This document shows positions 1-64,000 of a DNA stretch of 64,000 nt, in pieces. Positions within the stretch are counted from its first letter, which is position 1. Each line of letters opens with the position of its first letter. The translations under genes and the position numbers were made by a program. This DNA is from Flagellimonas profundi (GTDB lineage: Bacteria; Bacteroidota; Bacteroidia; Flavobacteriales; Flavobacteriaceae). The stretch spans positions 310,001 through 374,000 of the forward strand of contig NZ_JAFLNM010000001.1 in NCBI RefSeq assembly GCF_017313275.1, written 5' to 3'. The notes under the pieces were generated by a model. It did no database searches. It worked only from the letters and a program-made list of their open reading frames with translations, and was not told where the DNA came from.

Positions 1-36
1 TGTCTCCATAGGTTGACTTTGTTTTTGGTCTGTCAT
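1..36 (-). CDS. Possible start of a gene running off the window edge
   Basis: On the minus strand an ATG at position 36 opens a frame that stays open to the window edge and reads MTDQKQSQPMET. It is preceded by an A-rich stretch, as is common for flavobacterial translation starts. Only 12 codons are visible, so no family can be named. The call rests on the position just downstream of the neighbouring esterase gene and on the open frame. It could be chance. Confidence 0.3.
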   Translation of the reverse strand, partial: MTDQKQSQPMET

Positions 37-149
37 CTTTTTTTTACTGGGGTTTTAATACGGCCTTTATGGATTTAATATCCAGTTATGTGTCTTGCCT
101 TGTTCAGATTTTTCAAGATGTCAAGGAAGCCTATCGGCAACCATGTTCA

Positions 150-1316
150 TCAGCTTTTCAGTTCCGATAATTTCATCAAGGCATGTTCGTTCTTTGGATT
201 CAGTTCAAGGGATTTTTCATAGTTGTCGATGGCCTTTTTCTTATCTCCAAGAGCTTCATAGGCTTCGCCCAGACTATCAAAAGCATTAAATGAGTTGGGG
301 AAATTCTCCGTATTCAGGATAAAGTATGACAAGGCCGTGGGTTTATCATGACTATTCCGACTTCGAAGCAAGCTATAACCAATTCGATTGACCAGTTGTT
401 CCGGTGGCCTAAAGTTCCAAGAAAGTCGTCTGGAAATCGACTGAAAATGCTGAATCAATTGTTCCTTGCTCTTCACCTCCCGATAAGATATTCCATAACC
501 TTCGAATATGTTGGAGATGCCATTGTAAAAAGCTATTGGTGGCACGGAAGCATGGTTTTCATTTTCAAAATATTCCATTTTGGCAGGAAAGACACCTTCA
601 CATTTGCTATTAAGCCCTTCAAATAATCTTACATGACGATCACGGTTTCTGATATTTCTCTTTCCCCAGTTCGCTGTGGCCAGATAAAAGTACCTTTTAA
701 AAGATCGATCGGTAACAGCTTCCAACTTTTTATCCATGGTTTCCGCATCCCATGTGCCAAAACTGGGATCCACTGCAATAAAAGCGCTAAAAAGGGATTT
801 TTCCTTCATATAGGCATGGGTGGTCAATAAAGCACTTAAGGAATGTCCAAAAAGAATTCGGTAAGGGGCGGTTCTATAATGGCTGTCCAATTCAGGAATC
901 AGTTCGTCTTCCAAAAAGCTCAGAAATTTTTTACCTCCCCCTGAATTGTTCTCTCTTACAGTAATGACTTTATCGGGGGTATAGTCCCTTCTACGATCTA
1001 CATTCGTGATACCTACCACGATCATTTCCGGAATTTTCCAACTTCGGTACGCATCCGAACTCAGATAATTTACAACCCCAGTTATACTTTTAAAATGTAT
1101 GTTCCCATCGAGAACCATGAGTACTGGATAGCGTTTGTGGGATGATTGGTCATCATTGTAAGAATCTGGCAGGCTGATCCAATACCCTCTGTCCTCATTC
1201 AAGATATTGGAGTGGAGCATATGTTTTGTACCCAACATAATGGATTCGGTATCCTGGGACTTGATCTGGCCAATGCCCATGCATAAAAAAAGTAATACAA
1301 TAAGGTTTTTGTTCAT
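150..1316 (-). CDS. Secreted alpha/beta-hydrolase esterase with C-terminal TPR
   Basis: The protein has 388 residues. Residues 1-20 form a signal peptide. An alpha/beta-hydrolase domain of the putative esterase (IroE/enterochelin esterase-like) type follows, with LMVLDG near residue 66 and the nucleophile elbow GHSLS at 157-161 (Ser159). A late NHAS motif probably supplies the catalytic His. The last 50 residues carry a tetratricopeptide repeat (AFDSLGEAYEALGDKKKAI). It is a paralogue of the gene at 57943-59172, with the same order of domains. Family knowledge suggests hydrolysis of an ester or siderophore-like substrate in the periplasm, but the substrate is not evident. The 3' end is close to a possible further minus-strand gene at the window edge. 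Confidence 0.8.
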   Translation of the reverse strand: MNKNLIVLLFLCMGIGQIKSQDTESIMLGTKHMLHSNILNEDRGYWISLPDSYNDDQSSHKRYPVLMVLDGNIHFKSITGVVNYLSSDAYRSWKIPEMIVVGITNVDRRRDYTPDKVITVRENNSGGGKKFLSFLEDELIPELDSHYRTAPYRILFGHSLSALLTTHAYMKEKSLFSAFIAVDPSFGTWDAETMDKKLEAVTDRSFKRYFYLATANWGKRNIRNRDRHVRLFEGLNSKCEGVFPAKMEYFENENHASVPPIAFYNGISNIFEGYGISYREVKSKEQLIQHFQSISRRLSWNFRPPEQLVNRIGYSLLRSRNSHDKPTALSYFILNTENFPNSFNAFDSLGEAYEALGDKKKAIDNYEKSLELNPKNEHALMKLSELKS

Positions 1317-1375
1317 TTGTTGATTTTTTAAAATCGGTATGGACCGTTGTTTTGCTCTTTGTTTTTTGAAAGACG

Positions 1376-2311
1376 TTATTGCTGCAAACGATACATCAGT
1401 TTGACATACCGTTCAATCTCAGTTTCAAAATCTTGATAAAGGGCTTTGTATTTTGGCGCCAGATCAGCCTTGACACGCAATAATGTTTGATTGGATTTCA
1501 TACCATTTTTATGGTCCGTAGAAACCTGCTTCCAAACAGTCGATAATAATTCCGTATCCCTGATTATTGCCTTTGCAGTCGTTGCTTTACCGTGTCCCGC
1601 TAAGACTATACTTGGGCTTAGATTTGCAATTTTATGAAGTGTATCAATCAAGTTTGGAACATTGCCGTGATCGGTAATCATGGGCATCCAATCGGAACTC
1701 ACTACATCTCCCCCGAATATAATTTTTTGTTCAGGCAACCAGATTAAAATATCCCCGGGTGAATGCGCCCCATTACTGAAAATAAATTCAACATCCACCC
1801 CTCCGAAATTACGTTTTTGTCCTTGATTTAATAATAGGTGGGGATACTTGAGTTGCGTGGTCCCGATTGTGCCATTGGTTACCTTGGCATAAAACTCAAC
1901 ATCCTCTTGACCATATTTTCTCATGGTTGCAACAGCTTGTTCACTTGCAATGATTTCAACTACGGTATCGGCAAATGCCGCATTGCCCAACCAATGATCT
2001 GCATGACTGTGCGAATTGACCACCCAACGGACAGGAAGGTCGGTAACCGTTTTAATGGCTTTTTTGATGTTGTTGCCTATCTTTTCCGATGAACCGGTAT
2101 CAAATAGGAGCACACCCGTTTGGGTGACAACAAAATGGACATTCGAATTCCAGCCCTTATTATCGGGGGTGGGCAATCCTATAGACGGTGAAACGATGCT
2201 ATACACGTTTTTGGCGATGGCGGTAACCACAAAACCGGATTGAATGTCCCTTGCCATGGAGTTTTGGATAATCAGCGGAAATATGCTGATAATGAAAAGG
2301 AGTTTTCTCAT
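1376..2311 (-). CDS. Periplasmic metallo-beta-lactamase-fold hydrolase
   Basis: From the chosen ATG at 2311 the protein has 311 residues and begins with a clear signal peptide (MRKLLFIISIFPLIIQNSMA). A longer in-frame start at 2410 would bury this signal and is not preferred. The zinc-binding motif HSHADH lies at residues 101-106. Later ligands are visible in the NGAHSPGD, FGGD and LAGHGK segments, so both metal sites look intact. The arrangement fits the broad subclass B-like/SoxH-type MBL hydrolases, whose members range from beta-lactamases to thioester and sulfur-compound hydrolases. The actual substrate cannot be told. The gene is separated by 59 bp from the esterase downstream and may be co-transcribed with it. 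Confidence 0.8.
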   Translation of the reverse strand: MRKLLFIISIFPLIIQNSMARDIQSGFVVTAIAKNVYSIVSPSIGLPTPDNKGWNSNVHFVVTQTGVLLFDTGSSEKIGNNIKKAIKTVTDLPVRWVVNSHSHADHWLGNAAFADTVVEIIASEQAVATMRKYGQEDVEFYAKVTNGTIGTTQLKYPHLLLNQGQKRNFGGVDVEFIFSNGAHSPGDILIWLPEQKIIFGGDVVSSDWMPMITDHGNVPNLIDTLHKIANLSPSIVLAGHGKATTAKAIIRDTELLSTVWKQVSTDHKNGMKSNQTLLRVKADLAPKYKALYQDFETEIERYVKLMYRLQQ

Positions 2312-2816
2312 TTGCTTTATGATCTTTTCATTTTTTGGTGTTTGCAATGGAGACTGTACAAAATCAAAAATGTTACAATGGAATCTTATAAAGATGATTA
2401 TCGGGCCCATTTTGGATCATAAGGGATTGGTATCTGATAACTCGACTTAAATCACCTATTTTTTGTTTTATATATAATTCATTTGGTATTAGAAAGTTAT
2501 ATAAGTAATACCCTGGTAACTTAAACAGGATCTACAAGTCCAATATAGTTCTATATTATTTTAGATGCCATTATAAGATTAAATAGGTAGCTTAATATTA
2601 ATTGAAATCATTTGAAAAATAATTGTCTACTTTTAATTTCAGAAGGATTAAAAATCACACGGGGATGTCCTATAAGGTATCCTTTTTTTAATCAATACCT
2701 CCAGACTTCCTGTCAATAGTGGGGTTCAGAGTTTAGGGTCTAATCGGGTCATGACTTTCTTGTTGAATATGAAAGGATTATCTTATTCTTAACTACCTTC
2801 GAGGGCAAACATCTTT
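2312..2816. other. Non-coding stretch of about 500 bp
   Basis: No convincing gene is seen here. The DNA is AT-rich and presumably holds the promoter of the minus-strand MBL hydrolase. One hairpin followed by a T-run is present at 2663-2689 on the plus strand. None of the TGAY-N4-RTCA boxes found further right occurs in it. Confidence 0.5.
2663..2689 (+). terminator. Orphan terminator-like hairpin
   Basis: A 7-bp stem (GGATGTC with GGTATCC, including two G-T pairs) closes a 6-nt loop and is followed by seven T residues. It faces the plus strand, where no upstream gene is apparent, so it may end a short unannotated RNA or be fortuitous. Confidence 0.3.
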
Positions 2817-3485
2817 TCACTCAAAAAACACCTTGTATTTTTTAAGGTTGTCGTTTATCATTTCCACAGTTAGCCTTGAGGTAATGGTGGCACCTGAAAT
2901 TCCATCGACTAGCTTGCTTCCAGGTATTATAATCTTACCATTTTGTTTTAATCCATAGGTATTCGTCGAAAAATTTACCTTGGTGCCCTCAAATTGACTT
3001 TCAAAGGTTGATAATGTAATAGCCGCACCATATCCTTCCGATTCCGCTACATGGTCAAACTCAACTTTTTTAATTTCCAAATTGCTTTTATCTATTAGAA
3101 AAACACCCCGGATGTTACCTCCAAAACCCTGGTTGGACATGATGATTAGAACTTCTTTACCTGTTTTAGTTCCAAAAATGGGGTAAACATCACTTTTTCC
3201 TGTTTTAGAAATTTTTTTAAATAAACTGATCGCGTTGGAAAAATCCACGTTTGCAACGTTTTTATTTTCATCAATGGCCCAGCAATGAATCCGATTCTCA
3301 ATATTGACCGAATCTGAAGGTGAAATACCTAAGTATTGTGCTATACTTTCCATTTCTTGAGATTGTTTGCGTGGTTTTTCAATTTCTATCGAAATTGGGT
3401 CAGGAGTACTCTTTTTATCCTGTTGCTTGCAGTTCCACATGCCAAGTAGAACTAGCGGAATTAAATATTTTGCTTTCATCTTCAT
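2817..3485 (-). CDS. NqrC/RnfG-like FMN-binding lipoprotein
   Basis: From the ATG at 3485 the protein has 222 residues. It starts with a lipoprotein-type signal (hydrophobic stretch to Cys19), and the earlier in-frame ATG at 3566 would place residues ahead of the signal. Near the C-terminus DGISGATITS (about residues 194-203) matches the motif whose Thr receives FMN through a phosphoester bond in NqrC, RnfG and NosR, a modification made by ApbE. A segment EGYGAAI resembles the GLG region of that family. No other Nqr or Rnf subunit is nearby, so this is a free-standing periplasmic flavoprotein. Its likely role is electron transfer, but the partner is unknown. An FNR-type box with a correctly spaced -7 element lies upstream at 3542-3584. 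Confidence 0.75.
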   Translation of the reverse strand: MKMKAKYLIPLVLLGMWNCKQQDKKSTPDPISIEIEKPRKQSQEMESIAQYLGISPSDSVNIENRIHCWAIDENKNVANVDFSNAISLFKKISKTGKSDVYPIFGTKTGKEVLIIMSNQGFGGNIRGVFLIDKSNLEIKKVEFDHVAESEGYGAAITLSTFESQFEGTKVNFSTNTYGLKQNGKIIIPGSKLVDGISGATITSRLTVEMINDNLKKYKVFFE

Positions 3486-3541
3486 ACGGTTTTGCTCGTT
3501 GTTTTTTAGGGTTTTCCCCAGCCTTTCCCCTTTTTCATTCT

Positions 3542-3584
3542 CAAATTTGGAAATATTGATGCACAAAAGGAATGATTACCATCA
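3542..3584 (-). promoter_or_regulatory. FNR-type box and -7 element for the FMN lipoprotein
   Basis: The palindrome TGATTACCATCA (3573-3584) is followed on the minus strand, after 23 bp, by CAAATTTG (3549 to 3542), close to the Bacteroidota -7 consensus TAnnTTTG. Read in the direction of transcription the box continues as TCATT, like most other boxes in this window. The predicted transcription start lies about 50 nt upstream of the ATG at 3485. Confidence 0.7.
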
Positions 3585-3676
3585 TATTGTGATATAGGTT
3601 TGATAATAGCAAGGCTTTTCTGCTTATAGCCTCATTGAATATTGATCGGGAAGCGCTGCACATTTGGTCATCGAGA

Positions 3677-3719
3677 TGATTTTGGTCATACTGAGCCTGT
3701 CGGGAAGGATTTAACTTTG
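3677..3719 (+). promoter_or_regulatory. FNR-type box and -7 element for the UbiB-like kinase
   Basis: TGATTTTGGTCA (3677-3688) is followed after 23 bp by TAACTTTG (3712-3719), a full match to TAnnTTTG. Together with the box at 3573 it forms a divergent promoter region between the FMN lipoprotein and the kinase gene at 3827. Confidence 0.75.
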
Positions 3720-3826
3720 AAATGAACAAAGGGGAAGGAGACATCGCATAAGGCGAGGTGACTTGTTAGTTCTGTCTTACCCTTCATAATGGCAAGGGAT
3801 GGAACCCAGAGGCAAAAAGCAGTACA

Positions 3827-5476
3827 ATGAATAGGAATACTACAAAACTAAACCGGTTTTTGAAGGTAACCTCGGTTTTTACCAAATATGGCTTTGAAAA
3901 TATATTGGCAAGTCAAAGCATTAAAAAATGGATTCCACAAAAGCTTCTTAAAAAGAATGAGAAAATAGAGAGACATCTTTCGTATTCGGTATATGAGCGT
4001 ATCAGAATGGCATTGGAAGAGTTGGGGCCCACTTATGTGAAATTGGGACAGTTGTTCAGTGATAGGGAAGATTTATTGCCAAAAGAACTCACTACAGAGC
4101 TAAAAAAACTACAGAGCAATGTAGGGCCACAAGCACTTGATGTAAGAAAGAAAATAGAGGAGGAACTTGGTATAATCCAGGAAGAACATTTTTCCTGGAT
4201 CGAAGAACATCCTTTTGCATCGGCGTCCATCGCGCAGGTATTTAAGGCGGAGCTGATAGATGGGACCAAAGTTGCCTTAAAAATAAAAAGGGAGCGGATT
4301 GCCCAAATTATTGAAGCAGACCTTTTGATCATGAAAGATGTGGCCAAGATTTTGGAGGATCAAAATGAAGAGATCAAGAAATTCAACCCAGTTCAAATGG
4401 TGTCGATTTTTGAAAGATCGATTCATCTTGAACTATCCTTTATGCACGAACGCGAGAATATTGATCGTTTTTCCAGAAATTTCGCAGAAGACCCAAGGAT
4501 TTATTGCCATAAAGTTTTCAACGAGCTTTCCAACAACAATATACTCTGTATGGAGTTCGTCGATGGCATAAGTGTTACGGATATTGAGGGTCTTGCACAA
4601 TTAGGAGCAGATCCAAAGACCGTGGCTCAAATCGGATTTGATCTTTACATGAAACAGGTGTTGGAGCATGGTTATTTTCATGCAGACCCACATCCAGGAA
4701 ATATCTTGGTAACGAATGAGGGAAAGCTCGCTTTTATAGACTTTGGAAATATGGGCACTCTAATGCCGTCGGATAAGGAACATTTGGAAGATTTTGTTCG
4801 TTATCTGGTCCAGCGGAATGCCAAAGGAATCATTACCACCCTCAAGAAAATGACCTTGCATAGGTCTATCGGTAACGAAAGGGAGCTTCAACGTGATATT
4901 TATCGGATTTTTGAAATAATCGATCAAGATTCCATTGGTAAAATTAATATTTCAAGTATCATAGGTGAGTTAAAATCAATTTTCCGAAAGAATGTCCTTG
5001 TATTTCCGGAGTATGTCTATTTGTTAATGAAAGGACTGGTTCAGATTGATGGGATTGGAAGAAAATTGGATTCTGATTTAAATTTTTATGATACTCTGGA
5101 GCCTTATGCGAAAAGAATTATCAAGAGAAGAATGTCACCATTACATAGAATTCGGGAGGGCTTTAAAAATATTGGCGAGCTATCGGAAACCTTGACGGAT
5201 ATTCCTGGTGAAGTTTTGGGTCTACTTCAGCAAGTCAAAGATGGGAACCTTAAGGTTTCACATCAAATAAAGGGATTGCCAGAAATGAAAAAAGCCATGG
5301 ATCGCCTGGTATTGGCCCTAATCATTTCTGCATTGTCTATAGGTTCTGCTATTTTGGTACTTGCCAATATGCCACCAAAGATTTTTGGGGTTCCCTTGCT
5401 GGGGCTTATCGGCTTTACGGCATCATTTTTAATCGGGCTATGGATTGTGGTGTCCATGTTGAAAAGGAAAAATTAA
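3827..5476 (+). CDS. ABC1/AarF/UbiB-family atypical kinase
   Basis: This is a 549-residue member of the UbiB/ADCK family. Visible signatures are the KxGQ motif (YVKLGQLFSDRED), the Ala-rich loop (FASASIAQVF) with the ATP-binding Lys in VALKIKR, the catalytic segment FHADPHPGNILV and the metal-binding IDFGNMG. Two hydrophobic segments at about 490-545 anchor the C-terminus in the membrane, as in UbiB. Known members support ubiquinone or menaquinone biosynthesis or lipid homeostasis by an ATPase or kinase activity. Here the gene stands alone behind an FNR-type promoter, which suggests a respiratory-quinone or membrane role under the same stress signal as the rest of the island. It converges with the exonuclease gene downstream. 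Confidence 0.85.
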   Translation: MNRNTTKLNRFLKVTSVFTKYGFENILASQSIKKWIPQKLLKKNEKIERHLSYSVYERIRMALEELGPTYVKLGQLFSDREDLLPKELTTELKKLQSNVGPQALDVRKKIEEELGIIQEEHFSWIEEHPFASASIAQVFKAELIDGTKVALKIKRERIAQIIEADLLIMKDVAKILEDQNEEIKKFNPVQMVSIFERSIHLELSFMHERENIDRFSRNFAEDPRIYCHKVFNELSNNNILCMEFVDGISVTDIEGLAQLGADPKTVAQIGFDLYMKQVLEHGYFHADPHPGNILVTNEGKLAFIDFGNMGTLMPSDKEHLEDFVRYLVQRNAKGIITTLKKMTLHRSIGNERELQRDIYRIFEIIDQDSIGKINISSIIGELKSIFRKNVLVFPEYVYLLMKGLVQIDGIGRKLDSDLNFYDTLEPYAKRIIKRRMSPLHRIREGFKNIGELSETLTDIPGEVLGLLQQVKDGNLKVSHQIKGLPEMKKAMDRLVLALIISALSIGSAILVLANMPPKIFGVPLLGLIGFTASFLIGLWIVVSMLKRKN

Positions 5477-5527
5477 AAATACTTTCTTACAGTTGGCCGT
5501 GGCCATTTTGCAAATAGCATACTTGAA

Positions 5528-6292
5528 TCATACATCGATTTCCAAAAGTATAGGACAATGATCGGAGCCAAGGATCTCGGATAATATGTTGATAGCTGTT
5601 ATCTTGGGTAACAATGTAGAGCTGACCAAAAAATAGTCTATGCGCCAACCGATATTCCGTTCCCGCGCCTTAAAGCGATAACTCCAATAGGTATAGGCCA
5701 CTTTATCTGGGTGCCGCTTACGAAAAACATCCACAAATCCAGCATTGAGAAAATTGTCCATACCATCGATTTCAATTTGCGTGTAGCCTGCTGTCTTGTT
5801 GTAATTGGCCTTGTCGTTCTTTAAGTCCATGGCCTGGTGTGCTACATTAAAATCACCACAGACTATTACCGGTTTCGTGGCTTCCAATTCTTTTAGGTAG
5901 TTTAGAAAATCCATATCCCAGGTCTTACGATAGTCCAACCGGTCCAGTTTTTGTCCCGAATTTGGGACATAGACATTAACAAGGTAGCATTGATCGTATT
6001 CGGCACATTGCACCCTTCCCTCGTAATCGTGCTCAGGATTTCCCATATCGTTATGGAAGGTCAAGGGATTTTTTTTACTCAGAATCGCGGTACCTGAATA
6101 TCCCTTTTTAAGGGCCGAGTTGGAGTACAGTGTATAACCAGTTAAAACGGACAGTTCCTTTTCCGTTTCTTGATCTTGCGCCTTGGTCTCTTGAATACAG
6201 ATGATATCCGGGTCCAGTTGCTCGATATTCTTTATGAAATCTTTTTTCATAATGGCCCTAATCCCGTTTACGTTCCAGGAAAGAATCTTCAT
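5528..6292 (-). CDS. xth: Exodeoxyribonuclease III / AP endonuclease
   Basis: The 254-residue protein is a full-length endonuclease/exonuclease/phosphatase-family DNA repair enzyme. In order it shows MKILSWNVNGIRA, the metal-binding Glu in IQETKAQ, NVYVPNSG, the catalytic GDFNVAH and the terminal GSDHCPI with the active-site Asp-His. It cleaves abasic sites and removes nucleotides 3' to 5'. The length is typical for the family. No FNR-type box was seen upstream, so it is probably a housekeeping gene lying between island units. Confidence 0.92.
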   Translation of the reverse strand: MKILSWNVNGIRAIMKKDFIKNIEQLDPDIICIQETKAQDQETEKELSVLTGYTLYSNSALKKGYSGTAILSKKNPLTFHNDMGNPEHDYEGRVQCAEYDQCYLVNVYVPNSGQKLDRLDYRKTWDMDFLNYLKELEATKPVIVCGDFNVAHQAMDLKNDKANYNKTAGYTQIEIDGMDNFLNAGFVDVFRKRHPDKVAYTYWSYRFKARERNIGWRIDYFLVSSTLLPKITAINILSEILGSDHCPILLEIDV

Positions 6293-6486
6293 ATCCGTTT
6301 ATTTTAACCTAAATATAGCGGATTGAAAGCATCTTGTAAAAACCTGCGGGACAAACTTAAAGGGGATACCAAAGCACATCATTTTTCAATGGAGTATGGC
6401 TGGCAAGAAAATATACCCATATCACCAATCTGATACCTTTTACATCAAAAAATATTTAAGCTATTATCGTTTAATTTGATGGAGGT

Positions 6487-6529
6487 TGACCGGCATCATT
6501 TTCAATTCACAGTAGGCACCATAACTTGC
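6487..6529 (+). promoter_or_regulatory. FNR-type box and -7 element for the 6551 lipoprotein
   Basis: TGACCGGCATCA (6487-6498), followed by TT, stands 23 bp before TAACTTGC (6522-6529). The transcription start would be about 20 nt upstream of the ATG at 6551. Confidence 0.8.
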
Positions 6530-6550
6530 ATTTAGATAAAAATAGATGTT

Positions 6551-7180
6551 ATGAGAAAAATAGTTGCATGGTGCTTGGTCCTGTTGCTGGCCTCATGCTC
6601 AAGCACTCGATTTGTTGATAGCTGGAAGAATAACGAAGTTACTGTATTCAGCCCCAAAAAGCTGTTGGTCATTGGTATTACCGATAACCTGACGGCCAGG
6701 AAAATCTTTGAGGAAGAGTTGCGATTGGCATTCATCAGGAAAGGCATAAATGCATTTGAGAGTACCGAAATCATTGATGAATCATTTTCGGATACCAAAA
6801 GGTCGGAGGAGGAAATACAAGAAATGACGGATGAAATAATAGAGCAAGGTTTTGATGCGGTGGCCATAACGGCCATTAAAGGAGTGGACGATAAAGTGGA
6901 TTATCGTTCCGATTATTATGATATAAGATATGGTTGGTATCGTTTTGGGCGATATTGGTATTTATATCAGGATGTGTACCATACTCCAGGATATTATTCC
7001 CAATATAAGGTCTATCATGTAGAAACCGCAGTATATGACCTCCTTGGGGAGGAAAATCAAACTTTGGTCTGGGTAGGCTCTTTTGATATTATGGACCCAA
7101 CAAGTATAACCATCACAGTCGATGATTATGTAGAACGCATAATAAAACAGATGGAACGGGATGGCCTGCTGTTAAAGTAA
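6551..7180 (+). CDS. Tyr-rich lipoprotein of unknown function
   Basis: The 209-residue protein starts with a lipoprotein signal peptide ending in LLASCSS (Cys16). A mixed alpha/beta region follows that contains KLLVIGITDN and FDAVAITAIKG, and then a very Tyr-rich segment (about residues 117-160) with repeated YDIRYGW and YWYLYQD-like stretches. The fold may resemble the DUF4136-type lipoproteins that assemble at the outer membrane, but no family can be assigned with certainty. It is a single-gene unit directly behind a strong FNR-type promoter, so it probably belongs to the stress response of this island. Confidence 0.7.
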   Translation: MRKIVAWCLVLLLASCSSTRFVDSWKNNEVTVFSPKKLLVIGITDNLTARKIFEEELRLAFIRKGINAFESTEIIDESFSDTKRSEEEIQEMTDEIIEQGFDAVAITAIKGVDDKVDYRSDYYDIRYGWYRFGRYWYLYQDVYHTPGYYSQYKVYHVETAVYDLLGEENQTLVWVGSFDIMDPTSITITVDDYVERIIKQMERDGLLLK

Positions 7181-7209
7181 TGGAGGCTGTTCGCTGCCAA
7201 TAAGGCCAA

Positions 7210-7252
7210 TGATTTAGGTCATTTGAAGTAATAAGTACATTACGGATATTTA
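7210..7252 (+). promoter_or_regulatory. FNR-type box for the sigma-like gene operon
   Basis: TGATTTAGGTCA (7210-7221), followed by TT, stands 23 bp before GATATTTA (7245-7252). This -7 element is the weakest of the set. A shifted reading, TATTTAG at 7247, is also possible. The operon start codon is at 7281. Confidence 0.6.
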
Positions 7253-7280
7253 GTTGTTGATAATAATAATCTCATGTACT

Positions 7281-8057
7281 ATGGAAAAGATTAAAGTAGA
7301 TAATTGGCAAGAGCTTCCCTTTCAGGAAAGGGTGGCAGAAGCTTTTTCGGAATTGAGACAACTGAAACAGCAAGGTGACACGCGTGCCTTTGGCAACCTT
7401 CTTATTGCCATTTTGCCCGAAGTGAGAAGCTATATGACAAAAAGGTTCAATACCGCCTTGGGAAAAGGAATGCTCCCCAAAGGAAAATACAAGATTGATG
7501 ATTTTATCGATCAGCTCTTTTTGGAAGCGTTTGAGCATTTTGATGAGGTGACCAATAAATGGGACCTAAATCCATGGCTTTTTAAAAAGGCGGATATGCT
7601 TTTGGATGAAGTGATCGAGGAAGAGGAGTTCGACGAGGTTTTCTTTGAGAACATTGATACGTATTCAAAGTTGGAATGGAAATCAATGGAGGAAAAGTTC
7701 AGTACGGATGGTGATGGTGACTATGTGATGTTGGAAGAATTGGATGATATCTCCTACCATGGGCGTGATTATTTGCTCAAGAATATTTTTCTTGACGAGG
7801 ACAAAAAAGACCTCATGGCAAAACTTGATCGACAACAGGAAAGGGACACCATTGCCAAGCATATTGATTTGGTACTTTACCATATGTCAGAAAAGATGCA
7901 GTCCATTTACCAACTTTATGCGGAACAAAGGTTTGGTATACGTGAAATCGCCGGAATCAAGAATATTTCGGTAGAGGAGGTACAACAGCTTTTAAACAAG
8001 GCCAAGGAGCATTTGGAAAGCAGCTTATATTACAGGTTTTTAACGGATAATGTTTAA
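7281..8057 (+). CDS. Sigma-70-like protein (region 4 HTH), divergent
   Basis: From the ATG at 7281 the protein has 258 residues. An upstream in-frame ATG at 7254 adds only a hydrophobic nonapeptide and is less likely. The C-terminal 65 residues (MSEKMQSIYQLYAEQRF then IREIAGIKNISVEEVQQLL) look like sigma region 4 with its helix-turn-helix. The N-terminal part (IDDFIDQLFLEAFEHF) resembles a degenerate region 2. The middle is unusually acidic. It could be an alternative sigma factor of the ECF kind or a sigma-derived regulator. No anti-sigma gene lies nearby. It is followed after 5 bp by a small helical protein and is probably co-transcribed with it. Confidence 0.6.
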   Translation: MEKIKVDNWQELPFQERVAEAFSELRQLKQQGDTRAFGNLLIAILPEVRSYMTKRFNTALGKGMLPKGKYKIDDFIDQLFLEAFEHFDEVTNKWDLNPWLFKKADMLLDEVIEEEEFDEVFFENIDTYSKLEWKSMEEKFSTDGDGDYVMLEELDDISYHGRDYLLKNIFLDEDKKDLMAKLDRQQERDTIAKHIDLVLYHMSEKMQSIYQLYAEQRFGIREIAGIKNISVEEVQQLLNKAKEHLESSLYYRFLTDNV

Positions 8058-8062
8058 ACAAA

Positions 8063-8461
8063 ATGGAACGAAACCCCAATACGGAACTATTGCTGGAAGC
8101 CAGTTTGGACAGCCTACACCGGGAGAGTAGGGAATGGCTCGAGACCGTTGCCTTTTGGAAGGACGAGACCCGTTTTTTCAGGGATTTGTTGGAAAATAAA
8201 AAGAAAAGCTTTGGGAACTTGTCCGAGTATGGAAAAATCCTTGAGGATTTAAATCAGCTCCACGAAGGTTTATATGATTACTTGGTCGATGATATTTCAG
8301 AACATGAAATATTTTTGGGTAAGGTGTTGAAAACGGAAAAGGGCATTGCGGATGCCGAATATCGTGAGAAACATCAAAAACTGAAATCAAGGATGGATGT
8401 TTTCGAACGGGATTTCAGGGCCTTCAAAAGGATGGTGTTCGGTTATGTAAAAGCATTGTAA
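8063..8461 (+). CDS. Small helical protein, paralogue of the 12987 gene product
   Basis: The 132-residue protein is predicted to be almost wholly alpha-helical and charged. The N-terminal pattern W-L-x-x-x-x-FWKDETRFFRDLL and the C-terminal FERDFRAFKRMVFGYV are shared in outline with the protein at 12987-13436 (W-L-x-DLYFYRDDLRFLHHLI and FVKDFRVHRKSVFE). The two are therefore probably distant paralogues within the island. No signal peptide is present, so it should be cytoplasmic. It starts 5 bp after the sigma-like gene. The function is unknown, and an interaction partner of the sigma-like protein is one guess. Confidence 0.6.
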   Translation: MERNPNTELLLEASLDSLHRESREWLETVAFWKDETRFFRDLLENKKKSFGNLSEYGKILEDLNQLHEGLYDYLVDDISEHEIFLGKVLKTEKGIADAEYREKHQKLKSRMDVFERDFRAFKRMVFGYVKAL

Positions 8462-8626
8462 CAAGGATGCTGTTGCAAAGAACTATTTGATTCCAAGAAA
8501 AATCAAAAGCCGATTTCAAGTGGATTTACGACTTTGTGAAAGTCAGTATCAAGTGCAGGGATGATCAAACACGTACCATTGGATGTAAAAAATAAACCAG
8601 ACTTTGCATTTCCAAAGTTTCGATGG

Positions 8627-8639
8627 CCATGAATCATGG
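8627..8639. promoter_or_regulatory. 13-bp palindrome upstream of the first Usp gene
   Basis: CCATGAATCATGG is a perfect palindrome around a central base pair. It lies 54 bp upstream of the GTG start at 8693. It differs from the TGAY-N4-RTCA boxes and may be an operator for another regulator, or chance. Confidence 0.3.
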
Positions 8640-8692
8640 GCTTAAGAATTGAGATATGGCAGTGTTGAAAACGTATAAAAAACAATGACCTC

Positions 8693-9568
8693 GTGAAAAC
8701 CATAGTGTATGCCACAGACTATTCCTCTGCATCCATTGCAGCTCTTTTGTATGCTTCAGGAATTACAAAAGCATTGGGAGTTCGTATGGTTTTGACCCAT
8801 GTGTACCAGTTATCCGCTATTTTGGGGTCTACTGCGGAAAAGGCTTTTCCAGAACTTTCAACGGCATCCAAAAGCCAAGAACGTAAAAAGTTGAAAAACT
8901 TCTATGAAAAATATGTGGGCAAGGTCGAGGATGATTCAATGGTTCGGTTTGAGCCCGTTGAGCATACATCGGTCATCAAAGGAATTGTTTCCAAGGCAAT
9001 GGATTGGCAAGCTTTTGCCATTTTTATGGGAATGAAAATGGAAAATAAACTACGGGAAGTCATTGTGGGGAGCACGATTAGATCTCTTTTTGGAACGTCG
9101 CCCTGTCCTGTATGGGCCATTCCGAGCGATACGGTATATGCGCCATTGGACACCATTGTTTACGCTTCCGATTTTGAGGAAGAGGATATTTATGCCATCC
9201 GTAGCTTGGCAGAAATGGTCAGCCCTTTTAGGGCCGAGATACGGATAGTACATATTGCTACGGAACAAGAATTTACCGGGGCTGCCCAAATGGACTGGTT
9301 TAGGGAGTTTTTAGTAAAAGAGCTATCCTACAAGCATATTCGATTTGAACTACTTCTTTCCAACCATATTCAAAATCGTCTGGTGAGCTACCTCAAAGAG
9401 GAGGATGTAGACCTTTTGGTCATGCTGGAACGTGAGGATAAAAGTTTTCTGAAAAAATGGTTGCGAACCGATATGGTCAACAAAATGGAATCCTATGGGA
9501 AGATACCCTTATTGGTATTTCGAGAGCAGAATCATCAAATACTTTATTTTACGCCGTCGTATGAATAA
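8693..9568 (+). CDS. Universal stress protein, tandem Usp domains
   Basis: The 291-residue protein contains two Usp domains (about 1-140 and 150-280). The start codon is GTG at 8693. It is chosen because MKTIVYATDYSSAS then aligns with the N-terminus of the paralogue at 30274. The first domain ends in a degenerate ATP-binding loop (GMKMENKLREVIVGSTI), where the usual second Gly is replaced, so nucleotide binding may be altered. The second domain retains VYASDFEEED but a weak loop. The upstream 231 bp lack a matching FNR-type box. A 13-bp palindrome at 8627-8639 is the only obvious element there. Confidence 0.85.
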   Translation: MKTIVYATDYSSASIAALLYASGITKALGVRMVLTHVYQLSAILGSTAEKAFPELSTASKSQERKKLKNFYEKYVGKVEDDSMVRFEPVEHTSVIKGIVSKAMDWQAFAIFMGMKMENKLREVIVGSTIRSLFGTSPCPVWAIPSDTVYAPLDTIVYASDFEEEDIYAIRSLAEMVSPFRAEIRIVHIATEQEFTGAAQMDWFREFLVKELSYKHIRFELLLSNHIQNRLVSYLKEEDVDLLVMLEREDKSFLKKWLRTDMVNKMESYGKIPLLVFREQNHQILYFTPSYE

Positions 9569-9696
9569 CTGTCCGGTATAAATAGATACCTACCTTTCTT
9601 TCTCCAAAAAACTGGATGAAGGCGTACAGGGTTCATGTTGTTTTTGGGGGTGCTACCATTTTTCTTTACATGATTTATTTGGACCAAAGTCCATAC

Positions 9697-9739
9697 TGAC
9701 CTGGGTCATTGGATAGGGCTCGATGGTGACCTAACTTGC
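9697..9739 (+). promoter_or_regulatory. FNR-type box and -7 element for the WG-repeat/SDR operon
   Basis: TGACCTGGGTCA (9697-9708), followed by TT, stands 23 bp before TAACTTGC (9732-9739). The -7 octamer is identical to that of the 6551 promoter. Confidence 0.8.
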
Positions 9740-9765
9740 TTGATATCATCTAAAAGACATGAGCT

Positions 9766-10452
9766 ATGAAGCGAATATATCTACTACTGCTGTGTGGGAT
9801 TTTGTTTTCTTTTATGGGAACATCACAAACCATTGAAACCATCAATACCCCCATCATTAAAGGATTGGACGAAGTGGCCCCGTTCAGCGAAGGTTTGGCG
9901 GCTGTGCGGCAAGGAGAACTATGGGGCTTTATTGACAAAACCGGTGAATTGGTCATAGATTTTAGGGACGATGTGGTGTGGAACAAAAACCCGGATCCCG
10001 ACCGAACCGATATCAAAGGAATACGATATCCACGGTTCAAGGATGGGTTATGTCCCATCCAGCAAACCAAAGATGAAGGTATCATATATTATGGTTTTAT
10101 GGATTATCAAGGGCAGGTCGTGATAGAACCAGAATACTTGAATGTTACCGAGTTCAATGATAACAAGGCCGTGGGAATCTATTGTCGCAAAACCTTCAGG
10201 GGCAAAAACAGTTTTCAACTGAATATTTATGAGTACACCTTTACGGAGGCAATTTTGAATGCCGAAGGGGAAATTGTGTGGCCGATAAAAACGAGGGATG
10301 GCATTTCAATGATAAAGAAAAGGTATGAGATGCCCGAATTGACGGCCTCTTTGATTTCATCAGATCTTATCGCTATTAAAACTAAGGACAATGATTTTGA
10401 AATCAGCCTTATAAAAACCCTGGATAAAAATCATGAAAAGCTTGAGAGATAA
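9766..10452 (+). CDS. Secreted WG-repeat protein
   Basis: The 228-residue protein begins with a signal peptide (residues 1-20, ending near GTSQ). WG (KWG) beta repeats follow: FSEGLAAVRQGELWGFIDKTG is one unit, and FKDGLCPIQ to YYGFMDYQGQVVIEPEY is a second. Such repeats form extracytoplasmic beta structures of unknown role. The 3' end overlaps the short-chain dehydrogenase gene by 20 bp in another frame, so the two are probably translationally coupled. It is the first gene of a unit driven by an FNR-type promoter. Confidence 0.75.
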   Translation: MKRIYLLLLCGILFSFMGTSQTIETINTPIIKGLDEVAPFSEGLAAVRQGELWGFIDKTGELVIDFRDDVVWNKNPDPDRTDIKGIRYPRFKDGLCPIQQTKDEGIIYYGFMDYQGQVVIEPEYLNVTEFNDNKAVGIYCRKTFRGKNSFQLNIYEYTFTEAILNAEGEIVWPIKTRDGISMIKKRYEMPELTASLISSDLIAIKTKDNDFEISLIKTLDKNHEKLER

Positions 10453-11194
10453 AGTGGCCATAGTGACAGGAGGAGCTTCGGGAATAGGAAAAGAAGTGGC
10501 CCGAACACTCTTGAAGGAAGGGGCCAAGGTCCTTTTAGTGGATATTGATCAAAAGGCCTTGAAAATGGCCGAAAAGGAATTCAACAATCCGCGTTTGATG
10601 CATTGCAAGGCCGATGTATCGAAGCCCGAAGATGTCAAAAAATATGCAAAGCAAGCATTGGACGGTTTTGGTAGAATAGATATTTTTTTAAATAATGCAG
10701 GTATTGAGGGCGTTTCAAGACCTATTGTTGAATATCCCGATGAACTGTTCGACCAAGTTATTGATGTCAATTTAAAAGGGGTCTGGTACGGTTGTAAATA
10801 TGTGGTGCCGCATATGAATAATGGCGGAAGCGTCATCATTACCTCTTCTGTGGCAGGCCTCAAAGGTTTTGAAGGATTAGGGGCCTACGTAGCCAGCAAA
10901 CATGGAATCGTGGGAATCATGCGAACAGCGGCCTTGGAGTTTTCAGATAGAAATATTCGTGTCAATTCCATTCACCCTGGCCCTGTGGAAACCCAGATGA
11001 TGCGTAGGATAGAGACCGAGATCTCCCCAGAGGATAGCAGTAGCGTCAAGAAGGGGTTCGAAGCTGCTATTCCCTTTGGCCGGTATGCCAACGTTGGCGA
11101 AGTTGCCGACCTTATCTTATTTTTAGCTTCGGATCAAAGCAAATACATTACCGGTGGTACCTATGTGGTGGACGGTGGTATGCTCATCGCATGA
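10433..11194 (+). CDS. Short-chain dehydrogenase/reductase
   Basis: This is a classical SDR of 253 residues. It has the cofactor motif TGGASGIG near the N-terminus, the Asp in LLVDID that favours NAD(H), NNAG, the catalytic Ser in ITSSVAG and YVASK (Tyr-Lys). The C-terminal ITGGTYVVDGG is typical of 3-oxoacyl-ACP reductase/glucose dehydrogenase-like members. The substrate cannot be assigned. It overlaps the upstream WG-repeat gene by 20 bp and so shares its promoter. Confidence 0.88.
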   Translation: MKSLRDKVAIVTGGASGIGKEVARTLLKEGAKVLLVDIDQKALKMAEKEFNNPRLMHCKADVSKPEDVKKYAKQALDGFGRIDIFLNNAGIEGVSRPIVEYPDELFDQVIDVNLKGVWYGCKYVVPHMNNGGSVIITSSVAGLKGFEGLGAYVASKHGIVGIMRTAALEFSDRNIRVNSIHPGPVETQMMRRIETEISPEDSSSVKKGFEAAIPFGRYANVGEVADLILFLASDQSKYITGGTYVVDGGMLIA

Positions 11195-11255
11195 CCTAGC
11201 TCAATGGGAATTTGATAGTTACGGTTTTACTTTGGGCATATAAATTTGCCATGTC

Positions 11256-11739
11256 ATGGATACCGTACAACTCAACTTGGTGCTGGCAGAGTTTTCTTCC
11301 ACGATACGAAGCCTGACCCTTAAAAGACTGGATGAAGTGCCTAAAGGATTCTTCAATTGGCGCTTGAACAACACGGCCATGAGTTTTGCCGATATTACAG
11401 GTGGATAAGTTGTTTATCGAGCTTGTAAGTAGCAGTCATAAAAAGTTTCATTGGAAGTTTGGGTCAGAAGAACCACACATCGAGGTAGGTATTGGTATCT
11501 ATGTATTAATGCTTGAAAAGTTGCAGAAACTTCAAAATAAAAGTTGCCAAATCATTGAGAAACTGAATAAAAACCGACTCAATAGGCAATTGACAAACGA
11601 GAGTGGGGAAGATATGACCCTTTACTGGTTCTTACTTCGAAAAGTGCTTGAGCATGAAATTTATCACCGGGGACAGATAGCAGCTTACCTAAAGGTTTTA
11701 AAAGGAGAATCAGATCGCCACAGTTTACAAGTCAATTAA
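11256..11739 (+). pseudogene. DinB-family protein broken by a frameshift
   Basis: An ATG at 11256 opens a frame of 50 codons ending in TAA at 11406 that reads like a DinB N-terminus (MDTVQLNLVLAEF ... NWRLNNTAMSFADIT). Immediately afterwards the reading moves to another frame, in which VDKLFIEL ... LRKVLEHEIYHRGQIAAYL continues the typical DinB helices and metal-site motif (HEIYHRGQ) to the stop at 11739. Together the two parts give about 160 residues, the normal family length. A small deletion after the DIT codons would explain the break and the loss of the usual QHL segment with its first metal-binding His. A shorter protein from an ATG at 11386 is possible. The end overlaps the convergent gene by 8 bp. 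Confidence 0.7.
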
Positions 11740-12109
11740 AGTATTCGGTTGGAGGTTTCAGCCATCCCATTAAGACCATGACCACAATAATTCCTGTATA
11801 AAGAATTGAAATGGTAAGATCTTTTATCAATTCCTTTTTGGAGTACTTTCTTTGTTTTTTGGAAACAGCGTGTCCAACCCCATAATGAATCATGATGAAG
11901 CCAACAATATTGGTTATCCAATAGCCCAAAATCATTGCAGGTAGAAAGAGCTTTTCGGAAAGAAGTTTAAAGGGTAGGGCAATTACATAAGCTATGGGGA
12001 TGTTCAAAATTAAATCATTCCACCATGCCAACGGGGATAATAGATATCCTAAAAAAGCAATGATGCTCCCCTTAATTCGCCTTCTTCTTATGTTGGAATT
12101 ATTTTTCAT
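11732..12109 (-). CDS. Small integral membrane protein of unknown function
   Basis: The 125-residue protein has a basic N-terminus (NIRRRRIKG, inside-positive) and about three hydrophobic segments (roughly 13-30, 35-80 and 100-118), the last one TISILYTGIIVVMVLMGWL. No family is recognised. The gene has its own FNR-type promoter with a perfect TAACTTG -7 element, one of the best in the window. Its end overlaps the broken DinB gene by 8 bp in convergent orientation. Confidence 0.65.
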   Translation of the reverse strand: MKNNSNIRRRRIKGSIIAFLGYLLSPLAWWNDLILNIPIAYVIALPFKLLSEKLFLPAMILGYWITNIVGFIMIHYGVGHAVSKKQRKYSKKELIKDLTISILYTGIIVVMVLMGWLKPPTEYFN

Positions 12110-12173
12110 GGTACATCGTCATCGTGGTCGCATACAATTTGGTGGAGTCAGGAGATTCCATTGTAAGTACCGA

Positions 12174-12216
12174 ACAAGTTAGTTGACGGTCCAAACAGAG
12201 GAAATGATGTGCATCA
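12174..12216 (-). promoter_or_regulatory. FNR-type box and -7 element for the small membrane protein
   Basis: TGATGTGCATCA (12205-12216) reads in minus orientation as TGATGCACATCA followed by TT. After 23 bp comes TAACTTGT (12181 to 12174). The leader to the ATG at 12109 would be about 60 nt. Confidence 0.8.
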
Positions 12217-12367
12217 TTGGAAACGGGCCGGGACCATAGAAATTCATGCTTTAAAATCAAGGAATCATAACAATCTTGACCATAGGACTTGTAGTATGGC
12301 TCTCTATTAAAAAGCTATCAGAAAACCTCTTGGAATATCTGGGTCAGTGTTAAAATATGCTCCAGTT

Positions 12368-12410
12368 GACCGAGGTCATTTTGAAATTCCCTTAAAAGTA
12401 TCAACTTGAA
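12368..12410 (+). promoter_or_regulatory. FNR-type box and -7 element for the DUF2267 gene
   Basis: TGACCGAGGTCA (12368-12379), followed by TT, stands 23 bp before CAACTTGA (12403-12410). With the box at 12205 it forms a divergent pair within one 325-bp intergenic region. Confidence 0.78.
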
Positions 12411-12434
12411 GAGTGTATTAAAAAAACTGGAATT

Positions 12435-12887
12435 ATGGCACTGGACTTTAACAATTATGCAGCTGCTGGCAATGCTTTTCTGAAAGAATATGCCAGAAAC
12501 CTGGGCCTTGGAGATGATACTGATAAGGCAGGCAGGATTTTTGTTTCGATTATGCATGCCTTGCGCGAGATTATTTCCATGGAAGAATCTTTGGACCTTT
12601 TGGCCCAATTGCCCATGTTCTTGAAGGCCGCCTATGTCAATCAATGGAATCCCAAAAAAACGAGACCCGAAATCAAACATATGGACGAGTTCGTTGAATT
12701 GGTAAAAGAAATGGATGGTAAGACGGCAATCATTGATTATGGTGAGGAAAATGATCTTGCAGAGACCTATATCGATACCACATTTATCTATCTACGAAAA
12801 TATGTATCGCTGGGAGAAATGGAGGATATCCGTGATGGGCTTCCCAAAGACCTTAAAAACATGATCTATTCCAACTTGATGTTTTAG
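12435..12887 (+). CDS. DUF2267 family protein
   Basis: The 150-residue cytoplasmic helical protein shows the DUF2267 pattern: FVSIMHALREIISMEESLDLLAQLPMFLKAAYV followed by W-N-P, a second half with acidic helices, and the final LPKDLKNMI. Members often occur beside universal stress proteins and in stress regulons. The biochemical role is unknown. The gene stands right behind an FNR-type promoter and is followed, after 99 bp without an obvious terminator, by the helical protein at 12987. Confidence 0.7.
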   Translation: MALDFNNYAAAGNAFLKEYARNLGLGDDTDKAGRIFVSIMHALREIISMEESLDLLAQLPMFLKAAYVNQWNPKKTRPEIKHMDEFVELVKEMDGKTAIIDYGEENDLAETYIDTTFIYLRKYVSLGEMEDIRDGLPKDLKNMIYSNLMF

Positions 12888-12986
12888 GCGTAAATCAAAT
12901 TGGGTTGGTATGGTAAATGGATGTTTTTGGAGATAGGGATTACAGTATGGAAGCCATATGGAGCGTAAACCCTAAAAAACGGTATT

Positions 12987-13436
12987 ATGGACAACTATGG
13001 AATCAGACCCCTTGACAACTATATTTTCGAGGCCGATTGGCAGCAACTGTACACACTGACCGAACATTGGCTCTCAGATTTATATTTTTATAGGGACGAC
13101 CTCAGGTTTTTACATCATTTGATCGATAATTACTTCAAATGGCTCACCAAAGCTGAAAACATCAATAAAGTTGTGGCCTTGGAAACAAGCTTGCTTGTTT
13201 TGGATAAACAAGGGGTTGGACTGATCCAACAAGTAAAAAAGCACCTGGATCACCTGTCAGGATTGATCGATGACCCCTTTAAGTATGATTCACATACATT
13301 TAGACAGGAACACCAACAATTGGAAAATGATCTTTCAAGTTTTGTCAAGGATTTTAGGGTCCATCGAAAAAGTGTATTTGAGATAACGGAGTTCTTGATG
13401 GATGCCGATGAGGTGAAAAGCCATCTCTTGAAATAA
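12987..13436 (+). CDS. Small helical protein, paralogue of the 8063 gene product
   Basis: The 149-residue protein is cytoplasmic and highly helical. It shares the layout of the protein at 8063-8461: a Trp-rich first helix with DLYFYRDDLRFLHHLI, two long helices, and FRQEHQQLENDLSSFVKDF corresponding to YREKHQKLKSRMDVFERDF. It probably shares the transcript of the DUF2267 gene. The function is unknown. Two such paralogues in one island suggest a specific role in this stress response. Confidence 0.6.
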   Translation: MDNYGIRPLDNYIFEADWQQLYTLTEHWLSDLYFYRDDLRFLHHLIDNYFKWLTKAENINKVVALETSLLVLDKQGVGLIQQVKKHLDHLSGLIDDPFKYDSHTFRQEHQQLENDLSSFVKDFRVHRKSVFEITEFLMDADEVKSHLLK

Positions 13437-13457
13437 GTTCGGGAAAATGTCTTGACC

Positions 13458-13493
13458 AAAAAAAAGAAACCGGAACACCTAAATGTTCCGGTT
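13458..13493 (-). terminator. Intrinsic terminator of the minus-strand RNA
   Basis: On the minus strand a 10-bp perfect stem (AACCGGAACA with TGTTCCGGTT) closes a 6-nt loop and is followed by TTCTTTTTTTT. The T-run lies only on the minus side, so it terminates leftward transcription. Confidence 0.85.
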
Positions 13494-13667
13494 CCAAAGA
13501 AGAAATTACGCTATCCAATGACCGCTTACACTGGAAACTACTCAGATTTATCGCTAAACCTTTTCACAACTCAAAAAGTATAAAGGATATCTGTAGCTTC
13601 TCCTTTTATCTTAATTTCTTTATGCAATTGTCCTACCCATTAAAGTTTAATGTGCTTAACAATGATG
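13458..13667 (-). ncRNA. Candidate FNR-box-controlled small RNA (about 210 nt)
   Basis: A promoter of the island type (box 13702-13713, -7 element TAATTTAG at 13678 to 13671) points left into a gene-free stretch. Transcription would start near 13667 and end at an intrinsic terminator at 13493 to 13458. The only ATG-initiated frames inside are a few codons long. A 22-codon frame ending in GEATDILYTF lacks an ATG. This suggests a regulatory RNA, or less likely a leader with a tiny peptide. The strand is opposite to the gene at 12987, and the RNA ends just beyond that gene's stop. Confidence 0.6.
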
Positions 13668-13670
13668 GTT

Positions 13671-13713
13671 CTAAATTACAATATGGGGACAGGCTTTGAA
13701 ATGACCCAGATCA
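13671..13713 (-). promoter_or_regulatory. FNR-type box and -7 element with no protein gene downstream
   Basis: TGACCCAGATCA (13702-13713) reads TGATCTGGGTCATT in minus orientation. After 23 bp comes TAATTTAG (13678 to 13671), identical to the hsp20 -7 element. The only thing downstream is the candidate small RNA ending at 13458. Confidence 0.78.
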
Positions 13714-13768
13714 GTTCAAGTCATTATTTTAAAGTTTTAACATTTACTGAACATATCCTAAGGTAAAA

Positions 13769-16168
13769 TCAGTGGATTGCTCCTTCTGTCTTTTTGTGTT
13801 CGTTTAGTGCAGTTTCAGCCTTGTAAATATTGTCGATGCCCTGTAGCAGGGCATCTGGGTTAAAGGAAATGCTGTCTATGCCCTCTTTTACCAAGAATTC
13901 TGCAAATTCAGGGAAATCGCTGGGTGCCTGTCCGCAAAGACCTATTTTGGTCTTGGTCCGTTTTGCGGAGGCAATGGCCATGGAAACCATCTTTTTGGCC
14001 GCAGGATCGTTTTCATCAAAGAGGTGTCCCATGATTTCCGAGTCACGGTCAATGCCCAAGGTCAGTTGGGTAAGGTCGTTGGAACCGATGGAGAATCCGT
14101 CAAAGATTTTTGCAAATTCATCTGCCAAGATAACATTGCTGGGTATTTCTACCATGGTGTAGACCTCCAGTCCATTCTTACCTTTTTTTAATCCATATTC
14201 CTCCATGATCTGAAGCACTTTTTCACCTTCGGATACCGTGCGGCAGAAGGGAACCATAACCTTTAAATTGGTGAGACCCATAACATCCCTTACTCTTTTT
14301 ATGGCTGCACATTCCAAGGCAAACCCTTCTTTATACCATGTGCTGTAATAGCGGGAAGCTCCCCTGAAACCCAGCATGGGATTTTCTTCCTCGGGCTCAA
14401 AATCCTTTCCGCCGATGAGATTGGCATATTCATTGGTCTTAAAATCGCTTAACCTAACAATAACTTCCTTTGGATAAAATGCAGCTGCAATTGTGGCAAT
14501 GCCCTGGGAGAGTTGATGGATAAAATATGCCGTCTTTTTTTCATAACCTTTGGTCAGTTTTTCAATCTTGTTCGAGGTTCGCTGATTCTTGATGTCATTA
14601 AACCTTACCAAAGCCATTGGGTGGATTTTCACAAAATGGGTCACAATAAATTCCATGCGAAGAAGTCCTACGCCATTATTGGGATAGAACGAGAGTTGGA
14701 ATGCATTTTCGGGGTCGGCCAAAATCATCTTCACCTCAGTTTTGGGCATGTGAATATTTGAAAGATCAACTTTGGTTTCTTCAAATTTCAATGTCCCACT
14801 ATATACATATCCAGTTTTTCCTTCCGCACAGGACAAGGTAATGTTTTGGCCATCCCGTAAAGTCGTGGTGGCATTGCCACAGCCAACAATGGCAGGCACT
14901 CCCAGTTCCCGGGCCACAATAGCGGCATGACTGGTTCTGCCTCCCTTGTTGGTGATGATACCGCCAACCTGCTTTAATAATGGGTCCCAATCAGGGGTAA
15001 TATTATCGGTAACGATAAAATGTTCGGTTGTCAAGTTTTTACTCTCCTTGGGCGATTGTAACCGAAGGGCCTTACCAATTTTTATTTTTGAGCCTACAGC
15101 ATTTCCTGAAACTAGGGCAGTACTTTTCTCAAGAAGTTTGTACTCGATGTAGACCTTCTTTTCCCTTCCCCTATGAACGGTTTCGGGTCTTGCCTGTATA
15201 ATGTACAGTTCATGGGTTGCCCCATCTTTCGCCCACTCAATGTCCATGGGTTTTTTATAATGTTTTTCTATGGTCAACGCCCATCGTGCCAATTGTATGA
15301 TTTCATTGTCCGAGAGTACAAATTGTTGCTGTTTTGATTTTGGAGTTTTGATATTTATGGTAGGACTACCCCTTTTTCCTGTATTGTAGACCATGGTCAA
15401 TTGCTTATCACCCCGTTTTTTTTGTAGAATTGGAAAATGTTTAGTTCCCAGTGTGGGCTTAAAAATGTAGAATTCATCGGGAGTTACATTACCCTGTACA
15501 ATGTTCTCGCCCAAACCCCAAACACCTGAAAGCAAAATTATATTCCCAAACCCGGATTCTGGTTCAATGGTGAATCCTACACCGGAACATCCTTGGTCGG
15601 CACGAACCATTTTTTGGATACCGACCGATAGGGCCACATTACTATGTGCAAAGCCTTTGTCATTCCGGTATTTAATGGCCCTATCCGTATAAAGGGATGC
15701 AAAACATTTTTTTACGGCCTCCAAAACATCTTTTTTGCCCTTTACGTTCAAAAAGGTATCGTGTTGTCCGGCAAAACTGGCATGGGGAAGATCTTCTGCC
15801 GTTGCACTGCTCCTTACGGCTACTGGGAGAGGGGCATTTTCACAAAGCTTGTCATAGGCTCTTATGATTTCATCGGATATGGGTTTGGATATGTGACCCG
15901 ATAGGATAAGCTCCCGGGCTTTTCTCCCTATTTCTTTTAAGTTGATATATGTATTCGTATCCAAACGGCTAAGGGTTTCCTTAAGAGAAATCTTTAGGCC
16001 ATTGTCATCCAGAAAATCCCAAAAAGCATTGGATGTTGTGGCAAAACCATTTGGAACACGAACACCTTCCCCTGACAATTGATTGTACATTTCACCTAAA
16101 GAGGCATTTTTTCCGCCTACTATCGGTACATCATCAATAGCTATGTCGTTGAAAAACTTGATATACAT
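13769..16168 (-). CDS. ppsA: Phosphoenolpyruvate synthase
   Basis: The 799-residue protein has the full domain order of pyruvate, water dikinase. The N-terminal ATP-grasp nucleotide domain shows VGGKNASLGEMY, AVRSSATAEDLPHASFAGQ and GCSGVGFTIEP. The swivelling phosphohistidine domain has GGRTSHAAIVARELGVPAIVG (His in TSHA). The C-terminal PEP/pyruvate barrel has the catalytic Cys in GLCGQAPSD. The length matches the family. It makes PEP from pyruvate and ATP, releasing AMP and phosphate, and so feeds gluconeogenesis. A minus-strand FNR-type promoter lies at 16191-16233. PEP synthases also occur in oxygen- or energy-limitation regulons elsewhere. Confidence 0.95.
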   Translation of the reverse strand: MYIKFFNDIAIDDVPIVGGKNASLGEMYNQLSGEGVRVPNGFATTSNAFWDFLDDNGLKISLKETLSRLDTNTYINLKEIGRKARELILSGHISKPISDEIIRAYDKLCENAPLPVAVRSSATAEDLPHASFAGQHDTFLNVKGKKDVLEAVKKCFASLYTDRAIKYRNDKGFAHSNVALSVGIQKMVRADQGCSGVGFTIEPESGFGNIILLSGVWGLGENIVQGNVTPDEFYIFKPTLGTKHFPILQKKRGDKQLTMVYNTGKRGSPTINIKTPKSKQQQFVLSDNEIIQLARWALTIEKHYKKPMDIEWAKDGATHELYIIQARPETVHRGREKKVYIEYKLLEKSTALVSGNAVGSKIKIGKALRLQSPKESKNLTTEHFIVTDNITPDWDPLLKQVGGIITNKGGRTSHAAIVARELGVPAIVGCGNATTTLRDGQNITLSCAEGKTGYVYSGTLKFEETKVDLSNIHMPKTEVKMILADPENAFQLSFYPNNGVGLLRMEFIVTHFVKIHPMALVRFNDIKNQRTSNKIEKLTKGYEKKTAYFIHQLSQGIATIAAAFYPKEVIVRLSDFKTNEYANLIGGKDFEPEEENPMLGFRGASRYYSTWYKEGFALECAAIKRVRDVMGLTNLKVMVPFCRTVSEGEKVLQIMEEYGLKKGKNGLEVYTMVEIPSNVILADEFAKIFDGFSIGSNDLTQLTLGIDRDSEIMGHLFDENDPAAKKMVSMAIASAKRTKTKIGLCGQAPSDFPEFAEFLVKEGIDSISFNPDALLQGIDNIYKAETALNEHKKTEGAIH

Positions 16169-16190
16169 GATCGGGTATTGTTTTAGTATA

Positions 16191-16233
16191 CCAATTTCAC
16201 AATCAGCGAAGCTTTATACAATGATCTACGTCA
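16191..16233 (-). promoter_or_regulatory. FNR-type box and -7 element for ppsA
   Basis: TGATCTACGTCA (16222-16233) reads TGACGTAGATCATT in minus orientation. After 23 bp comes GAAATTGG (16198 to 16191), a weaker -7 element. The start codon is at 16168. Confidence 0.7.
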
Positions 16234-16310
16234 AGTCTTTTAGGTCCAATGATATCCATGGAATTTTATAAAAATATGTTTATCAGGCATTTGTATTGTT
16301 TTTTTACGGG

Positions 16311-16353
16311 TGATTGGAATCATTGTCAAATGGGTTGCAGTGGCATAAATTCA
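16311..16353 (+). promoter_or_regulatory. FNR-type box and -7 element for the PepSY-like/dodecin unit
   Basis: TGATTGGAATCA (16311-16322), followed by TT, stands 23 bp before TAAATTCA (16346-16353). With the ppsA box it makes a divergent regulatory region. The leader to 16422 is about 65 nt. Confidence 0.78.
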
Positions 16354-16421
16354 TATAATATCAAAAGGGGAATTATTGATTTTTCCCCAAAAAAAACAGT
16401 ATTAACGAAAACACTAAAATC

Positions 16422-16931
16422 ATGAGAAAAATTCTATTTGGTCTTTTGACCATTGGGCTTGTAATTCCGTTGCAGTCCCAAATCATTAAAACAGAGGAAT
16501 TATCCGAAGTGGTTGTCCATGCAACCAATTACAAGTACTTGAATAGCCTCGATACTGAAGAGGAAGCTTCCATCTCTGTTGAATTATTGCGACAAAAAGT
16601 AGCTGCTTTCGATGTGAAGGGATCGGACTTTTATCAAGATGATTATGAGGTGTACAACGTCGACTTCTTTATCCCAGAAGGTAAAATTTTGGCGGCCTAT
16701 GATAAGGATGGCAAAATTATACGCACTGTGGAAAAGTTTAAGAACATTAATCTGCCATTAGCAGTAAAAGAAGCCATATTGGACAGGTTCCCAGGATGGA
16801 CCATCACCAAAGATGTTTATCTCGTTAGATACCATGAGGGCAAAGATGTTAAAAAGAGGTACAAGTTGAAGTTGGAAAATGGAGATCAGGTACTTCGGGT
16901 TAAAGTAGATGAAATGGGAGAGTTCCTATAA
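16422..16931 (+). CDS. Secreted PepSY-like (BLIP-like) domain protein
   Basis: The 169-residue protein has a signal peptide (residues 1-19). The remainder holds a PepSY-like/DUF2874 type fold. The visible repeats of this fold are FKNINLPLAVKEAILDRFPGW and RYKLKLENGDQVLRVKVDEMGEF, in which Pro-Gly-Trp and the final beta hairpin are typical. Family members are periplasmic and are sometimes thought to modulate other proteins. No enzyme activity is known. It is followed after 46 bp by the dodecin gene and shares the upstream FNR-type promoter. Confidence 0.7.
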   Translation: MRKILFGLLTIGLVIPLQSQIIKTEELSEVVVHATNYKYLNSLDTEEEASISVELLRQKVAAFDVKGSDFYQDDYEVYNVDFFIPEGKILAAYDKDGKIIRTVEKFKNINLPLAVKEAILDRFPGWTITKDVYLVRYHEGKDVKKRYKLKLENGDQVLRVKVDEMGEFL

Positions 16932-16977
16932 ACTTCTCCTTTAAGCAAACAATAAATAATGCTAAAACACCAATATC

Positions 16978-17184
16978 ATGTCAGTATTAAAAGTAGTTGA
17001 GATTTTAGGAAACTCCACAGTAAGTTTTGAGGACGCCATAACAAACATTGTTACAGAGGCATCAAAAACAATCCGGAATATCAAATCTGTATATGTAAAG
17101 GATATGCAAGTATGTGTCAAGAATAATAGGATATCGGAATACCGGGTAAATGCCAAAGTGACTTTCGGAGTCGTGGAGGAATAA
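16978..17184 (+). CDS. Dodecin (flavin-binding storage protein)
   Basis: The 68-residue protein matches the dodecin family over its length: VVEILGNSTVSFEDAI, ASKTIRNIKSVYVKDM, and the closing strand pair ISEYRVNAKVTFGV. Dodecins form hollow dodecamers that bind and protect riboflavin, FMN or FAD. The usual flavin-sandwiching Trp (in RWFE) appears to be replaced by a SVYV segment, so binding may differ. It is likely co-transcribed with the PepSY-like gene. It fits a flavin theme in this island together with the FMN lipoprotein and the LOV-type kinase. Confidence 0.85.
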   Translation: MSVLKVVEILGNSTVSFEDAITNIVTEASKTIRNIKSVYVKDMQVCVKNNRISEYRVNAKVTFGVVEE

Positions 17185-17289
17185 TGATCTATCTGTTTTG
17201 GTTAGTCGCTATGGTCCGGATAGGTTCATTGCCTTTTCGGGCCATATGTTTTTATCACTTGAAAAACTCCAGTTAAAAAAACAAATGGG

Positions 17290-17332
17290 TGATCGGCGTC
17301 ATTGTAAACAAGTGATGTTACCATTAAATTAA
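17290..17332 (+). promoter_or_regulatory. FNR-type box and -7 element for the methyltransferase operon
   Basis: TGATCGGCGTCA (17290-17301), followed by TT, stands 23 bp before TAAATTAA (17325-17332). The ATG is at 17351, so the leader would be very short. Confidence 0.75.
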
Positions 17333-17350
17333 TATGAAATTCAATTAGTC

Positions 17351-17992
17351 ATGGCAGATATTATAGAAACATTCGATGAATACGTGGCACAGTATGAACA
17401 GTGGTATGAAGATCATCCCGAAGTCTATCGATCAGAACTGTTGGCACTGCAACAGCATTTTCAGGAACTTCCACAAAACCTAAGAGGTATTGAGGTTGGT
17501 CTGGGTACTGGAAGGTTTTCAGAGCCCTTGGGAATCAAAGAAGGTATAGAACCTTCTATTGAGATGGCGAAGAAAGCCCTTCAACGTGGAGTAGAGGTAA
17601 TGAAAGGAAAAGCTGAGCACCTTCCCTATGCCTCAATGCAGTTTGATTTTGTGCTGTTTGTCACGATATGCTACTTTAGGAACCTAAAGAGGGCCATATC
17701 CGAGGCATATAGGGTATTAAAACCTGGTGGGGCCATTATTATAGGTTTCTTGGATAAGGAAAAGGACATTGCGCAATCTTACATGGACAAGCGCAATAGA
17801 AGCAACTTCTATAAACAAGCGACCTTTTATTCGGTGGAAAGAGTGGAGGAGTTGCTCAAAAAGTCAGGATTTAAAAATTTGACATACAACCAAACCCTTT
17901 TTGGGGAACTTGAGGAAATCAAAGAAGTACAGACACCAAAGGACGGACATGGCGAGGGGTCTTTTATAACCGTAAAAGCTGTGAGGACATGA
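17351..17992 (+). CDS. Class I SAM-dependent methyltransferase
   Basis: The 213-residue protein is a type-11 methyltransferase. Motif I is GIEVGLGTGRFSEPLG, the acidic residue after strand 2 appears in IEPSIEMAK, and VLFVTICYF with RVLKPGGAIIIGF gives motifs IV-VI. The N-terminal helix (FDEYVAQYEQWYEDHP) is typical of small-molecule or metabolite methyltransferases in Bacteroidota. The substrate is unknown. It overlaps the archease-like gene by 4 bp (ATGA), showing translational coupling. The pair sits behind an FNR-type promoter. Confidence 0.85.
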   Translation: MADIIETFDEYVAQYEQWYEDHPEVYRSELLALQQHFQELPQNLRGIEVGLGTGRFSEPLGIKEGIEPSIEMAKKALQRGVEVMKGKAEHLPYASMQFDFVLFVTICYFRNLKRAISEAYRVLKPGGAIIIGFLDKEKDIAQSYMDKRNRSNFYKQATFYSVERVEELLKKSGFKNLTYNQTLFGELEEIKEVQTPKDGHGEGSFITVKAVRT

Positions 17993-18396
17993 CTGGATTG
18001 ATGCAACATAAGGTAGGCAATGAAATAAAGGTTCTGGCCCCGACACTGGGTAAACTTTTTAGGGACAATCTTGGAGTTATGAACGATATTTTGAAGGAAA
18101 GGGCCTGTGATAAAGTAACCCATTTTGATTGCTTGATGCGATTCGAGCTTGCCGCAACAGATACGACTGACCTTTTGCTTCAATTTCTTTCGGAGGTACT
18201 TTCTTTGGGCTATCAACAAAAGGCTCTTTTCTGTAATGCCTATTTTCCCGAATTGACGGAAAAAAAAGTGGATGTACGATTATTTGGAATATGGACGGGT
18301 CCTTTAAATGAGAACATCAAAATAAGCTGTGATAATGCCTATGTAAGGAAAAATGGGGACGACATCTGGGAAAGCCATATCCTTTTCGATACTTAG
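17989..18396 (+). CDS. Archease-like protein with altered N-terminal motif
   Basis: The 135-residue protein resembles archease. EIKVLAPTLGKLFRDNLGVM fits the strand and helix after the archease HTAD motif, TDLLLQFLSEVLSL fits the conserved LLxxWLNELL helix, and the C-terminus ends in HILFDT, where archeases have a metal-binding Asp. The N-terminal HTAD of true archeases reads HKVGNEI here, so one metal-ligand Asp seems to be missing. Archease activates the RNA ligase RtcB, but no rtcB gene is in the window. It overlaps the methyltransferase gene by 4 bp. It may be a repurposed homologue. Confidence 0.6.
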   Translation: MTGLMQHKVGNEIKVLAPTLGKLFRDNLGVMNDILKERACDKVTHFDCLMRFELAATDTTDLLLQFLSEVLSLGYQQKALFCNAYFPELTEKKVDVRLFGIWTGPLNENIKISCDNAYVRKNGDDIWESHILFDT

Positions 18397-18493
18397 TTTA
18401 GTTGGCAAAAAACGGTATAGTGGATTTCCAACATCATACGCTTACCCTGAAAACAAACGATCCTTGTTTCCCGTATGACTTCGAATCGTGGGG

Positions 18494-19141
18494 TCAATAA
18501 TCGGGCACACCATTCAATTCTTCCAACAATTGAATCGCTTCCTCTTCGGAAACTTGTTCGAAATTCGAATAGAATTGTCCCACGGCCCTGAAATTATGAG
18601 GTGTTTCCAAACAGATGACCTTATCTATAAAGTTGGAACCTTCAAGATTCTGAACTGCTCCAAGAGGAGCAACGGGAATGGCTACGATTGTTTTTTTGGG
18701 ATGTTGACCATGGACCAATTCGGCCGTAACCTTTAAAGTATTCCCTGTGGCCACCCCATCATCCACTATGATAATGGTCTTGCCTTGCAATGCTATGGGA
18801 GGATGGCCCTTGTGATATAGGTCATATCTTTTTTGTAGCTTCTTCCGAATGTTCTCCGTTTCTTCCGCGATATACTTTTTGGGGATATCAAGATACTCGT
18901 TGAGAACCATATTTTCCAAACTTACCGCGCCTATAGCATATTCTTTGTTGAACGGGTGCCCTATCTTTTTTGATAGTACAACATCCAAAGGTGCGTTCAG
19001 TGTCTTTGCGATGATAGCCCCCAAAGGAAGCCCACCTTTCGGTATGGCTAGTACCACAACGTCCTTGCCCTTAAATGTTTTTAGCTTTTCTGCCAGCTGT
19101 AGAGCGGCGTCAATTCTGTCCTTGAACATTTTTCCCTTCAT
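18494..19141 (-). CDS. Phosphoribosyltransferase-domain protein
   Basis: The 215-residue type I phosphoribosyltransferase has the PRPP-binding motif IIIVDDGVATGNTL and the upstream VVLAIPKGGLPLGAIIA and VVLSKKIGHP segments. This subtype, often annotated as a predicted phosphoribosyltransferase, is the kind found in mycobacterial Rv0571c and in the N-terminal part of Rv2030c, both members of the DosR dormancy regulon. The nucleobase or other acceptor is unknown. The gene has its own minus-strand FNR-type promoter, back to back with that of the gene at 19344. Confidence 0.85.
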   Translation of the reverse strand: MKGKMFKDRIDAALQLAEKLKTFKGKDVVVLAIPKGGLPLGAIIAKTLNAPLDVVLSKKIGHPFNKEYAIGAVSLENMVLNEYLDIPKKYIAEETENIRKKLQKRYDLYHKGHPPIALQGKTIIIVDDGVATGNTLKVTAELVHGQHPKKTIVAIPVAPLGAVQNLEGSNFIDKVICLETPHNFRAVGQFYSNFEQVSEEEAIQLLEELNGVPDY

Positions 19142-19209
19142 TTTTTCGGCTCATTTTATAAAAGTGGCCCGTATCCATTTTATTCCTTGGTTTTTCAGTT
19201 TTTATACCA

Positions 19210-19252
19210 TGAAGCTAGGGCATACGGCCTTTACCATCAATGATATACATCA
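19210..19252 (-). promoter_or_regulatory. FNR-type box and -7 element for the phosphoribosyltransferase
   Basis: TGATATACATCA (19241-19252) reads TGATGTATATCATT in minus orientation. After 23 bp comes TAGCTTCA (19217 to 19210). The leader to the ATG at 19141 is about 65 nt. Confidence 0.75.
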
Positions 19253-19273
19253 TTCAGGATATGACTTTTCAAG

Positions 19274-19316
19274 TGATCCCGATCATTTCCGGCACTTGCT
19301 GCTTTTTCTACTTTTA
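19274..19316 (+). promoter_or_regulatory. FNR-type box and -7 element for the 19344 operon
   Basis: TGATCCCGATCA (19274-19285), followed by TT, stands 23 bp before TACTTTTA (19309-19316). Its centre lies 33 bp from the centre of the divergent box at 19241-19252. Confidence 0.75.
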
Positions 19317-19343
19317 TTGTATTGATCATAGTCTTTAATAGCT

Positions 19344-19577
19344 ATGAAGAACTTGAATTCCATATTGAACCGAATTACAGCATTGACAAATACCATAGAA
19401 TCCCAGTACCCTGAACTCTACAGATTCTTGGATGAAAATCCAATGACCCTGCCTTTGAGCCCTCATCCCCAAGTGGACAAAAAAGCTTTGGAAGGCTATT
19501 TGGAGAGTTTACAACAATTGTTGGAGCATCATCAGGAGACACATAAAAAGGGTGTGCAGATGGTCAGTTTGGTCTAA
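19344..19577 (+). CDS. Small conserved helical protein
   Basis: The 77-residue protein has two amphipathic helices joined by a Pro-rich linker (NPMTLPLSPHPQVD). The second helix contains LEGYLESLQQLLEHHQETH. No family is recognised. Its place as the first gene behind an FNR-type promoter, followed by the membrane protein and a Usp gene, supports it being real and part of the stress response. Confidence 0.6.
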   Translation: MKNLNSILNRITALTNTIESQYPELYRFLDENPMTLPLSPHPQVDKKALEGYLESLQQLLEHHQETHKKGVQMVSLV

Positions 19578-19639
19578 AGGTGTAATGGTTTCATGTCTAT
19601 TTGTCCACTTATCTAGTAAGGAAAATAAATAGTGATCAA

Positions 19640-20176
19640 ATGAAAGCTAGAAGATATAAAGTAGTTATCTGGATATTGATGGGGATTATTGCCCTTTTCC
19701 TCCTTCTGGCCCTTTGGTATAAGCAAAGCCATGCCATGGACCTTGTGGAACCCTACACGGTCAATTCCGAAAATTTTGGGAGAAAACTGCTCATCGCTAC
19801 ACAGGGCAGTGATTTCAAGGATGCCCTGGTACAGGATGTCATAACCCATTATAAAAACGACTCGGTATTTATAAAGGTTATCGATGTTTCGGGGCTACCA
19901 CAGGTGAATCACCAAGATTTTGATGGGATACTACTGGTACATACATGGGAGTACAATAAGCCACCGCAAGTGGTGGAGGAGTTTATTGGGGATAGCAAGG
20001 TCAAGATTCAAAAGGTTATTGCAATCACCACTTCCGGTGAGGGTCATAGGTTTATAGAGGGAGTGGACGGGATTTCCGGGGAATCGGAGGTGAAATTTGC
20101 ACACGAATATTCCGATTGGGCCATCATGAAATTGAATTCCCTTTTGTTTGAAGATACCAAGGACACTTTACCTTAA
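19640..20176 (+). CDS. Membrane-anchored flavodoxin-like protein
   Basis: From the ATG at 19640 the protein has 178 residues. A TTG at 19601 would extend it by 13 residues without benefit. One transmembrane helix (about residues 7-27) is followed by an extracytoplasmic or peripheral domain with an alternating alpha/beta pattern. RKLLIATQGSDFKDAL looks like a flavodoxin phosphate loop, and GILLVHTWEYNKPP and KVIAITTSGEGH resemble the other flavin-binding loops. Flavin binding is inferred, not shown. It lies between the small gene at 19344 and the Usp gene at 20199 and is probably in one operon with them. Confidence 0.55.
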   Translation: MKARRYKVVIWILMGIIALFLLLALWYKQSHAMDLVEPYTVNSENFGRKLLIATQGSDFKDALVQDVITHYKNDSVFIKVIDVSGLPQVNHQDFDGILLVHTWEYNKPPQVVEEFIGDSKVKIQKVIAITTSGEGHRFIEGVDGISGESEVKFAHEYSDWAIMKLNSLLFEDTKDTLP

Positions 20177-20198
20177 ATAACTGATAAATCTATGAATT

Positions 20199-21038
20199 AT
20201 GAAAAAAGTACTGCTTCCCACCGATTTTTCCAGCAATGCTTACAATGCCATTGTATATGCTTTGAAGCTCTATGGAGACACTTCATGCGTTTTTTATCTG
20301 GTACATACCTATATGGTACCTGTTTATACCTCGGAGTACAATATGGCAAATCCCTTGGGTATGGATTTGCTCGAGGTCTATGAAAAGCAGTCCATGGACC
20401 GGTTAATCGCATTGAAGGAAGAACTATTGATTCACCATAACAATCCAAAACATCGATGGGAGGTCCATAGTGCTTTTGGCATCTTAACAGATGAAATATG
20501 GCGGCTAGTGGAAAAAGAAGGAATTGATCTGGTTGTCATGGGGACCCAAGGAGCAACGAGTGCCGAAGAAGTTTTGTTGGGAAGCAATACGGTACACACC
20601 ATAAAAAAGGCCAATTGTCCGGTCATTGCTGTACCTGAGGACTTTGCTTATGAAAATCCCAAGCAAATTTTATTCCCTACGGATTTTGAAGTGGACTACA
20701 AAGGCAAGGGAATTGAAGAGTTACTGTATTTGGCCAAGGCACACATAGGGTTTATCAATGTTCTGCATGTGGGAAGAGGCACTAAAATGAAGGATTTTCA
20801 AAATAAAAACAAGGAACTCCTTGATCAACGGTTAAAACCTGTTGCACATCTATTTCATGAAGCTCCTAAAAATGAAGTTGTTGAAGGAATCAATGAATAT
20901 CAACTGAAAAATAAAGTCAACTTATTGGTGATGATTATGAACAAGCACACTTTTTTGGAAAGCCTGTTCATCAAACCTGTAATACGGAATATAGGGCTGC
21001 ATCTCCATATCCCCTTTATGGTCATTCCGCAATTATGA
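20199..21038 (+). CDS. Universal stress protein, tandem Usp domains
   Basis: The 279-residue protein has two Usp domains. The first starts MKKVLLPTDFSSNAYNA and contains a canonical ATP-binding loop, VVMGTQGATSAEEVLLGSN (G-x2-G-x9-G-S). The second (from about residue 147, ILFPTDFEVDYKGKG) lacks a clear loop. Such tandem proteins bind ATP and act in cytoplasmic stress signalling. It lies 22 bp after the membrane protein gene in the operon starting at the 19274 promoter. Confidence 0.9.
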   Translation: MKKVLLPTDFSSNAYNAIVYALKLYGDTSCVFYLVHTYMVPVYTSEYNMANPLGMDLLEVYEKQSMDRLIALKEELLIHHNNPKHRWEVHSAFGILTDEIWRLVEKEGIDLVVMGTQGATSAEEVLLGSNTVHTIKKANCPVIAVPEDFAYENPKQILFPTDFEVDYKGKGIEELLYLAKAHIGFINVLHVGRGTKMKDFQNKNKELLDQRLKPVAHLFHEAPKNEVVEGINEYQLKNKVNLLVMIMNKHTFLESLFIKPVIRNIGLHLHIPFMVIPQL

Positions 21039-21098
21039 GAGGAGTTGAGGTGGAATGAGGTAGAGTAAACGGGTGAGACCATTTATGGGCTATTAAAG

Positions 21099-21149
21099 TT
21101 GCCAATGGATAATGTACCCAAGTGGTAATGTTCGTTGCACCATTGGCAA
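21099..21149. promoter_or_regulatory. Inverted repeat upstream of the erythromycin-esterase gene
   Basis: TTGCCAATGG (21099-21108) and CCATTGGCAA (21140-21149) are perfect 10-bp inverted copies separated by 31 bp. The right arm ends 37 bp before the start codon at 21187. The arrangement suggests two operator half-sites or a leader hairpin. It differs from the FNR-type boxes of the neighbouring genes. Confidence 0.5.
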
Positions 21150-21186
21150 TTTTCGGTAGTTGTTAAGTAAATGAAAAAATGGAACT

Positions 21187-22509
21187 ATGACTTCAAAAAT
21201 TTCAGAAATGGATAATAGAATAAAATCATTGGCAAGTGTGAGCAAGTCGTTGGAGGGAATATACGACCTGGATGCACTGATCGAAAACCTATCAAAGTCC
21301 AGACTTGTATTGCTGGGAGAGGCCTCCCACGGAACCCATGAGTACTATACATGGAGAACTGCCATCAGCAAGCGCCTCATTGCCGAACATGGCTTCAATT
21401 TTATTGCCGTGGAAGGGGACTGGCCTGACTTCTACACTGTTAATCGCTTTGTCAAGCATCATGCAGAAGCTGGGACCGATGCGGTTCAAGTGTTAAAAAA
21501 GTTTAATCGATGGCCTACATGGATGTGGGCCAATTGGGAAATTGAAACCTTGGTAAATTGGCTTCATGGATACAATGGAAAACTTTCAAATCTTGAAAAA
21601 GTCGGTATCTATGGTCTGGATGTATACAGTCTTTGGGAATCTATGGAAGCCATGATCAACTATCTAAAGGACCATGACCCCACGTTATTGCCCGAAGCCA
21701 AAAGGGCGTTGGGGTGCTTTGAGCCCTTTGGGGACGAGATGGGCATGGCCTATGCAAGATCACTGCATAGGTTAATACCAAAAACCTGTGAAAATGAGGT
21801 AGTATCCCTGTTGAGAAGTATCAGGCAGCGGATGGCCAATTTCAATACCGATATGGAGGCCTCGCTGAATATGGAACAAAATGCCCATATAGCCAAAAAT
21901 GCCGAAAAATATTATCGTTCCATGGTTTCGACTAACCAAAATTCCTGGAACCTTAGAGACCGGCACATGATGGAAACATTACGGCGGTTATTGGATTTTC
22001 ACGGCTCGGATGCCAAAGCCATCGTTTGGGAGCACAATACCCATGTCGGCGATGCACGAGCAACTGATATGGTTCACGAAGGATCTATTAACCTAGGACA
22101 GCTGGTAAGGGAAGAACTGAAAATATTCAAGCCTAAAATTGTAGGTTTTGGTTCTTTTTCTGGAACTGTAGTGGCGGGGTCGGAATGGGGTGCCCCCATG
22201 AGAAACATGCATATGCCAAAAGCAAGGGAGGGTTCTTGGGAATATCTATTGCATTCGACCGGAAAAGGAGATCAAATAGTATTTATGGATGATCTTAAGG
22301 AAAGTACAATGTTTATGGACCCCATTCCACACCGGGCAATCGGAGTAGTCTACCATCCACAGTACGAACATATTGGAAATTATGTACCATCAATAATGCC
22401 GGAAAGGTATGATATATTTATACATTTGGATGTCACCACTTCCGTCCACCCTATGAAGATGTTTTCGGATAAATCACAATTGCCCGAAACCTACCCCTGG
22501 GCGTTTTAA
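21187..22509 (+). CDS. Erythromycin-esterase family protein
   Basis: The 440-residue protein covers the whole erythromycin-esterase family. The catalytic-site segments are LVLLGEASHGTHEYY (Glu and His), FNFIAVEGDWPDF, VWEHNTHVGDAR (His near residue 284) and a late EGSWE/HRAIGVVYHP region. The family includes macrolide esterases EreA/B and uncharacterised proteins such as the C-terminal part of Rv2030c. In this context a stress-linked hydrolase is more likely than drug resistance. An in-frame ATG at 21208 is an alternative start. No FNR-type box precedes it. It may read through from the Usp gene or use the 21099-21149 repeat. Confidence 0.88.
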   Translation: MTSKISEMDNRIKSLASVSKSLEGIYDLDALIENLSKSRLVLLGEASHGTHEYYTWRTAISKRLIAEHGFNFIAVEGDWPDFYTVNRFVKHHAEAGTDAVQVLKKFNRWPTWMWANWEIETLVNWLHGYNGKLSNLEKVGIYGLDVYSLWESMEAMINYLKDHDPTLLPEAKRALGCFEPFGDEMGMAYARSLHRLIPKTCENEVVSLLRSIRQRMANFNTDMEASLNMEQNAHIAKNAEKYYRSMVSTNQNSWNLRDRHMMETLRRLLDFHGSDAKAIVWEHNTHVGDARATDMVHEGSINLGQLVREELKIFKPKIVGFGSFSGTVVAGSEWGAPMRNMHMPKAREGSWEYLLHSTGKGDQIVFMDDLKESTMFMDPIPHRAIGVVYHPQYEHIGNYVPSIMPERYDIFIHLDVTTSVHPMKMFSDKSQLPETYPWAF

Positions 22510-22605
22510 ATAGCAGTTCATTAGAGTGTTCCAGCCCGGATAGAAAGAAAAGTAAGGACCACTTCCATTTTTTAGGAAAATATTAACAAAAAAAGGCAGT
22601 TGAAC

Positions 22606-22648
22606 TGATCTGGGTCATCCCTTAGGATGGTTTTATGGATTACTTTAG
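22606..22648 (+). promoter_or_regulatory. FNR-type box and -7 element with no protein gene downstream
   Basis: TGATCTGGGTCA (22606-22617) stands 23 bp before TACTTTAG (22641-22648). The core is the same as in the other RNA promoter (13702-13713) and the hsp20 box. Only the candidate small RNA lies downstream on this strand. Confidence 0.78.
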
Positions 22649-22651
22649 TGC

Positions 22652-22856
22652 AACATTTGATATTCAAAAGATATTGAATGTAAAGGTTCTTAAATCTTGT
22701 GAAAGACTTGGGAACTAGGGGAGATAAAAAATTGTTCATTGAACCTTTTGATTTTTGAATTTGTTTGGCAACAAACTTGTTCGGATTTTAATGTAAGTGG
22801 TAATTGACAAATTTTTATTTTCACGGAACTGGGGTACGCAAGTACCCCAGTTTTTT
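22652..22856 (+). ncRNA. Candidate FNR-box-controlled small RNA (about 205 nt)
   Basis: Transcription from the promoter at 22606-22648 would start near 22652 and stop at the strong terminator 22828-22856. The two ATG codons inside are each followed at once by TAA, so the RNA is not coding. Local inverted repeats (ATTCAA with TTGAAT near 22675, and AAAGGTTC with GAACCTTT about 60 nt apart) suggest secondary structure. It lies between the erythromycin-esterase gene and the converging regulator gene. Confidence 0.65.
22828..22856 (+). terminator. Strong intrinsic terminator of the plus-strand RNA
   Basis: A perfect 10-bp stem (ACTGGGGTAC with GTACCCCAGT) closes a GCAA tetraloop and runs into six T residues. 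The T-run is on the plus strand only. Confidence 0.9.
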
Positions 22857-22961
22857 ATGCCCACCCCCCGACATATCAAAAAAGACATTTCATGATTGGG
22901 TGCTATGTTGCATGGTATAAGAGATAGCATGGCTTTCCATATTTCGGGCCTCTTTCTCCTT

Positions 22962-24035
22962 TTAGTCTTCAAAATCCGCTATGCGCTGGAGCTTCTCTTT
23001 ATCCAATAGCGTGAGCTTTTTTCTGCTGTCCGTCCCAATCAGCCCAATTTCTTTAAATTTTGTAAGTGTCCTGATTGCGGTTTCTTTGGCGACCCCTATC
23101 ATTGAGGCCAGGTCTTCCCTGAGGATATCCACTCCTTTTTGGTTTTCATCCTTCAATATACCCTTTTCATGAAGTTCCAATAGTGCTTTGGCGGTACGTC
23201 GATTAACCGATGAGTAAGCAATGTCAATCAATTTTTCCTGTAAGTGTACCGTATTGCTGGAAATAATTTCAAGGAACTTATTGGCAAGTTCCATGTCGTG
23301 GTGGATCAAATTGACAAAATCTTGCTTGGGTATATCCAACACTTCGGCATATTCCATGGTGACGGCAGATTCAATATAGATGCCTTCCTTACCAAGTAGG
23401 GAAAGTTGACCAAAAAAATCACCTGGGCCATACCAACCGGTAACTATTTCCTTTCCGCTTTCGGCTACCCTATAGGTTTTTACATTGCCTTTTTCCACAA
23501 AATAAAGATGATGGGCAGCATCGCCTTCCCGAAATATGATATCCCTATCCTTAAAGTGCTTGTTTTTTCTACTGCTTGAAAGAAGTTCTTCATCCAGATA
23601 TGCTGAAGCTTCCTTTAAGAATAAATTGAGTCCCTTGGAGTTTTTATCGACCCTTTGTCGCAAAAAGTCGTTTTTTTTCAGACGAATCTCCAAAGCCTTT
23701 AAAAGTTCTTCCGTTTTAAAGGGTTTGTAAATGTAATCATCGGCTCCAAGGCTCAAACCCCGTCTAATATCCTCTTTTTGGTCCTTGGCAGTGAGAAAAA
23801 TAAATGGGATGCCCGCTGTCCTTTCATTTTGACCCAATACTTCCAGAACCGTATAGCCATTTGCTTCGGGCATCACGATATCACATATGATGATATCGGG
23901 AAGTGCTGTCATGGCCATTTGTATGCCCACTCTACCATTTTCTGCGGCAATAACCTCATAATTGCACAATTCGAGAAGTTCCACTGTGTTTTCCCGGAAC
24001 TCGGGATTATCTTCGATGATTAGTACCTTTTTCAT
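22962..24035 (-). CDS. Response regulator: receiver fused to CRP/FNR-type DNA-binding protein
   Basis: The 357-residue protein has an N-terminal receiver domain (acidic pocket IIEDN, phospho-acceptor Asp52 in ICDIVMP, Thr82, Lys104). A cyclic-nucleotide-binding-like beta roll spans about 155-250, followed by a dimer helix and a CRP-type helix-turn-helix at 305-335. The recognition helix reads KETAIR (317-322). Its Glu318 and Arg322 match the residues with which CRP and FNR read TGA/TCA. The nucleotide pocket reads FGQLSLL and ESA where CRP has FGEL and RSA, so cAMP binding is unlikely. The roll has no Cys, so no FNR iron-sulfur cluster is possible. The start overlaps the kinase gene by 29 bp. 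It is the prime candidate for binding the TGAY-N4-RTCA boxes. Confidence 0.92.
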   Translation of the reverse strand: MKKVLIIEDNPEFRENTVELLELCNYEVIAAENGRVGIQMAMTALPDIIICDIVMPEANGYTVLEVLGQNERTAGIPFIFLTAKDQKEDIRRGLSLGADDYIYKPFKTEELLKALEIRLKKNDFLRQRVDKNSKGLNLFLKEASAYLDEELLSSSRKNKHFKDRDIIFREGDAAHHLYFVEKGNVKTYRVAESGKEIVTGWYGPGDFFGQLSLLGKEGIYIESAVTMEYAEVLDIPKQDFVNLIHHDMELANKFLEIISSNTVHLQEKLIDIAYSSVNRRTAKALLELHEKGILKDENQKGVDILREDLASMIGVAKETAIRTLTKFKEIGLIGTDSRKKLTLLDKEKLQRIADFED

Positions 24036-26586
24036 TTTTTTTCATGTTTTTCGGAAGTTCCAATTCAAAGGAGCTTCCCCTGTTTTCTTCGCTTTCAAAA
24101 CGTAAGGAACCCTCCATCAGCTCTGTATATGACTTGATAATATGCAATCCAAGACCTGTTCCAGCAATTTCCAGACTGTTTCGTGCCCTGTAAAACCTTT
24201 TGAAGATATATTGTTTCTCTTCTTCCGGTATCCCTATGCCTTGGTCCCTTACACGTATGATTGTCTTTTCGTCCTTCCCATAGATTTGTAACAGGATTGG
24301 TTGCCCTTCGTTGGAGTACTTGATGGCGTTGCTCAATAGGTTCAAAACGATATAGCGAATCAGTTTGGGATCCAGATAAACCTCCAGTTTGGTAACATTG
24401 CATTCCAATTCCAGTGTCTGTCCCTTCTTTTTATCAATGCCCACTTCTTCCAAAAGGGTTTTGGACAATTCCAATAGGTCAAAGTTTTTGGGTGTGGCCC
24501 GGGTCGCCCCTTCTTCTAGTTTGGTCAATGACAGAAAGTCGTTCAATAGGTCTGTCAGATGCTGAACATTGGATTTTATACGTTCCAAATGGAACATACG
24601 CCTTTCAACTTTTTCCGGAGTGTCAAGCTTCTCGATAAGGGAAGCGGAGGAAAGAATGATGCTTAGTGGCGTTCTGAACTCATGGGATGCGGTACTTATA
24701 AAGCGGCTCTTAAGTTCGCTGAGCTCTATCTCTTTTCTAAGGTTATCCTGGACAGTCTCTTCATTTCGTTTTCTTTCCGAAATATTGAACAAGACCAAAA
24801 GAGCGAGGGATGCCTCCCCATTTTCTTTGAATAGGGGAGTGGTGTTGACCATATAGCTGTCCATTGCATCTTCAAAATCAAAACTGAGGTGCTTTCCCTT
24901 CAAGGTTTGATCGATATGCTGTTGGAGTAGTGACCTGTTTTTTTTGGATATACCTCTCAGGTCATTGATTCTGAGTGCTTTATTTGTTTCTAGTTGGTCC
25001 TGTAAATGTTTGAACGCAGTACCCTTGAAAAAGGTGATCTCCATTTTTTGGTCGACCAAAAGGATAGAGCCTTTTGGGAAATTTTGTGCAATATTCAGTA
25101 AAATGGTCTCATGGATTTCCAATTGCTCTTCGGCCATTTTGGTCTCCGCTATTTGCGTGATGAGGTCAAAATTGGTCTCTGTCAATTTCTTAAGGGTTTT
25201 TTTTAAATCCTTGTTTCTCCGTGAAACTTTTTTTTCCAATTCTTTGGAATACCGCTCCAATTGTTTACGACTAAGGATCAAATTTTCCTGAACTCTTTTT
25301 TTTGCAATCGCTAAACTGGCCAAATTGGCCATCTCTTCTACAAGTTTTCCTATTTTCGAGTCTGGACGGAATGGATATGGGTGAAAAATGGACAATATCC
25401 CAAGCACATTGTTCTCAGCGTCCATCAAGGGATAGGAACAGGTCCATTGGATACCACTTTGTTTGAGCACATCCCAGTATTTTGACCATGAAGGTTCTTT
25501 GAAGATATCGGGTACAACTTCTTTTTTTTTGGATTGTACCGCCCTTAAAGCGGTACACGAAGCAGACTCAGATATAATTTGGTCCAATGCTTGCTCGAAA
25601 GGCATTGAAGCGGACACACCAGAAATCCGCTGCAGTTTTTGTTCCCTTTGATCATAGGCTGCAATTGTTATGATACCGACATTGAGTTGTTGCTCCAAAA
25701 CTGATTTCATACGGTCGAATATCTGTGTCAAATTCCTTTTCTCTATGATCATTTCCAATACCTCATTCTTTATTTTTCGTATGAATTCCAGGTTCTTTTT
25801 TTCGGTAATATCGTTTTGGACACCTATAAAATGGGTGACTTCGCCTGTTTCGTTCCGTATGGGGGTAATGGAAAGTTGATTCCAAAACATGCTGCCGTCC
25901 TTCCTGTAATTTCGTATCTCGACACGGCATGGTGATTTGGACTTCAATGCTTCACGCATGTCGAATATTTCCCTTTGGTCTCGATCATCATTTTGAAGAA
26001 AATTGCATTTTCTTCCAATAACTTCATCGTGAGTGTATCCGGTAATCCTTTCAAAAGCCTTGTTTACATAAATGATGGGAAACCCTTCCAACTGTGCATT
26101 GGATATGATTACACCATTTTGGACTTCGTCGAGTGCCCTATCCCTTATGATATTGATCTTTCCCCCTGTAATCTGTTCCGTGATATCTTGAATGTATCCC
26201 TCCAGGAAAATGGTTCCTTTTTTATTTTGGATCGCGACCCCCGTTTCGTTTACCCAGTGTACCCTCTGGTTTTTGTCCAAAACTCTGTAGGTATGACGAA
26301 ATTTCGTTTTATTGTCCAAGGCTTTTTGGATGGTATTCTGAACATTTCCAAGATCCAGTGGATGGATGATATCCGTCCAGGAAACCCCATCGATCGCACA
26401 GAATGCTTCGGGCTTATGTCCCGTGACCCATTGGCATTCCTCGCTTATATAGAGCATGGTCCTTTTAGGGTCATTTTTGCACTTAAAAACAATACCAGGT
26501 AAGTTTTCCACGAGGGTACGCAACTTCCTATCCCCTTCAAATAAAAGGGAGTAGTCTTGTTGCTTATTGAAGTTTTGCCCTTGCAT
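24007..26586 (-). CDS. PAS-LOV-GAF-PAS sensor histidine kinase
   Basis: The 859-residue kinase has no membrane segment. In order it has a PAS domain (about 20-137), a LOV-type PAS (145-262), a GAF domain (285-430), a coiled coil (430-490), a third PAS (490-605), HisKA with His635 in SHEFRTP, and a HATPase domain with NLLSNAIKYS, DQGIGIPEE and GTGLGLHI. The LOV part shows GRKCNFLQ (191-198, candidate adduct Cys194), NYRKDG, FWN and GVQ, which match the flavin-contacting residues of LOV photoreceptors. The usual Asn and Arg around the Cys are Lys and Asn. It overlaps the regulator gene by 29 bp and has an FNR-type box upstream, which suggests autoregulation. Confidence 0.9.
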   Translation of the reverse strand: MQGQNFNKQQDYSLLFEGDRKLRTLVENLPGIVFKCKNDPKRTMLYISEECQWVTGHKPEAFCAIDGVSWTDIIHPLDLGNVQNTIQKALDNKTKFRHTYRVLDKNQRVHWVNETGVAIQNKKGTIFLEGYIQDITEQITGGKINIIRDRALDEVQNGVIISNAQLEGFPIIYVNKAFERITGYTHDEVIGRKCNFLQNDDRDQREIFDMREALKSKSPCRVEIRNYRKDGSMFWNQLSITPIRNETGEVTHFIGVQNDITEKKNLEFIRKIKNEVLEMIIEKRNLTQIFDRMKSVLEQQLNVGIITIAAYDQREQKLQRISGVSASMPFEQALDQIISESASCTALRAVQSKKKEVVPDIFKEPSWSKYWDVLKQSGIQWTCSYPLMDAENNVLGILSIFHPYPFRPDSKIGKLVEEMANLASLAIAKKRVQENLILSRKQLERYSKELEKKVSRRNKDLKKTLKKLTETNFDLITQIAETKMAEEQLEIHETILLNIAQNFPKGSILLVDQKMEITFFKGTAFKHLQDQLETNKALRINDLRGISKKNRSLLQQHIDQTLKGKHLSFDFEDAMDSYMVNTTPLFKENGEASLALLVLFNISERKRNEETVQDNLRKEIELSELKSRFISTASHEFRTPLSIILSSASLIEKLDTPEKVERRMFHLERIKSNVQHLTDLLNDFLSLTKLEEGATRATPKNFDLLELSKTLLEEVGIDKKKGQTLELECNVTKLEVYLDPKLIRYIVLNLLSNAIKYSNEGQPILLQIYGKDEKTIIRVRDQGIGIPEEEKQYIFKRFYRARNSLEIAGTGLGLHIIKSYTELMEGSLRFESEENRGSSFELELPKNMKKNEKGTNHRR

Positions 26587-26725
26587 AACCTTCTTTTTTT
26601 GAGGCTATACCACATTACAAATGTTTCACTTGCTTTTGTGATCCCGGATAGCATCGGTGTTCTCCTTTAATGGGCTGATATCCTCTTTCAACTTAAACAA
26701 AAGAGAACTTAAGTATAATATGAAC

Positions 26726-26768
26726 CAAAAATAAGTGTTGATAGTGGTGTACACCATGATGAAAATCA
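26726..26768 (-). promoter_or_regulatory. FNR-type box and -7 element for the kinase-regulator operon
   Basis: TGATGAAAATCA (26757-26768) reads TGATTTTCATCA in minus orientation. After 23 bp comes TATTTTTG (26733 to 26726), an exact TAnnTTTG. The leader to the ATG at 26586 would be about 135 nt. Confidence 0.72.
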
Positions 26769-26850
26769 ACTTGTTGATGATTTATTGGAATGGAATGGTT
26801 CTTATGGGCGGGATAAGTTTTCAAATAATCAGAATAACTCATGTTCGTGT

Positions 26851-29511
26851 TCAACATGTGATTCCGATTCGTTTTAAACATTGGGAAACTATCAAAGAAA
26901 TACCTCCAAATAAAAGTGGCCACCCCATCTCTGACCATGATATCCTTACCAAGGAGAGTGCCCTTGCCATTACAGGGATAAAATAAGTTGCTAGGGTAAT
27001 ACCTAAAGACAGGACAATGGCACCCCATATCCATGGATTTTTCGTCACTTCGTTATGGATAAACGGAGCATGTCTGCTTGGCATGTTGAACACATGGAGC
27101 AATTGGGCGATGATCAAGGTGTAAAATGCCAAGTTGTTTATCTGTTGAGGAGGAAGTTGTAAACTATATTCAGAAAAGATGGTTATTCCCAATACAGAGA
27201 TAGTGATGGATAGACCATACAGAATAGTGGATTTCCAATGCAGGGCGGTCATTATGGGATCTTCTGTGTTTCTCGGCGGCTTTTCCATTACCCCATCTTC
27301 ACCTTTTCCAAAACCCAAGGCCAGCGCAGGGAAGATATCGGTGACCAGATTTAGGAAGAGGATTTGAAGGGGTAGCAAGGGGGATGTGATGTTCAAAAGT
27401 GCTGCCACACCCACAATTATGATTTCTGCCAGATTGCAAGAGAGCAGATAAATCAAAAACTGTCTTATATGATCAAAGATTACCCTGCCTTGCCTAATAG
27501 CCAATGCTACGGCTGCAAAACGATCATCCTTGAGAATGATATCAGCGGCTTCCCTTGCCGCTTCGGTTCCTCTTTTGCCCATCGCAATGCCGATATCCGA
27601 TTTGATAAGGGCCGGTACATCATTGACTCCGTCCCCAAACATCCCAATTACATTGTTTTGTTTTTGAAAAAAAGTAACGAGGTTCAGCTTCTGTTGGGGT
27701 GTTACCCTTGCAAACACTTTTGTGCCCAGTAGTCGTTTTATACTTTGGGGACTTTTAATATCCAACCTTTCCAATTCATTGCCTTCCATCAAAGCGATTT
27801 GCGGTTCGTCCAAGTTCAACAGACCAATGTCCACAGCGATTTTTTGTGCTGTCTTCGGATGGTCCCCGGTCATCATCACGACCCTGATACCCGCTTTCTC
27901 ATAAATGTCCATGATCTGTTTTACATCGTCCCTTGCAGGGTCCATAAAACCTACAAGTCCCAAGAAAATAAGATTATTGCATAGATCCTCTTTTTTTAGT
28001 TCCGTTCCCTGTCCAGTTTTATAGGCCATTGCAATGGTTCTTAACCCATTGGAGGACATTTGCTCCATGGATCGGCGCCAGGCATCCAGACTCTTTAATG
28101 GAACTATGGTTTCCTCCCTGTATTCCCGAGAACATAATGGAGCTATTTTTTCAAAGGCCCCTTTTACAAAAACAGCATTTGAGGTTGAATCCATTTGATT
28201 AACCGTGACCATAAACTTTCTGTTCTCATCAAAGGGAATTTTGTATAATTCGGGATGTTTTTTCCGTATCCTTTCGGGGTCTTTGCCAAGTTGACGAACA
28301 AACTGAAGCAGGCCCAGGTCAATGGAGTCATAATATGGCCGATCTGTCCCTAGGGTGATATCGTTGCATAGGGTACTTGTCAATATAAGCTTTTCCAATG
28401 CATTTGTATTCATTTTTTGTTCCATCCATTCCTTTTGGTTCTGGTGCAATGGGCGGAAAAAATTTCCATCAATGGCAAGGGTATCCACCAACATATTGTC
28501 TTCGGTCAGGGTTCCGGTTTTATCCGATGCCACCATGGTGATGGAACCGAGCACCTCCACAGCTTCCATTCTTTTGATAACGACCTGTTTTTTGGACAAT
28601 CGCAACATCCCCCTGGCCAATGCAATGGTGACCACCACGGGTAGACCTTCTGGAATGGTCGCCACTGCCAACGCGATTCCAATTTCGACCATGACGATAA
28701 GATCTATTCCCCTCCAAATCCCCATCAGGATAATGGGGAAAATAAAAGCTAACGTAAAGTATATCAATCGTCTACCGAGTTGGTTCAACTTTTTGTCCAA
28801 AGGAGTGCCGGACTCCTCTGTGGATGCCGCTAGGGACTGAATGTTCCCCAAAACGGTTGTGGGCCCCGTGGCTACCACTATTCCTTTTCCGTTGCCCCTG
28901 CTTACGATAGTGCCCTTGAAGGCCATGTTCTTTTGCTCGACTGTAGGAAGTTTTTGCCCTAAAGTTTTGACATGCTTTGAAACTGGGATACTTTCCCCGG
29001 TCAGTATTCCTTCTTTTATTTCCAGGTTTTCCGTGTCTGTCAAACGAATATCCGCTGCTATGACATCCCCAATTCCCAACATAAGAATATCCCCGGGAAC
29101 AACTCTAGTGGTCGGAACCTTTTGGATTTTGCCCGAACGGATCACCCGACACTCCATTTGTCCAATGCTGCGAAGCAATTCAAGGGATCGTAAGGCACTT
29201 AGCTCCATGAAAAACCCAATGAGAAGGGTAATGATGATGACAATACAGACGGTAATTGTTTCCAACAAATCACCAAAAAAGTAGGTTAGAACAGCGGCAA
29301 GGGCAAGGATATATAGAATAGGGTTATCCAATTGTTCCAACAGAACCTGAAGTTTGGTCTTTCGTACATGTTGAGGAAGGCAGTTTTCACCATATTTGGA
29401 GAGGCGGTTTGTTGCTTCATGAGGGCTCAAACCTTTATTTTGATCACTATCCAGTAACTGGACAACCTTTTTTATTGGGATGGAATATGCATTGTGATGG
29501 GTAAGGTTCAT
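26851..29511 (-). CDS. SERCA/PMR1-like P-type cation ATPase
   Basis: The 886-residue type II P-type ATPase has the actuator TGES motif (ILTGESIPV), phosphorylation site DKTGTLTE, nucleotide domain KGAFEKI, and the hinge motifs MTGDHPKTA and GDGVNDVPAL. Transport-site residues of SERCA are conserved: PEGLP in M4, a Glu in SCNLAEIIIVG (M5), and Asn and Asp in LNLVTD (M6). This points to Ca2+ or Mn2+ export. The gene lies 104 bp downstream of hsp20 on the same strand, with a large hairpin between them, and may share the hsp20 promoter. A P-type ATPase of related type (CtpF) is part of the mycobacterial DosR regulon. Confidence 0.92.
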   Translation of the reverse strand: MNLTHHNAYSIPIKKVVQLLDSDQNKGLSPHEATNRLSKYGENCLPQHVRKTKLQVLLEQLDNPILYILALAAVLTYFFGDLLETITVCIVIIITLLIGFFMELSALRSLELLRSIGQMECRVIRSGKIQKVPTTRVVPGDILMLGIGDVIAADIRLTDTENLEIKEGILTGESIPVSKHVKTLGQKLPTVEQKNMAFKGTIVSRGNGKGIVVATGPTTVLGNIQSLAASTEESGTPLDKKLNQLGRRLIYFTLAFIFPIILMGIWRGIDLIVMVEIGIALAVATIPEGLPVVVTIALARGMLRLSKKQVVIKRMEAVEVLGSITMVASDKTGTLTEDNMLVDTLAIDGNFFRPLHQNQKEWMEQKMNTNALEKLILTSTLCNDITLGTDRPYYDSIDLGLLQFVRQLGKDPERIRKKHPELYKIPFDENRKFMVTVNQMDSTSNAVFVKGAFEKIAPLCSREYREETIVPLKSLDAWRRSMEQMSSNGLRTIAMAYKTGQGTELKKEDLCNNLIFLGLVGFMDPARDDVKQIMDIYEKAGIRVVMMTGDHPKTAQKIAVDIGLLNLDEPQIALMEGNELERLDIKSPQSIKRLLGTKVFARVTPQQKLNLVTFFQKQNNVIGMFGDGVNDVPALIKSDIGIAMGKRGTEAAREAADIILKDDRFAAVALAIRQGRVIFDHIRQFLIYLLSCNLAEIIIVGVAALLNITSPLLPLQILFLNLVTDIFPALALGFGKGEDGVMEKPPRNTEDPIMTALHWKSTILYGLSITISVLGITIFSEYSLQLPPQQINNLAFYTLIIAQLLHVFNMPSRHAPFIHNEVTKNPWIWGAIVLSLGITLATYFIPVMARALSLVRISWSEMGWPLLFGGISLIVSQCLKRIGITC

Positions 29512-29546
29512 CCCTTGAAAATTGTTCAGTTTACAATTAGAAGTAA

Positions 29547-29601
29547 GGTATCCCCATTGGTCATCACCTTTTTTTGTTGGTGAAACAGCAATGGGGATAC
29601 C
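29547..29601 (-). promoter_or_regulatory. Long hairpin between hsp20 and the ATPase gene
   Basis: GGTATCCCCATTG (29547-29559) and CAATGGGGATACC (29589-29601) are perfect 13-bp inverted copies with a short CACC/GGTG stem inside the loop. On the minus strand no T-run follows the hairpin, so it is probably not a simple terminator. It could be a processing or stabilising element that sets the ratio of hsp20 to ATPase mRNA. Confidence 0.55.
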
Positions 29602-29615
29602 AAAAAAATCGAAAT

Positions 29616-30080
29616 CTAGGAGACCTTTATTACTTTTGGTTTTTGTTTTTTGGCTTCCTCTTTCTTGGTCAATTTGAATCTTAGAATCCCATTATCATAT
29701 TTTGCCTCTACAGCCTCATCTTTAATACTATCGGGCAGTTGGAGGGAGCGTTCAAAAGATTCGTGACTGAATTCTTGTCGTGTATACTCTCCTTCTTTTT
29801 CCTCTTTTGTCGCGGACTTTTCTGCAGAAATGTTCAAACACCCATTTTCCATGGTAATGTTGAAATCCTTTTTGTCATAACCGGGTGCAGCCATTTCAAC
29901 CGCAAAGTCCTCATCGGTCTCTTTGATATTTATGGCAGGAACGGAAGATTTTCCGTTCCAAAACCTTCCTTTCCAAGTTTTTGGGTCCCAAATGCGATCT
30001 TCAAAGAAATCGTCAAGGTCGAAAAAATCCGAACCTATAAGTCTTCCAAGGGGTCTTCTTTTAAATTTTACCAGTGACAT
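29616..30080 (-). CDS. Hsp20/alpha-crystallin small heat shock protein
   Basis: The 154-residue protein has the alpha-crystallin domain (about 50-145). The signature is AVEMAAPGYDKKDFNITMENGCLNI in part, then FSHESFERSLQLPDSI, NGILRFKLTKKE and a short C-terminal KPKVIKVS tail, whose IxV-like motif mediates oligomer contacts. It is an ATP-independent holdase in the cytoplasm. The promoter at 30122-30164 has an FNR-type box, so it belongs to the island regulon, comparable to HspX in the DosR regulon. Confidence 0.95.
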   Translation of the reverse strand: MSLVKFKRRPLGRLIGSDFFDLDDFFEDRIWDPKTWKGRFWNGKSSVPAINIKETDEDFAVEMAAPGYDKKDFNITMENGCLNISAEKSATKEEKEGEYTRQEFSHESFERSLQLPDSIKDEAVEAKYDNGILRFKLTKKEEAKKQKPKVIKVS

Positions 30081-30121
30081 AATTCAATTTTTTTAGTTAA
30101 ACACTATCCATTTAATGGTAC

Positions 30122-30164
30122 CTAAATTATAATACACTATGCTGAAGTAAAATGATCTGGGTCA
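30122..30164 (-). promoter_or_regulatory. FNR-type box and -7 element for hsp20
   Basis: TGATCTGGGTCA (30153-30164) reads TGACCCAGATCATT in minus orientation. After 23 bp comes TAATTTAG (30129 to 30122). The leader to the ATG at 30080 is about 40 nt. Confidence 0.8.
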
Positions 30165-30217
30165 CCATGGGACGCAATTCGTATGGGATTCTAAGTATAC
30201 ACTTACAGTGTAGGGAT

Positions 30218-30260
30218 TGATGAAAATCATTTCTTTTTATGTGGATTACCGATAAGTTTA
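30218..30260 (+). promoter_or_regulatory. FNR-type box and -7 element for the third Usp gene
   Basis: TGATGAAAATCA (30218-30229), flanked as TTGATGAAAATCATT and so a near-perfect classical FNR site, stands 23 bp before TAAGTTTA (30253-30260). It is divergent from the hsp20 promoter. Confidence 0.8.
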
Positions 30261-30273
30261 TATCAAAACAAAA

Positions 30274-31116
30274 ATGAAGTCTATTGTATGTGCCACGGAT
30301 TACTCGTCAGGTTCGGTTTCCGCACTGAAAATGGCGCATGTGCTAAGTGATAAACTTCATGCGAAATTGGTAGTTCTGCACGTATTTGATTTGAATATTG
30401 CCTTATTGACACCGCTGAGCATGACCTATCAAAAAATGGAGAACGAGGAATTCGGCAAACATTATGAGCGGCTAGAGGATTTTTGTAAGGCCCATATCGG
30501 CTTGGATTCCTCCGCTAAAGAGCTTGAACTTGTTGTCAGGGAAAACCCTATAGTTAGCGAAGCCATCACAGATGTGTTCATTGGTTTTGATGCATTACTT
30601 GTGGTCATGGGAACAAAAGGTACAAGTACCCTAAAGAATTTGATCATGGGAAGCAACACTACGGCCATGATCAAAAAAAGATCATGTCCCCTAATGAACA
30701 TACCTCCAAACCTAAGTAGTTTTTCTTTGGAAAGAATAGGTTATGCTACAGATTATGATGATGGTGACATCCCTGTTTTATCATGGCTTGTCAAGCACCT
30801 TGTGGCTCCCTTGGGGAGTTACTTACATGTGCTCCATGTGCATTCGATGGGTGTTGAGGCGGGGGAAATTCAAATGAATCGGTTCAGAGCCTTGTTGAAA
30901 CAAAAGATTCCATATAAAAAGATTGGATTTGAGTTAATGTATGCCCAAAACATTTCCGATGCTGTGATGCAATATCTTGAACGAGGGGAGGTCGATATTT
31001 TAATGATGCTGGAGCGAGGCAAAAAAGAAACATTCGCCCATACAAACATGGTCAAAAAAATAATGAGAAAAACCGCTATTCCATTGCTCAGTATAAACGA
31101 ATCCATGGTTCAATGA
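30274..31116 (+). CDS. Universal stress protein, tandem Usp domains
   Basis: The 280-residue protein with two Usp domains starts MKSIVCATDYSSGS, very like the protein at 8693. The first domain has a canonical ATP loop, VVMGTKGTSTLKNLIMGSN. The second (from RIGYATDYDDGD) is degenerate. It is the first gene of a plus-strand pair of Usp genes and lies 14 bp after an FNR-type -7 element, so its leader is very short. Confidence 0.9.
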   Translation: MKSIVCATDYSSGSVSALKMAHVLSDKLHAKLVVLHVFDLNIALLTPLSMTYQKMENEEFGKHYERLEDFCKAHIGLDSSAKELELVVRENPIVSEAITDVFIGFDALLVVMGTKGTSTLKNLIMGSNTTAMIKKRSCPLMNIPPNLSSFSLERIGYATDYDDGDIPVLSWLVKHLVAPLGSYLHVLHVHSMGVEAGEIQMNRFRALLKQKIPYKKIGFELMYAQNISDAVMQYLERGEVDILMMLERGKKETFAHTNMVKKIMRKTAIPLLSINESMVQ

Positions 31117-31227
31117 AATAATCTATTGATATCTACCCTAAAAAGGGAAGGTGAAAATGTCAACTATCGGTGCGATCGAGAGTGGATTGCTTAGCGGATG
31201 ATGTTCGAAACAAATAATTAATACCTC

Positions 31228-32091
31228 ATGAAAAATATATTATTGCTCACCGATTTTTCAACAAACGCATGGAACGCCTTATATACGGCGGTAAAGTTAT
31301 ATGCTGCATGGGATTGCAAATTCTATCTTCTGCACACCTTCGAGCCAAAGGATTGGAAGATGGTACCCAATGAGGGCGACTCGAAAGGTTTTGAAATTAA
31401 TTCTCCCGTTGAGCATGATTTAGAAGAGCGTATGGAAGAAACCAAAAATTATCTTATTAAACATAACGATAACAGTAATCATTCCTTTGAGGCATTACTT
31501 ATGGCTGGCAGTTTGGTCGATACGGTTAGGGTATTGATTTCAAGATATGATTTGGAATTGGTCGTGATGGGGACGCACGGGAAGACAGATTCCAAAAAAG
31601 TATTTGCTGGAAATAATGCCCTAAATGTACTAAGACAAGTAATGAACTGTAATATATTATTGGTTCCAAATTCCTTTGACTTTCAAAGATTGAGAACTGT
31701 TGTATATCCCACAGAGTTTAAACATTTCACTCCTAAATATGTACTGACACCCTTGATTGAATTGTTAAAAAAATGGCAATCGGAGCTACATATTGTTTAT
31801 GTGGCGAAGGACTTTAAATTAACGGAAGAACAAAAAATGAACAAGGTCATCTTGAAGAAAAGACTCAAAGGATTACAGGTTAACTTTGATCAAGTAAACC
31901 AGTCCGCTTCGGTAACAGATGATATACTTGGGGAAACCAATTTCGTTGGATCGGATATGATTGTTATTACCAAGTACTCCCATGGATTGTTTGAAAGTTT
32001 GATACATGAACCTATACTTAAAAAGATAGGCTCCAAGACGAATGTCCCCTTATTGGTGATGCCTGATTTCGAAACTCAATGGAAGGGTTGA
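31228..32091 (+). CDS. Universal stress protein, tandem Usp domains
   Basis: The 287-residue protein has two Usp domains. It begins MKNILLLTDFSTNAWNAL, most like the protein at 20199. The first domain contains VVMGTHGKTDSKKVFAGNN (G-x2-G-x9-G with Asn in place of Ser). The second domain has VVYPTEFKHFTP and no clear loop. It lies 111 bp after the preceding Usp gene with no box of its own, so it is probably co-transcribed. A bidirectional terminator follows. Confidence 0.9.
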   Translation: MKNILLLTDFSTNAWNALYTAVKLYAAWDCKFYLLHTFEPKDWKMVPNEGDSKGFEINSPVEHDLEERMEETKNYLIKHNDNSNHSFEALLMAGSLVDTVRVLISRYDLELVVMGTHGKTDSKKVFAGNNALNVLRQVMNCNILLVPNSFDFQRLRTVVYPTEFKHFTPKYVLTPLIELLKKWQSELHIVYVAKDFKLTEEQKMNKVILKKRLKGLQVNFDQVNQSASVTDDILGETNFVGSDMIVITKYSHGLFESLIHEPILKKIGSKTNVPLLVMPDFETQWKG

Positions 32092-32236
32092 TAGTAGATC
32101 ATTGAAGTATTGAGTATATTTTAATACGGATAACCATTTGTTCAGAGATCGGTGTAGGATAGCCCCATATTATTTAGTCCATTGCTTGAGGGTACTTGTT
32201 TGCGAGACATTCAGCCACCATTATGTTAAATAGAGA

Positions 32237-32269
32237 CAAAAAAACCTCCAGAACTGGAGGTTTTTATTT
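32237..32269. terminator. Bidirectional intrinsic terminator
   Basis: AACCTCCA and TGGAGGTT (32243-32250 and 32255-32262) form an 8-bp stem with a GAAC loop, with A residues before and T residues after. It closes the Usp unit on the plus strand and the dehydrogenase unit on the minus strand, and marks the right border of the stress island. Confidence 0.9.
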
Positions 32270-32290
32270 TTAGTTGTGCAAAGACAATAT

Positions 32291-32944
32291 TTATAACGAC
32301 CAAGCTTTTCCACCGGTCAATGTCTCTAGGTCCCCACAGGGAACGTACTCCCCGGGAATGGGCAAATAAGCCAATACTTCCTCACCTACGTATTCTGAGT
32401 TTTTGTAGGCCCAAGTGGCCAGATCCCTCAAATCGTTGGCAAAGGAGAAACGGGCGATTTCATCGTCCAATACGGCCTCGCCACCTTGCATAATGGCCTG
32501 CATATAGCTCATGATGGCCTCGGAATGTGCCTCTTCTTCCTCATCGGTGCGTTTCTTGAGATATTTTTGCAAGGCAGGCTCAATGTCCGCTGCCTCAATA
32601 TCCATTAATGTTTCCTTACCTGAATCCGCAAGTACCTTATCGTAGAACTTGTTCATTTTCATGACGACAAAATCCCTTTGGTCCAAGGGCATTACTTCAT
32701 CCAGATAAGCATCGATAAATACATGTACATTCACTTCGGTTGCAGAAGGGGTATCTGTTTTAGGAAGAATCACGTCCAATGTCTGTGCCATGGCATATCC
32801 ATGTTCCTTGTCAAGGAAACTTGGAGTCCATTCGGCATAGGCTGGCTTGTTTTTACAGCTCTGCAATAACGATAATAAGGTCGGTGTGGCCACGGCATAG
32901 CCAAAGGCCAATCCCATATTTTTAAGTGCTGATCTTCTTTCCAT
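32291..32944 (-). CDS. Gluconate 2-dehydrogenase subunit 3-family protein
   Basis: The 217-residue protein has an N-terminal ERRSALKNMGLAFG segment followed by a hydrophobic stretch and SLLQSCKN, which looks like a Tat-type lipoprotein signal. The rest matches the gluconate_2-dh3 family, the small subunit of periplasmic GMC dehydrogenases. In Caulobacter the equivalent LacC works with LacA to oxidise lactose to 3-keto-lactose. It begins at the stop codon of the GMC gene (TAATG overlap), so the two are translationally coupled and probably form one complex. Confidence 0.85.
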   Translation of the reverse strand: MERRSALKNMGLAFGYAVATPTLLSLLQSCKNKPAYAEWTPSFLDKEHGYAMAQTLDVILPKTDTPSATEVNVHVFIDAYLDEVMPLDQRDFVVMKMNKFYDKVLADSGKETLMDIEAADIEPALQKYLKKRTDEEEEAHSEAIMSYMQAIMQGGEAVLDDEIARFSFANDLRDLATWAYKNSEYVGEEVLAYLPIPGEYVPCGDLETLTGGKAWSL

Positions 32945-34662
32945 TATATATTTCCTTTTTTAAGTTCTTGGGCGGCGTGGTTGGCGGCCCTTGCAGTAAA
33001 TGCCATATAGGTCAACGATGGGTTTACGCAACTTGCGGAAGCCATGAAGGCACCATCGGTAACGTAAACATTTTTACAGGCATGAACTTGGTTAAATCCA
33101 TTGACCACGGAAGTTTTTGGGTCACGCCCCATACGCGCAGTACCCATTTCGTGGATACCCAGTCCAAGCGCGCCCGGATTATCATAAGGTTGGACATCCC
33201 TTAATCCTGCTTTGGTAAGCATTTCGACGGCCTGTTCTTTCATATCTTCCCGCATCTTCCATTCATTTTCTTTGAATTCTGCATCAAAAGTTACGGTAGG
33301 TAGGCCCCATTTGTCCTTTTTATCATAATCCAAGGTCATTCTGTTGTCTTGATATGGCAGAACCTCTCCAAATCCACCCATTCCAAAAGTCCAGCCCCCC
33401 GGTTTGAGCATGGCATCTTTATACTCTTTACCATAGGACAATTCCGCTACGTTATTTTCCCAGTTGCCCCTACCGGCACCACCTTGGTAACCATACCCAC
33501 GGATAAAGTTTTTCATGTTGGAACTACCTCCCAGATTTCTAAATCTTGGAATATAGATGCCATTGGGTTTTCTACCCTTATAATATTTGTCTTCGAAACC
33601 ATCAAACTTACCAGATGCTCCCACTCCCAAATGGTGGTCCATGATATTTCTACCCAATTGATCTGAATCATTTCCCAAACCATCTGGGAATCTATCGGAT
33701 TTGGATTGCATCAATATGGAAGTTGAGGCAATTGAAGATGCGCAAAGGAAAATCACTTTGGCTTTGAACTCAAACTCTTCTTTGGTTTCCCTATCGATTA
33801 CCTTGACACCTGTAGCTTTTTGGGTGTCCGGGTCATAAATTACCTCGTGAACTATGGAGTCCGGCCTTAGGGTAAGGTTACCTGTTCTTTCAGCTGTTGG
33901 AAGGGTAGAGGAGACACTGCTGAAATATCCTCCGAAAGGACATCCTCTGATACAACGGTTACGAAATTGACAACGTACGCGGCCATCTCCTTCAAATTTT
34001 TTGTCACTGTTAATGTGAGCTGTTCTTCCTGCGGTAATCACCCGACCATTAAAATGTTCTGCTACCTTTTCACGGACATGTTGCTCCACACAGTTAAGTT
34101 CCATCATAGGCTCAAACTGACCATCGGGTAGTTGGGGCAATCCGAGATTTTCCCCGGAAACTCCGATAAAGCTTTCAACCTTATCATACCATGGGGCTAT
34201 ATCTTTATAACGTACCGGCCAATCTACGGCAATACCATCATTTTTATTCGCTTCAAAATCGATGTCGCTCCAACGGTAGCTTTGACGTCCCCACATGATG
34301 GAACGTCCACCTACGTGATAGCCTCTCATCCAATCAAACCTTTTGGTTTCATTGTAAGGGTGTTCCAGATCGTTTACGAACCAATGTTTGGAAGCGGCTT
34401 GCACCGTGTAACCTGTTCTGGATTGTTTCTCCTGCTTTTTTTTGTCTTCCCTTGTCTGTTGCCCTCCATGGGGAAAATCCCATGGATCCATATTGGCGGT
34501 TGGATAATCTTCACGGTGTTTTACCATGGGTCCACGTTCCAAGACCAAGGTCTTGAGACCGTTTTCGCATAACTCTTTGGCAGCCCAACCACCGCTGATA
34601 CCCGTACCTACCACGATGGCATCATAGGACTCTTGTTCTTCGTTGTAATAAAATTTGCTCAT
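32944..34662 (-). CDS. GMC-family oxidoreductase (sugar 3-dehydrogenase type)
   Basis: The 572-residue FAD-dependent oxidoreductase shows the Rossmann motif VVGTGISGGWAAKELCENG, the middle RCQFRNRCIRGCPFGGYFS Cys cluster and the C-terminal GMC catalytic region (HEMGTARMG and SCVNPSLTYMA). It has no signal peptide of its own, so export would rely on the Tat signal of subunit 3. The closest known functional type is the LacA/P2Ox-like family that oxidises C3 of sugars. The context of beta-galactosidase, DUF1080 and Gfo/Idh/MocA genes supports a 3-keto-galactoside or glucoside route. The electron acceptor is not encoded next to it. Confidence 0.88.
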   Translation of the reverse strand: MSKFYYNEEQESYDAIVVGTGISGGWAAKELCENGLKTLVLERGPMVKHREDYPTANMDPWDFPHGGQQTREDKKKQEKQSRTGYTVQAASKHWFVNDLEHPYNETKRFDWMRGYHVGGRSIMWGRQSYRWSDIDFEANKNDGIAVDWPVRYKDIAPWYDKVESFIGVSGENLGLPQLPDGQFEPMMELNCVEQHVREKVAEHFNGRVITAGRTAHINSDKKFEGDGRVRCQFRNRCIRGCPFGGYFSSVSSTLPTAERTGNLTLRPDSIVHEVIYDPDTQKATGVKVIDRETKEEFEFKAKVIFLCASSIASTSILMQSKSDRFPDGLGNDSDQLGRNIMDHHLGVGASGKFDGFEDKYYKGRKPNGIYIPRFRNLGGSSNMKNFIRGYGYQGGAGRGNWENNVAELSYGKEYKDAMLKPGGWTFGMGGFGEVLPYQDNRMTLDYDKKDKWGLPTVTFDAEFKENEWKMREDMKEQAVEMLTKAGLRDVQPYDNPGALGLGIHEMGTARMGRDPKTSVVNGFNQVHACKNVYVTDGAFMASASCVNPSLTYMAFTARAANHAAQELKKGNI

Positions 34663-34988
34663 TAGTTAATAATTATAATTGTAAGATATCAAAATTTCTT
34701 GCTCTTCGATTGTTATTTCATTTAAAATATCAAAGGGTACTTTCCTTTGCGTTCACGTTGTATATTTTTTATTCCATAGTGGCTTTTATTATATACTTTA
34801 GGAGGTACATTCGGATTATTTTCCACCGGAAGAACTCTTTCGATGGAAAGGGCATGGTCTTTTTGATCGTGCCCTTTTAGTTCAGACGGCTTAGTGAGTA
34901 TAATGTGTTGGTCATTGGTTCATTGACATATTTCATCACCAAACCTTTTATATACCTCTTTTTTATCATATCCTATCGATCATGCCCA
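34663..34988. other. Intergenic region between Gfo/Idh/MocA and GMC genes
   Basis: No gene is seen in these 326 bp. A hairpin (AAAGGGCA at 34847-34854 with TGCCCTTT at 34870-34877) may end or attenuate the upstream minus-strand transcript, though its T-runs are short. A separate promoter for the GMC gene is likely but not clearly visible. Confidence 0.4.
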
Positions 34989-36320
34989 CTAAAGAACTTT
35001 AGCCTGGCCTGGCACCGGGACAGGATAGTTGCCATTTTCATCAGGCCTTGTTGGTGTCGGAGAATCCCAGCTAAGTTCTTCTGGCATAAGTTGTAGATCG
35101 GATGCTAGGGCCTCTTCCCATCCGATGACTTTTCCACTGTAGGTTGCCATACGCCCCATTATCGCAGTCATAGTACTTTTTGCACCATTGTAAGCATCGT
35201 TGATGACCGCATTGTTTCGTATAGAAGCAAACAGTTCATTATGCTCCTGTTGATACGGGTTATGCCCTTTGGAGTTTCCTATGGACTGTATTTCCTTACC
35301 GTCCAGGTCATAGATCTTGGCGACCCCTGCGTCATGGGTGTCCACCCTACCATTGGTTAGCTGAAACGCCTCGCCCACTCGGTACATGGTGTTGGGCTGG
35401 TGCCTACATTGGCTTGCGATGACCGCTCCGCTGGGATAGGTGAACTCTACAAAATGATGGTCGAATATTTCTCCGTGATCAGGCCCTTTCCGGACCATGC
35501 GTCCGCCCATGCCCTGCGCAGAGACAGGATATTCCCCAATGAACCAGTTGGCCACATCGATGTTATGGATGTGCTGTTCCAAAATGTGGTCTCCGCAGAT
35601 CCAATTGAAATAGTACCAATTCCTCATCTGATATTCTAGTTCGGACTGTTCTGGTTTTCGTGGACGTACCCATACCCCGGAAGAGTTCCAATAGACCTGC
35701 CCCGACAGGATTTTGCCCAGTTCACCGCCCTTGATAAGTGAATTTACTTTGATGTAATTTTCCTGATAATGTCGCTGTAGCCCGACAACGACATTTAGTT
35801 TCTTCTGCTCGGCCAACTTGGCCGTCTCCAATACTTTGCGTATTCCGGGCGCATCTGTGGCCACCGGTTTTTCCATAAATACGTGTTTATCATTTTCAAT
35901 GGCATAGGCAAAATGATAGGGTCTAAAACCGGGAGGAGTGGTCAATATGACCACATCCGCAAGGTCAATGGCCTTTTTAAAGCCATCAAAGCCAACAAAC
36001 TTATGCTTGTCCTTTACGTTGATCTTTCCAGTGTCCTTGTATTTTTCGTACAAATGACCGTAGCTGGAACTCAACTGGTCTTCAAAGAGATCGGCCATTG
36101 CGACCAGTTCCACATGGTCGTCCGCTTCCAATGCTTGGTTGGCTGCACCCGTACCACGTCCCCCACAGCCCACAAGGGCGATTTTTAATTTTTTCTCGTT
36201 AAAAACATTCACCATGGCATTGGTGCCCAGAGATGGCAAAACTAACGCACCGGATGCCAAAGAGGCATTTTTAATAAATCTTCTTCTTGATTCGGTATTC
36301 GGTTGGTCTTTATGTTCCAT
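34989..36320 (-). CDS. Gfo/Idh/MocA family oxidoreductase with Tat-like signal
   Basis: From the ATG at 36320 the protein has 443 residues. The longer start at 36365 would put an unnatural extension before the signal and overlap the upstream gene. The N-terminus has SRRRFIKNASLASGAL, a twin-arginine type signal. The Rossmann fold begins KIALVGCGGRGTGAA, and EKPVATDAPGIR is the family's conserved EKP motif. DHILEQHIHNIDVANW contains the substrate-site His and Asp. Members interconvert hydroxy and keto sugars with NAD(P), and in Bacteroidota secreted forms act on 3-keto sugars. It starts 19 bp after the SUMF1-like gene. Confidence 0.87.
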   Translation of the reverse strand: MEHKDQPNTESRRRFIKNASLASGALVLPSLGTNAMVNVFNEKKLKIALVGCGGRGTGAANQALEADDHVELVAMADLFEDQLSSSYGHLYEKYKDTGKINVKDKHKFVGFDGFKKAIDLADVVILTTPPGFRPYHFAYAIENDKHVFMEKPVATDAPGIRKVLETAKLAEQKKLNVVVGLQRHYQENYIKVNSLIKGGELGKILSGQVYWNSSGVWVRPRKPEQSELEYQMRNWYYFNWICGDHILEQHIHNIDVANWFIGEYPVSAQGMGGRMVRKGPDHGEIFDHHFVEFTYPSGAVIASQCRHQPNTMYRVGEAFQLTNGRVDTHDAGVAKIYDLDGKEIQSIGNSKGHNPYQQEHNELFASIRNNAVINDAYNGAKSTMTAIMGRMATYSGKVIGWEEALASDLQLMPEELSWDSPTPTRPDENGNYPVPVPGQAKVL

Positions 36321-36339
36321 TTGTTTATTTTTTTTTACA

Positions 36340-37314
36340 TTAATTTTTAATCCAATAATCGTCATAATTCTCGGGTGTTGGTGTCGCCATAGGCCGTACT
36401 ACCCTAAATCCCACAAAAGGTGCATCCGTAAACCACCATTTACTCCTCGGAAATTGTGGATCTCGTTGTTTCCAAATGGGATCGGAAGCCAATCTGGAGG
36501 CACTACGTAGTTGTTTTGCTTCGTCCCTGAAAGAACCTCCTCGAATGGCCACGGGATATTCTGTGACCACTGGTTCAAAAGGAAGTTGGGCGTTTTCATA
36601 CCCATTTTCATGATATTGATCCAAAGTCCATTCTGCCACATTGCCGTAAATATCATACAGACCCCATGGATTTGGCTTTTTGGTTCCGACTTGATGGTAT
36701 GTTCCTTCACTGTTATCTTTAAACCACGCATAGTCTTCCAGGTTCGACGGGTCGTCACCAAAATAATAGGATTGTTCTGTTCCTGCGCGCGCCGCATATT
36801 CCCATTCTGCTTCTGTCGGCAATCGATAGTAATGTCCGGTAATGGAAGAGAGCCATTCACAGAAAGTAGAGGCCGCCCTTTGCGTTATATTGACCGCTGG
36901 ATAATTGGCATCCCGGCCCATGCCCAGGCTCATGTCCACATAAGGTGTCGTAGCGCCCGAGATAGCGTCGGCGTCCAGTTGGACCTCACTTCCCTTTGTT
37001 TCATTTTTAAGGTTGTCTATCGTCCTCTCAATAAAGAGATTGTATAGCTCCCAGGTCACTTCAAATTTTGACATCCAAAACCCATCTACTTCAATTTCGC
37101 GCACAGGCCCTTCGTCCGGTTTTCTTCTCGCTTCTCCAGCTTTGCTCCCCATCAGGAATGTTCCCGATGGAATCGAGACCATTTCCATATGTGCATCGGT
37201 TCCCGGCAAAAGTTCCGTATAGTTTGACCTTTCCTGACCAAAGGCAATCGCCGCACTGCAGAAGAAAAAACAGGCCATTTTGATAAAATTGATATGTGAA
37301 CTCATGGTAAGCAT
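36340..37314 (-). CDS. SUMF1/FGE-sulfatase-domain secreted protein
   Basis: The 324-residue protein has a signal peptide ending near IAFGQ. The formylglycine-generating-enzyme-like domain is seen in IPSGTFLMGS, GFWMSKFEVTWELY, RLPTEAEWEYAARAGT, YGNVAEW, IRGGSF and the closing PFVGFRVVRP. True sulfatase activators need specific Cys residues; none stands out in the last third, so this is more likely a binding or structural FGE-like protein. No sulfatase gene lies in the window. Its ATG overlaps the stop of the preceding gene (TAATG). Confidence 0.85.
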   Translation of the reverse strand: MLTMSSHINFIKMACFFFCSAAIAFGQERSNYTELLPGTDAHMEMVSIPSGTFLMGSKAGEARRKPDEGPVREIEVDGFWMSKFEVTWELYNLFIERTIDNLKNETKGSEVQLDADAISGATTPYVDMSLGMGRDANYPAVNITQRAASTFCEWLSSITGHYYRLPTEAEWEYAARAGTEQSYYFGDDPSNLEDYAWFKDNSEGTYHQVGTKKPNPWGLYDIYGNVAEWTLDQYHENGYENAQLPFEPVVTEYPVAIRGGSFRDEAKQLRSASRLASDPIWKQRDPQFPRSKWWFTDAPFVGFRVVRPMATPTPENYDDYWIKN

Positions 37315-38246
37315 TAAAATGAGTCACTTTGTTTATATGCTTCAATCACAGCCTGTTCACCATCTTTGCCTGGCCTTGAATTCCCGTGCTCCATGCCCAC
37401 AATTCCCTGATAACCTTTGGAATGGATATGTTCAAATACATTCTTGTAATTGATTTCACCGGTTGTGGGTTCTTTTCTTCCGGGGTTATCACCCACTTGG
37501 AAGTAGGCAATCTCTTCCCATGATGCATCTATGTTGGGAATAAGGTTCCCCTCTTGGATCTGTTGATGGTAGATATCAAAAAGGATTTTACAGGATGGGC
37601 TGTCCACCGCTTTGCATATTTCATAGGCTTGGGGACTATCGGTTAGAAAAAGCCCGGGATGATCCCTGAAATTGAGCGGTTCCAGCACCATGGTCAACCC
37701 ATGGGGTTCCAAAAGGGCACAGGCCCGTTTGAGCGATTCCACCACATTGGCCGTTTGGTAACCCTTTCGTAGTCGCAGGTCTACATGGCCCGGAACCACT
37801 GTCATCCATTGGGCATTGATCCGCTTGGCCACCTCTATGGATTCCTTGATTTCCTTCAAGAACTTTTCACGCAGCGAAATATCTCCATTGGTCAGGTTGG
37901 GCTTGTTCCATGAAATCTCATGGGCCACGAACACCCCCATGGAAAGGCCCCTATTCTCCATGGTACGTGCCATTTTTCGCTGTAATTCTATGGAGCGGCC
38001 CTTCATACCGTTGTCCTCAAAAGCAGTAAAGCCCATATCCGCCATAAAGTTCAATTGGTCAATGGGGTCATCGCCTGCCGAGGCTTTGAACATGCCCAAA
38101 TGTGGGGCATATTTTAGGTTGAATTGAGCAGGTGCCATAGAGATATGGTCACCCATTCTTTTGTTCTGTGCGAACAATCCTGTCACCCCTAGGCCCAAGG
38201 CCCCCGAGAGTATTACATTGTCCTTTACAAAATTTCTACGGTTCAT
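37314..38246 (-). CDS. Hydroxypyruvate isomerase-like TIM-barrel protein
   Basis: The 310-residue protein has an N-terminal twin-arginine-like signal (NRRNFVKDNVILSGALG). The remainder is an AP-endonuclease-2-type TIM barrel. Metal and active-site segments are MVLEPLN, KILFDIYHQQIQEGNL (characteristic of hydroxypyruvate isomerases) and GMEHGNSRPG. It probably isomerises a sugar or keto-acid in the periplasm. In 3-keto-glycoside loci such isomerases act on keto sugars. It is translationally coupled to the SUMF1-like gene and lies 86 bp after the beta-galactosidase. Confidence 0.82.
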   Translation of the reverse strand: MNRRNFVKDNVILSGALGLGVTGLFAQNKRMGDHISMAPAQFNLKYAPHLGMFKASAGDDPIDQLNFMADMGFTAFEDNGMKGRSIELQRKMARTMENRGLSMGVFVAHEISWNKPNLTNGDISLREKFLKEIKESIEVAKRINAQWMTVVPGHVDLRLRKGYQTANVVESLKRACALLEPHGLTMVLEPLNFRDHPGLFLTDSPQAYEICKAVDSPSCKILFDIYHQQIQEGNLIPNIDASWEEIAYFQVGDNPGRKEPTTGEINYKNVFEHIHSKGYQGIVGMEHGNSRPGKDGEQAVIEAYKQSDSF

Positions 38247-38332
38247 AATAATGGTTTTTCATTTATTTATATTATATGTCATGGTTGTCGATGTTTCTGG
38301 ATTTTATACTTTGATGCTCGGTTGTACAAAAT

Positions 38333-42591
<4,259 letters not shown>

Positions 42592-42772
42592 GCTTTCAAC
42601 ACTGTTTACGAGGGTGTTTACTATCAGAAATACCCTGAATGTAAGTCATTTTAAAGCAATTACGTCATTATGTTCTTTTTGGTGTTGTACCAAATATTCA
42701 ATGACCAAGGGCTATAATTACTGAATTGTCAAAAAAACACTTACAAATTTTTTGATATTCCAAATTTAACAC

Positions 42773-42780
42773 TAATTTAG
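42773..42780 (+). promoter_or_regulatory. Probable -7 element of the SusC promoter
   Basis: TAATTTAG resembles TAnnTTTG and lies about 20 bp after a TTTG (42750-42753) that could serve as the -33 element. The resulting leader to the ATG at 42885 would be about 100 nt. Confidence 0.4.
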
Positions 42781-42839
42781 CAACAGTAGCACAGAGTATC
42801 ATAGATTTTTTAAAATTTTTCGTGGTTTTGATCAAAATT

Positions 42840-42852
42840 GTGCTGCTAGCAC
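42840..42852. promoter_or_regulatory. Palindrome GTGCT-N3-AGCAC, candidate GntR operator
   Basis: GTGCTGCTAGCAC has perfect 5-bp arms. A further half-site, AGCAC, occurs at 42788-42792. It sits between the putative susC promoter and its start codon, where binding would block transcription. Confidence 0.5.
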
Positions 42853-42884
42853 GAACTAATAACTAAACAACAAACATTCGATTT

Positions 42885-45800
42885 ATGAACAACCAATCGT
42901 CATTGCACAGAAAATGCATAGGAGGTAAGCCATGTGTTTTCTTGGCCTTTGTCCTGTTTTTGGGAGGTATATTTTTCTCCGCTGCTCAGGCCCAAGGTAT
43001 CACTGTCTCTGGAACGGTAACAGCCTCCTCGGATGGCCAGCCGCTACCAGGTGTCACTATTGTCGACATGAACGACTCTTCCAAAGGAACCATTACAGAC
43101 TTTGATGGAAATTATACCATTTCTGGAATTCAGGGGTCGACCTCTTTAAGGTTCAGTTCCATTGGATTTAAACCCTTAGTGGTTGCCGTTAACAACCGAA
43201 CAACTATTGACTTGGCCATGCAGGAGGATTTAGCCTCGTTGGACGAGGTGGTCGTTGTGGGGTATGGAACCCAGAAGAAAGCAACGGTCACCGGAGCAGT
43301 GGCAGCAGTAAAGGGAGAGGTTTTGGAAACCGCTCCAACCATAAGTGTTTCCAACGCCTTATCAGGGCGATTGCCTGGTCTTGTTGTGATTCAGACCAGT
43401 GGGGAACCAGGAAGTGATGCCGCCAGTATTAGCATTAGGGGTACCAATACACTTGGAAATAGTAGTCCATTAATCGTTATTGACGGTATTCCGGATCGTG
43501 ATGGAGGTATCGGACGACTCAATGGAAATGATATTGAAAATATTTCAGTGCTTAAGGATGCCTCCGCGGCCATTTATGGTGCAAGGGCTGCTAACGGGGC
43601 GATTATTGTGACAACAAAGCAAGGTAGGACGGGGAAGCCCGAAGTTACCTATACTGCCGATTTTGGTATGTCACAGCCCACCAAAGTGCCCGATATGGCA
43701 GGTGCTGTTGAATATGCAAACATCATGAACGAGATTACTGTTTTTAACAGTAATATCCCAGTTGGGGAATGGGGTGCTGCCTGGAACGCATTTGGTAATT
43801 CAGGCAGTTATACGATTCCATCAACGGACGAAACGGTGAATGCTGCATTTTCACCCGAGTCCGTTCAAGGATATGCCCAAAACTCGGATCCATGGCTTTA
43901 TCCGAATACTGATTGGTTCGATGCCACTTTTAAGGATTGGTCTATGCAGAGTAGGCACAATCTTTCCATTCGAGGAGGTGGTGAAAACATCAAGTACTTT
44001 TCATCCATAGGGTATTTCGATCAAGATGCGTATTACAAAAATTCATCTACCCGTTACCAACAATATAATTTTAGAATCAATACGGATATCAAGGTCAATG
44101 ATTATATCCAGACCAAACTGGGTTTTGCCTATAGGAAGGAAGATAGGCGTTATCCTACAGAAGGTTCTGGGGCCATTTTTAGGATGTTAATGAGAGGAAG
44201 GCCGACCGACCCCGCAATTTGGCCTACCGGTGAACCGGGACCTGATATTGAAAACGGGCAACAGCCAGTGGTCATTACGACCAATGCCACAGGATATGAT
44301 AGTCAGCCCACGGATTACCTTCAGTTTACGGGATCGGTGGATATTACACAACCTTGGATCGAAGGTCTGAAATTAACCTTGTTGGCCGGTATTGACCAAA
44401 GCCAAGTTAGAAGAAAACTATGGCAAGTACCTTGGGAATTGTATTCCTTGGACCGGGATACCTATATTAATACTGGCGAGCCCATACTGACCGCGAATAT
44501 CCGATCCAGTTTTACGGACCCAAGATTGACACAGTCCTCTGCGAATAATCTTAATACGAACCTAACAGCTTTGCTTAATTATGACCGTGTCTTTAACGAT
44601 GTGCATTCTGTTAATGTAATGGCCGGTGTGACACGTGAACGTTTTCAAAATGAATTCTTTTCGGCTTTTAGCAGAAACTTTATATCCTCTTCCATCGATC
44701 AATTGTTCTTTGGTGGTTCCGATGGACAGGAAGTGGACGGTAGAGCTTTTGATAGAGCTCGTCTAGGTTATTATGGACGGGTCCAATACGATTATAAACA
44801 AAAATATTTGGCCGAGTTCATCTGGAGATATGATGGTTCCTATATATTCCCGGCAGATGACAGATTTGGATTTTTCCCCGGATTCTTGGTGGGTTGGAAC
44901 GTTTCCAATGAGGATTGGTTCAATATTGATGCTATCAACTACCTTAAATTAAGGGGTTCATATGGTCAAATGGGTAACGATCAGGTGTTTTTTGATGGTT
45001 CATTGCAGGAATATGCCTATTTGTCAACGTATTCGCCCAACCAGTATCCTATAAACGGTGCAGTGGTAAACACTTTGGAAGAGGCTCTTTTGTCCAACCC
45101 TAATTTTACATGGGAGCGTGCCAATAATTTCAATCTTGGTCTGGATACGTATCTTTTTGACAATTCATTGAGCATGAGTTTTGAATATTTTTATAATAAA
45201 AGGGATCAAATTTTGATTCGTGAAACAGGATCCACTCCTGGTTCCTCTGGTATTTCGGACAAACTTCCTCCGGTAAACGCTGGAGAAGTGGCCAACAAGG
45301 GATTTGAGTTCGCAGTTAACTATTACGGAGGTAGTGAAGAAGGGATTTCCTGGGATGTGGGAATTAATGGAGGTTACGCTAAGAATGAGGTGGTCTTTAT
45401 GGATGAGATTCCCGGTGCCCCCGAATATCAGCGTCAAGAGGGTAAGCCAATAGGGGCCTACTTTGTATATAAATATGATGGTGTATTCAGGGATGAAGCG
45501 GATATATCTGCCAATACTTTGGATTATAGTGAAGTAACTCCTAACTTAAGGCCAGGTGACATGAAATTTAAGGATGTTAACGGTGATGGTGTAATCAATG
45601 GGGATGACCAAGTTCGTCTTGAGGAAAACATAGTTCCCAAATTCAATTTTGGGGCCACTTTCAATGCATCCTACAAGAATTTCAACTTAGCGGTGCTCTT
45701 CCAAGGTGCGACTGGAGCATCCTTGCCCATTCAAACAGAATCAGGGGATATTGGTAATTACCTACAATATTCCTACGATAATCGATGGAGTATCACCAAT

Positions 45801-46109
45801 CCAAGTAGTGTACATCCAAGATTGGCAACCAGGGGAGACACCTACTATACTGGTGGCAGCTATGGAAATAATACCTACTATCTATTTAGTAAGGATTATA
45901 TAAGACTAAAGAATGTACAATTGGCCTATAATTTTCCAAAAAAACTTCTTGAACCCTTTGGGTTGTCCGGTTTTAGTTTATACGTAAGCGCCAACAACTT
46001 GATAACATGGGCAAAAAATGATATTTATGACCCGGAATCCACAGTGAACAGTGGACAGTTTTATCCACAGGCTAGAGTTGTAAACACTGGATTTACAGTA
46101 AAATTTTAA
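42885..46109 (+). CDS. SusC/RagA-type TonB-dependent outer-membrane transporter
   Basis: The 1074-residue protein has a signal peptide (to about residue 37, AQAQG). A carboxypeptidase-D-regulatory-like domain follows (GTVTASSDGQPLPGVTI ... GTITDFDGNYTI). The TonB box region and plug are DEVVVVGYGTQKKATVTG and VSNALSGRLPGL. A 22-strand barrel ends in a terminal Phe (TGFTVKF). It imports oligosaccharides with the SusD partner encoded 1 bp downstream. The surrounding galactosidase and galactokinase genes suggest galactose-containing glycans. Confidence 0.95.
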   Translation: MNNQSSLHRKCIGGKPCVFLAFVLFLGGIFFSAAQAQGITVSGTVTASSDGQPLPGVTIVDMNDSSKGTITDFDGNYTISGIQGSTSLRFSSIGFKPLVVAVNNRTTIDLAMQEDLASLDEVVVVGYGTQKKATVTGAVAAVKGEVLETAPTISVSNALSGRLPGLVVIQTSGEPGSDAASISIRGTNTLGNSSPLIVIDGIPDRDGGIGRLNGNDIENISVLKDASAAIYGARAANGAIIVTTKQGRTGKPEVTYTADFGMSQPTKVPDMAGAVEYANIMNEITVFNSNIPVGEWGAAWNAFGNSGSYTIPSTDETVNAAFSPESVQGYAQNSDPWLYPNTDWFDATFKDWSMQSRHNLSIRGGGENIKYFSSIGYFDQDAYYKNSSTRYQQYNFRINTDIKVNDYIQTKLGFAYRKEDRRYPTEGSGAIFRMLMRGRPTDPAIWPTGEPGPDIENGQQPVVITTNATGYDSQPTDYLQFTGSVDITQPWIEGLKLTLLAGIDQSQVRRKLWQVPWELYSLDRDTYINTGEPILTANIRSSFTDPRLTQSSANNLNTNLTALLNYDRVFNDVHSVNVMAGVTRERFQNEFFSAFSRNFISSSIDQLFFGGSDGQEVDGRAFDRARLGYYGRVQYDYKQKYLAEFIWRYDGSYIFPADDRFGFFPGFLVGWNVSNEDWFNIDAINYLKLRGSYGQMGNDQVFFDGSLQEYAYLSTYSPNQYPINGAVVNTLEEALLSNPNFTWERANNFNLGLDTYLFDNSLSMSFEYFYNKRDQILIRETGSTPGSSGISDKLPPVNAGEVANKGFEFAVNYYGGSEEGISWDVGINGGYAKNEVVFMDEIPGAPEYQRQEGKPIGAYFVYKYDGVFRDEADISANTLDYSEVTPNLRPGDMKFKDVNGDGVINGDDQVRLEENIVPKFNFGATFNASYKNFNLAVLFQGATGASLPIQTESGDIGNYLQYSYDNRWSITNPSSVHPRLATRGDTYYTGGSYGNNTYYLFSKDYIRLKNVQLAYNFPKKLLEPFGLSGFSLYVSANNLITWAKNDIYDPESTVNSGQFYPQARVVNTGFTVKF

Positions 46110-46110
46110 T

Positions 46111-47997
46111 TTGATTGTTATGAAGAATATAAAACTCTATTCGATATTGATTGCAGTAATGGCAATCGTACCCATATCTTGTTCTGAAGATTATCTTGAA
46201 ACCAAACCTTTGGACAAAGTTTCCTCGGATGCGACCTGGGGAGATGGAGCACTCTCCGAAGCCTTTGTCTTCGGTGTCTATTCCCATTTAAACTATGGGG
46301 GATTTGAAGAAGAAGGATTGGCTTCATTGACCGATGAGGCCATGTTTACGCACTCCGGAAGGGGTATAAATGTCATCAACGAAGGTACGCTATCCCCAAC
46401 AGGTACTGGGAATGTCAATATTATTCCGCAATGGGACGAGCTTTTTTCGGCAATAAGACAAGCCAACATTGCTATTGCAGAACTTCCCAATGCCACTTTT
46501 GGAGATGATGGCCTCAGGGATCGATTGTTGGGGGAGTCCTATTTTCTTAGAGCCTATTATTACCACCAAGTTGTAAGATATTATGGAAGTTCTCCGATTA
46601 TTGACAAGCCCTATGGACTGGACGAAGACTATGCTATTGCCCGAGGCACCTATGAGGAAAATATCAACTTTATTTTGAGTGATCTCGATCAGGCCATTGC
46701 CTTGCTCAAAGATAAAGGTGCTACACCAGGAAGGGCTTCAGACCTTAGTGCTATGGGCTTGAAATCCAGAGTGCTGTTGTACGCGGCCAGTGACTTAAGG
46801 CACGGTCCCACTGTTTCTGCGCAATCTTCGGCTCATGGAAGCTATGGGAACTTGGAACTGGTAGCCTATACCTCGGGGGACCAAGCATCCCGGTGGAATG
46901 CGGCTAAGGTCGCTTCGAAAGCCTTGTTGGATGCTACCACGGGTTATAAATTGGATTTGTCCGGCCCGGTGAGTCCTGAGGAAGGAGAAGCAAATTATGT
47001 AGCCCTTTCCATGGGAGGTGGCAGTGGAGCTGCAGATGCGGCGGCACATAGCGATATACTTTTTGAAAGGACGCATAGTGCCCTTTATACCGTAGAAAGC
47101 AATTGGCCTCTTGGAGGTATTCACCAAGGTATAAATAACGGTCCCAACGGTTACCACAACTGGGCAGGAAATACTCCTATTCAACAATTGGTCGACGATT
47201 ATGAAATGATGGACGGCTCAAAGTTTGATTGGGAAAATCCAGAACACGCCGCTTCACCTTACACGGACAGGGACCCTAGGTTTTACGCAACGATTCTGTA
47301 TGATGGGGCAGATTGGAAACCTCGACCAAGTGATGTGGTCTCTATTGATCCATACGATCAAATACAAACCGGAACCTATGATGATGGGGCTGGTGGTACC
47401 ATAGCCGGTGTTGACACAAGAAATTCCGTTATAGAGAACTGGAATGGTTCTAGAACCGGATATTACGTGCGTAAATTTATCGACCCCGATCCATCTGTTC
47501 CAGATAATATGTCCAGTGCACAATTGGTACCATGGCCATTCATTCGTTACACGGAGATAGCTTTAAATTATGTGGAAGCCTGTTTGGAAACCGGTGATGA
47601 GGCCGAGGCCATTCTATGGTTGAACCGAATTAGATATAGAGCGGGTATGCCTGCGGTTTCGGCTACCGGAAGTGAACTCGTGGAACTCTACCGCAATGAG
47701 CGAAGAATTGAGTTGGCGTATGAGGAACAACGGTATTTTGATGCCCGTAGATGGTTGATAGCACCAGAAACTTTGGGTAGGGGAATCAAAGTAATCAAGG
47801 TGACTGCCACATTGAAAACAGGAGCTACGCCACACGTACCCTATAGATATGACCCAGAGGTTTATGATTATACCTACAATGTAGTGGACAATACAGAGAA
47901 CGAAACAAGGACATGGGAAGATAAAATGTATTTTATGCCCATTAGTAGAGACGAAATTAACCGTAACGAATTGTTGGTTCAAAACCCTGGTTATTAA
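46111..47997 (+). CDS. SusD/RagB-type surface glycan-binding lipoprotein
   Basis: The 628-residue protein has a lipoprotein signal ending in VPISCSEDYLE (Cys near 24). SusD features are LGESYFLRAYYYHQVVRYYGSSPII (TPR-like helices), ALNYVEACLETGDEAEAILWLNRIR and RNERRIELAYEEQRYFDARRW in part, with a final RDEINRNELLVQNPGY. It forms the lid on the SusC transporter and binds the glycan. The ATG follows the susC stop almost directly, and a strong hairpin ends the unit. Confidence 0.95.
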   Translation: MIVMKNIKLYSILIAVMAIVPISCSEDYLETKPLDKVSSDATWGDGALSEAFVFGVYSHLNYGGFEEEGLASLTDEAMFTHSGRGINVINEGTLSPTGTGNVNIIPQWDELFSAIRQANIAIAELPNATFGDDGLRDRLLGESYFLRAYYYHQVVRYYGSSPIIDKPYGLDEDYAIARGTYEENINFILSDLDQAIALLKDKGATPGRASDLSAMGLKSRVLLYAASDLRHGPTVSAQSSAHGSYGNLELVAYTSGDQASRWNAAKVASKALLDATTGYKLDLSGPVSPEEGEANYVALSMGGGSGAADAAAHSDILFERTHSALYTVESNWPLGGIHQGINNGPNGYHNWAGNTPIQQLVDDYEMMDGSKFDWENPEHAASPYTDRDPRFYATILYDGADWKPRPSDVVSIDPYDQIQTGTYDDGAGGTIAGVDTRNSVIENWNGSRTGYYVRKFIDPDPSVPDNMSSAQLVPWPFIRYTEIALNYVEACLETGDEAEAILWLNRIRYRAGMPAVSATGSELVELYRNERRIELAYEEQRYFDARRWLIAPETLGRGIKVIKVTATLKTGATPHVPYRYDPEVYDYTYNVVDNTENETRTWEDKMYFMPISRDEINRNELLVQNPGY

Positions 47998-48054
47998 TTG
48001 TATGGGTAAAGAATTAGTCCAAACGGTTAGAGTTTGTTAGTTTTAATTACGATA

Positions 48055-48080
48055 GAGTCCTACCTTTAAAGGTAGGACTC
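48055..48080 (+). terminator. Hairpin after SusD
   Basis: A perfect 12-bp stem (GAGTCCTACCTT with AAGGTAGGACTC) has only two unpaired bases between the arms and is followed by TTGCTTT. The T-run is imperfect, so it may allow partial read-through into the FG-GAP gene at 48114 and keep SusCD mRNA more abundant. Confidence 0.7.
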
Positions 48081-48113
48081 TTGCTTTAAGGACTTAGAAA
48101 CAAAATTGATACC

Positions 48114-51100
48114 ATGAAGTATTGTTTGTTATGCGCACTGTTGTTGACCTGTATTGTCGGATGCAATAATAGGGGAGATGGGCCCGTCAAAAATAGCCCT
48201 ACGATATTCCAATCCGTTCCTCCTGAGTCTTCAGGTATCACTTTTCAGAACACTTTACGGGAAGGCCCAAATCTGAATGTTTTGATGTACGAGTATCTGT
48301 ACAATGGGGCAGGTGTGGCGGCAACGGATCTCAATAACGATGGTTTTGTAGACCTTTATTTTACATCCAATGCAGGACCAAATAAATGCTATCTGAACAT
48401 GGGCGGGATGAAATTCAAGGATATTACCGACCAGGCGCATGTAGCGGGCAGAAAAGGACCATGGAAAACAGGTATTACAGCTGCTGATGTCAATGGTGAT
48501 GGAAGAATGGACCTATACCTTTGTTATTCGGGTGCATTGCCCCCTGAAAAGAGAACAAACCAATTGTTCATCAATATGGGAAATGACCCCGACGGGGTAC
48601 CCATTTTTGAAGAACGGGCGAAACAATATGGTCTGGACAGCAATGCATTTAGTAACCAGGGTTATTTTTTTGATTACGACCGTGATGGTGATCTTGATAT
48701 GATTCTTTTGAACCATAATCCAAAATCATTGCCTGTTCTAAACGTTTCCAATACCAAAAGGTTTTTGGAAATGGACGATCCTTTACAGGGAATAAGGCTG
48801 TTTCAGCAAAATAAGGGTCATTTCTCGGATGTAACGGTCGAGGCGGGCATAAGTGGTTCTGCTCTTACTTACGGATTGGGCATCGGCATAGGGGATTTTA
48901 ACGATGATGGTTGGTCCGACTTTTATGTGTCCAATGATTATGCTGTACCGGATTACCTTTATATCAATCAAAAGGACGGAACCTTTGTAAACAGGTTAAC
49001 GGAACAATTGGGCCATACGAGTCATTTCTCCATGGGAAATGATATTGCCGATGTAAATAATGATGGCTTACAGGATATATTCACCCTTGATATGTTGCCA
49101 GAGGACAATCGGCGGCAAAAGCTACTGCTGTCACCGGACAATTATGATAAGTTCGATCTGAATGTCCGAAGTGGTTTTCATTATCAATACATGCGCAATA
49201 TGCTCCAGGTCAACAATGGAAATGGTAGTTTCAGTGAAATTGGACAATTGGCCGGGATTTCTAATACCGATTGGAGTTGGGCAGCCCTTTGGGCGGACTA
49301 TGACAATAATGGTTGGAAAGATCTTTTTGTGACCAATGGGTACCTCCGTGATTACACCAATTTGGACTTTATTGACTATATGGACAATTTTGTACAATCC
49401 AAAGGCAGGCTCAAAAGGAAGGATGTGCTGGAACTTATTGAAAAAATGCCTTCTTCCAAACTTAGTAATTACCTTTTTAGCCATAATGGGACCAATGATT
49501 TTACCAATGCGACCCGCCAATTTGGACTTGATGACCCTGCCAATAGTAATGGAGCTGCCTATGCCGATCTAGACAACGATGGGGATTTGGATTTGGTGGT
49601 CAACAACATAAACAAACCTGCTACCCTATATGTAAATAACACAGAGTCCAAAGACATGCACTTTATACAAATAAAGTTGGAGGGTATTAAGGGCAATACC
49701 CAAGGGATAGGCACAAAGGTCACTCTCTATCAGGATTCTTTACAACAGACCTTAGTTCAAATGCCTACAAGGGGTTACCTATCTACCATATCCCCAATCC
49801 TTCATTTTGGTTTGGGACATAACAAGAAAGTCGATTCCATCAAAGTACGCTGGAATAGTGGGGGCGAGGAAACGATCCTTGAAGTGGAAGCTGATGAATT
49901 AATGATTCTTAAAGAGGAAAATGCCATTCGTGGAACTAAGGATTTCACCGATAAACAAACCTTGTTGACCGAGGTAAAATCTCCTTTAAAGTTTACCGAT
50001 ACATCAAACGATGTGAATGATTTTAAACGTCAGGCCCTACTTATTTCACAATTTTCCCATAAGACACCGGTAATGGCCAAAGGAGATATTAACAATGATG
50101 GCCTGGACGATATATTTATCGGGGGACCCAAAGGAGTACCTGCACAAGTTTTCATGCAAAGGACCGATGGAGGCTTCCAGAAAAATCCAGTGGATGTTTT
50201 TTCGAAGCAAATCGGGTTCCACGATAGTGATGCGGCCATTTTTGATGCCAACAGGGACGGATTTCTTGATATTTATGTGGCCAGTGGAGGATACCATAAT
50301 TTCAGTGGTTCCGATCCAATGTTACAAGATCGTTTGTATCTAGGAAATGGAAAAGGGGAGTTTACCGATGCACAAGGAAACCTACCCAAAATGCCAACGC
50401 AAAGCGGGACCGTGAATGTTGGTGATATTGATGGGGATGGTGACCTGGATATTTTTGTGGGAGGTAGGGTAATTCCTGGAAGGTACCCGGAAAGTCCAAG
50501 AAGCTATATTTTGGAAAATGATGGTAACGCCCATTTTACGGATGTTACGCAAAAGGTGTGTCCCCAATTGAAAAATCCCGGTATGATAACCGATGCCGTT
50601 TGGTTGGACATTGACAAGAATGGAGACGAAGATCTGGTGATTGTCGGCGAATGGATGCCCATCAGTATTTACATGAACAGGTCCGGGGTGCTTACCGAAG
50701 AATCGGATAAGTATATTGACAAAAAATACTATGGTCTATGGAACTCAATAGATGTTGGTGATTTTAATGGGGACGGCTTGCCCGACCTTATGCTGGGCAA
50801 CCTCGGGACCAATTCACAATTCAAGGCATCGGAAGAGGAACCTGCGGAATTATATTATGCAGATTATGATAAAAACGGATCAATTGACCCCATACTCAAT
50901 TTTTACATTCAAGGAAAGGCTTATCCCTACGTCACCCGAAATGAACTATTGGGTCAACTCGCAAATCTTCGCTCACGGTTTACCACCTATGAGAGTTTTG
51001 CAGATGCCACTATGAAGGATATTTTTACGCCCGAAGAGTTGGTAAACTCTACGAAATTGACCGTAGACCATTTGCGTACTTCTTTGTTATTGAGTTCCCC

Positions 51101-51428
51101 GAGTGGTATGTTTTCAATGGCTGAGCTGCCTGAACAAGCACAGTACTCATGTGTGTACAGGTCAGTTATCGAAGACTTTGACCACGATGGAAACCTCGAT
51201 ATATTGTTGTTGGGCAATAATGGGTATTTCAAGCTAAGACTTGGAAAATTTGATGCCAATTATGGAACACTTCTTTTGGGTGATGGCCAAGGGTCTTTCA
51301 GTTATGTTCCACAGACAGAATCCGGTTTACATATCACAGGCGATGTTAGAAGTTCTGTTCTTATGGATCATACACTATTGCTCGGTATTTCAGGAAAGGA
51401 TTTAAAAGCATATGAGTTCAAAAAATAA
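48114..51428 (+). CDS. Large FG-GAP/VCBS-repeat lipoprotein with ASPIC/UnbV domain
   Basis: The 1104-residue lipoprotein (signal ending CIVGCNN, Cys near 17) is made of repeated FG-GAP/VCBS calcium-binding units, e.g. DLNNDGFVDLYFTSN, DVNGDGRMDLYLCYSG, DYDRDGDLDMILLNHN and DIDGDGDLDIFVGG. In its middle is the ASPIC/UnbV segment (GIGTKVTLYQDSLQQ ... HFGLGHNKKVDSIKVRWNSG). It should form one or two beta propellers on the cell surface. Such proteins commonly accompany SusCD pairs in marine Bacteroidota and may bind glycans or proteins. It overlaps the following gene by 17 bp. Confidence 0.88.
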   Translation: MKYCLLCALLLTCIVGCNNRGDGPVKNSPTIFQSVPPESSGITFQNTLREGPNLNVLMYEYLYNGAGVAATDLNNDGFVDLYFTSNAGPNKCYLNMGGMKFKDITDQAHVAGRKGPWKTGITAADVNGDGRMDLYLCYSGALPPEKRTNQLFINMGNDPDGVPIFEERAKQYGLDSNAFSNQGYFFDYDRDGDLDMILLNHNPKSLPVLNVSNTKRFLEMDDPLQGIRLFQQNKGHFSDVTVEAGISGSALTYGLGIGIGDFNDDGWSDFYVSNDYAVPDYLYINQKDGTFVNRLTEQLGHTSHFSMGNDIADVNNDGLQDIFTLDMLPEDNRRQKLLLSPDNYDKFDLNVRSGFHYQYMRNMLQVNNGNGSFSEIGQLAGISNTDWSWAALWADYDNNGWKDLFVTNGYLRDYTNLDFIDYMDNFVQSKGRLKRKDVLELIEKMPSSKLSNYLFSHNGTNDFTNATRQFGLDDPANSNGAAYADLDNDGDLDLVVNNINKPATLYVNNTESKDMHFIQIKLEGIKGNTQGIGTKVTLYQDSLQQTLVQMPTRGYLSTISPILHFGLGHNKKVDSIKVRWNSGGEETILEVEADELMILKEENAIRGTKDFTDKQTLLTEVKSPLKFTDTSNDVNDFKRQALLISQFSHKTPVMAKGDINNDGLDDIFIGGPKGVPAQVFMQRTDGGFQKNPVDVFSKQIGFHDSDAAIFDANRDGFLDIYVASGGYHNFSGSDPMLQDRLYLGNGKGEFTDAQGNLPKMPTQSGTVNVGDIDGDGDLDIFVGGRVIPGRYPESPRSYILENDGNAHFTDVTQKVCPQLKNPGMITDAVWLDIDKNGDEDLVIVGEWMPISIYMNRSGVLTEESDKYIDKKYYGLWNSIDVGDFNGDGLPDLMLGNLGTNSQFKASEEEPAELYYADYDKNGSIDPILNFYIQGKAYPYVTRNELLGQLANLRSRFTTYESFADATMKDIFTPEELVNSTKLTVDHLRTSLLLSSPSGMFSMAELPEQAQYSCVYRSVIEDFDHDGNLDILLLGNNGYFKLRLGKFDANYGTLLLGDGQGSFSYVPQTESGLHITGDVRSSVLMDHTLLLGISGKDLKAYEFKK

Positions 51429-52794
51429 TAATGTTGCCATGGGTAGCCGACATGTTTCCTGGTTTATAGATATCGTTGTCATATTTATTTTGATATCGGG
51501 ATGTTCAACGGATAATAGTAGGGTTTCAGAAACAGAAGTGGTTTTGAAATGGGCGGATATGACCAATCATATTACCCGATACACCCCATCGAACTCACCA
51601 ACATTTGCTTCTAGGGCCTATGCATATATCGCATTGACCATGTATGAATCGGTTGTTCACGGTTTCCCTGATCACAATTCCATGGCAGGTCAATTAAACG
51701 GACTGGATTCTTTACCAAAGCCCGATCTAAAACAGGACTACAATTGGGTCTTGTCCATGAATGCGGCCCAATCACGAATTATCAAGAGTATTTATCAGCA
51801 AACATCCGATGAAAATAAACTAAAGATTGATTCTCTTGAACAGGTAATTTTTGAACATTTCTCCGATACATTGTCCCAAGATCTTGTGGATCGTTCCATA
51901 AACTATGGTGAACGCGTTGCCAATGCTATTTTTGAATGGTCAAAAACAGATGGGGGGCACCGTGGTTATCTGAAAAATTTTGATAAGAACATGGTACATC
52001 CCAATTTCCCAGGCTCATGGAAGCCCCCCTTGTATGCCCAATCCTTTAGTCATTATCCATTACATCCACATTGGGGGGAAAACAGGACTTTTGTTAAAGC
52101 CAATCGGGAAATTCCGGAGCCTTATATGATCCCATACGATACCGTTCCCGGTTCGCCCTACTATAATCAATTTATGGAGGTGTACACAAAAGAACAGACC
52201 TTGACCCGAAAGGAAAAGGAAGCTGCTATTTGGTGGGGAGATGACCCGGATGTTACCTTTACGCCCCCGGGGCATTCCTACTATATAGCGACCCTTGTTG
52301 TGGGAGAGAAAAACCCAGATTTGATCATGGCTTCAGAAGCTTTTGCCAAAACTGCCATGGCCGTGGCAGATGCTTTCATAAAATGTTGGGAGTGGAAATA
52401 CCATTTCTTTTCAGAGCGAGCAAACACTTATATACCAAAATTTATAGATGCTGAATGGGAGTCTTTTTGGCCAGACCCTCCCTTTCCGGCTTTTCCTTCG
52501 GGTCATGCCATCCAAGCGGCATCCGCAGCAACAGTACTTGAAAATACATTTGGTGAACAGTTTGTGTTTACGGACAGAGCCCATGAGGGGCGAGAACGTG
52601 ATGAGGTGAGGGATACGGATTTTGTGGTACGGACATTCGATACATTCTGGGCGTTTGCACAAGAGACTGCAGATTCGAGATTCTACGGTGGAATCCATAC
52701 TCCTCAAGACAATGAGGTTGGACTAGAAATGGGCAAGACTATTGCCAACAATGTTATTGCATTGGAATGGAAAAAGCAAAAGACCGCGAAATGA
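51412..52794 (+). CDS. Vanadium-haloperoxidase/PAP2-like lipoprotein
   Basis: The 460-residue protein has a hydrophobic signal ending in ILISGCST, suggesting a lipoprotein. The PAP2/vanadium-haloperoxidase phosphate (vanadate) site is intact: K-x6-R in KYHFFSERA, PSGH in AFPSGHAIQAASAA, and SR-x5-H-x3-D in SRFYGGIHTPQD. The family includes bromo- and iodoperoxidases and acid phosphatases, and the site alone cannot tell them apart. A second ATG at 51439 is possible. The gene overlaps both neighbours (17 bp before, 4 bp after), which ties it tightly to the two FG-GAP proteins. Confidence 0.85.
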   Translation: MSSKNNNVAMGSRHVSWFIDIVVIFILISGCSTDNSRVSETEVVLKWADMTNHITRYTPSNSPTFASRAYAYIALTMYESVVHGFPDHNSMAGQLNGLDSLPKPDLKQDYNWVLSMNAAQSRIIKSIYQQTSDENKLKIDSLEQVIFEHFSDTLSQDLVDRSINYGERVANAIFEWSKTDGGHRGYLKNFDKNMVHPNFPGSWKPPLYAQSFSHYPLHPHWGENRTFVKANREIPEPYMIPYDTVPGSPYYNQFMEVYTKEQTLTRKEKEAAIWWGDDPDVTFTPPGHSYYIATLVVGEKNPDLIMASEAFAKTAMAVADAFIKCWEWKYHFFSERANTYIPKFIDAEWESFWPDPPFPAFPSGHAIQAASAATVLENTFGEQFVFTDRAHEGRERDEVRDTDFVVRTFDTFWAFAQETADSRFYGGIHTPQDNEVGLEMGKTIANNVIALEWKKQKTAK

Positions 52795-54476
52795 ATCAAA
52801 TAAACAGTAATATATTTTCCATTGTCTTCTTTTTTATAGTAGTAGGAGTCTCTGGGCAAACAATGTTTACGGATGTTACTCAGGATGCCGGGATAGAACA
52901 TGTGTTTCTAGTGTATGAGGGAACTTTTGGTGGCGGGGCCACAGTGTTCGATGTGAACAACGATGGTTTTGAAGATATTTTCATTACCAGTGGTATGTCC
53001 AAAGATGCTCTTTACATCAATAATGGTGATGGAACATTTCTAGATATTTATGATAGGTCGGGGCTGGACATTAGTAAAAACTACGTGACCCAAGGGGCTG
53101 TTAGTGCTGATGTGAATCGTGATGGCCATCGAGACCTCTTTATTACAACGATCAACACTACCGATGGAAGCCAAAAAATCCCGAGGGCAAAAAACTTATT
53201 GTTCCTGAACAATGGTGATTCAACGTTTAGGGATGCTACTGAAGCGTTCGGTCTACAAGACCTAAATTCATTTAGTACCGGACCTAGTTTTGGGGATTTC
53301 AATGCGGATGGTTATCCCGACCTTTACATAGGCAACTACTTTCAAAACTTTGAAGGGAAACTCGGCATAATCAAGGATGCAACCATTGTAAGTGCCAACC
53401 AAACTGCGAAAGGATATCTTCTGATCAATAGAGAAGGAAAAAGATTTGAAAATGTTTACGAGGAATATAATCTCGACCACAAGGGTTTTGGGTTTGGGGG
53501 TGTTTTTACAGACTTTGACAATGATGGGGACCAAGACCTTCTCGTCAATCAAGATTTTGGATATAAAGCCGTACCTAACCTACTATATGAAAATCAATAT
53601 CCCAAAAACCGATTTGAAGATGTGGGTAAGGAAAAGGAAATGGACCTTAAGATCAATGCAATGGGGTCGGCTGTGGGTGATTATGACAATGATGGTGATA
53701 TGGACTATTATGTCACGAACATCAAATTCAACCAATTTATGGTCAATCAAGGTCCAGATGGTGTGTTTGTTGATCGTTCCAAGGAATTGGGTACATACTC
53801 GTTGGCTATAAGTTGGGGAGCCAATTTTGCCGATTTTGATTTGGACGGGGATTTGGACCTATATGTGTCCAACGGAGATCTGAACCCCAATTGTGTCCCT
53901 ATGGGCAATTTTTATTTTGAAAATAATCAAGGGGTTTTTACGGATAAAGGGCGTATGACCAAATCAAATGACTATGGAGTAGGAAGGGGATCTGTTGTTT
54001 TTGATTACGATAACGATGGGGATTTGGATATACTTGTCGTGAACCAAAAGCCCATTTATGAGTATCCTGTGGAATCCACCACAAAACTATTGCGGAACGA
54101 TACTCCCAAAGGTAATTATCTTAAGGTGGTCTTAAACGGTATCTCCGCGGAAAAAAATGGTATCGGTTCAAGGGTGACTGTTGTAAGTGGAGGAAATCGG
54201 ATGATACGGGAAATTGATGGGGGCGGCTCAAGCCATATATCTCAAAACTCTACAATAGCACATTTTGGATTGGGTGAAAATACAAAGGTGGATTCCATAA
54301 TTGTGACATGGACGGGAGGAAAGGAACAATTGATGTTAAATGCGCCCATTAATACTTTGGTAACTCTAGTGGAGCGTCCGGATGATCCTGATTACTTTGT
54401 ATATTTTTTAAGTATCGGACTTGTAGGACTGTTGACATTGCTCCTGATTTATTTCAAAAAACGCAAAAGGGTTTAA
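52791..54476 (+). CDS. CRTAC1-like FG-GAP protein with ASPIC/UnbV domain and C-terminal anchor
   Basis: From the ATG at 52791 (ATGA overlap with the preceding stop) the protein has 561 residues. The earlier start at 52767 would add residues before the signal. A signal peptide is followed by FG-GAP repeats (DVNNDGFEDIFITSG, DFNADGYPDLYIGNY, DFDNDGDQDLLVNQD, DFDLDGDLDLYVSNG) and an ASPIC/UnbV domain (GIGSRVTVVSGGNRM ... HFGLGENTKVDSIIVTW). The C-terminus has one membrane helix (FLSIGLVGLLTLLLIYF) and a basic end, KKRKRV. This would hold the propeller at the inner membrane or in a sorting-type anchor. Confidence 0.87.
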   Translation: MNQINSNIFSIVFFFIVVGVSGQTMFTDVTQDAGIEHVFLVYEGTFGGGATVFDVNNDGFEDIFITSGMSKDALYINNGDGTFLDIYDRSGLDISKNYVTQGAVSADVNRDGHRDLFITTINTTDGSQKIPRAKNLLFLNNGDSTFRDATEAFGLQDLNSFSTGPSFGDFNADGYPDLYIGNYFQNFEGKLGIIKDATIVSANQTAKGYLLINREGKRFENVYEEYNLDHKGFGFGGVFTDFDNDGDQDLLVNQDFGYKAVPNLLYENQYPKNRFEDVGKEKEMDLKINAMGSAVGDYDNDGDMDYYVTNIKFNQFMVNQGPDGVFVDRSKELGTYSLAISWGANFADFDLDGDLDLYVSNGDLNPNCVPMGNFYFENNQGVFTDKGRMTKSNDYGVGRGSVVFDYDNDGDLDILVVNQKPIYEYPVESTTKLLRNDTPKGNYLKVVLNGISAEKNGIGSRVTVVSGGNRMIREIDGGGSSHISQNSTIAHFGLGENTKVDSIIVTWTGGKEQLMLNAPINTLVTLVERPDDPDYFVYFLSIGLVGLLTLLLIYFKKRKRV

Positions 54477-54545
54477 ATATGCGGTGGGTGGATTCAATAA
54501 CCTGCCAATAAAAAAGTACTTAGAAGAATCGCTATTTGATTGCTT

Positions 54546-55742
54546 TTACAAGAATGCTGTGCCATTGCTGGGAACTGTTATAAAATGTGTCAGTTCCAAC
54601 GAAAATTGCTTTTTGTAAGCCTTACGTATTTCGTCAATAAAATTGTCAAGGGCATTCACATGTACTATGTTTAGGGTGCATCCACCAAAACCACCACCTA
54701 CCATGCGAGCTCCAAGTACTTCATTCCAGTCTTTTGAAAAATCAACCAAGAAATCAAGCTCAGGACAGCTTACCTGATATTTATATCGTAACCCCTCATG
54801 GGTTTTGTATAACAATTGTCCAAACTTTTCAAGGTCCTTATTTTTTAAGGCCTCAACAGCTTTTAAAACCCTGGCATTTTCTTCGATGACATAACTGCAC
54901 CGGTTGTATATAGTTTTTCCCAGTTCCTTTTTACATTGATCAAGCAATGATTTGGTCATGTTCCTAAACGTAATCCCATCACCGAATTTATTTTGAAGTA
55001 TGCCCAACCCTTTTTCACATTGCCTTCTTCGAATATTATACTCACTGGAAACTAGATTGTGCGTAATATTGGTGTTCAATAACAGTATACGGTAAGGAGC
55101 AATATCTATTGGGATATATTTAAAATCCAAGGTCATGCAATCCAATAACATTACATGGTCTTTTTTTCCCATTACGGATGCAAATTGATCCATGATACCA
55201 CATTTGGTGCCGACGAAATCGTGTTCTGCAGTTTGGGATAATTTAATGATATCCCATTTTTTCAGCCCAAGTTCAAATAACGCATTCAATCCATAAGCAA
55301 GACCACATTCCAGGGCTGCGGAGGAACTCACCCCCGATCCTGTAGGGAGATGGCTTTCAATAGTGCAATCAAAACCTTTTAATTTGTCGGTGCGCTGTGA
55401 TATTTCATGAAGGACCCCTAATATATAGTTTTCCCATCCATCTTGTTTCTTGGTGATGGAATCCAATTCAAATTCAAGCATATCCCCATACCCCTCACTA
55501 TAGACCCTACAGGTTTTTTCGGTGCCGTTCTTTCCTAATTTAAAAGTAATGGTCTTATCGATTGCAGCAGGTAATACATAACCGTTGTTGTAATCCGTAT
55601 GTTCGCCTATGATATTAATTCTTCCAGGGGATGTGACCGTTAAGTCGGTTTTGAGCTGATTTGAAAAAATATGTTTTTCTATCAAAATTGGATATATAAA
55701 AAAGTCACTTTGAACATCTTTACACTTTAAGTTAACCGACAA
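54546..55742 (-). CDS. galK: Galactokinase
   Basis: The 398-residue GHMP kinase has the galactokinase signature PGRINIIGEHTDYNNGYVLP, the ATP-binding LPTGSGVSSSAALECG and the C-terminal GARMVGGGFGGCTLNI. An Asp in CGIMDQFAS serves as catalytic base. It phosphorylates alpha-galactose at C1 in the cytoplasm, the first committed step of the Leloir pathway. That fits galactose release by the GH2 enzyme in this locus. No galT or galE gene is in the window. Confidence 0.95.
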   Translation of the reverse strand: MSVNLKCKDVQSDFFIYPILIEKHIFSNQLKTDLTVTSPGRINIIGEHTDYNNGYVLPAAIDKTITFKLGKNGTEKTCRVYSEGYGDMLEFELDSITKKQDGWENYILGVLHEISQRTDKLKGFDCTIESHLPTGSGVSSSAALECGLAYGLNALFELGLKKWDIIKLSQTAEHDFVGTKCGIMDQFASVMGKKDHVMLLDCMTLDFKYIPIDIAPYRILLLNTNITHNLVSSEYNIRRRQCEKGLGILQNKFGDGITFRNMTKSLLDQCKKELGKTIYNRCSYVIEENARVLKAVEALKNKDLEKFGQLLYKTHEGLRYKYQVSCPELDFLVDFSKDWNEVLGARMVGGGFGGCTLNIVHVNALDNFIDEIRKAYKKQFSLELTHFITVPSNGTAFL

Positions 55743-56110
55743 AAAGAATTCAACTAAAGTGGGGTTAAACCTTTCCTGTAAATATACTGGATCTATATTG
55801 TTAAAAGATTTCAGGATGTTCCTAAAAAGCAGTTCAAAATTACAAAATACTTACTTTCCTATTGGAAAATAAGATATAAAAATTCTGATTTATAAAAGGG
55901 TCGATTGGTTTTTTTAATAAATAGAATACAGTCTTTGACTGTTTATAACCATAATATCAATATTTGGTCCCAAATTTTATTTGTAGGACCCAAAAAGACT
56001 GGAATCATTACTCGTGAAATAAAAAAATAAGGGGTAAATTGGTTCACATAGATAAATTTTAGGAGACCTTTAATATGTAAAGAGATTCTTTATATTCCAA
56101 AACCTTGATA
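55743..56110. other. Divergent intergenic region between galK and the DUF1080 gene
   Basis: No gene is seen in these 368 AT-rich bases. On the minus strand TAATTTTG (55842 to 55835) could be the galK -7 element. On the plus strand TAAATTTT (56053-56060) could serve the DUF1080 gene. An imperfect inverted repeat (TTTGGTCC at 55963 and GGACCCAAA at 55986-55994) lies between them. No TGAY-N4-RTCA box was seen. Confidence 0.4.
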
Positions 56111-57007
56111 ATGATGAAACCTAAACCAATCGATACCTTATCTTGCTTAAAACAGCTAACATTAATTGCTTCATTTTTAGCCCTTGTTTTCTTCTCAAAC
56201 TGTACCCCTGAAAAAAGTAATTCCGATAAGGAAGAATGGGTCGCACTGTTTGATGGAACCAATTATCAAGATTGGACACCTAAATTCACAGGCTATTCCC
56301 TTGGAGAAAATTACAATGGCTCCTTTGTTTTCAAGGACAGCCTTTTAAGCGTCAGGTATCAGGAAAAAGATACCTTTAATGGCACCTTTGGTCATTTGTT
56401 CTACAAAAAGAAGTTTTCATATTACAAGCTAAAAGCGACCTATCGTTTTGTTGGAGAGCAAATGTCGGGAGGACCCGAATGGGCCATTCGCAACAATGGT
56501 TTAATGCTTCATTGCCAAGATCCTAAAACTATGGGAGTTGATCAAGACTTCCCTATTTCCTTGGAATTACAACTCCTTGGTGGTGATGGTGTACATGATA
56601 GGACCAATGCGAATCTATGTACGCCCGGAACTAACGTGATCATCAAGGATTCGTTGATTGTGGACCATTGCATTTCCTCTACTTCAAAGACTTATCCTGG
56701 TGATGGGTGGGTGACCGTTGAGGCACTGGTTCTCGGTGATTCCATAATGCAACATATTCTGGACAACAAAGTTGTGCTGGAATATGGTAAGCCAACGATA
56801 GGTGGGGGTATGGTAGAAGGATATCTTGATAGCGCATACGAAGTAGGTAAACCCATAAAGGAAGGTTATATTTCAATTCAGGCTGAGACTGCACCTATAG
56901 ATTTCAAGTCCATCGAATTATTGGATTTATGTGGTTGTACAGATAAAAAAGCCAAGAATTATAAATCTTATTATGTGAAATCCGACAACTCAGAATGTAT
57001 TTACTAG
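56111..57007 (+). CDS. DUF1080 lipoprotein (3-keto-disaccharide hydrolase family)
   Basis: The start is taken at the ATG at 56111 (a second ATG follows at 56114), giving about 298 residues. A signal ends in LVFFSNCTP, a likely lipobox. The DUF1080 lectin-like jelly-roll domain begins WVALFDGTNYQDW and includes FGHLFYKKKFSYYKLKATYRF, EWAIRNNGLMLHCQDP and ISLELQLLGGD. The C-terminus is an unusual Cys-containing tail (DLCGCTDKKAKNY). Characterised members cleave 3-keto-glycosides. This fits the GMC dehydrogenase pair of this locus. Confidence 0.85.
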   Translation: MMKPKPIDTLSCLKQLTLIASFLALVFFSNCTPEKSNSDKEEWVALFDGTNYQDWTPKFTGYSLGENYNGSFVFKDSLLSVRYQEKDTFNGTFGHLFYKKKFSYYKLKATYRFVGEQMSGGPEWAIRNNGLMLHCQDPKTMGVDQDFPISLELQLLGGDGVHDRTNANLCTPGTNVIIKDSLIVDHCISSTSKTYPGDGWVTVEALVLGDSIMQHILDNKVVLEYGKPTIGGGMVEGYLDSAYEVGKPIKEGYISIQAETAPIDFKSIELLDLCGCTDKKAKNYKSYYVKSDNSECIY

Positions 57008-57053
57008 TCTGTGCAATACCAAAAATGATTCAATTATTGGGTCACTTAAAATC

Positions 57054-57085
57054 AACCTTTCATTACCAGTCGCTTCAGAAAGGTT
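57054..57085 (+). terminator. Possible terminator after the DUF1080 gene
   Basis: AACCTTTC (57054-57061) and GAAAGGTT (57078-57085) form an 8-bp stem with a 16-nt loop. The following T-run (TTTTTAATTTTT) is not immediate. The call is tentative. Confidence 0.35.
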
Positions 57086-57172
57086 AAAGTAATTTTTAAT
57101 TTTTCCATCAAATTCATTTAAGGTCATTGGAATCGTTTATTTGAATTTTCTTTTGACTCAGCTCTTTGTTGG

Positions 57173-57931
57173 CTATTTATTTTTTTCAATTTCATTTATC
57201 ATTTCTTTTGCCACAATAGTAGAAGAGGGAAGGAACATGGTTGTCACAATTCTCTTGTCAATTACTACGTCATGTTTGTCGTTCAAGTCACTTTTGGTTT
57301 GATAAAGGGCTCCATTTTCCCTTAATTGATCCTCCAGAATTATTGGTAGTAAAGTTCCTTCTTTAGCCCAACTTTTGGTCACTTCGGTTGAATTTGGAAA
57401 GCCGGTTACTTTTTTACCTTTAACCATATAATCACCATTGGCAAGTTTGACATTTGCAAAGCCACCGGGACCGTGCCCACACCCTCCGACTATTCCTCCA
57501 TTTTCATAAATTTTGGCTATTATGGACAATATCTTTTTATTATTGGCCACATCAAACAATGGTCCATAACCACCACCAATAAAAACAGCTTTATAGTTCT
57601 TATAATCTACTACATCAGGCGTTAATGAATTTTCAACATTGCCATTAAAGTTTTCATATTTTATGGCATAACTACTAATTCCGACGGGATCCATTGAGAA
57701 TGGAACTTTTCCACCTGTTGGCGATATAAAATCCACTTTGTATCCATGGGAAACAAAAATATGGTACGGGGGTGCTACTTCCCAAAGGTTGTTCCCTGCA
57801 AAGTGTTTTTCAGGGTCTCCCATGTCCTCTGTATTTGAAACTACAATTAATATCCTTCCCTTTTCATCTTTATCATTTTTACAAGAGATGAAAAATAGCA
57901 CCATCAATATGGTTAAGAATGTTTTTTTCAT
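57173..57931 (-). CDS. DJ-1/PfpI-family lipoprotein
   Basis: The 252-residue protein has a signal ending in LFFISCKN (lipobox Cys near 17). The DJ-1/PfpI fold is shown by RILIVVSNTEDMG, the strand-loop YKAVFIGGGYGPLFD and the nucleophile elbow GGCGHGPGGF, with a Cys and following His as in the Hsp31/YhbO-like group. Members act as glyoxalases, deglycases or chaperones, mostly in the cytoplasm. A lipoprotein form is less usual. It is a paralogue of the protein at 61181-62299. It is 11 bp after the esterase gene, so likely in one operon with it. Confidence 0.82.
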   Translation of the reverse strand: MKKTFLTILMVLFFISCKNDKDEKGRILIVVSNTEDMGDPEKHFAGNNLWEVAPPYHIFVSHGYKVDFISPTGGKVPFSMDPVGISSYAIKYENFNGNVENSLTPDVVDYKNYKAVFIGGGYGPLFDVANNKKILSIIAKIYENGGIVGGCGHGPGGFANVKLANGDYMVKGKKVTGFPNSTEVTKSWAKEGTLLPIILEDQLRENGALYQTKSDLNDKHDVVIDKRIVTTMFLPSSTIVAKEMINEIEKNK

Positions 57932-57942
57932 TTTTTACTGAA

Positions 57943-59172
57943 TTAGGGTTTATTTGTTTTCTCCAATCTACTTATCTCTTGCAGTAGATCATCCTCTTGT
58001 CCCTGCTTGTAATTTTTGGACACTTCAACTCCATGAAGATAGGTTTCAATGGCCTTATTCTTTTGACCTGTCTTCTCATATAACCCTGCCAAATATGTCA
58101 ATAATCCAATGTACATGGGGTATACTTCTGAAGCCCTTTTGAGCACTGTTATGGCACCAAGGTCATTCCCGTTTTCGACCAATACCGAAACCAGATTGAA
58201 ATAATCTTCAGCTGGTCTTCGAGCCATTTCGCCATATTTTTTTTTTAACTCTTGCTCTGCCTTTAAAAAGGCTATATCACTAAAATTATCGGTCAAGTCT
58301 TCACTCAATTTTAAATCCGAGAATAAAAATTTTAACCCCTTGTAGTTTAAAAGTAATCTAGAAGCCATGTGACCTTCATTTCCAACCTCTTCATGAAGCC
58401 ATTTAAAATTATTTGGGGTGTGCTGCTCTATCACATCCACATACCGAATCAGTTCCTGACGCATTCCCCAACCGTCCCCGCCACCAATGCCGAAGTATAC
58501 GGTTTTGTCCAGGTTTTTATTTGATGTAAAAAATGTTGTTGCCTTTGCCGTCATTTCCTCTTTGTTCCACCAGAGTGCCGGAGCTTCTACAACGAATGCA
58601 TCAAAAAGATTAGGGTTTTCCATGAGGGTATAGATACTGAATAGGCCTCCTAAAGAATGACCTTCCAATATGCGATAAGAATGACTTCTAAAATTCACAT
58701 CCACAAAGGGAATTAGTTCTTCTCTTAAAAACTTAAGAAACTTTGAGGCGCCCCCACTCTGCGGTATACCTGCATTTCCAGTACTTCCATGTAGATCCTG
58801 TCCAGCATTGGAGGGGGTTAAATCCCTATTTCTGTCCAAACTCTCGATGCCAACCACAATTAAAGGAGGTATTAGCCCTGACTCTGTCAAAAGCTCTACG
58901 GTCCCTACCGTATGTTTTATGTTTTGTAGGCCATCCAACACATAAAGCACGGGGTAATTTGCACCGGTATCTTCGTACCCAATGGGCAATGAGATGATGA
59001 TTGGGCGTTCTTCCTGTAAAACAGTTGATTTGAAGATGTGTTGGGTACCCAGGCCCAAAAGTTGCTGGTCTTCCGTCGTCTCTATTTTATGGGCTACCTG
59101 TGCGTTTGATGGATGATAGCATAATAACCCGATGATACAGAGTATTATTTGTTTGATTGTCTTTGTTTTCAT
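57943..59172 (-). CDS. Secreted alpha/beta-hydrolase esterase with C-terminal TPR
   Basis: The 409-residue protein has a signal peptide (to about residue 24, SNAQ). The esterase domain has LYVLDG at 76-81 and the nucleophile elbow GHSLGG with Ser173. C-terminal helices contain TPR-like repeats (LTYLAGLYEKTGQKNKAIETY). It parallels the protein at 150-1316 in every part, so the window holds two copies of this architecture. The start overlaps the upstream DUF4386 gene by 4 bp (ATGA), which shows an operon with it and with the DJ-1 gene. Confidence 0.85.
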   Translation of the reverse strand: MKTKTIKQIILCIIGLLCYHPSNAQVAHKIETTEDQQLLGLGTQHIFKSTVLQEERPIIISLPIGYEDTGANYPVLYVLDGLQNIKHTVGTVELLTESGLIPPLIVVGIESLDRNRDLTPSNAGQDLHGSTGNAGIPQSGGASKFLKFLREELIPFVDVNFRSHSYRILEGHSLGGLFSIYTLMENPNLFDAFVVEAPALWWNKEEMTAKATTFFTSNKNLDKTVYFGIGGGDGWGMRQELIRYVDVIEQHTPNNFKWLHEEVGNEGHMASRLLLNYKGLKFLFSDLKLSEDLTDNFSDIAFLKAEQELKKKYGEMARRPAEDYFNLVSVLVENGNDLGAITVLKRASEVYPMYIGLLTYLAGLYEKTGQKNKAIETYLHGVEVSKNYKQGQEDDLLQEISRLEKTNKP

Positions 59173-59894
59173 AAGGGTGATTTTTTAAGATTTTTATAGG
59201 ATTCCGTAGTGCCTTTTACAAGCATGTACAAGGTTAATCCAACTTCTCCAAGAGCAGCGGTGATACCAACAATCAAAGCAGTATAATCCTCATAACCCGG
59301 AACATTGAAATTTCCAAAAGATTCAATGAGGTAGCCTGCGGCAGCACCTAGGAACAATCCCCCGAACACCTTTGGAAACACATTGGACCTGTAAATAAGT
59401 ATGGCAAGCAATAGGCAGTGTATACCAAAAAAGCTTCCTGCAATGAGATAACCATAATGGTGTGCTTCCATAAAGTAGGCGCTTATTTGCTGTACTTGTG
59501 CCGTATTGAATGAATTGGACAGGCTGTCGGTTTCCAGTACCTTTAAGGCCATATAGTGATTCAACAAATTTAAACTTCCTATGGCCGGATGTGCAATAAG
59601 CCGGAATGCTGAGGATAACATGGCCAGAGTCTTATTGAAGGGGTAAAAGATCTTGTACAACAGTATTGCTATCACTGCATCTAAAAGAAATGCAATTAAG
59701 TCCGTTGTCAACCCTAATTGAAAAAGTCCCTTATTTTGAAGTATACCATGAGCTGTTTCCACCGCGTTTTCGTGTACAACAAGGGTTCCTCTAACATACC
59801 CTTGACTAAAACCGGCACAAATGATGACAAATAGATAAAATAATCCCGTAAGGCGGATTAGTTTTATACTGGCTAATCCTTTTACACTTTTCAT
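59169..59894 (-). CDS. DUF4386 integral membrane protein
   Basis: From the ATG at 59894 the protein has 241 residues. The longer start at 59924 adds a short extension before the typical basic start of the family. Six or so hydrophobic segments are visible, beginning LIRLTGLFYLFVIICAGFSQGYVRG, a characteristic DUF4386 opening, and AFRLIAHPAIGSLNLLNHY in the middle. The function of the family is unknown. It is the first gene of a probable operon with the esterase and DJ-1 genes, and it follows the AraC regulator gene. Confidence 0.82.
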   Translation of the reverse strand: MKSVKGLASIKLIRLTGLFYLFVIICAGFSQGYVRGTLVVHENAVETAHGILQNKGLFQLGLTTDLIAFLLDAVIAILLYKIFYPFNKTLAMLSSAFRLIAHPAIGSLNLLNHYMALKVLETDSLSNSFNTAQVQQISAYFMEAHHYGYLIAGSFFGIHCLLLAILIYRSNVFPKVFGGLFLGAAAGYLIESFGNFNVPGYEDYTALIVGITAALGEVGLTLYMLVKGTTESYKNLKKSPL

Positions 59895-59997
59895 CACTTC
59901 TAAACATATTTGGATCAGAAGCAAATTTCAGGTCAATCACTTTTTTCTTTTTGACTTTTAGTTCCAAAGATTTGATAATTCGGGACAACAAAAGGAT

Positions 59998-60972
59998 CTA
60001 TGGACCTTTTCTATACATGTTTGGAGAGGTTCCTGTCCATCTTTTGAATGCTCTGTTAAATGCACTTTGTTCGGAAAACCCAGTTAAAAAAGCTATTTCA
60101 CCTATGGATTGGTTTGAGTTGGAAAGCAAATTCATGGCAGTCTCTTCCTGTTTTTTTTGGACGAGTTTTCTAAAAGAGAGATTTCTTTCAGCAAGTCTTC
60201 TTTTTAATGTCCTGTCACTCATGCCCAGATATGCACTAACCTGTGCTAAACTGGGAATGCCACTGGATATGGACTGGTCGAGCAATTGATCGATTTCCTG
60301 GGTAAGAAAGTCTACTTCAACCTTTAATTTGGATTTTTCTTCCTCCATTCTTTCCACAAGAAACTGATGAATAAATTTATCTGCCTTTATGGTCGAAACT
60401 TGAAGGTCTTTGGAATGAAAGGTCAAAGCATTTTCCGATGCATCAAAGATAACCGGACAATCGAAGTATTCAGAAAAATATTCCGGACTGGAAAATCTGT
60501 GCTTAAAGCTTACCCGTGTAGGTTTTATGGGTTTTCCGCTCACTTCATTTAAAACCTCTATTAACATGACGAATGAAACTTCGTTGGCTGTTTTTATGCC
60601 ATGGCGGTACACGTCACGATGTAATATTATTTTTGTCTCTATGGGACCTTCCTCCAAAGTGATACTACCATCATTGGTGACCAATACCATGTAACGTTTT
60701 ACATTTTTAAGAACTTCCACGGCTCTAAGGCAAGTTTTCCAGGATAGCCCGAGCGTCCCATAATCATTTGAATCAAGTTGCTTTCCTTGTCTTAGCCCAA
60801 AACCTGGCATAAGTTCTTGTTCAGCCAGTTCATATACCGCTAAAAGTGATTCAATAGGAATATGTTCCGTGGTGTTTCCAGGCTCAAGAGCGGTCAGTAC
60901 ATCCATGGCCAGGCCTTCTTTTTGTGCCAAAGCAATAGCTTTTTTATAGATAGAGGCTAAAACAAACGCCAT
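59998..60972 (-). CDS. AraC-family regulator with OruR/ArgR-like N-terminal domain
   Basis: The 324-residue protein carries the arabinose-binding-like N-terminal domain of the OruR type (GFGLRQGKQLDSNDYGTLGLSW, RYMVLVTND). At the C-terminus is the double helix-turn-helix of AraC proteins: SLAQVSAYLGMSDRTLKRRL, then SIGEIAFLTGFSEQSAFNRAF and RWTGTSPNMYR. It lies about 100 bp upstream of the DUF4386-esterase-DJ-1 operon on the same strand and is the likely local regulator. Its inducer is unknown. Confidence 0.9.
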   Translation of the reverse strand: MAFVLASIYKKAIALAQKEGLAMDVLTALEPGNTTEHIPIESLLAVYELAEQELMPGFGLRQGKQLDSNDYGTLGLSWKTCLRAVEVLKNVKRYMVLVTNDGSITLEEGPIETKIILHRDVYRHGIKTANEVSFVMLIEVLNEVSGKPIKPTRVSFKHRFSSPEYFSEYFDCPVIFDASENALTFHSKDLQVSTIKADKFIHQFLVERMEEEKSKLKVEVDFLTQEIDQLLDQSISSGIPSLAQVSAYLGMSDRTLKRRLAERNLSFRKLVQKKQEETAMNLLSNSNQSIGEIAFLTGFSEQSAFNRAFKRWTGTSPNMYRKGP

Positions 60973-61180
60973 ATGGCCTTTACTCTTTTTATTTTCCCAG
61001 CGCTTTCGTCAGTAAGAACTTTAATATGTTTTTAAAAGTACCTTAAAGGACAAAAGGAAAGGGATTATAGTTTCATTCCTAAATTTACGGTATAAAACAA
61101 TAATCCCATTCGTTTTTCAGAATTTGAGGTTCAGTTTAAAATACTGGCCTGCCAATCAAGCTGAAGAAAATAACGGTTTT

Positions 61181-62299
61181 TCAGCTTATCGTTTCAAGCA
61201 GTTTTTCAGCTTGTTCCTTTAGTAAATTTTTAGCGGTCAAATCATTCAATATACTTCTGGCCTTCTCGTTTCTATCCAATGATATATAGGTTTTGGCCAA
61301 TAACAGCTGTAGGTTTTCATTAAAAAAGTGTGGCGAGGTCAACTCAACCAAAGCAACTCCTTTCAATAACTCATCGTTGTTTTCGGTTGAAGCCAAAATT
61401 TTATAATAGCCATAAGCTGCTATCAATGGCATGTCGTATTTGGCTTTGTTTTTCGCCAGTTCCGCTTCGGCCCATGCAATGGTCTTTGTTTTATCCAATA
61501 ATTCCTGCATCAAATAGGCACTTCTCTCATCGTTGTACAATTCTCTTTTAACCGGAGTAAGTCCCAAAGATGATACAACAGCTTCAGCAGATCTGGTTGT
61601 TGAAAACGGATTTTGACCGGTAACAAACTTTCCTGATACAACAACTTTGGACAACATAAAATCGGTTTGCTTAAAAATGGCTCCTCTTGATTCTAATTTG
61701 GTTTCCAGACTAAAAGGGAACTCTCTAACCCATTTTTTTCCAAAAAGCTCCTCTTCCACATTGCAAAAACTGGTTAATTCTACATCATTTATAATGTATT
61801 CATCACCACTTTTTACATTGACAAAGGCCGCAGGTCCATGACAAACCGAGGAAATAACGGTATTGTTCCTATGGTACAAATTCAATATGATATCTTGAAG
61901 TGAAGGATCGTAAGGCAGATCAAACATGGCACCTTTACCACCCACAATGTAAATGGCATCATAGTCCGCTGCATTTATATCGGCCGTTGCCATGGTGTTT
62001 TCCAATAAACTGAGGGCGTACTTGTCCTCCAAAAGTATTTTGTTGTAAGGTTTGTCCTTGTTGTATTTGTCAGCTTCTACCTTGCCGCCTTTTGGGCTTG
62101 CTACATCTATGGATACATTATTGTTTTTAAAGATCAAATAGGCTTGGGAGAATTCATCGAACTCGTAGCCCGGTCTTGCGGACCCCATATCTTTTCCATA
62201 GCTACTGACTACCATTAAAACTTTTTTCTTGACGTCGTTGGTTTGGGAAAAAAGCATGACAGGTACAATAAAGACGATACTTAAAATAATTTTTTTCAT
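61181..62299 (-). CDS. Secreted DJ-1/PfpI protein with C-terminal TPR-like extension
   Basis: The 372-residue protein has a signal peptide (to about residue 19, LFSQ). The DJ-1/PfpI domain includes KVLMVVSSYGKDMG, YDAIYIVGGKGAMFDL and the nucleophile elbow SSVCHGPAAF. About 120 helical residues (from DKTKTIAWAEAELAKNKAKY) with TPR-like NLQLLLAKTYISLDRNEKA follow. The fusion of a DJ-1 domain to helical repeats mirrors the esterase-TPR design of its neighbours. It is related to the DJ-1 lipoprotein at 57173-57931 and is likely a periplasmic enzyme or chaperone of unknown substrate. Confidence 0.82.
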   Translation of the reverse strand: MKKIILSIVFIVPVMLFSQTNDVKKKVLMVVSSYGKDMGSARPGYEFDEFSQAYLIFKNNNVSIDVASPKGGKVEADKYNKDKPYNKILLEDKYALSLLENTMATADINAADYDAIYIVGGKGAMFDLPYDPSLQDIILNLYHRNNTVISSVCHGPAAFVNVKSGDEYIINDVELTSFCNVEEELFGKKWVREFPFSLETKLESRGAIFKQTDFMLSKVVVSGKFVTGQNPFSTTRSAEAVVSSLGLTPVKRELYNDERSAYLMQELLDKTKTIAWAEAELAKNKAKYDMPLIAAYGYYKILASTENNDELLKGVALVELTSPHFFNENLQLLLAKTYISLDRNEKARSILNDLTAKNLLKEQAEKLLETIS

Positions 62300-62330
62300 T
62301 TTTTGATTTTTGATGTTAGATAAAGAACAC

Positions 62331-62370
62331 GAACGGAAAACTTTTTTGTTACATGAAAAGTTTCCCGTTC
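62331..62370. promoter_or_regulatory. Large imperfect hairpin between two minus-strand genes
   Basis: GAACGGAAAACTTTT (62331-62345) and AAAAGTTTCCCGTTC (62356-62370) pair over 15 bp with one mismatch and a 10-nt loop. No T-run follows on either strand. It may be an mRNA-stabilising or processing structure between the FMN reductase and DJ-1 genes. Confidence 0.45.
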
Positions 62371-62393
62371 AAAGAAAAAATGCAGCTAATTTT

Positions 62394-62930
62394 TTATGAT
62401 CCTATGGTTGTTTGAAACTTATGGACCTTGGAATCGATATCCTGTTTCAAACTTTCTTCACTGATTTCTCCGTTTGTGAAGTTATCATAGAAGGAAGGCA
62501 ATGAAAAAGTATCCGTAATTCTGGCTCCCATAAACGGGAAGTAGGCACTTGCGGCCTGTAAAACAGATGCTCCACCTCTGCCGCCAGGTGAGGTTGCCAT
62601 CAATAGCATGGGTTTTTCCCTCCAGACCTTCATATTTACACGGGATAACCAGTCCAAAGTATTTTTGAATACCGCTGCATAGGACCCATTATGTTCTGCC
62701 AGGGATACCATAAAACCATCGGCAGTATCAAATAATTCATCTAGCCTCTTGATCGCAGTCGGTATACTGTTTTCGGCTTCAAAATCAACGCCATAAATGG
62801 GCAATAAATAATTGTTGAGGTCAATGGAAATAATCTCCACGTTTTCCAATAAACCAGTGGTATAGGTCAATAAACTTTTATTGATTGATTTTTGGCTGTT
62901 GCTTCCTGCAATTGTGATTATTTTTTTCAT
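62394..62930 (-). CDS. NADPH-dependent FMN reductase-family protein
   Basis: The 178-residue flavodoxin-like reductase begins KKIITIAGSNSQKSINKSLL (flavin phosphate loop). FMVSLAEHNGSYAAVFKNTLDWLSR is the family's typical loop (PEYNGSxxxxLKNAxDW), and LLMATSPGGRGGASVL follows. It reduces FMN, quinones or azo compounds with NAD(P)H in the cytoplasm. A DoxX-like membrane protein gene lies upstream on the same strand, with 176 bp between. Confidence 0.9.
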   Translation of the reverse strand: MKKIITIAGSNSQKSINKSLLTYTTGLLENVEIISIDLNNYLLPIYGVDFEAENSIPTAIKRLDELFDTADGFMVSLAEHNGSYAAVFKNTLDWLSRVNMKVWREKPMLLMATSPGGRGGASVLQAASAYFPFMGARITDTFSLPSFYDNFTNGEISEESLKQDIDSKVHKFQTTIGS

Positions 62931-63106
62931 GATTATTGTTTTTTTTTGAGATTAAACTATCGGTCGACCATTTTTCCATGTCATATATTTCCATGGTTAA
63001 GGAAAGACCGGTGATCAGAAGGGAATATTCGTTACCTTTACTAGCTTGATCACCGAGCCAATTCACTTAAAACCCTGGGGACATTAAAACTTCGGAGATG
63101 TAACCA

Positions 63107-63478
63107 CTATAGTATTACTTTGAAATTTTTATCTGTAACCAGTAGGACCATACTAGCAATACAACAATATAGAGCTGTATAAAAGTATACATAGTCATTA
63201 TGTGCGAAATGCGTTATCAATGCACCAATTGCGAATGGCAATAACCATAAAGTCGATAGGTTTTTAACTTTATGCATCCAAAACCCAACAAGCAAACCAA
63301 TTACTCCCAACAATTCACCATAGCCAATAAATAAGGTCCATATTTTTCCGAAACCAAAATTGCTCATGTTTTCCATCATACTTTGTTTTTGGAAAACTTT
63401 AAAAAGACTTGCGTATCCAAAGGCATAGATTAAATATGCATATGCTGCCCAATGTGAAACTCTTACTAAATTTTTCAT
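63107..63478 (-). CDS. DoxX-like integral membrane protein
   Basis: The 123-residue protein has four hydrophobic segments in the DoxX/DoxD-like arrangement. The features are YAYLIYAFGYASLFKVFQKQ (first helix with a lysine after), IGYGELLGVIGLLVGFW, LLPFAIGALITHFAHND and a last helix. Family members take part in quinone-linked redox or thiosulfate oxidation, but most are uncharacterised. It follows the truncated outer-membrane protein gene by 23 bp and may be co-transcribed with it. Confidence 0.8.
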   Translation of the reverse strand: MKNLVRVSHWAAYAYLIYAFGYASLFKVFQKQSMMENMSNFGFGKIWTLFIGYGELLGVIGLLVGFWMHKVKNLSTLWLLPFAIGALITHFAHNDYVYFYTALYCCIASMVLLVTDKNFKVIL

Positions 63479-63501
63479 AATGTTTAAGATTTAAAAATTG
63501 T

Positions 63502-64000
63502 TTATAAAGTTTTTCGGTAATACATACCGAGAGATGATTTTTCAATTGGATCGGGCCCATACTGGTCAAGGTCAACACCGATACCGAGTTGGTGCCCATT
63601 GAACGACACTCCTGCACGCAACTGCTGAAAGCTTCTGGAGTGCGTTTTAAATTTGTCCCAGATAGTTAAAAACTGTCCGTTCAACCAAAGGGAAACTTTG
63701 TCATTTACAGGTGAGTTGAACTGAAACTGTACAAAAGCTTCGGCATAGCCGGCTTTCTTTTGCTCGGAATGACCAACCGTGGGAATAATTACAAATAGTG
63801 CCCGTGAATTTTTTAATATGAGCCTTGCGGAAAGGCGTTCCGCATAACCGGCAAAACTGTTGTAATAAATAGATGGACCAACAGCAACACTCTTGTTAAT
63901 GTTCCAGAACAATGTTGGTTGCACCCCTGCCTCATCAAAACCCTTGTTCGCTTCTTTATTGAATTTTTGAAAGAAAGCAAGGGTAGCAATGCTCAGCGTG
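63502..64000 (-). CDS. Outer-membrane beta-strand-rich protein, truncated by the window edge
   Basis: The frame is open from 64000 to the stop at 63502 (about 165 residues). A GTG at 63924 is not needed as a start, because TLSIATLAFFQKFNKEANKGFDEAG precedes it in frame. Alternating polar and hydrophobic stretches (PSIYYNSFAGYAERLSARLIL, AEAFVQFQFNSP, QLRAGVSFNGHQLGIGVDLDQYG) indicate beta strands of an outer-membrane barrel or lipid A deacylase-like protein. The N-terminus lies outside the window. No precise family can be given. Confidence 0.6.
   Translation of the reverse strand, partial: TLSIATLAFFQKFNKEANKGFDEAGVQPTLFWNINKSVAVGPSIYYNSFAGYAERLSARLILKNSRALFVIIPTVGHSEQKKAGYAEAFVQFQFNSPVNDKVSLWLNGQFLTIWDKFKTHSRSFQQLRAGVSFNGHQLGIGVDLDQYGPDPIEKSSLGMYYRKTL

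What the first reader, a model, noticed from the sequence alone, without database searches (positions are those of the whole stretch)
3542..30260. Seventeen FNR-type boxes at a fixed 23-bp distance from -7 elements define a regulon
Seen: TGAY-N4-RTCA palindromes end exactly 23 bp before a TAAnTTnG-like -7 element at 3573, 3677, 6487, 7210, 9697, 12205, 12368, 13702, 16222, 16311, 17290, 19241, 19274, 22606, 26757, 30153 and 30218 (box left ends). Read toward the gene, nearly all continue TCATT. Seven face the minus strand and ten the plus strand. By simple base odds this pattern is expected about once per 16 kb, yet here 17 lie in intergenic DNA within 27 kb, all in phase with a promoter. Known: class II CRP/FNR activators bind centred near -41. 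Inferred: one activator controls the whole island. I found none in the intergenic DNA from 32 to 64 kb by eye.
Basis: partly seen in the sequence, partly recalled or inferred. Interest (0 to 1): 0.95.

Follow-up and report, generated by a model that had tools for sequence, protein, structure and literature searches.

The report
Light-sensor kinase, CRP-type stress regulon
A flavobacterium carries 17 DNA boxes in one shared promoter-like layout around a sensor-and-regulator gene pair, and these are predicted to switch on together, likely in response to blue light or redox stress, a set of stress-protein genes and two copies of what is likely a new kind of structured RNA.

Summary
All 17 boxes exist (12368 is 12367) and all are intergenic. 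Thirteen have TANNTT exactly 23 bp away; four differ only in its first base. With the published flavobacterial -7 position the box centre falls at -41.5. Genome-wide there are 67 such sites against 3 for the reversed pattern; 15 lie in the island. Pooled over 19 loci, 219 sites sit at gap 23 and 0-14 at any other gap from 5 to 45.

The likely activator is not FNR but the island's own REC-CRP fusion response regulator (22962-24035). It keeps the phosphorylation residues and lacks iron-sulfur cysteines and the cAMP-binding Glu and Arg. Its partner kinase (24007-26586) carries a LOV (blue-light type) domain, as do 16 of 19 loci examined. Site number tracks this regulator: means of 10.7, 4.2 and 0.8 in family genomes with it, with only its paralogue, or with neither.

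Two boxes precede no gene but a ~200-nt structured RNA, found in 9 of 11 congeners with the regulator, 2 of 31 with only the paralogue and 0 of 18 with neither; no Rfam family matches it. The targets (Usp, Hsp20, PEP synthase, P-type ATPase) recall the mycobacterial DosR regulon. The signal (light or redox) and all binding are inferred.

The parts
22962..24035 (-). REC-cNMP-HTH_Crp fusion response regulator (357 aa), proposed activator of the island
   Evidence: Pfam Response_reg, cNMP_binding, HTH_Crp_2; D9, D52, K104 and E318/R322 invariant in the 120 listed homologues
24007..26586 (-). multi-sensor histidine kinase (859 aa): PAS, LOV-type PAS (about residues 151-272) with GRKCNFLQ, GAF, HisKA, HATPase; a further PAS near residues 490-610 by eye
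   Evidence: Pfam; best PDB matches of the LOV part include blue-light photoreceptors; LOV in 16 of 19 loci
3573..3584 (-). box for FMN-binding-domain gene 2817-3566; -7 variant CAAATTTG
3677..3688 (+). box for ABC1-type kinase gene 3827-5476
6487..6498 (+). box for gene 6551-7180, lipoprotein-like by eye (TANNTT also at gap 23 on the other strand)
7210..7221 (+). box for genes 7254-8461 and perhaps Usp gene 8693-9568; -7 variant GATATT
9697..9708 (+). box for WG-repeat gene 9766-10452 and SDR gene 10433-11194
12205..12216 (-). box for gene 11732-12109, membrane protein by eye, no Pfam match
12367..12378 (+). box for DUF2267 gene 12435-12887 and 12987-13436; -7 variant CAACTT, also in lutisoli
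13702..13713 (-). box for RNA-B
13463..13666 (-). RNA-B: ~204-nt structured RNA with intrinsic terminator (start inferred; model core 13463-13607)
16222..16233 (-). box for PEP synthase/PPDK-type gene 13769-16168; -7 variant GAAATT, also in two relatives
16311..16322 (+). box for gene 16422-16931 (no Pfam match; homologues follow boxes in 9 of 20 loci)
17290..17301 (+). box for methyltransferase gene 17351-17992 and gene 17989-18396 (weak archease match, below cut-off)
19241..19252 (-). box for phosphoribosyltransferase gene 18494-19141
19274..19285 (+). box for small ORF 19344-19577, then perhaps 19601-20176, Usp 20199-21038 and erythromycin-esterase-family gene 21187-22509
22606..22617 (+). 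box for RNA-A
22653..22856 (+). RNA-A: ~204-nt structured RNA with intrinsic terminator (start inferred; model core 22715-22857)
26757..26768 (-). box for the kinase-regulator operon itself (predicted autoregulation)
   Evidence: a kinase of this family follows a box in 12 of 20 loci
30153..30164 (-). box for Hsp20 gene 29616-30080, with P-type cation ATPase gene 26851-29511 downstream
30218..30229 (+). box for Usp genes 30274-31116 and 31228-32091

Best explanation
The island is a cluster of 17 boxes, each at one distance from a promoter-like -7 element, around a gene pair in which a LOV-domain (blue-light type) histidine kinase is predicted to phosphorylate the adjacent REC-CRP fusion regulator, which would then bind these TGAY-N4-RTCA boxes 41.5 bp before the likely transcription starts and switch on stress-protein genes, its own operon and two likely regulatory RNAs. 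Shown by sequence: the boxes, the fixed spacing, the intergenic placement, the domain make-up, the conservation across genera, the covariation in the RNA, and the tracking of site number and RNA with presence of the regulator. Inferred: phosphotransfer between the two proteins, DNA binding, activation rather than repression, the start sites, and that light and/or flavin redox state is an input. The kinase has further sensor domains (PAS, GAF), so light is probably one of several inputs.
For: Spacing: pooled over 19 loci 219 sites at gap 23, 0-14 at each other gap from 5 to 45. Bases not imposed by the search emerge: T and G that complete TAnnTTTG, and an A-rich/T-rich flank on the two sides of the box. 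TAnnTTTG lies at -12 to -5 in mapped flavobacterial starts (PMC9723704, passages), which puts the box centre at -41.5. In 20 loci, 199 of 226 sites have a gene start just downstream (random 23%) and 11 of 226 lie inside genes (random 82%). Tracking: mean sites per genome of the stricter pattern 10.7 / 4.2 / 0.8 in 19 / 93 / 137 family genomes with the island-class regulator / only the second class / neither; mean sites of the general pattern 51.6 / 35.3 / 21.3 in 11 / 31 / 18 congeners, reversed control 1.5. Regulator: REC residues and CRP recognition-helix Glu/Arg invariant in 120 homologues, Gln at the cAMP Glu position in 120 of 120, only Cys 24 and 51 in the query. Kinase: LOV in 16 of 19 loci, all 16 with the reactive Cys, and in 8 of 8 further congeners, one of them (G249) with Tyr for Cys. 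RNA.
Against: No expression or binding data exist here. Four of 17 boxes lack the first T of the -7 element. The spacing is shared by paralogous CRP/FNR regulators: 18 congeners without a REC-CRP match still have 9-30 sites each, and one family genome without a match (G062) has 9 of the stricter sites. The group comparisons do not correct for relatedness. Three of 19 island-class loci have kinases without a LOV domain; four of the 16 LOV domains (G001, G108, G119, G212) lack the usual C-terminal Gln, and the window's own has Lys and Asn around the Cys (GRKCNFLQ) where 10 of 16 have N-C-R, any of which could alter flavin chemistry. 27 of 226 sites have no gene call behind them. Two of 11 congeners with the regulator lack a detectable RNA.
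Confidence: 0.72

Rival explanations
1. The same kinase-regulator pair runs the island, but the physiological signal is oxygen or redox state (through LOV flavin reduction, PAS or GAF), not light; the island is a hypoxia/dormancy programme.
For: Gene content resembles hypoxia regulons: Usp, Hsp20, P-type ATPase, PEP synthase, PRTase, erythromycin-esterase family. Usp genes belong to a hypoxia-induced dormancy regulon in M. tuberculosis (PMC11841059, passages). LovK photochemistry is reported to be conditioned by redox state (PMC4844311, passages). Three island-class kinases have no LOV and one congener's LOV lacks the Cys.
Against: The photoactive Cys is kept in 16 of 16 LOV domains of the first sample; a purely redox flavin sensor should not need it (inference).
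Confidence: 0.4
2. The FNR-like protein (C3:815 kb) or the second REC-CRP (C2:495 kb) is the main activator of the island; the island regulator has another job.
For: They share the spacing and the TGA..TCA half-sites; the recognition helices are alike.
Against: In this genome 10 of 14 island sites but 12 of 52 others have two or more G/C in the four central bases, and 7 of 8 sites at the FNR-like locus have at most one (one reverse-direction island site was dropped). Site number rises with the island-class regulator on top of the second class, within one genus too. In other genera sites gather around the island-class gene. Against this: the GC-rich centre is not general in other genera, and only 2 of 6 sites at the second locus share TCATAGTATA, so the sub-codes are soft.
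Confidence: 0.13
3. The boxes are repressor sites or serve both signs.
For: Two boxes (6487, 22606) have a -7 match on both sides; sign cannot be read from sequence.
Against: A centre at -41.5 is the class II activator position. Apart from a T-run directly after the box (about -35 to -32), which might double as a -33 element, the spacer of 219 sites shows no conserved element.
Confidence: 0.07

Closest known systems
Class II CRP/FNR-dependent promoters (E. coli CRP, FNR; recalled)
   Same: TGA-N6-TCA palindrome centred at -41.5
   Different: Bacteroidota -7 element TAnnTTTG; proposed activator is a REC fusion without the cAMP or Fe-S ligands
DosR (DevR) dormancy regulon of mycobacteria (recalled)
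   Same: Usp, Hsp20, cation P-type ATPase, PRTase and erythromycin-esterase-type genes under one two-component system
   Different: CRP-type instead of NarL-type regulator; LOV kinase instead of haem GAF kinase; structured RNA in the regulon; one dense island
LOV histidine kinases LovK/LovR (Caulobacter) and Brucella LOV-HK
   Same: LOV kinase feeding a stress response (PMC4844311, passages; PMC4438053, search listing)
   Different: no CRP-type DNA-binding response regulator there (recalled)
NmpRSTU oxygen-utilisation regulon of Myxococcus xanthus (PMC11841059, passages)
   Same: two-component system controlling several promoters, Usp genes among them, through one consensus sequence
   Different: NtrC-type regulator; seven promoters; no RNA named in the passages seen
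Flavobacterium psychrophilum sRNAs Rfp1-89 incl. Rfp18 (PMC9723704, passages)
   Same: short, often structured RNAs, some conserved in other species

Membership tests
FNR (Fe-S oxygen-sensing CRP/FNR subgroup) | four Cys ligands of a 4Fe-4S cluster (recalled) | tested here: not met
   only Cys24 and Cys51, both in REC
FNR (Fe-S oxygen-sensing CRP/FNR subgroup) | TGAT-N4-ATCA-type box | tested here: met
   TGAY-N4-RTCA at all 17 places
cAMP-CRP | Glu and Arg of the cAMP phosphate-binding cassette (recalled) | tested here: not met
   Gln in 120 of 120 at the position aligned with the Glu of M. tuberculosis CRP-type chains; no Arg in the following stretch of the query
Class II CRP/FNR promoters | activator box centred near -41.5 | tested here: met
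   fixed gap 23 to TAnnTTTG plus published -12 to -5 position; starts not mapped in this organism
Class II CRP/FNR promoters | transcription activation through RNA polymerase contacts | not testable with these tools
   needs in vitro transcription
Two-component response regulator | REC domain with acidic pair, phosphoacceptor Asp, Thr/Ser, Lys | tested here: met
   E8, D9, D52, K104 and T/S82 each 120 of 120
LOV photoreceptor histidine kinase | LOV core with reactive Cys and FMN-contacting Asn/Asn/Gln (recalled), plus HisKA/HATPase | tested here: met
   KCNFLQ, NYRKDG, FWN, FIGVQ in the window; PDB matches to blue-light photoreceptors; the Gln is replaced in 4 of 16 LOV domains
LOV photoreceptor histidine kinase | blue-light adduct formation | not testable with these tools
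   needs spectroscopy
DosR dormancy regulon | NarL-type DosR regulator and haem GAF kinase (recalled) | tested here: not met
   regulator is REC-CRP, kinase is PAS/LOV/GAF
Known Rfam RNA families (incl. 6S) | match to a covariance model of Rfam 15 | tested here: not met
   no match over RNA-A or RNA-B to E 5 in window 3000-33000, none over the RNA cores to E 1 in six relatives' loci

The most novel reading that the evidence does not exclude
Blue light, read by a LOV kinase and passed to a phospho-activated CRP-type regulator, switches on a complete DosR-like dormancy island in flavobacteria; a previously undescribed structured RNA family, made from the same class II promoters, is the island's post-transcriptional arm.
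Probability: 0.3. Interest if true: 0.9.

Novelty: new variant of a known kind. Interest (0 to 1): 0.72.

Why it matters
It gives a sequence-readable regulon in a group where few are known, names a regulator type (REC-CRP) and a LOV sensor for it, links a light/redox receptor to a dormancy-like gene set that other phyla place under unrelated regulators, and adds a structured RNA family whose presence follows the regulator. Each link can be tested with one deletion, one EMSA or one Northern blot.

Tried and rejected
Chance or a repeat artefact: rejected by the spacing histogram, reversed-pattern controls and intergenic placement. FNR as the island regulator: set aside because of the missing cysteines and the mostly AT-centred boxes at the FNR-like locus. 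Small proteins behind the two gene-less boxes: own RNA-A has one 27-codon ORF (it begins before the inferred start and is not kept in TMED12); own RNA-B has none of 19 codons or more, while both relatives' RNA-B carry a 28-codon one; the paired structure is what is conserved, so an RNA was preferred. Rfam: nothing over the RNAs. GC-rich box centre as a general mark: rejected, it separates sub-codes only within this genome. I first read the 219-site profile as lacking a -33 element; the T-run after the box covers about -35 to -32, so that cannot be claimed. Antisense pairing of the conserved GUAAGUGGUCAUU strand with start codons was considered, not tested. Papers: searches (open-licence PMC only; listings of up to 15 papers) listed none whose title or abstract start joins a LOV kinase to a CRP-type response regulator or describes this island; in the photoreceptor-kinase review PMC6798134 the word CRP does not occur in the main text. 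PMC8199190 was looked at for CRP-type regulators and gave nothing (passages). Absence from these searches is not proof of absence from print.
Full report
OBSERVATION. The window holds 20 TGAY-N4-RTCA boxes against 5.69 expected from shuffles. 17 of the 18 in 3.5-30.3 kb are intergenic; the other, 18813, lies in a gene. Counting TANNTT at every gap from 5 to 45, gap 23 has 15 box-directions and gaps 17-22 and 24-29 have none. Four boxes have another base in place of the first T of the -7 element. Where a named close relative covers the site (12367 in lutisoli; 16222 in lutisoli and TMED12) the same variant is found, so these may be weak promoters rather than errors.

GENOME. The window is C2:310001-374000 of a 4.0-Mb genome close to [Muricauda] lutisoli (regulator 98% identical) and Muricauda sp. 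TMED12 (97%). The full pattern occurs 67 times against 3 for its reversal; 15 are in the island. Of the 52 others, 6 lie around a second REC-CRP/kinase pair with Usp genes (C2:491-500 kb) and 8 around an FNR-like gene with a cbb3 maturation gene, a HemN-like gene and Usp genes (C3:815-840 kb). Others precede, for example, a Usp gene at C2:380 kb, an FtsH-type protease and a ferritin-like (Dps-type) gene. Two or more G/C in the four central bases: 10 of 14 island sites (one reverse-direction site dropped), 12 of 52 others. So one spacing is used by several paralogous regulators, with soft differences in the box.

REGULATOR AND SENSOR. The island encodes a 357-aa protein with receiver, cNMP-binding and Crp-type HTH domains, next to and co-oriented with an 859-aa PAS/GAF histidine kinase. 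In the 120 homologues listed (of 5125 found) the receiver residues are invariant; the position of the cAMP-contacting Glu is Gln in all 120; the query's only cysteines are in the receiver; the recognition helix keeps Glu318 and Arg322. I infer that phosphorylation replaces cAMP or an Fe-S cluster as the switch. The kinase's second PAS matches LOV photoreceptors in the PDB. I examined 19 loci with the island-class regulator: own, two named relatives, and 16 of the 18 other island-class genomes of the family draw (G037 and G202 were not examined). 16 have a LOV domain, all 16 with the reactive Cys; G063, G168 and G218 have none. Four of the 16 lack the usual C-terminal Gln (G001, G108, G119, G212). 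All 8 further congeners examined have a LOV; G249 has Tyr in place of Cys. The own second kinase has no LOV signature.

CONSERVATION. Two regulator classes separate in 249 family genomes: 19 with the island class (47% identity or more; scores of 342 bits or more against 289 or less), 93 with only the second class, 137 with neither at E 1e-60. Mean counts of the stricter pattern TGAYN4RTCATT-N21-TANNTTNG are 10.7, 4.2 and 0.79; the highest count without a match is 9 (G062), the highest with only the second class 16 (G126). Within 60 congeners the counts of the general pattern are 51.6 (n=11), 35.3 (n=31) and 21.3 (n=18), reversed control 1.5. These comparisons do not correct for relatedness. 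Around the island-class gene in the 16 other genomes, 3-20 sites lie per 34-40 kb. In 20 loci (these 16, own, two named relatives, and one second-class locus, G248), 199 of 226 sites precede a gene start (-40 to 450 bp) against 23% of random positions, 27 do not, and 11 of 226 are inside genes against 82%. Pooled without G248, 219 sites sit at gap 23. The most recurrent downstream families, in numbers of the 20 loci, are Hsp20 (18), kinases of this family (12), a 176-aa family without a Pfam match (12), YtxH-like (10), the family of 16422-16931 (9), patatin-like (8) and Usp (8). PEP synthase, dodecin and PRTase families follow in 4 each.

PROMOTER LAYOUT. The 219-site profile shows an A-rich left flank, TGAC/T-N4-A/GTCA, a T-run (0.94, 0.74, 0.67, 0.49), a spacer without further conserved bases, and TAnnTTTG, whose last two bases were not imposed. 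In F. psychrophilum mapped starts TAnnTTTG lies at -12 to -5 (PMC9723704, passages). This gives a box centre of -41.5, the class II position. The T-run is stronger than its mirror image and falls at about -35 to -32, so it may also serve as a -33 element.

THE RNA. Boxes 22606(+) and 13702(-) have no called gene within 450 bp. Instead about 204 nt follow (start inferred), ending in a strong intrinsic terminator, conserved in lutisoli and TMED12. The same kind of RNA follows gene-less boxes in G108, G247 and G056: a GNRA-capped hairpin whose stem changes in pairs, a conserved GUAAGUGGUCAUU-like strand, and the terminator. A covariance model from 8 core sequences without the box (R1) was run on the 249 family genomes. 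It gave 29 matches in 21 genomes at E 0.01 or better. 16 matches, in 13 genomes, have a gap-23 box 106-125 nt upstream; 11 of those 16 were not in the seed. 4 have one at another distance. 9 have none; of these one (G037) has only 74 nt of contig upstream, and the other eight include the lowest-scoring hits. All 13 genomes have a REC-CRP: 9 the island class, 4 only the second. On 15 aligned sequences 93.8% of cells pair against 84.2% in shuffles (0 of 500 as high) and 41-55% when slid; 21 of 35 pairs show changes on both sides (the alignment was fitted to the model, which favours it). With model R2, 9 of 11 congeners with the island-class regulator have the RNA, 2 of 31 with only the second class, 0 of 18 with neither (Fisher P 2e-7 for the first against the rest). 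All 12 genus loci checked have a box 93-128 nt upstream; two overlapping opposite-strand matches were not checked. In 296 genomes of the order 6 match at E 0.001. No Rfam match covers the RNAs. Its function is unknown; I infer a regulatory RNA of the stress programme.

READING. The best reading is a LOV-kinase / REC-CRP two-component system activating a stress island through class II promoters. Gene content resembles the DosR regulon (recalled) and other Usp-containing low-oxygen regulons (PMC11841059, passages), while LOV kinases are known to feed general stress responses in alphaproteobacteria (PMC4844311, passages; PMC4438053, search listing). None of the papers listed in my searches visibly joins the two.

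LIMITS. No transcript, binding or light data. E-values of the RNA models are rough. Gene calls outside the window are simple ORF calls. All but two relatives are unnamed.

Noticed in passing
G000:C2:491-500 kb (L005): Second kinase / REC-CRP pair (38% identical to the island regulator) with Usp genes; 2 of its 6 boxes continue TCATAGTATA. Its kinase has no LOV signature.
   Followed up: partly
G000:C3:815-840 kb (L006, L007): FNR-like gene with its own AT-centred box, next to a cbb3 maturation (FixS) gene, a HemN-like gene and Usp genes with boxes at the same 23-bp gap.
   Followed up: partly
window 18813: An eighteenth box lies inside the phosphoribosyltransferase gene and has no TANNTT at gap 23; probably chance.
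   Followed up: yes
window 6487 and 22606: Both boxes have TANNTT at gap 23 on both sides, so they may fire in both directions.
   Followed up: no
G247 (L063:7321, 7609), G056 (L075:6589, 6858): Tandem box-driven RNAs: an upstream relative with GUGUUGGCCCA precedes the main RNA type.
   Followed up: partly
5' ends of the box-driven RNAs in G108, G247 (second RNA), G056 (second RNA); G119 has GTTCCTTGAAA: GTTCTTTGA-like stretch near the 5' end, which resembles a boxA antitermination signal (recalled).
   Followed up: no
L172 (G249): The LOV domain of this congener's kinase has Tyr in place of the reactive Cys: a natural test of light-independent use.
   Followed up: no
G000:C4:19803 and C5:80215: The same 41-bp promoter-like stretch occurs identically on two contigs, perhaps a duplicated gene.
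   Followed up: no
window 7254-8057: Protein with a weak sigma-70 region 4 match (below Pfam cut-off) heads one island operon; might be an unusual transcription factor.
   Followed up: no
G062 (family draw): Nine strict-pattern sites although no REC-CRP was found at E 1e-60 (genome 84% complete); the regulator may lie in a missing part.
   Followed up: no
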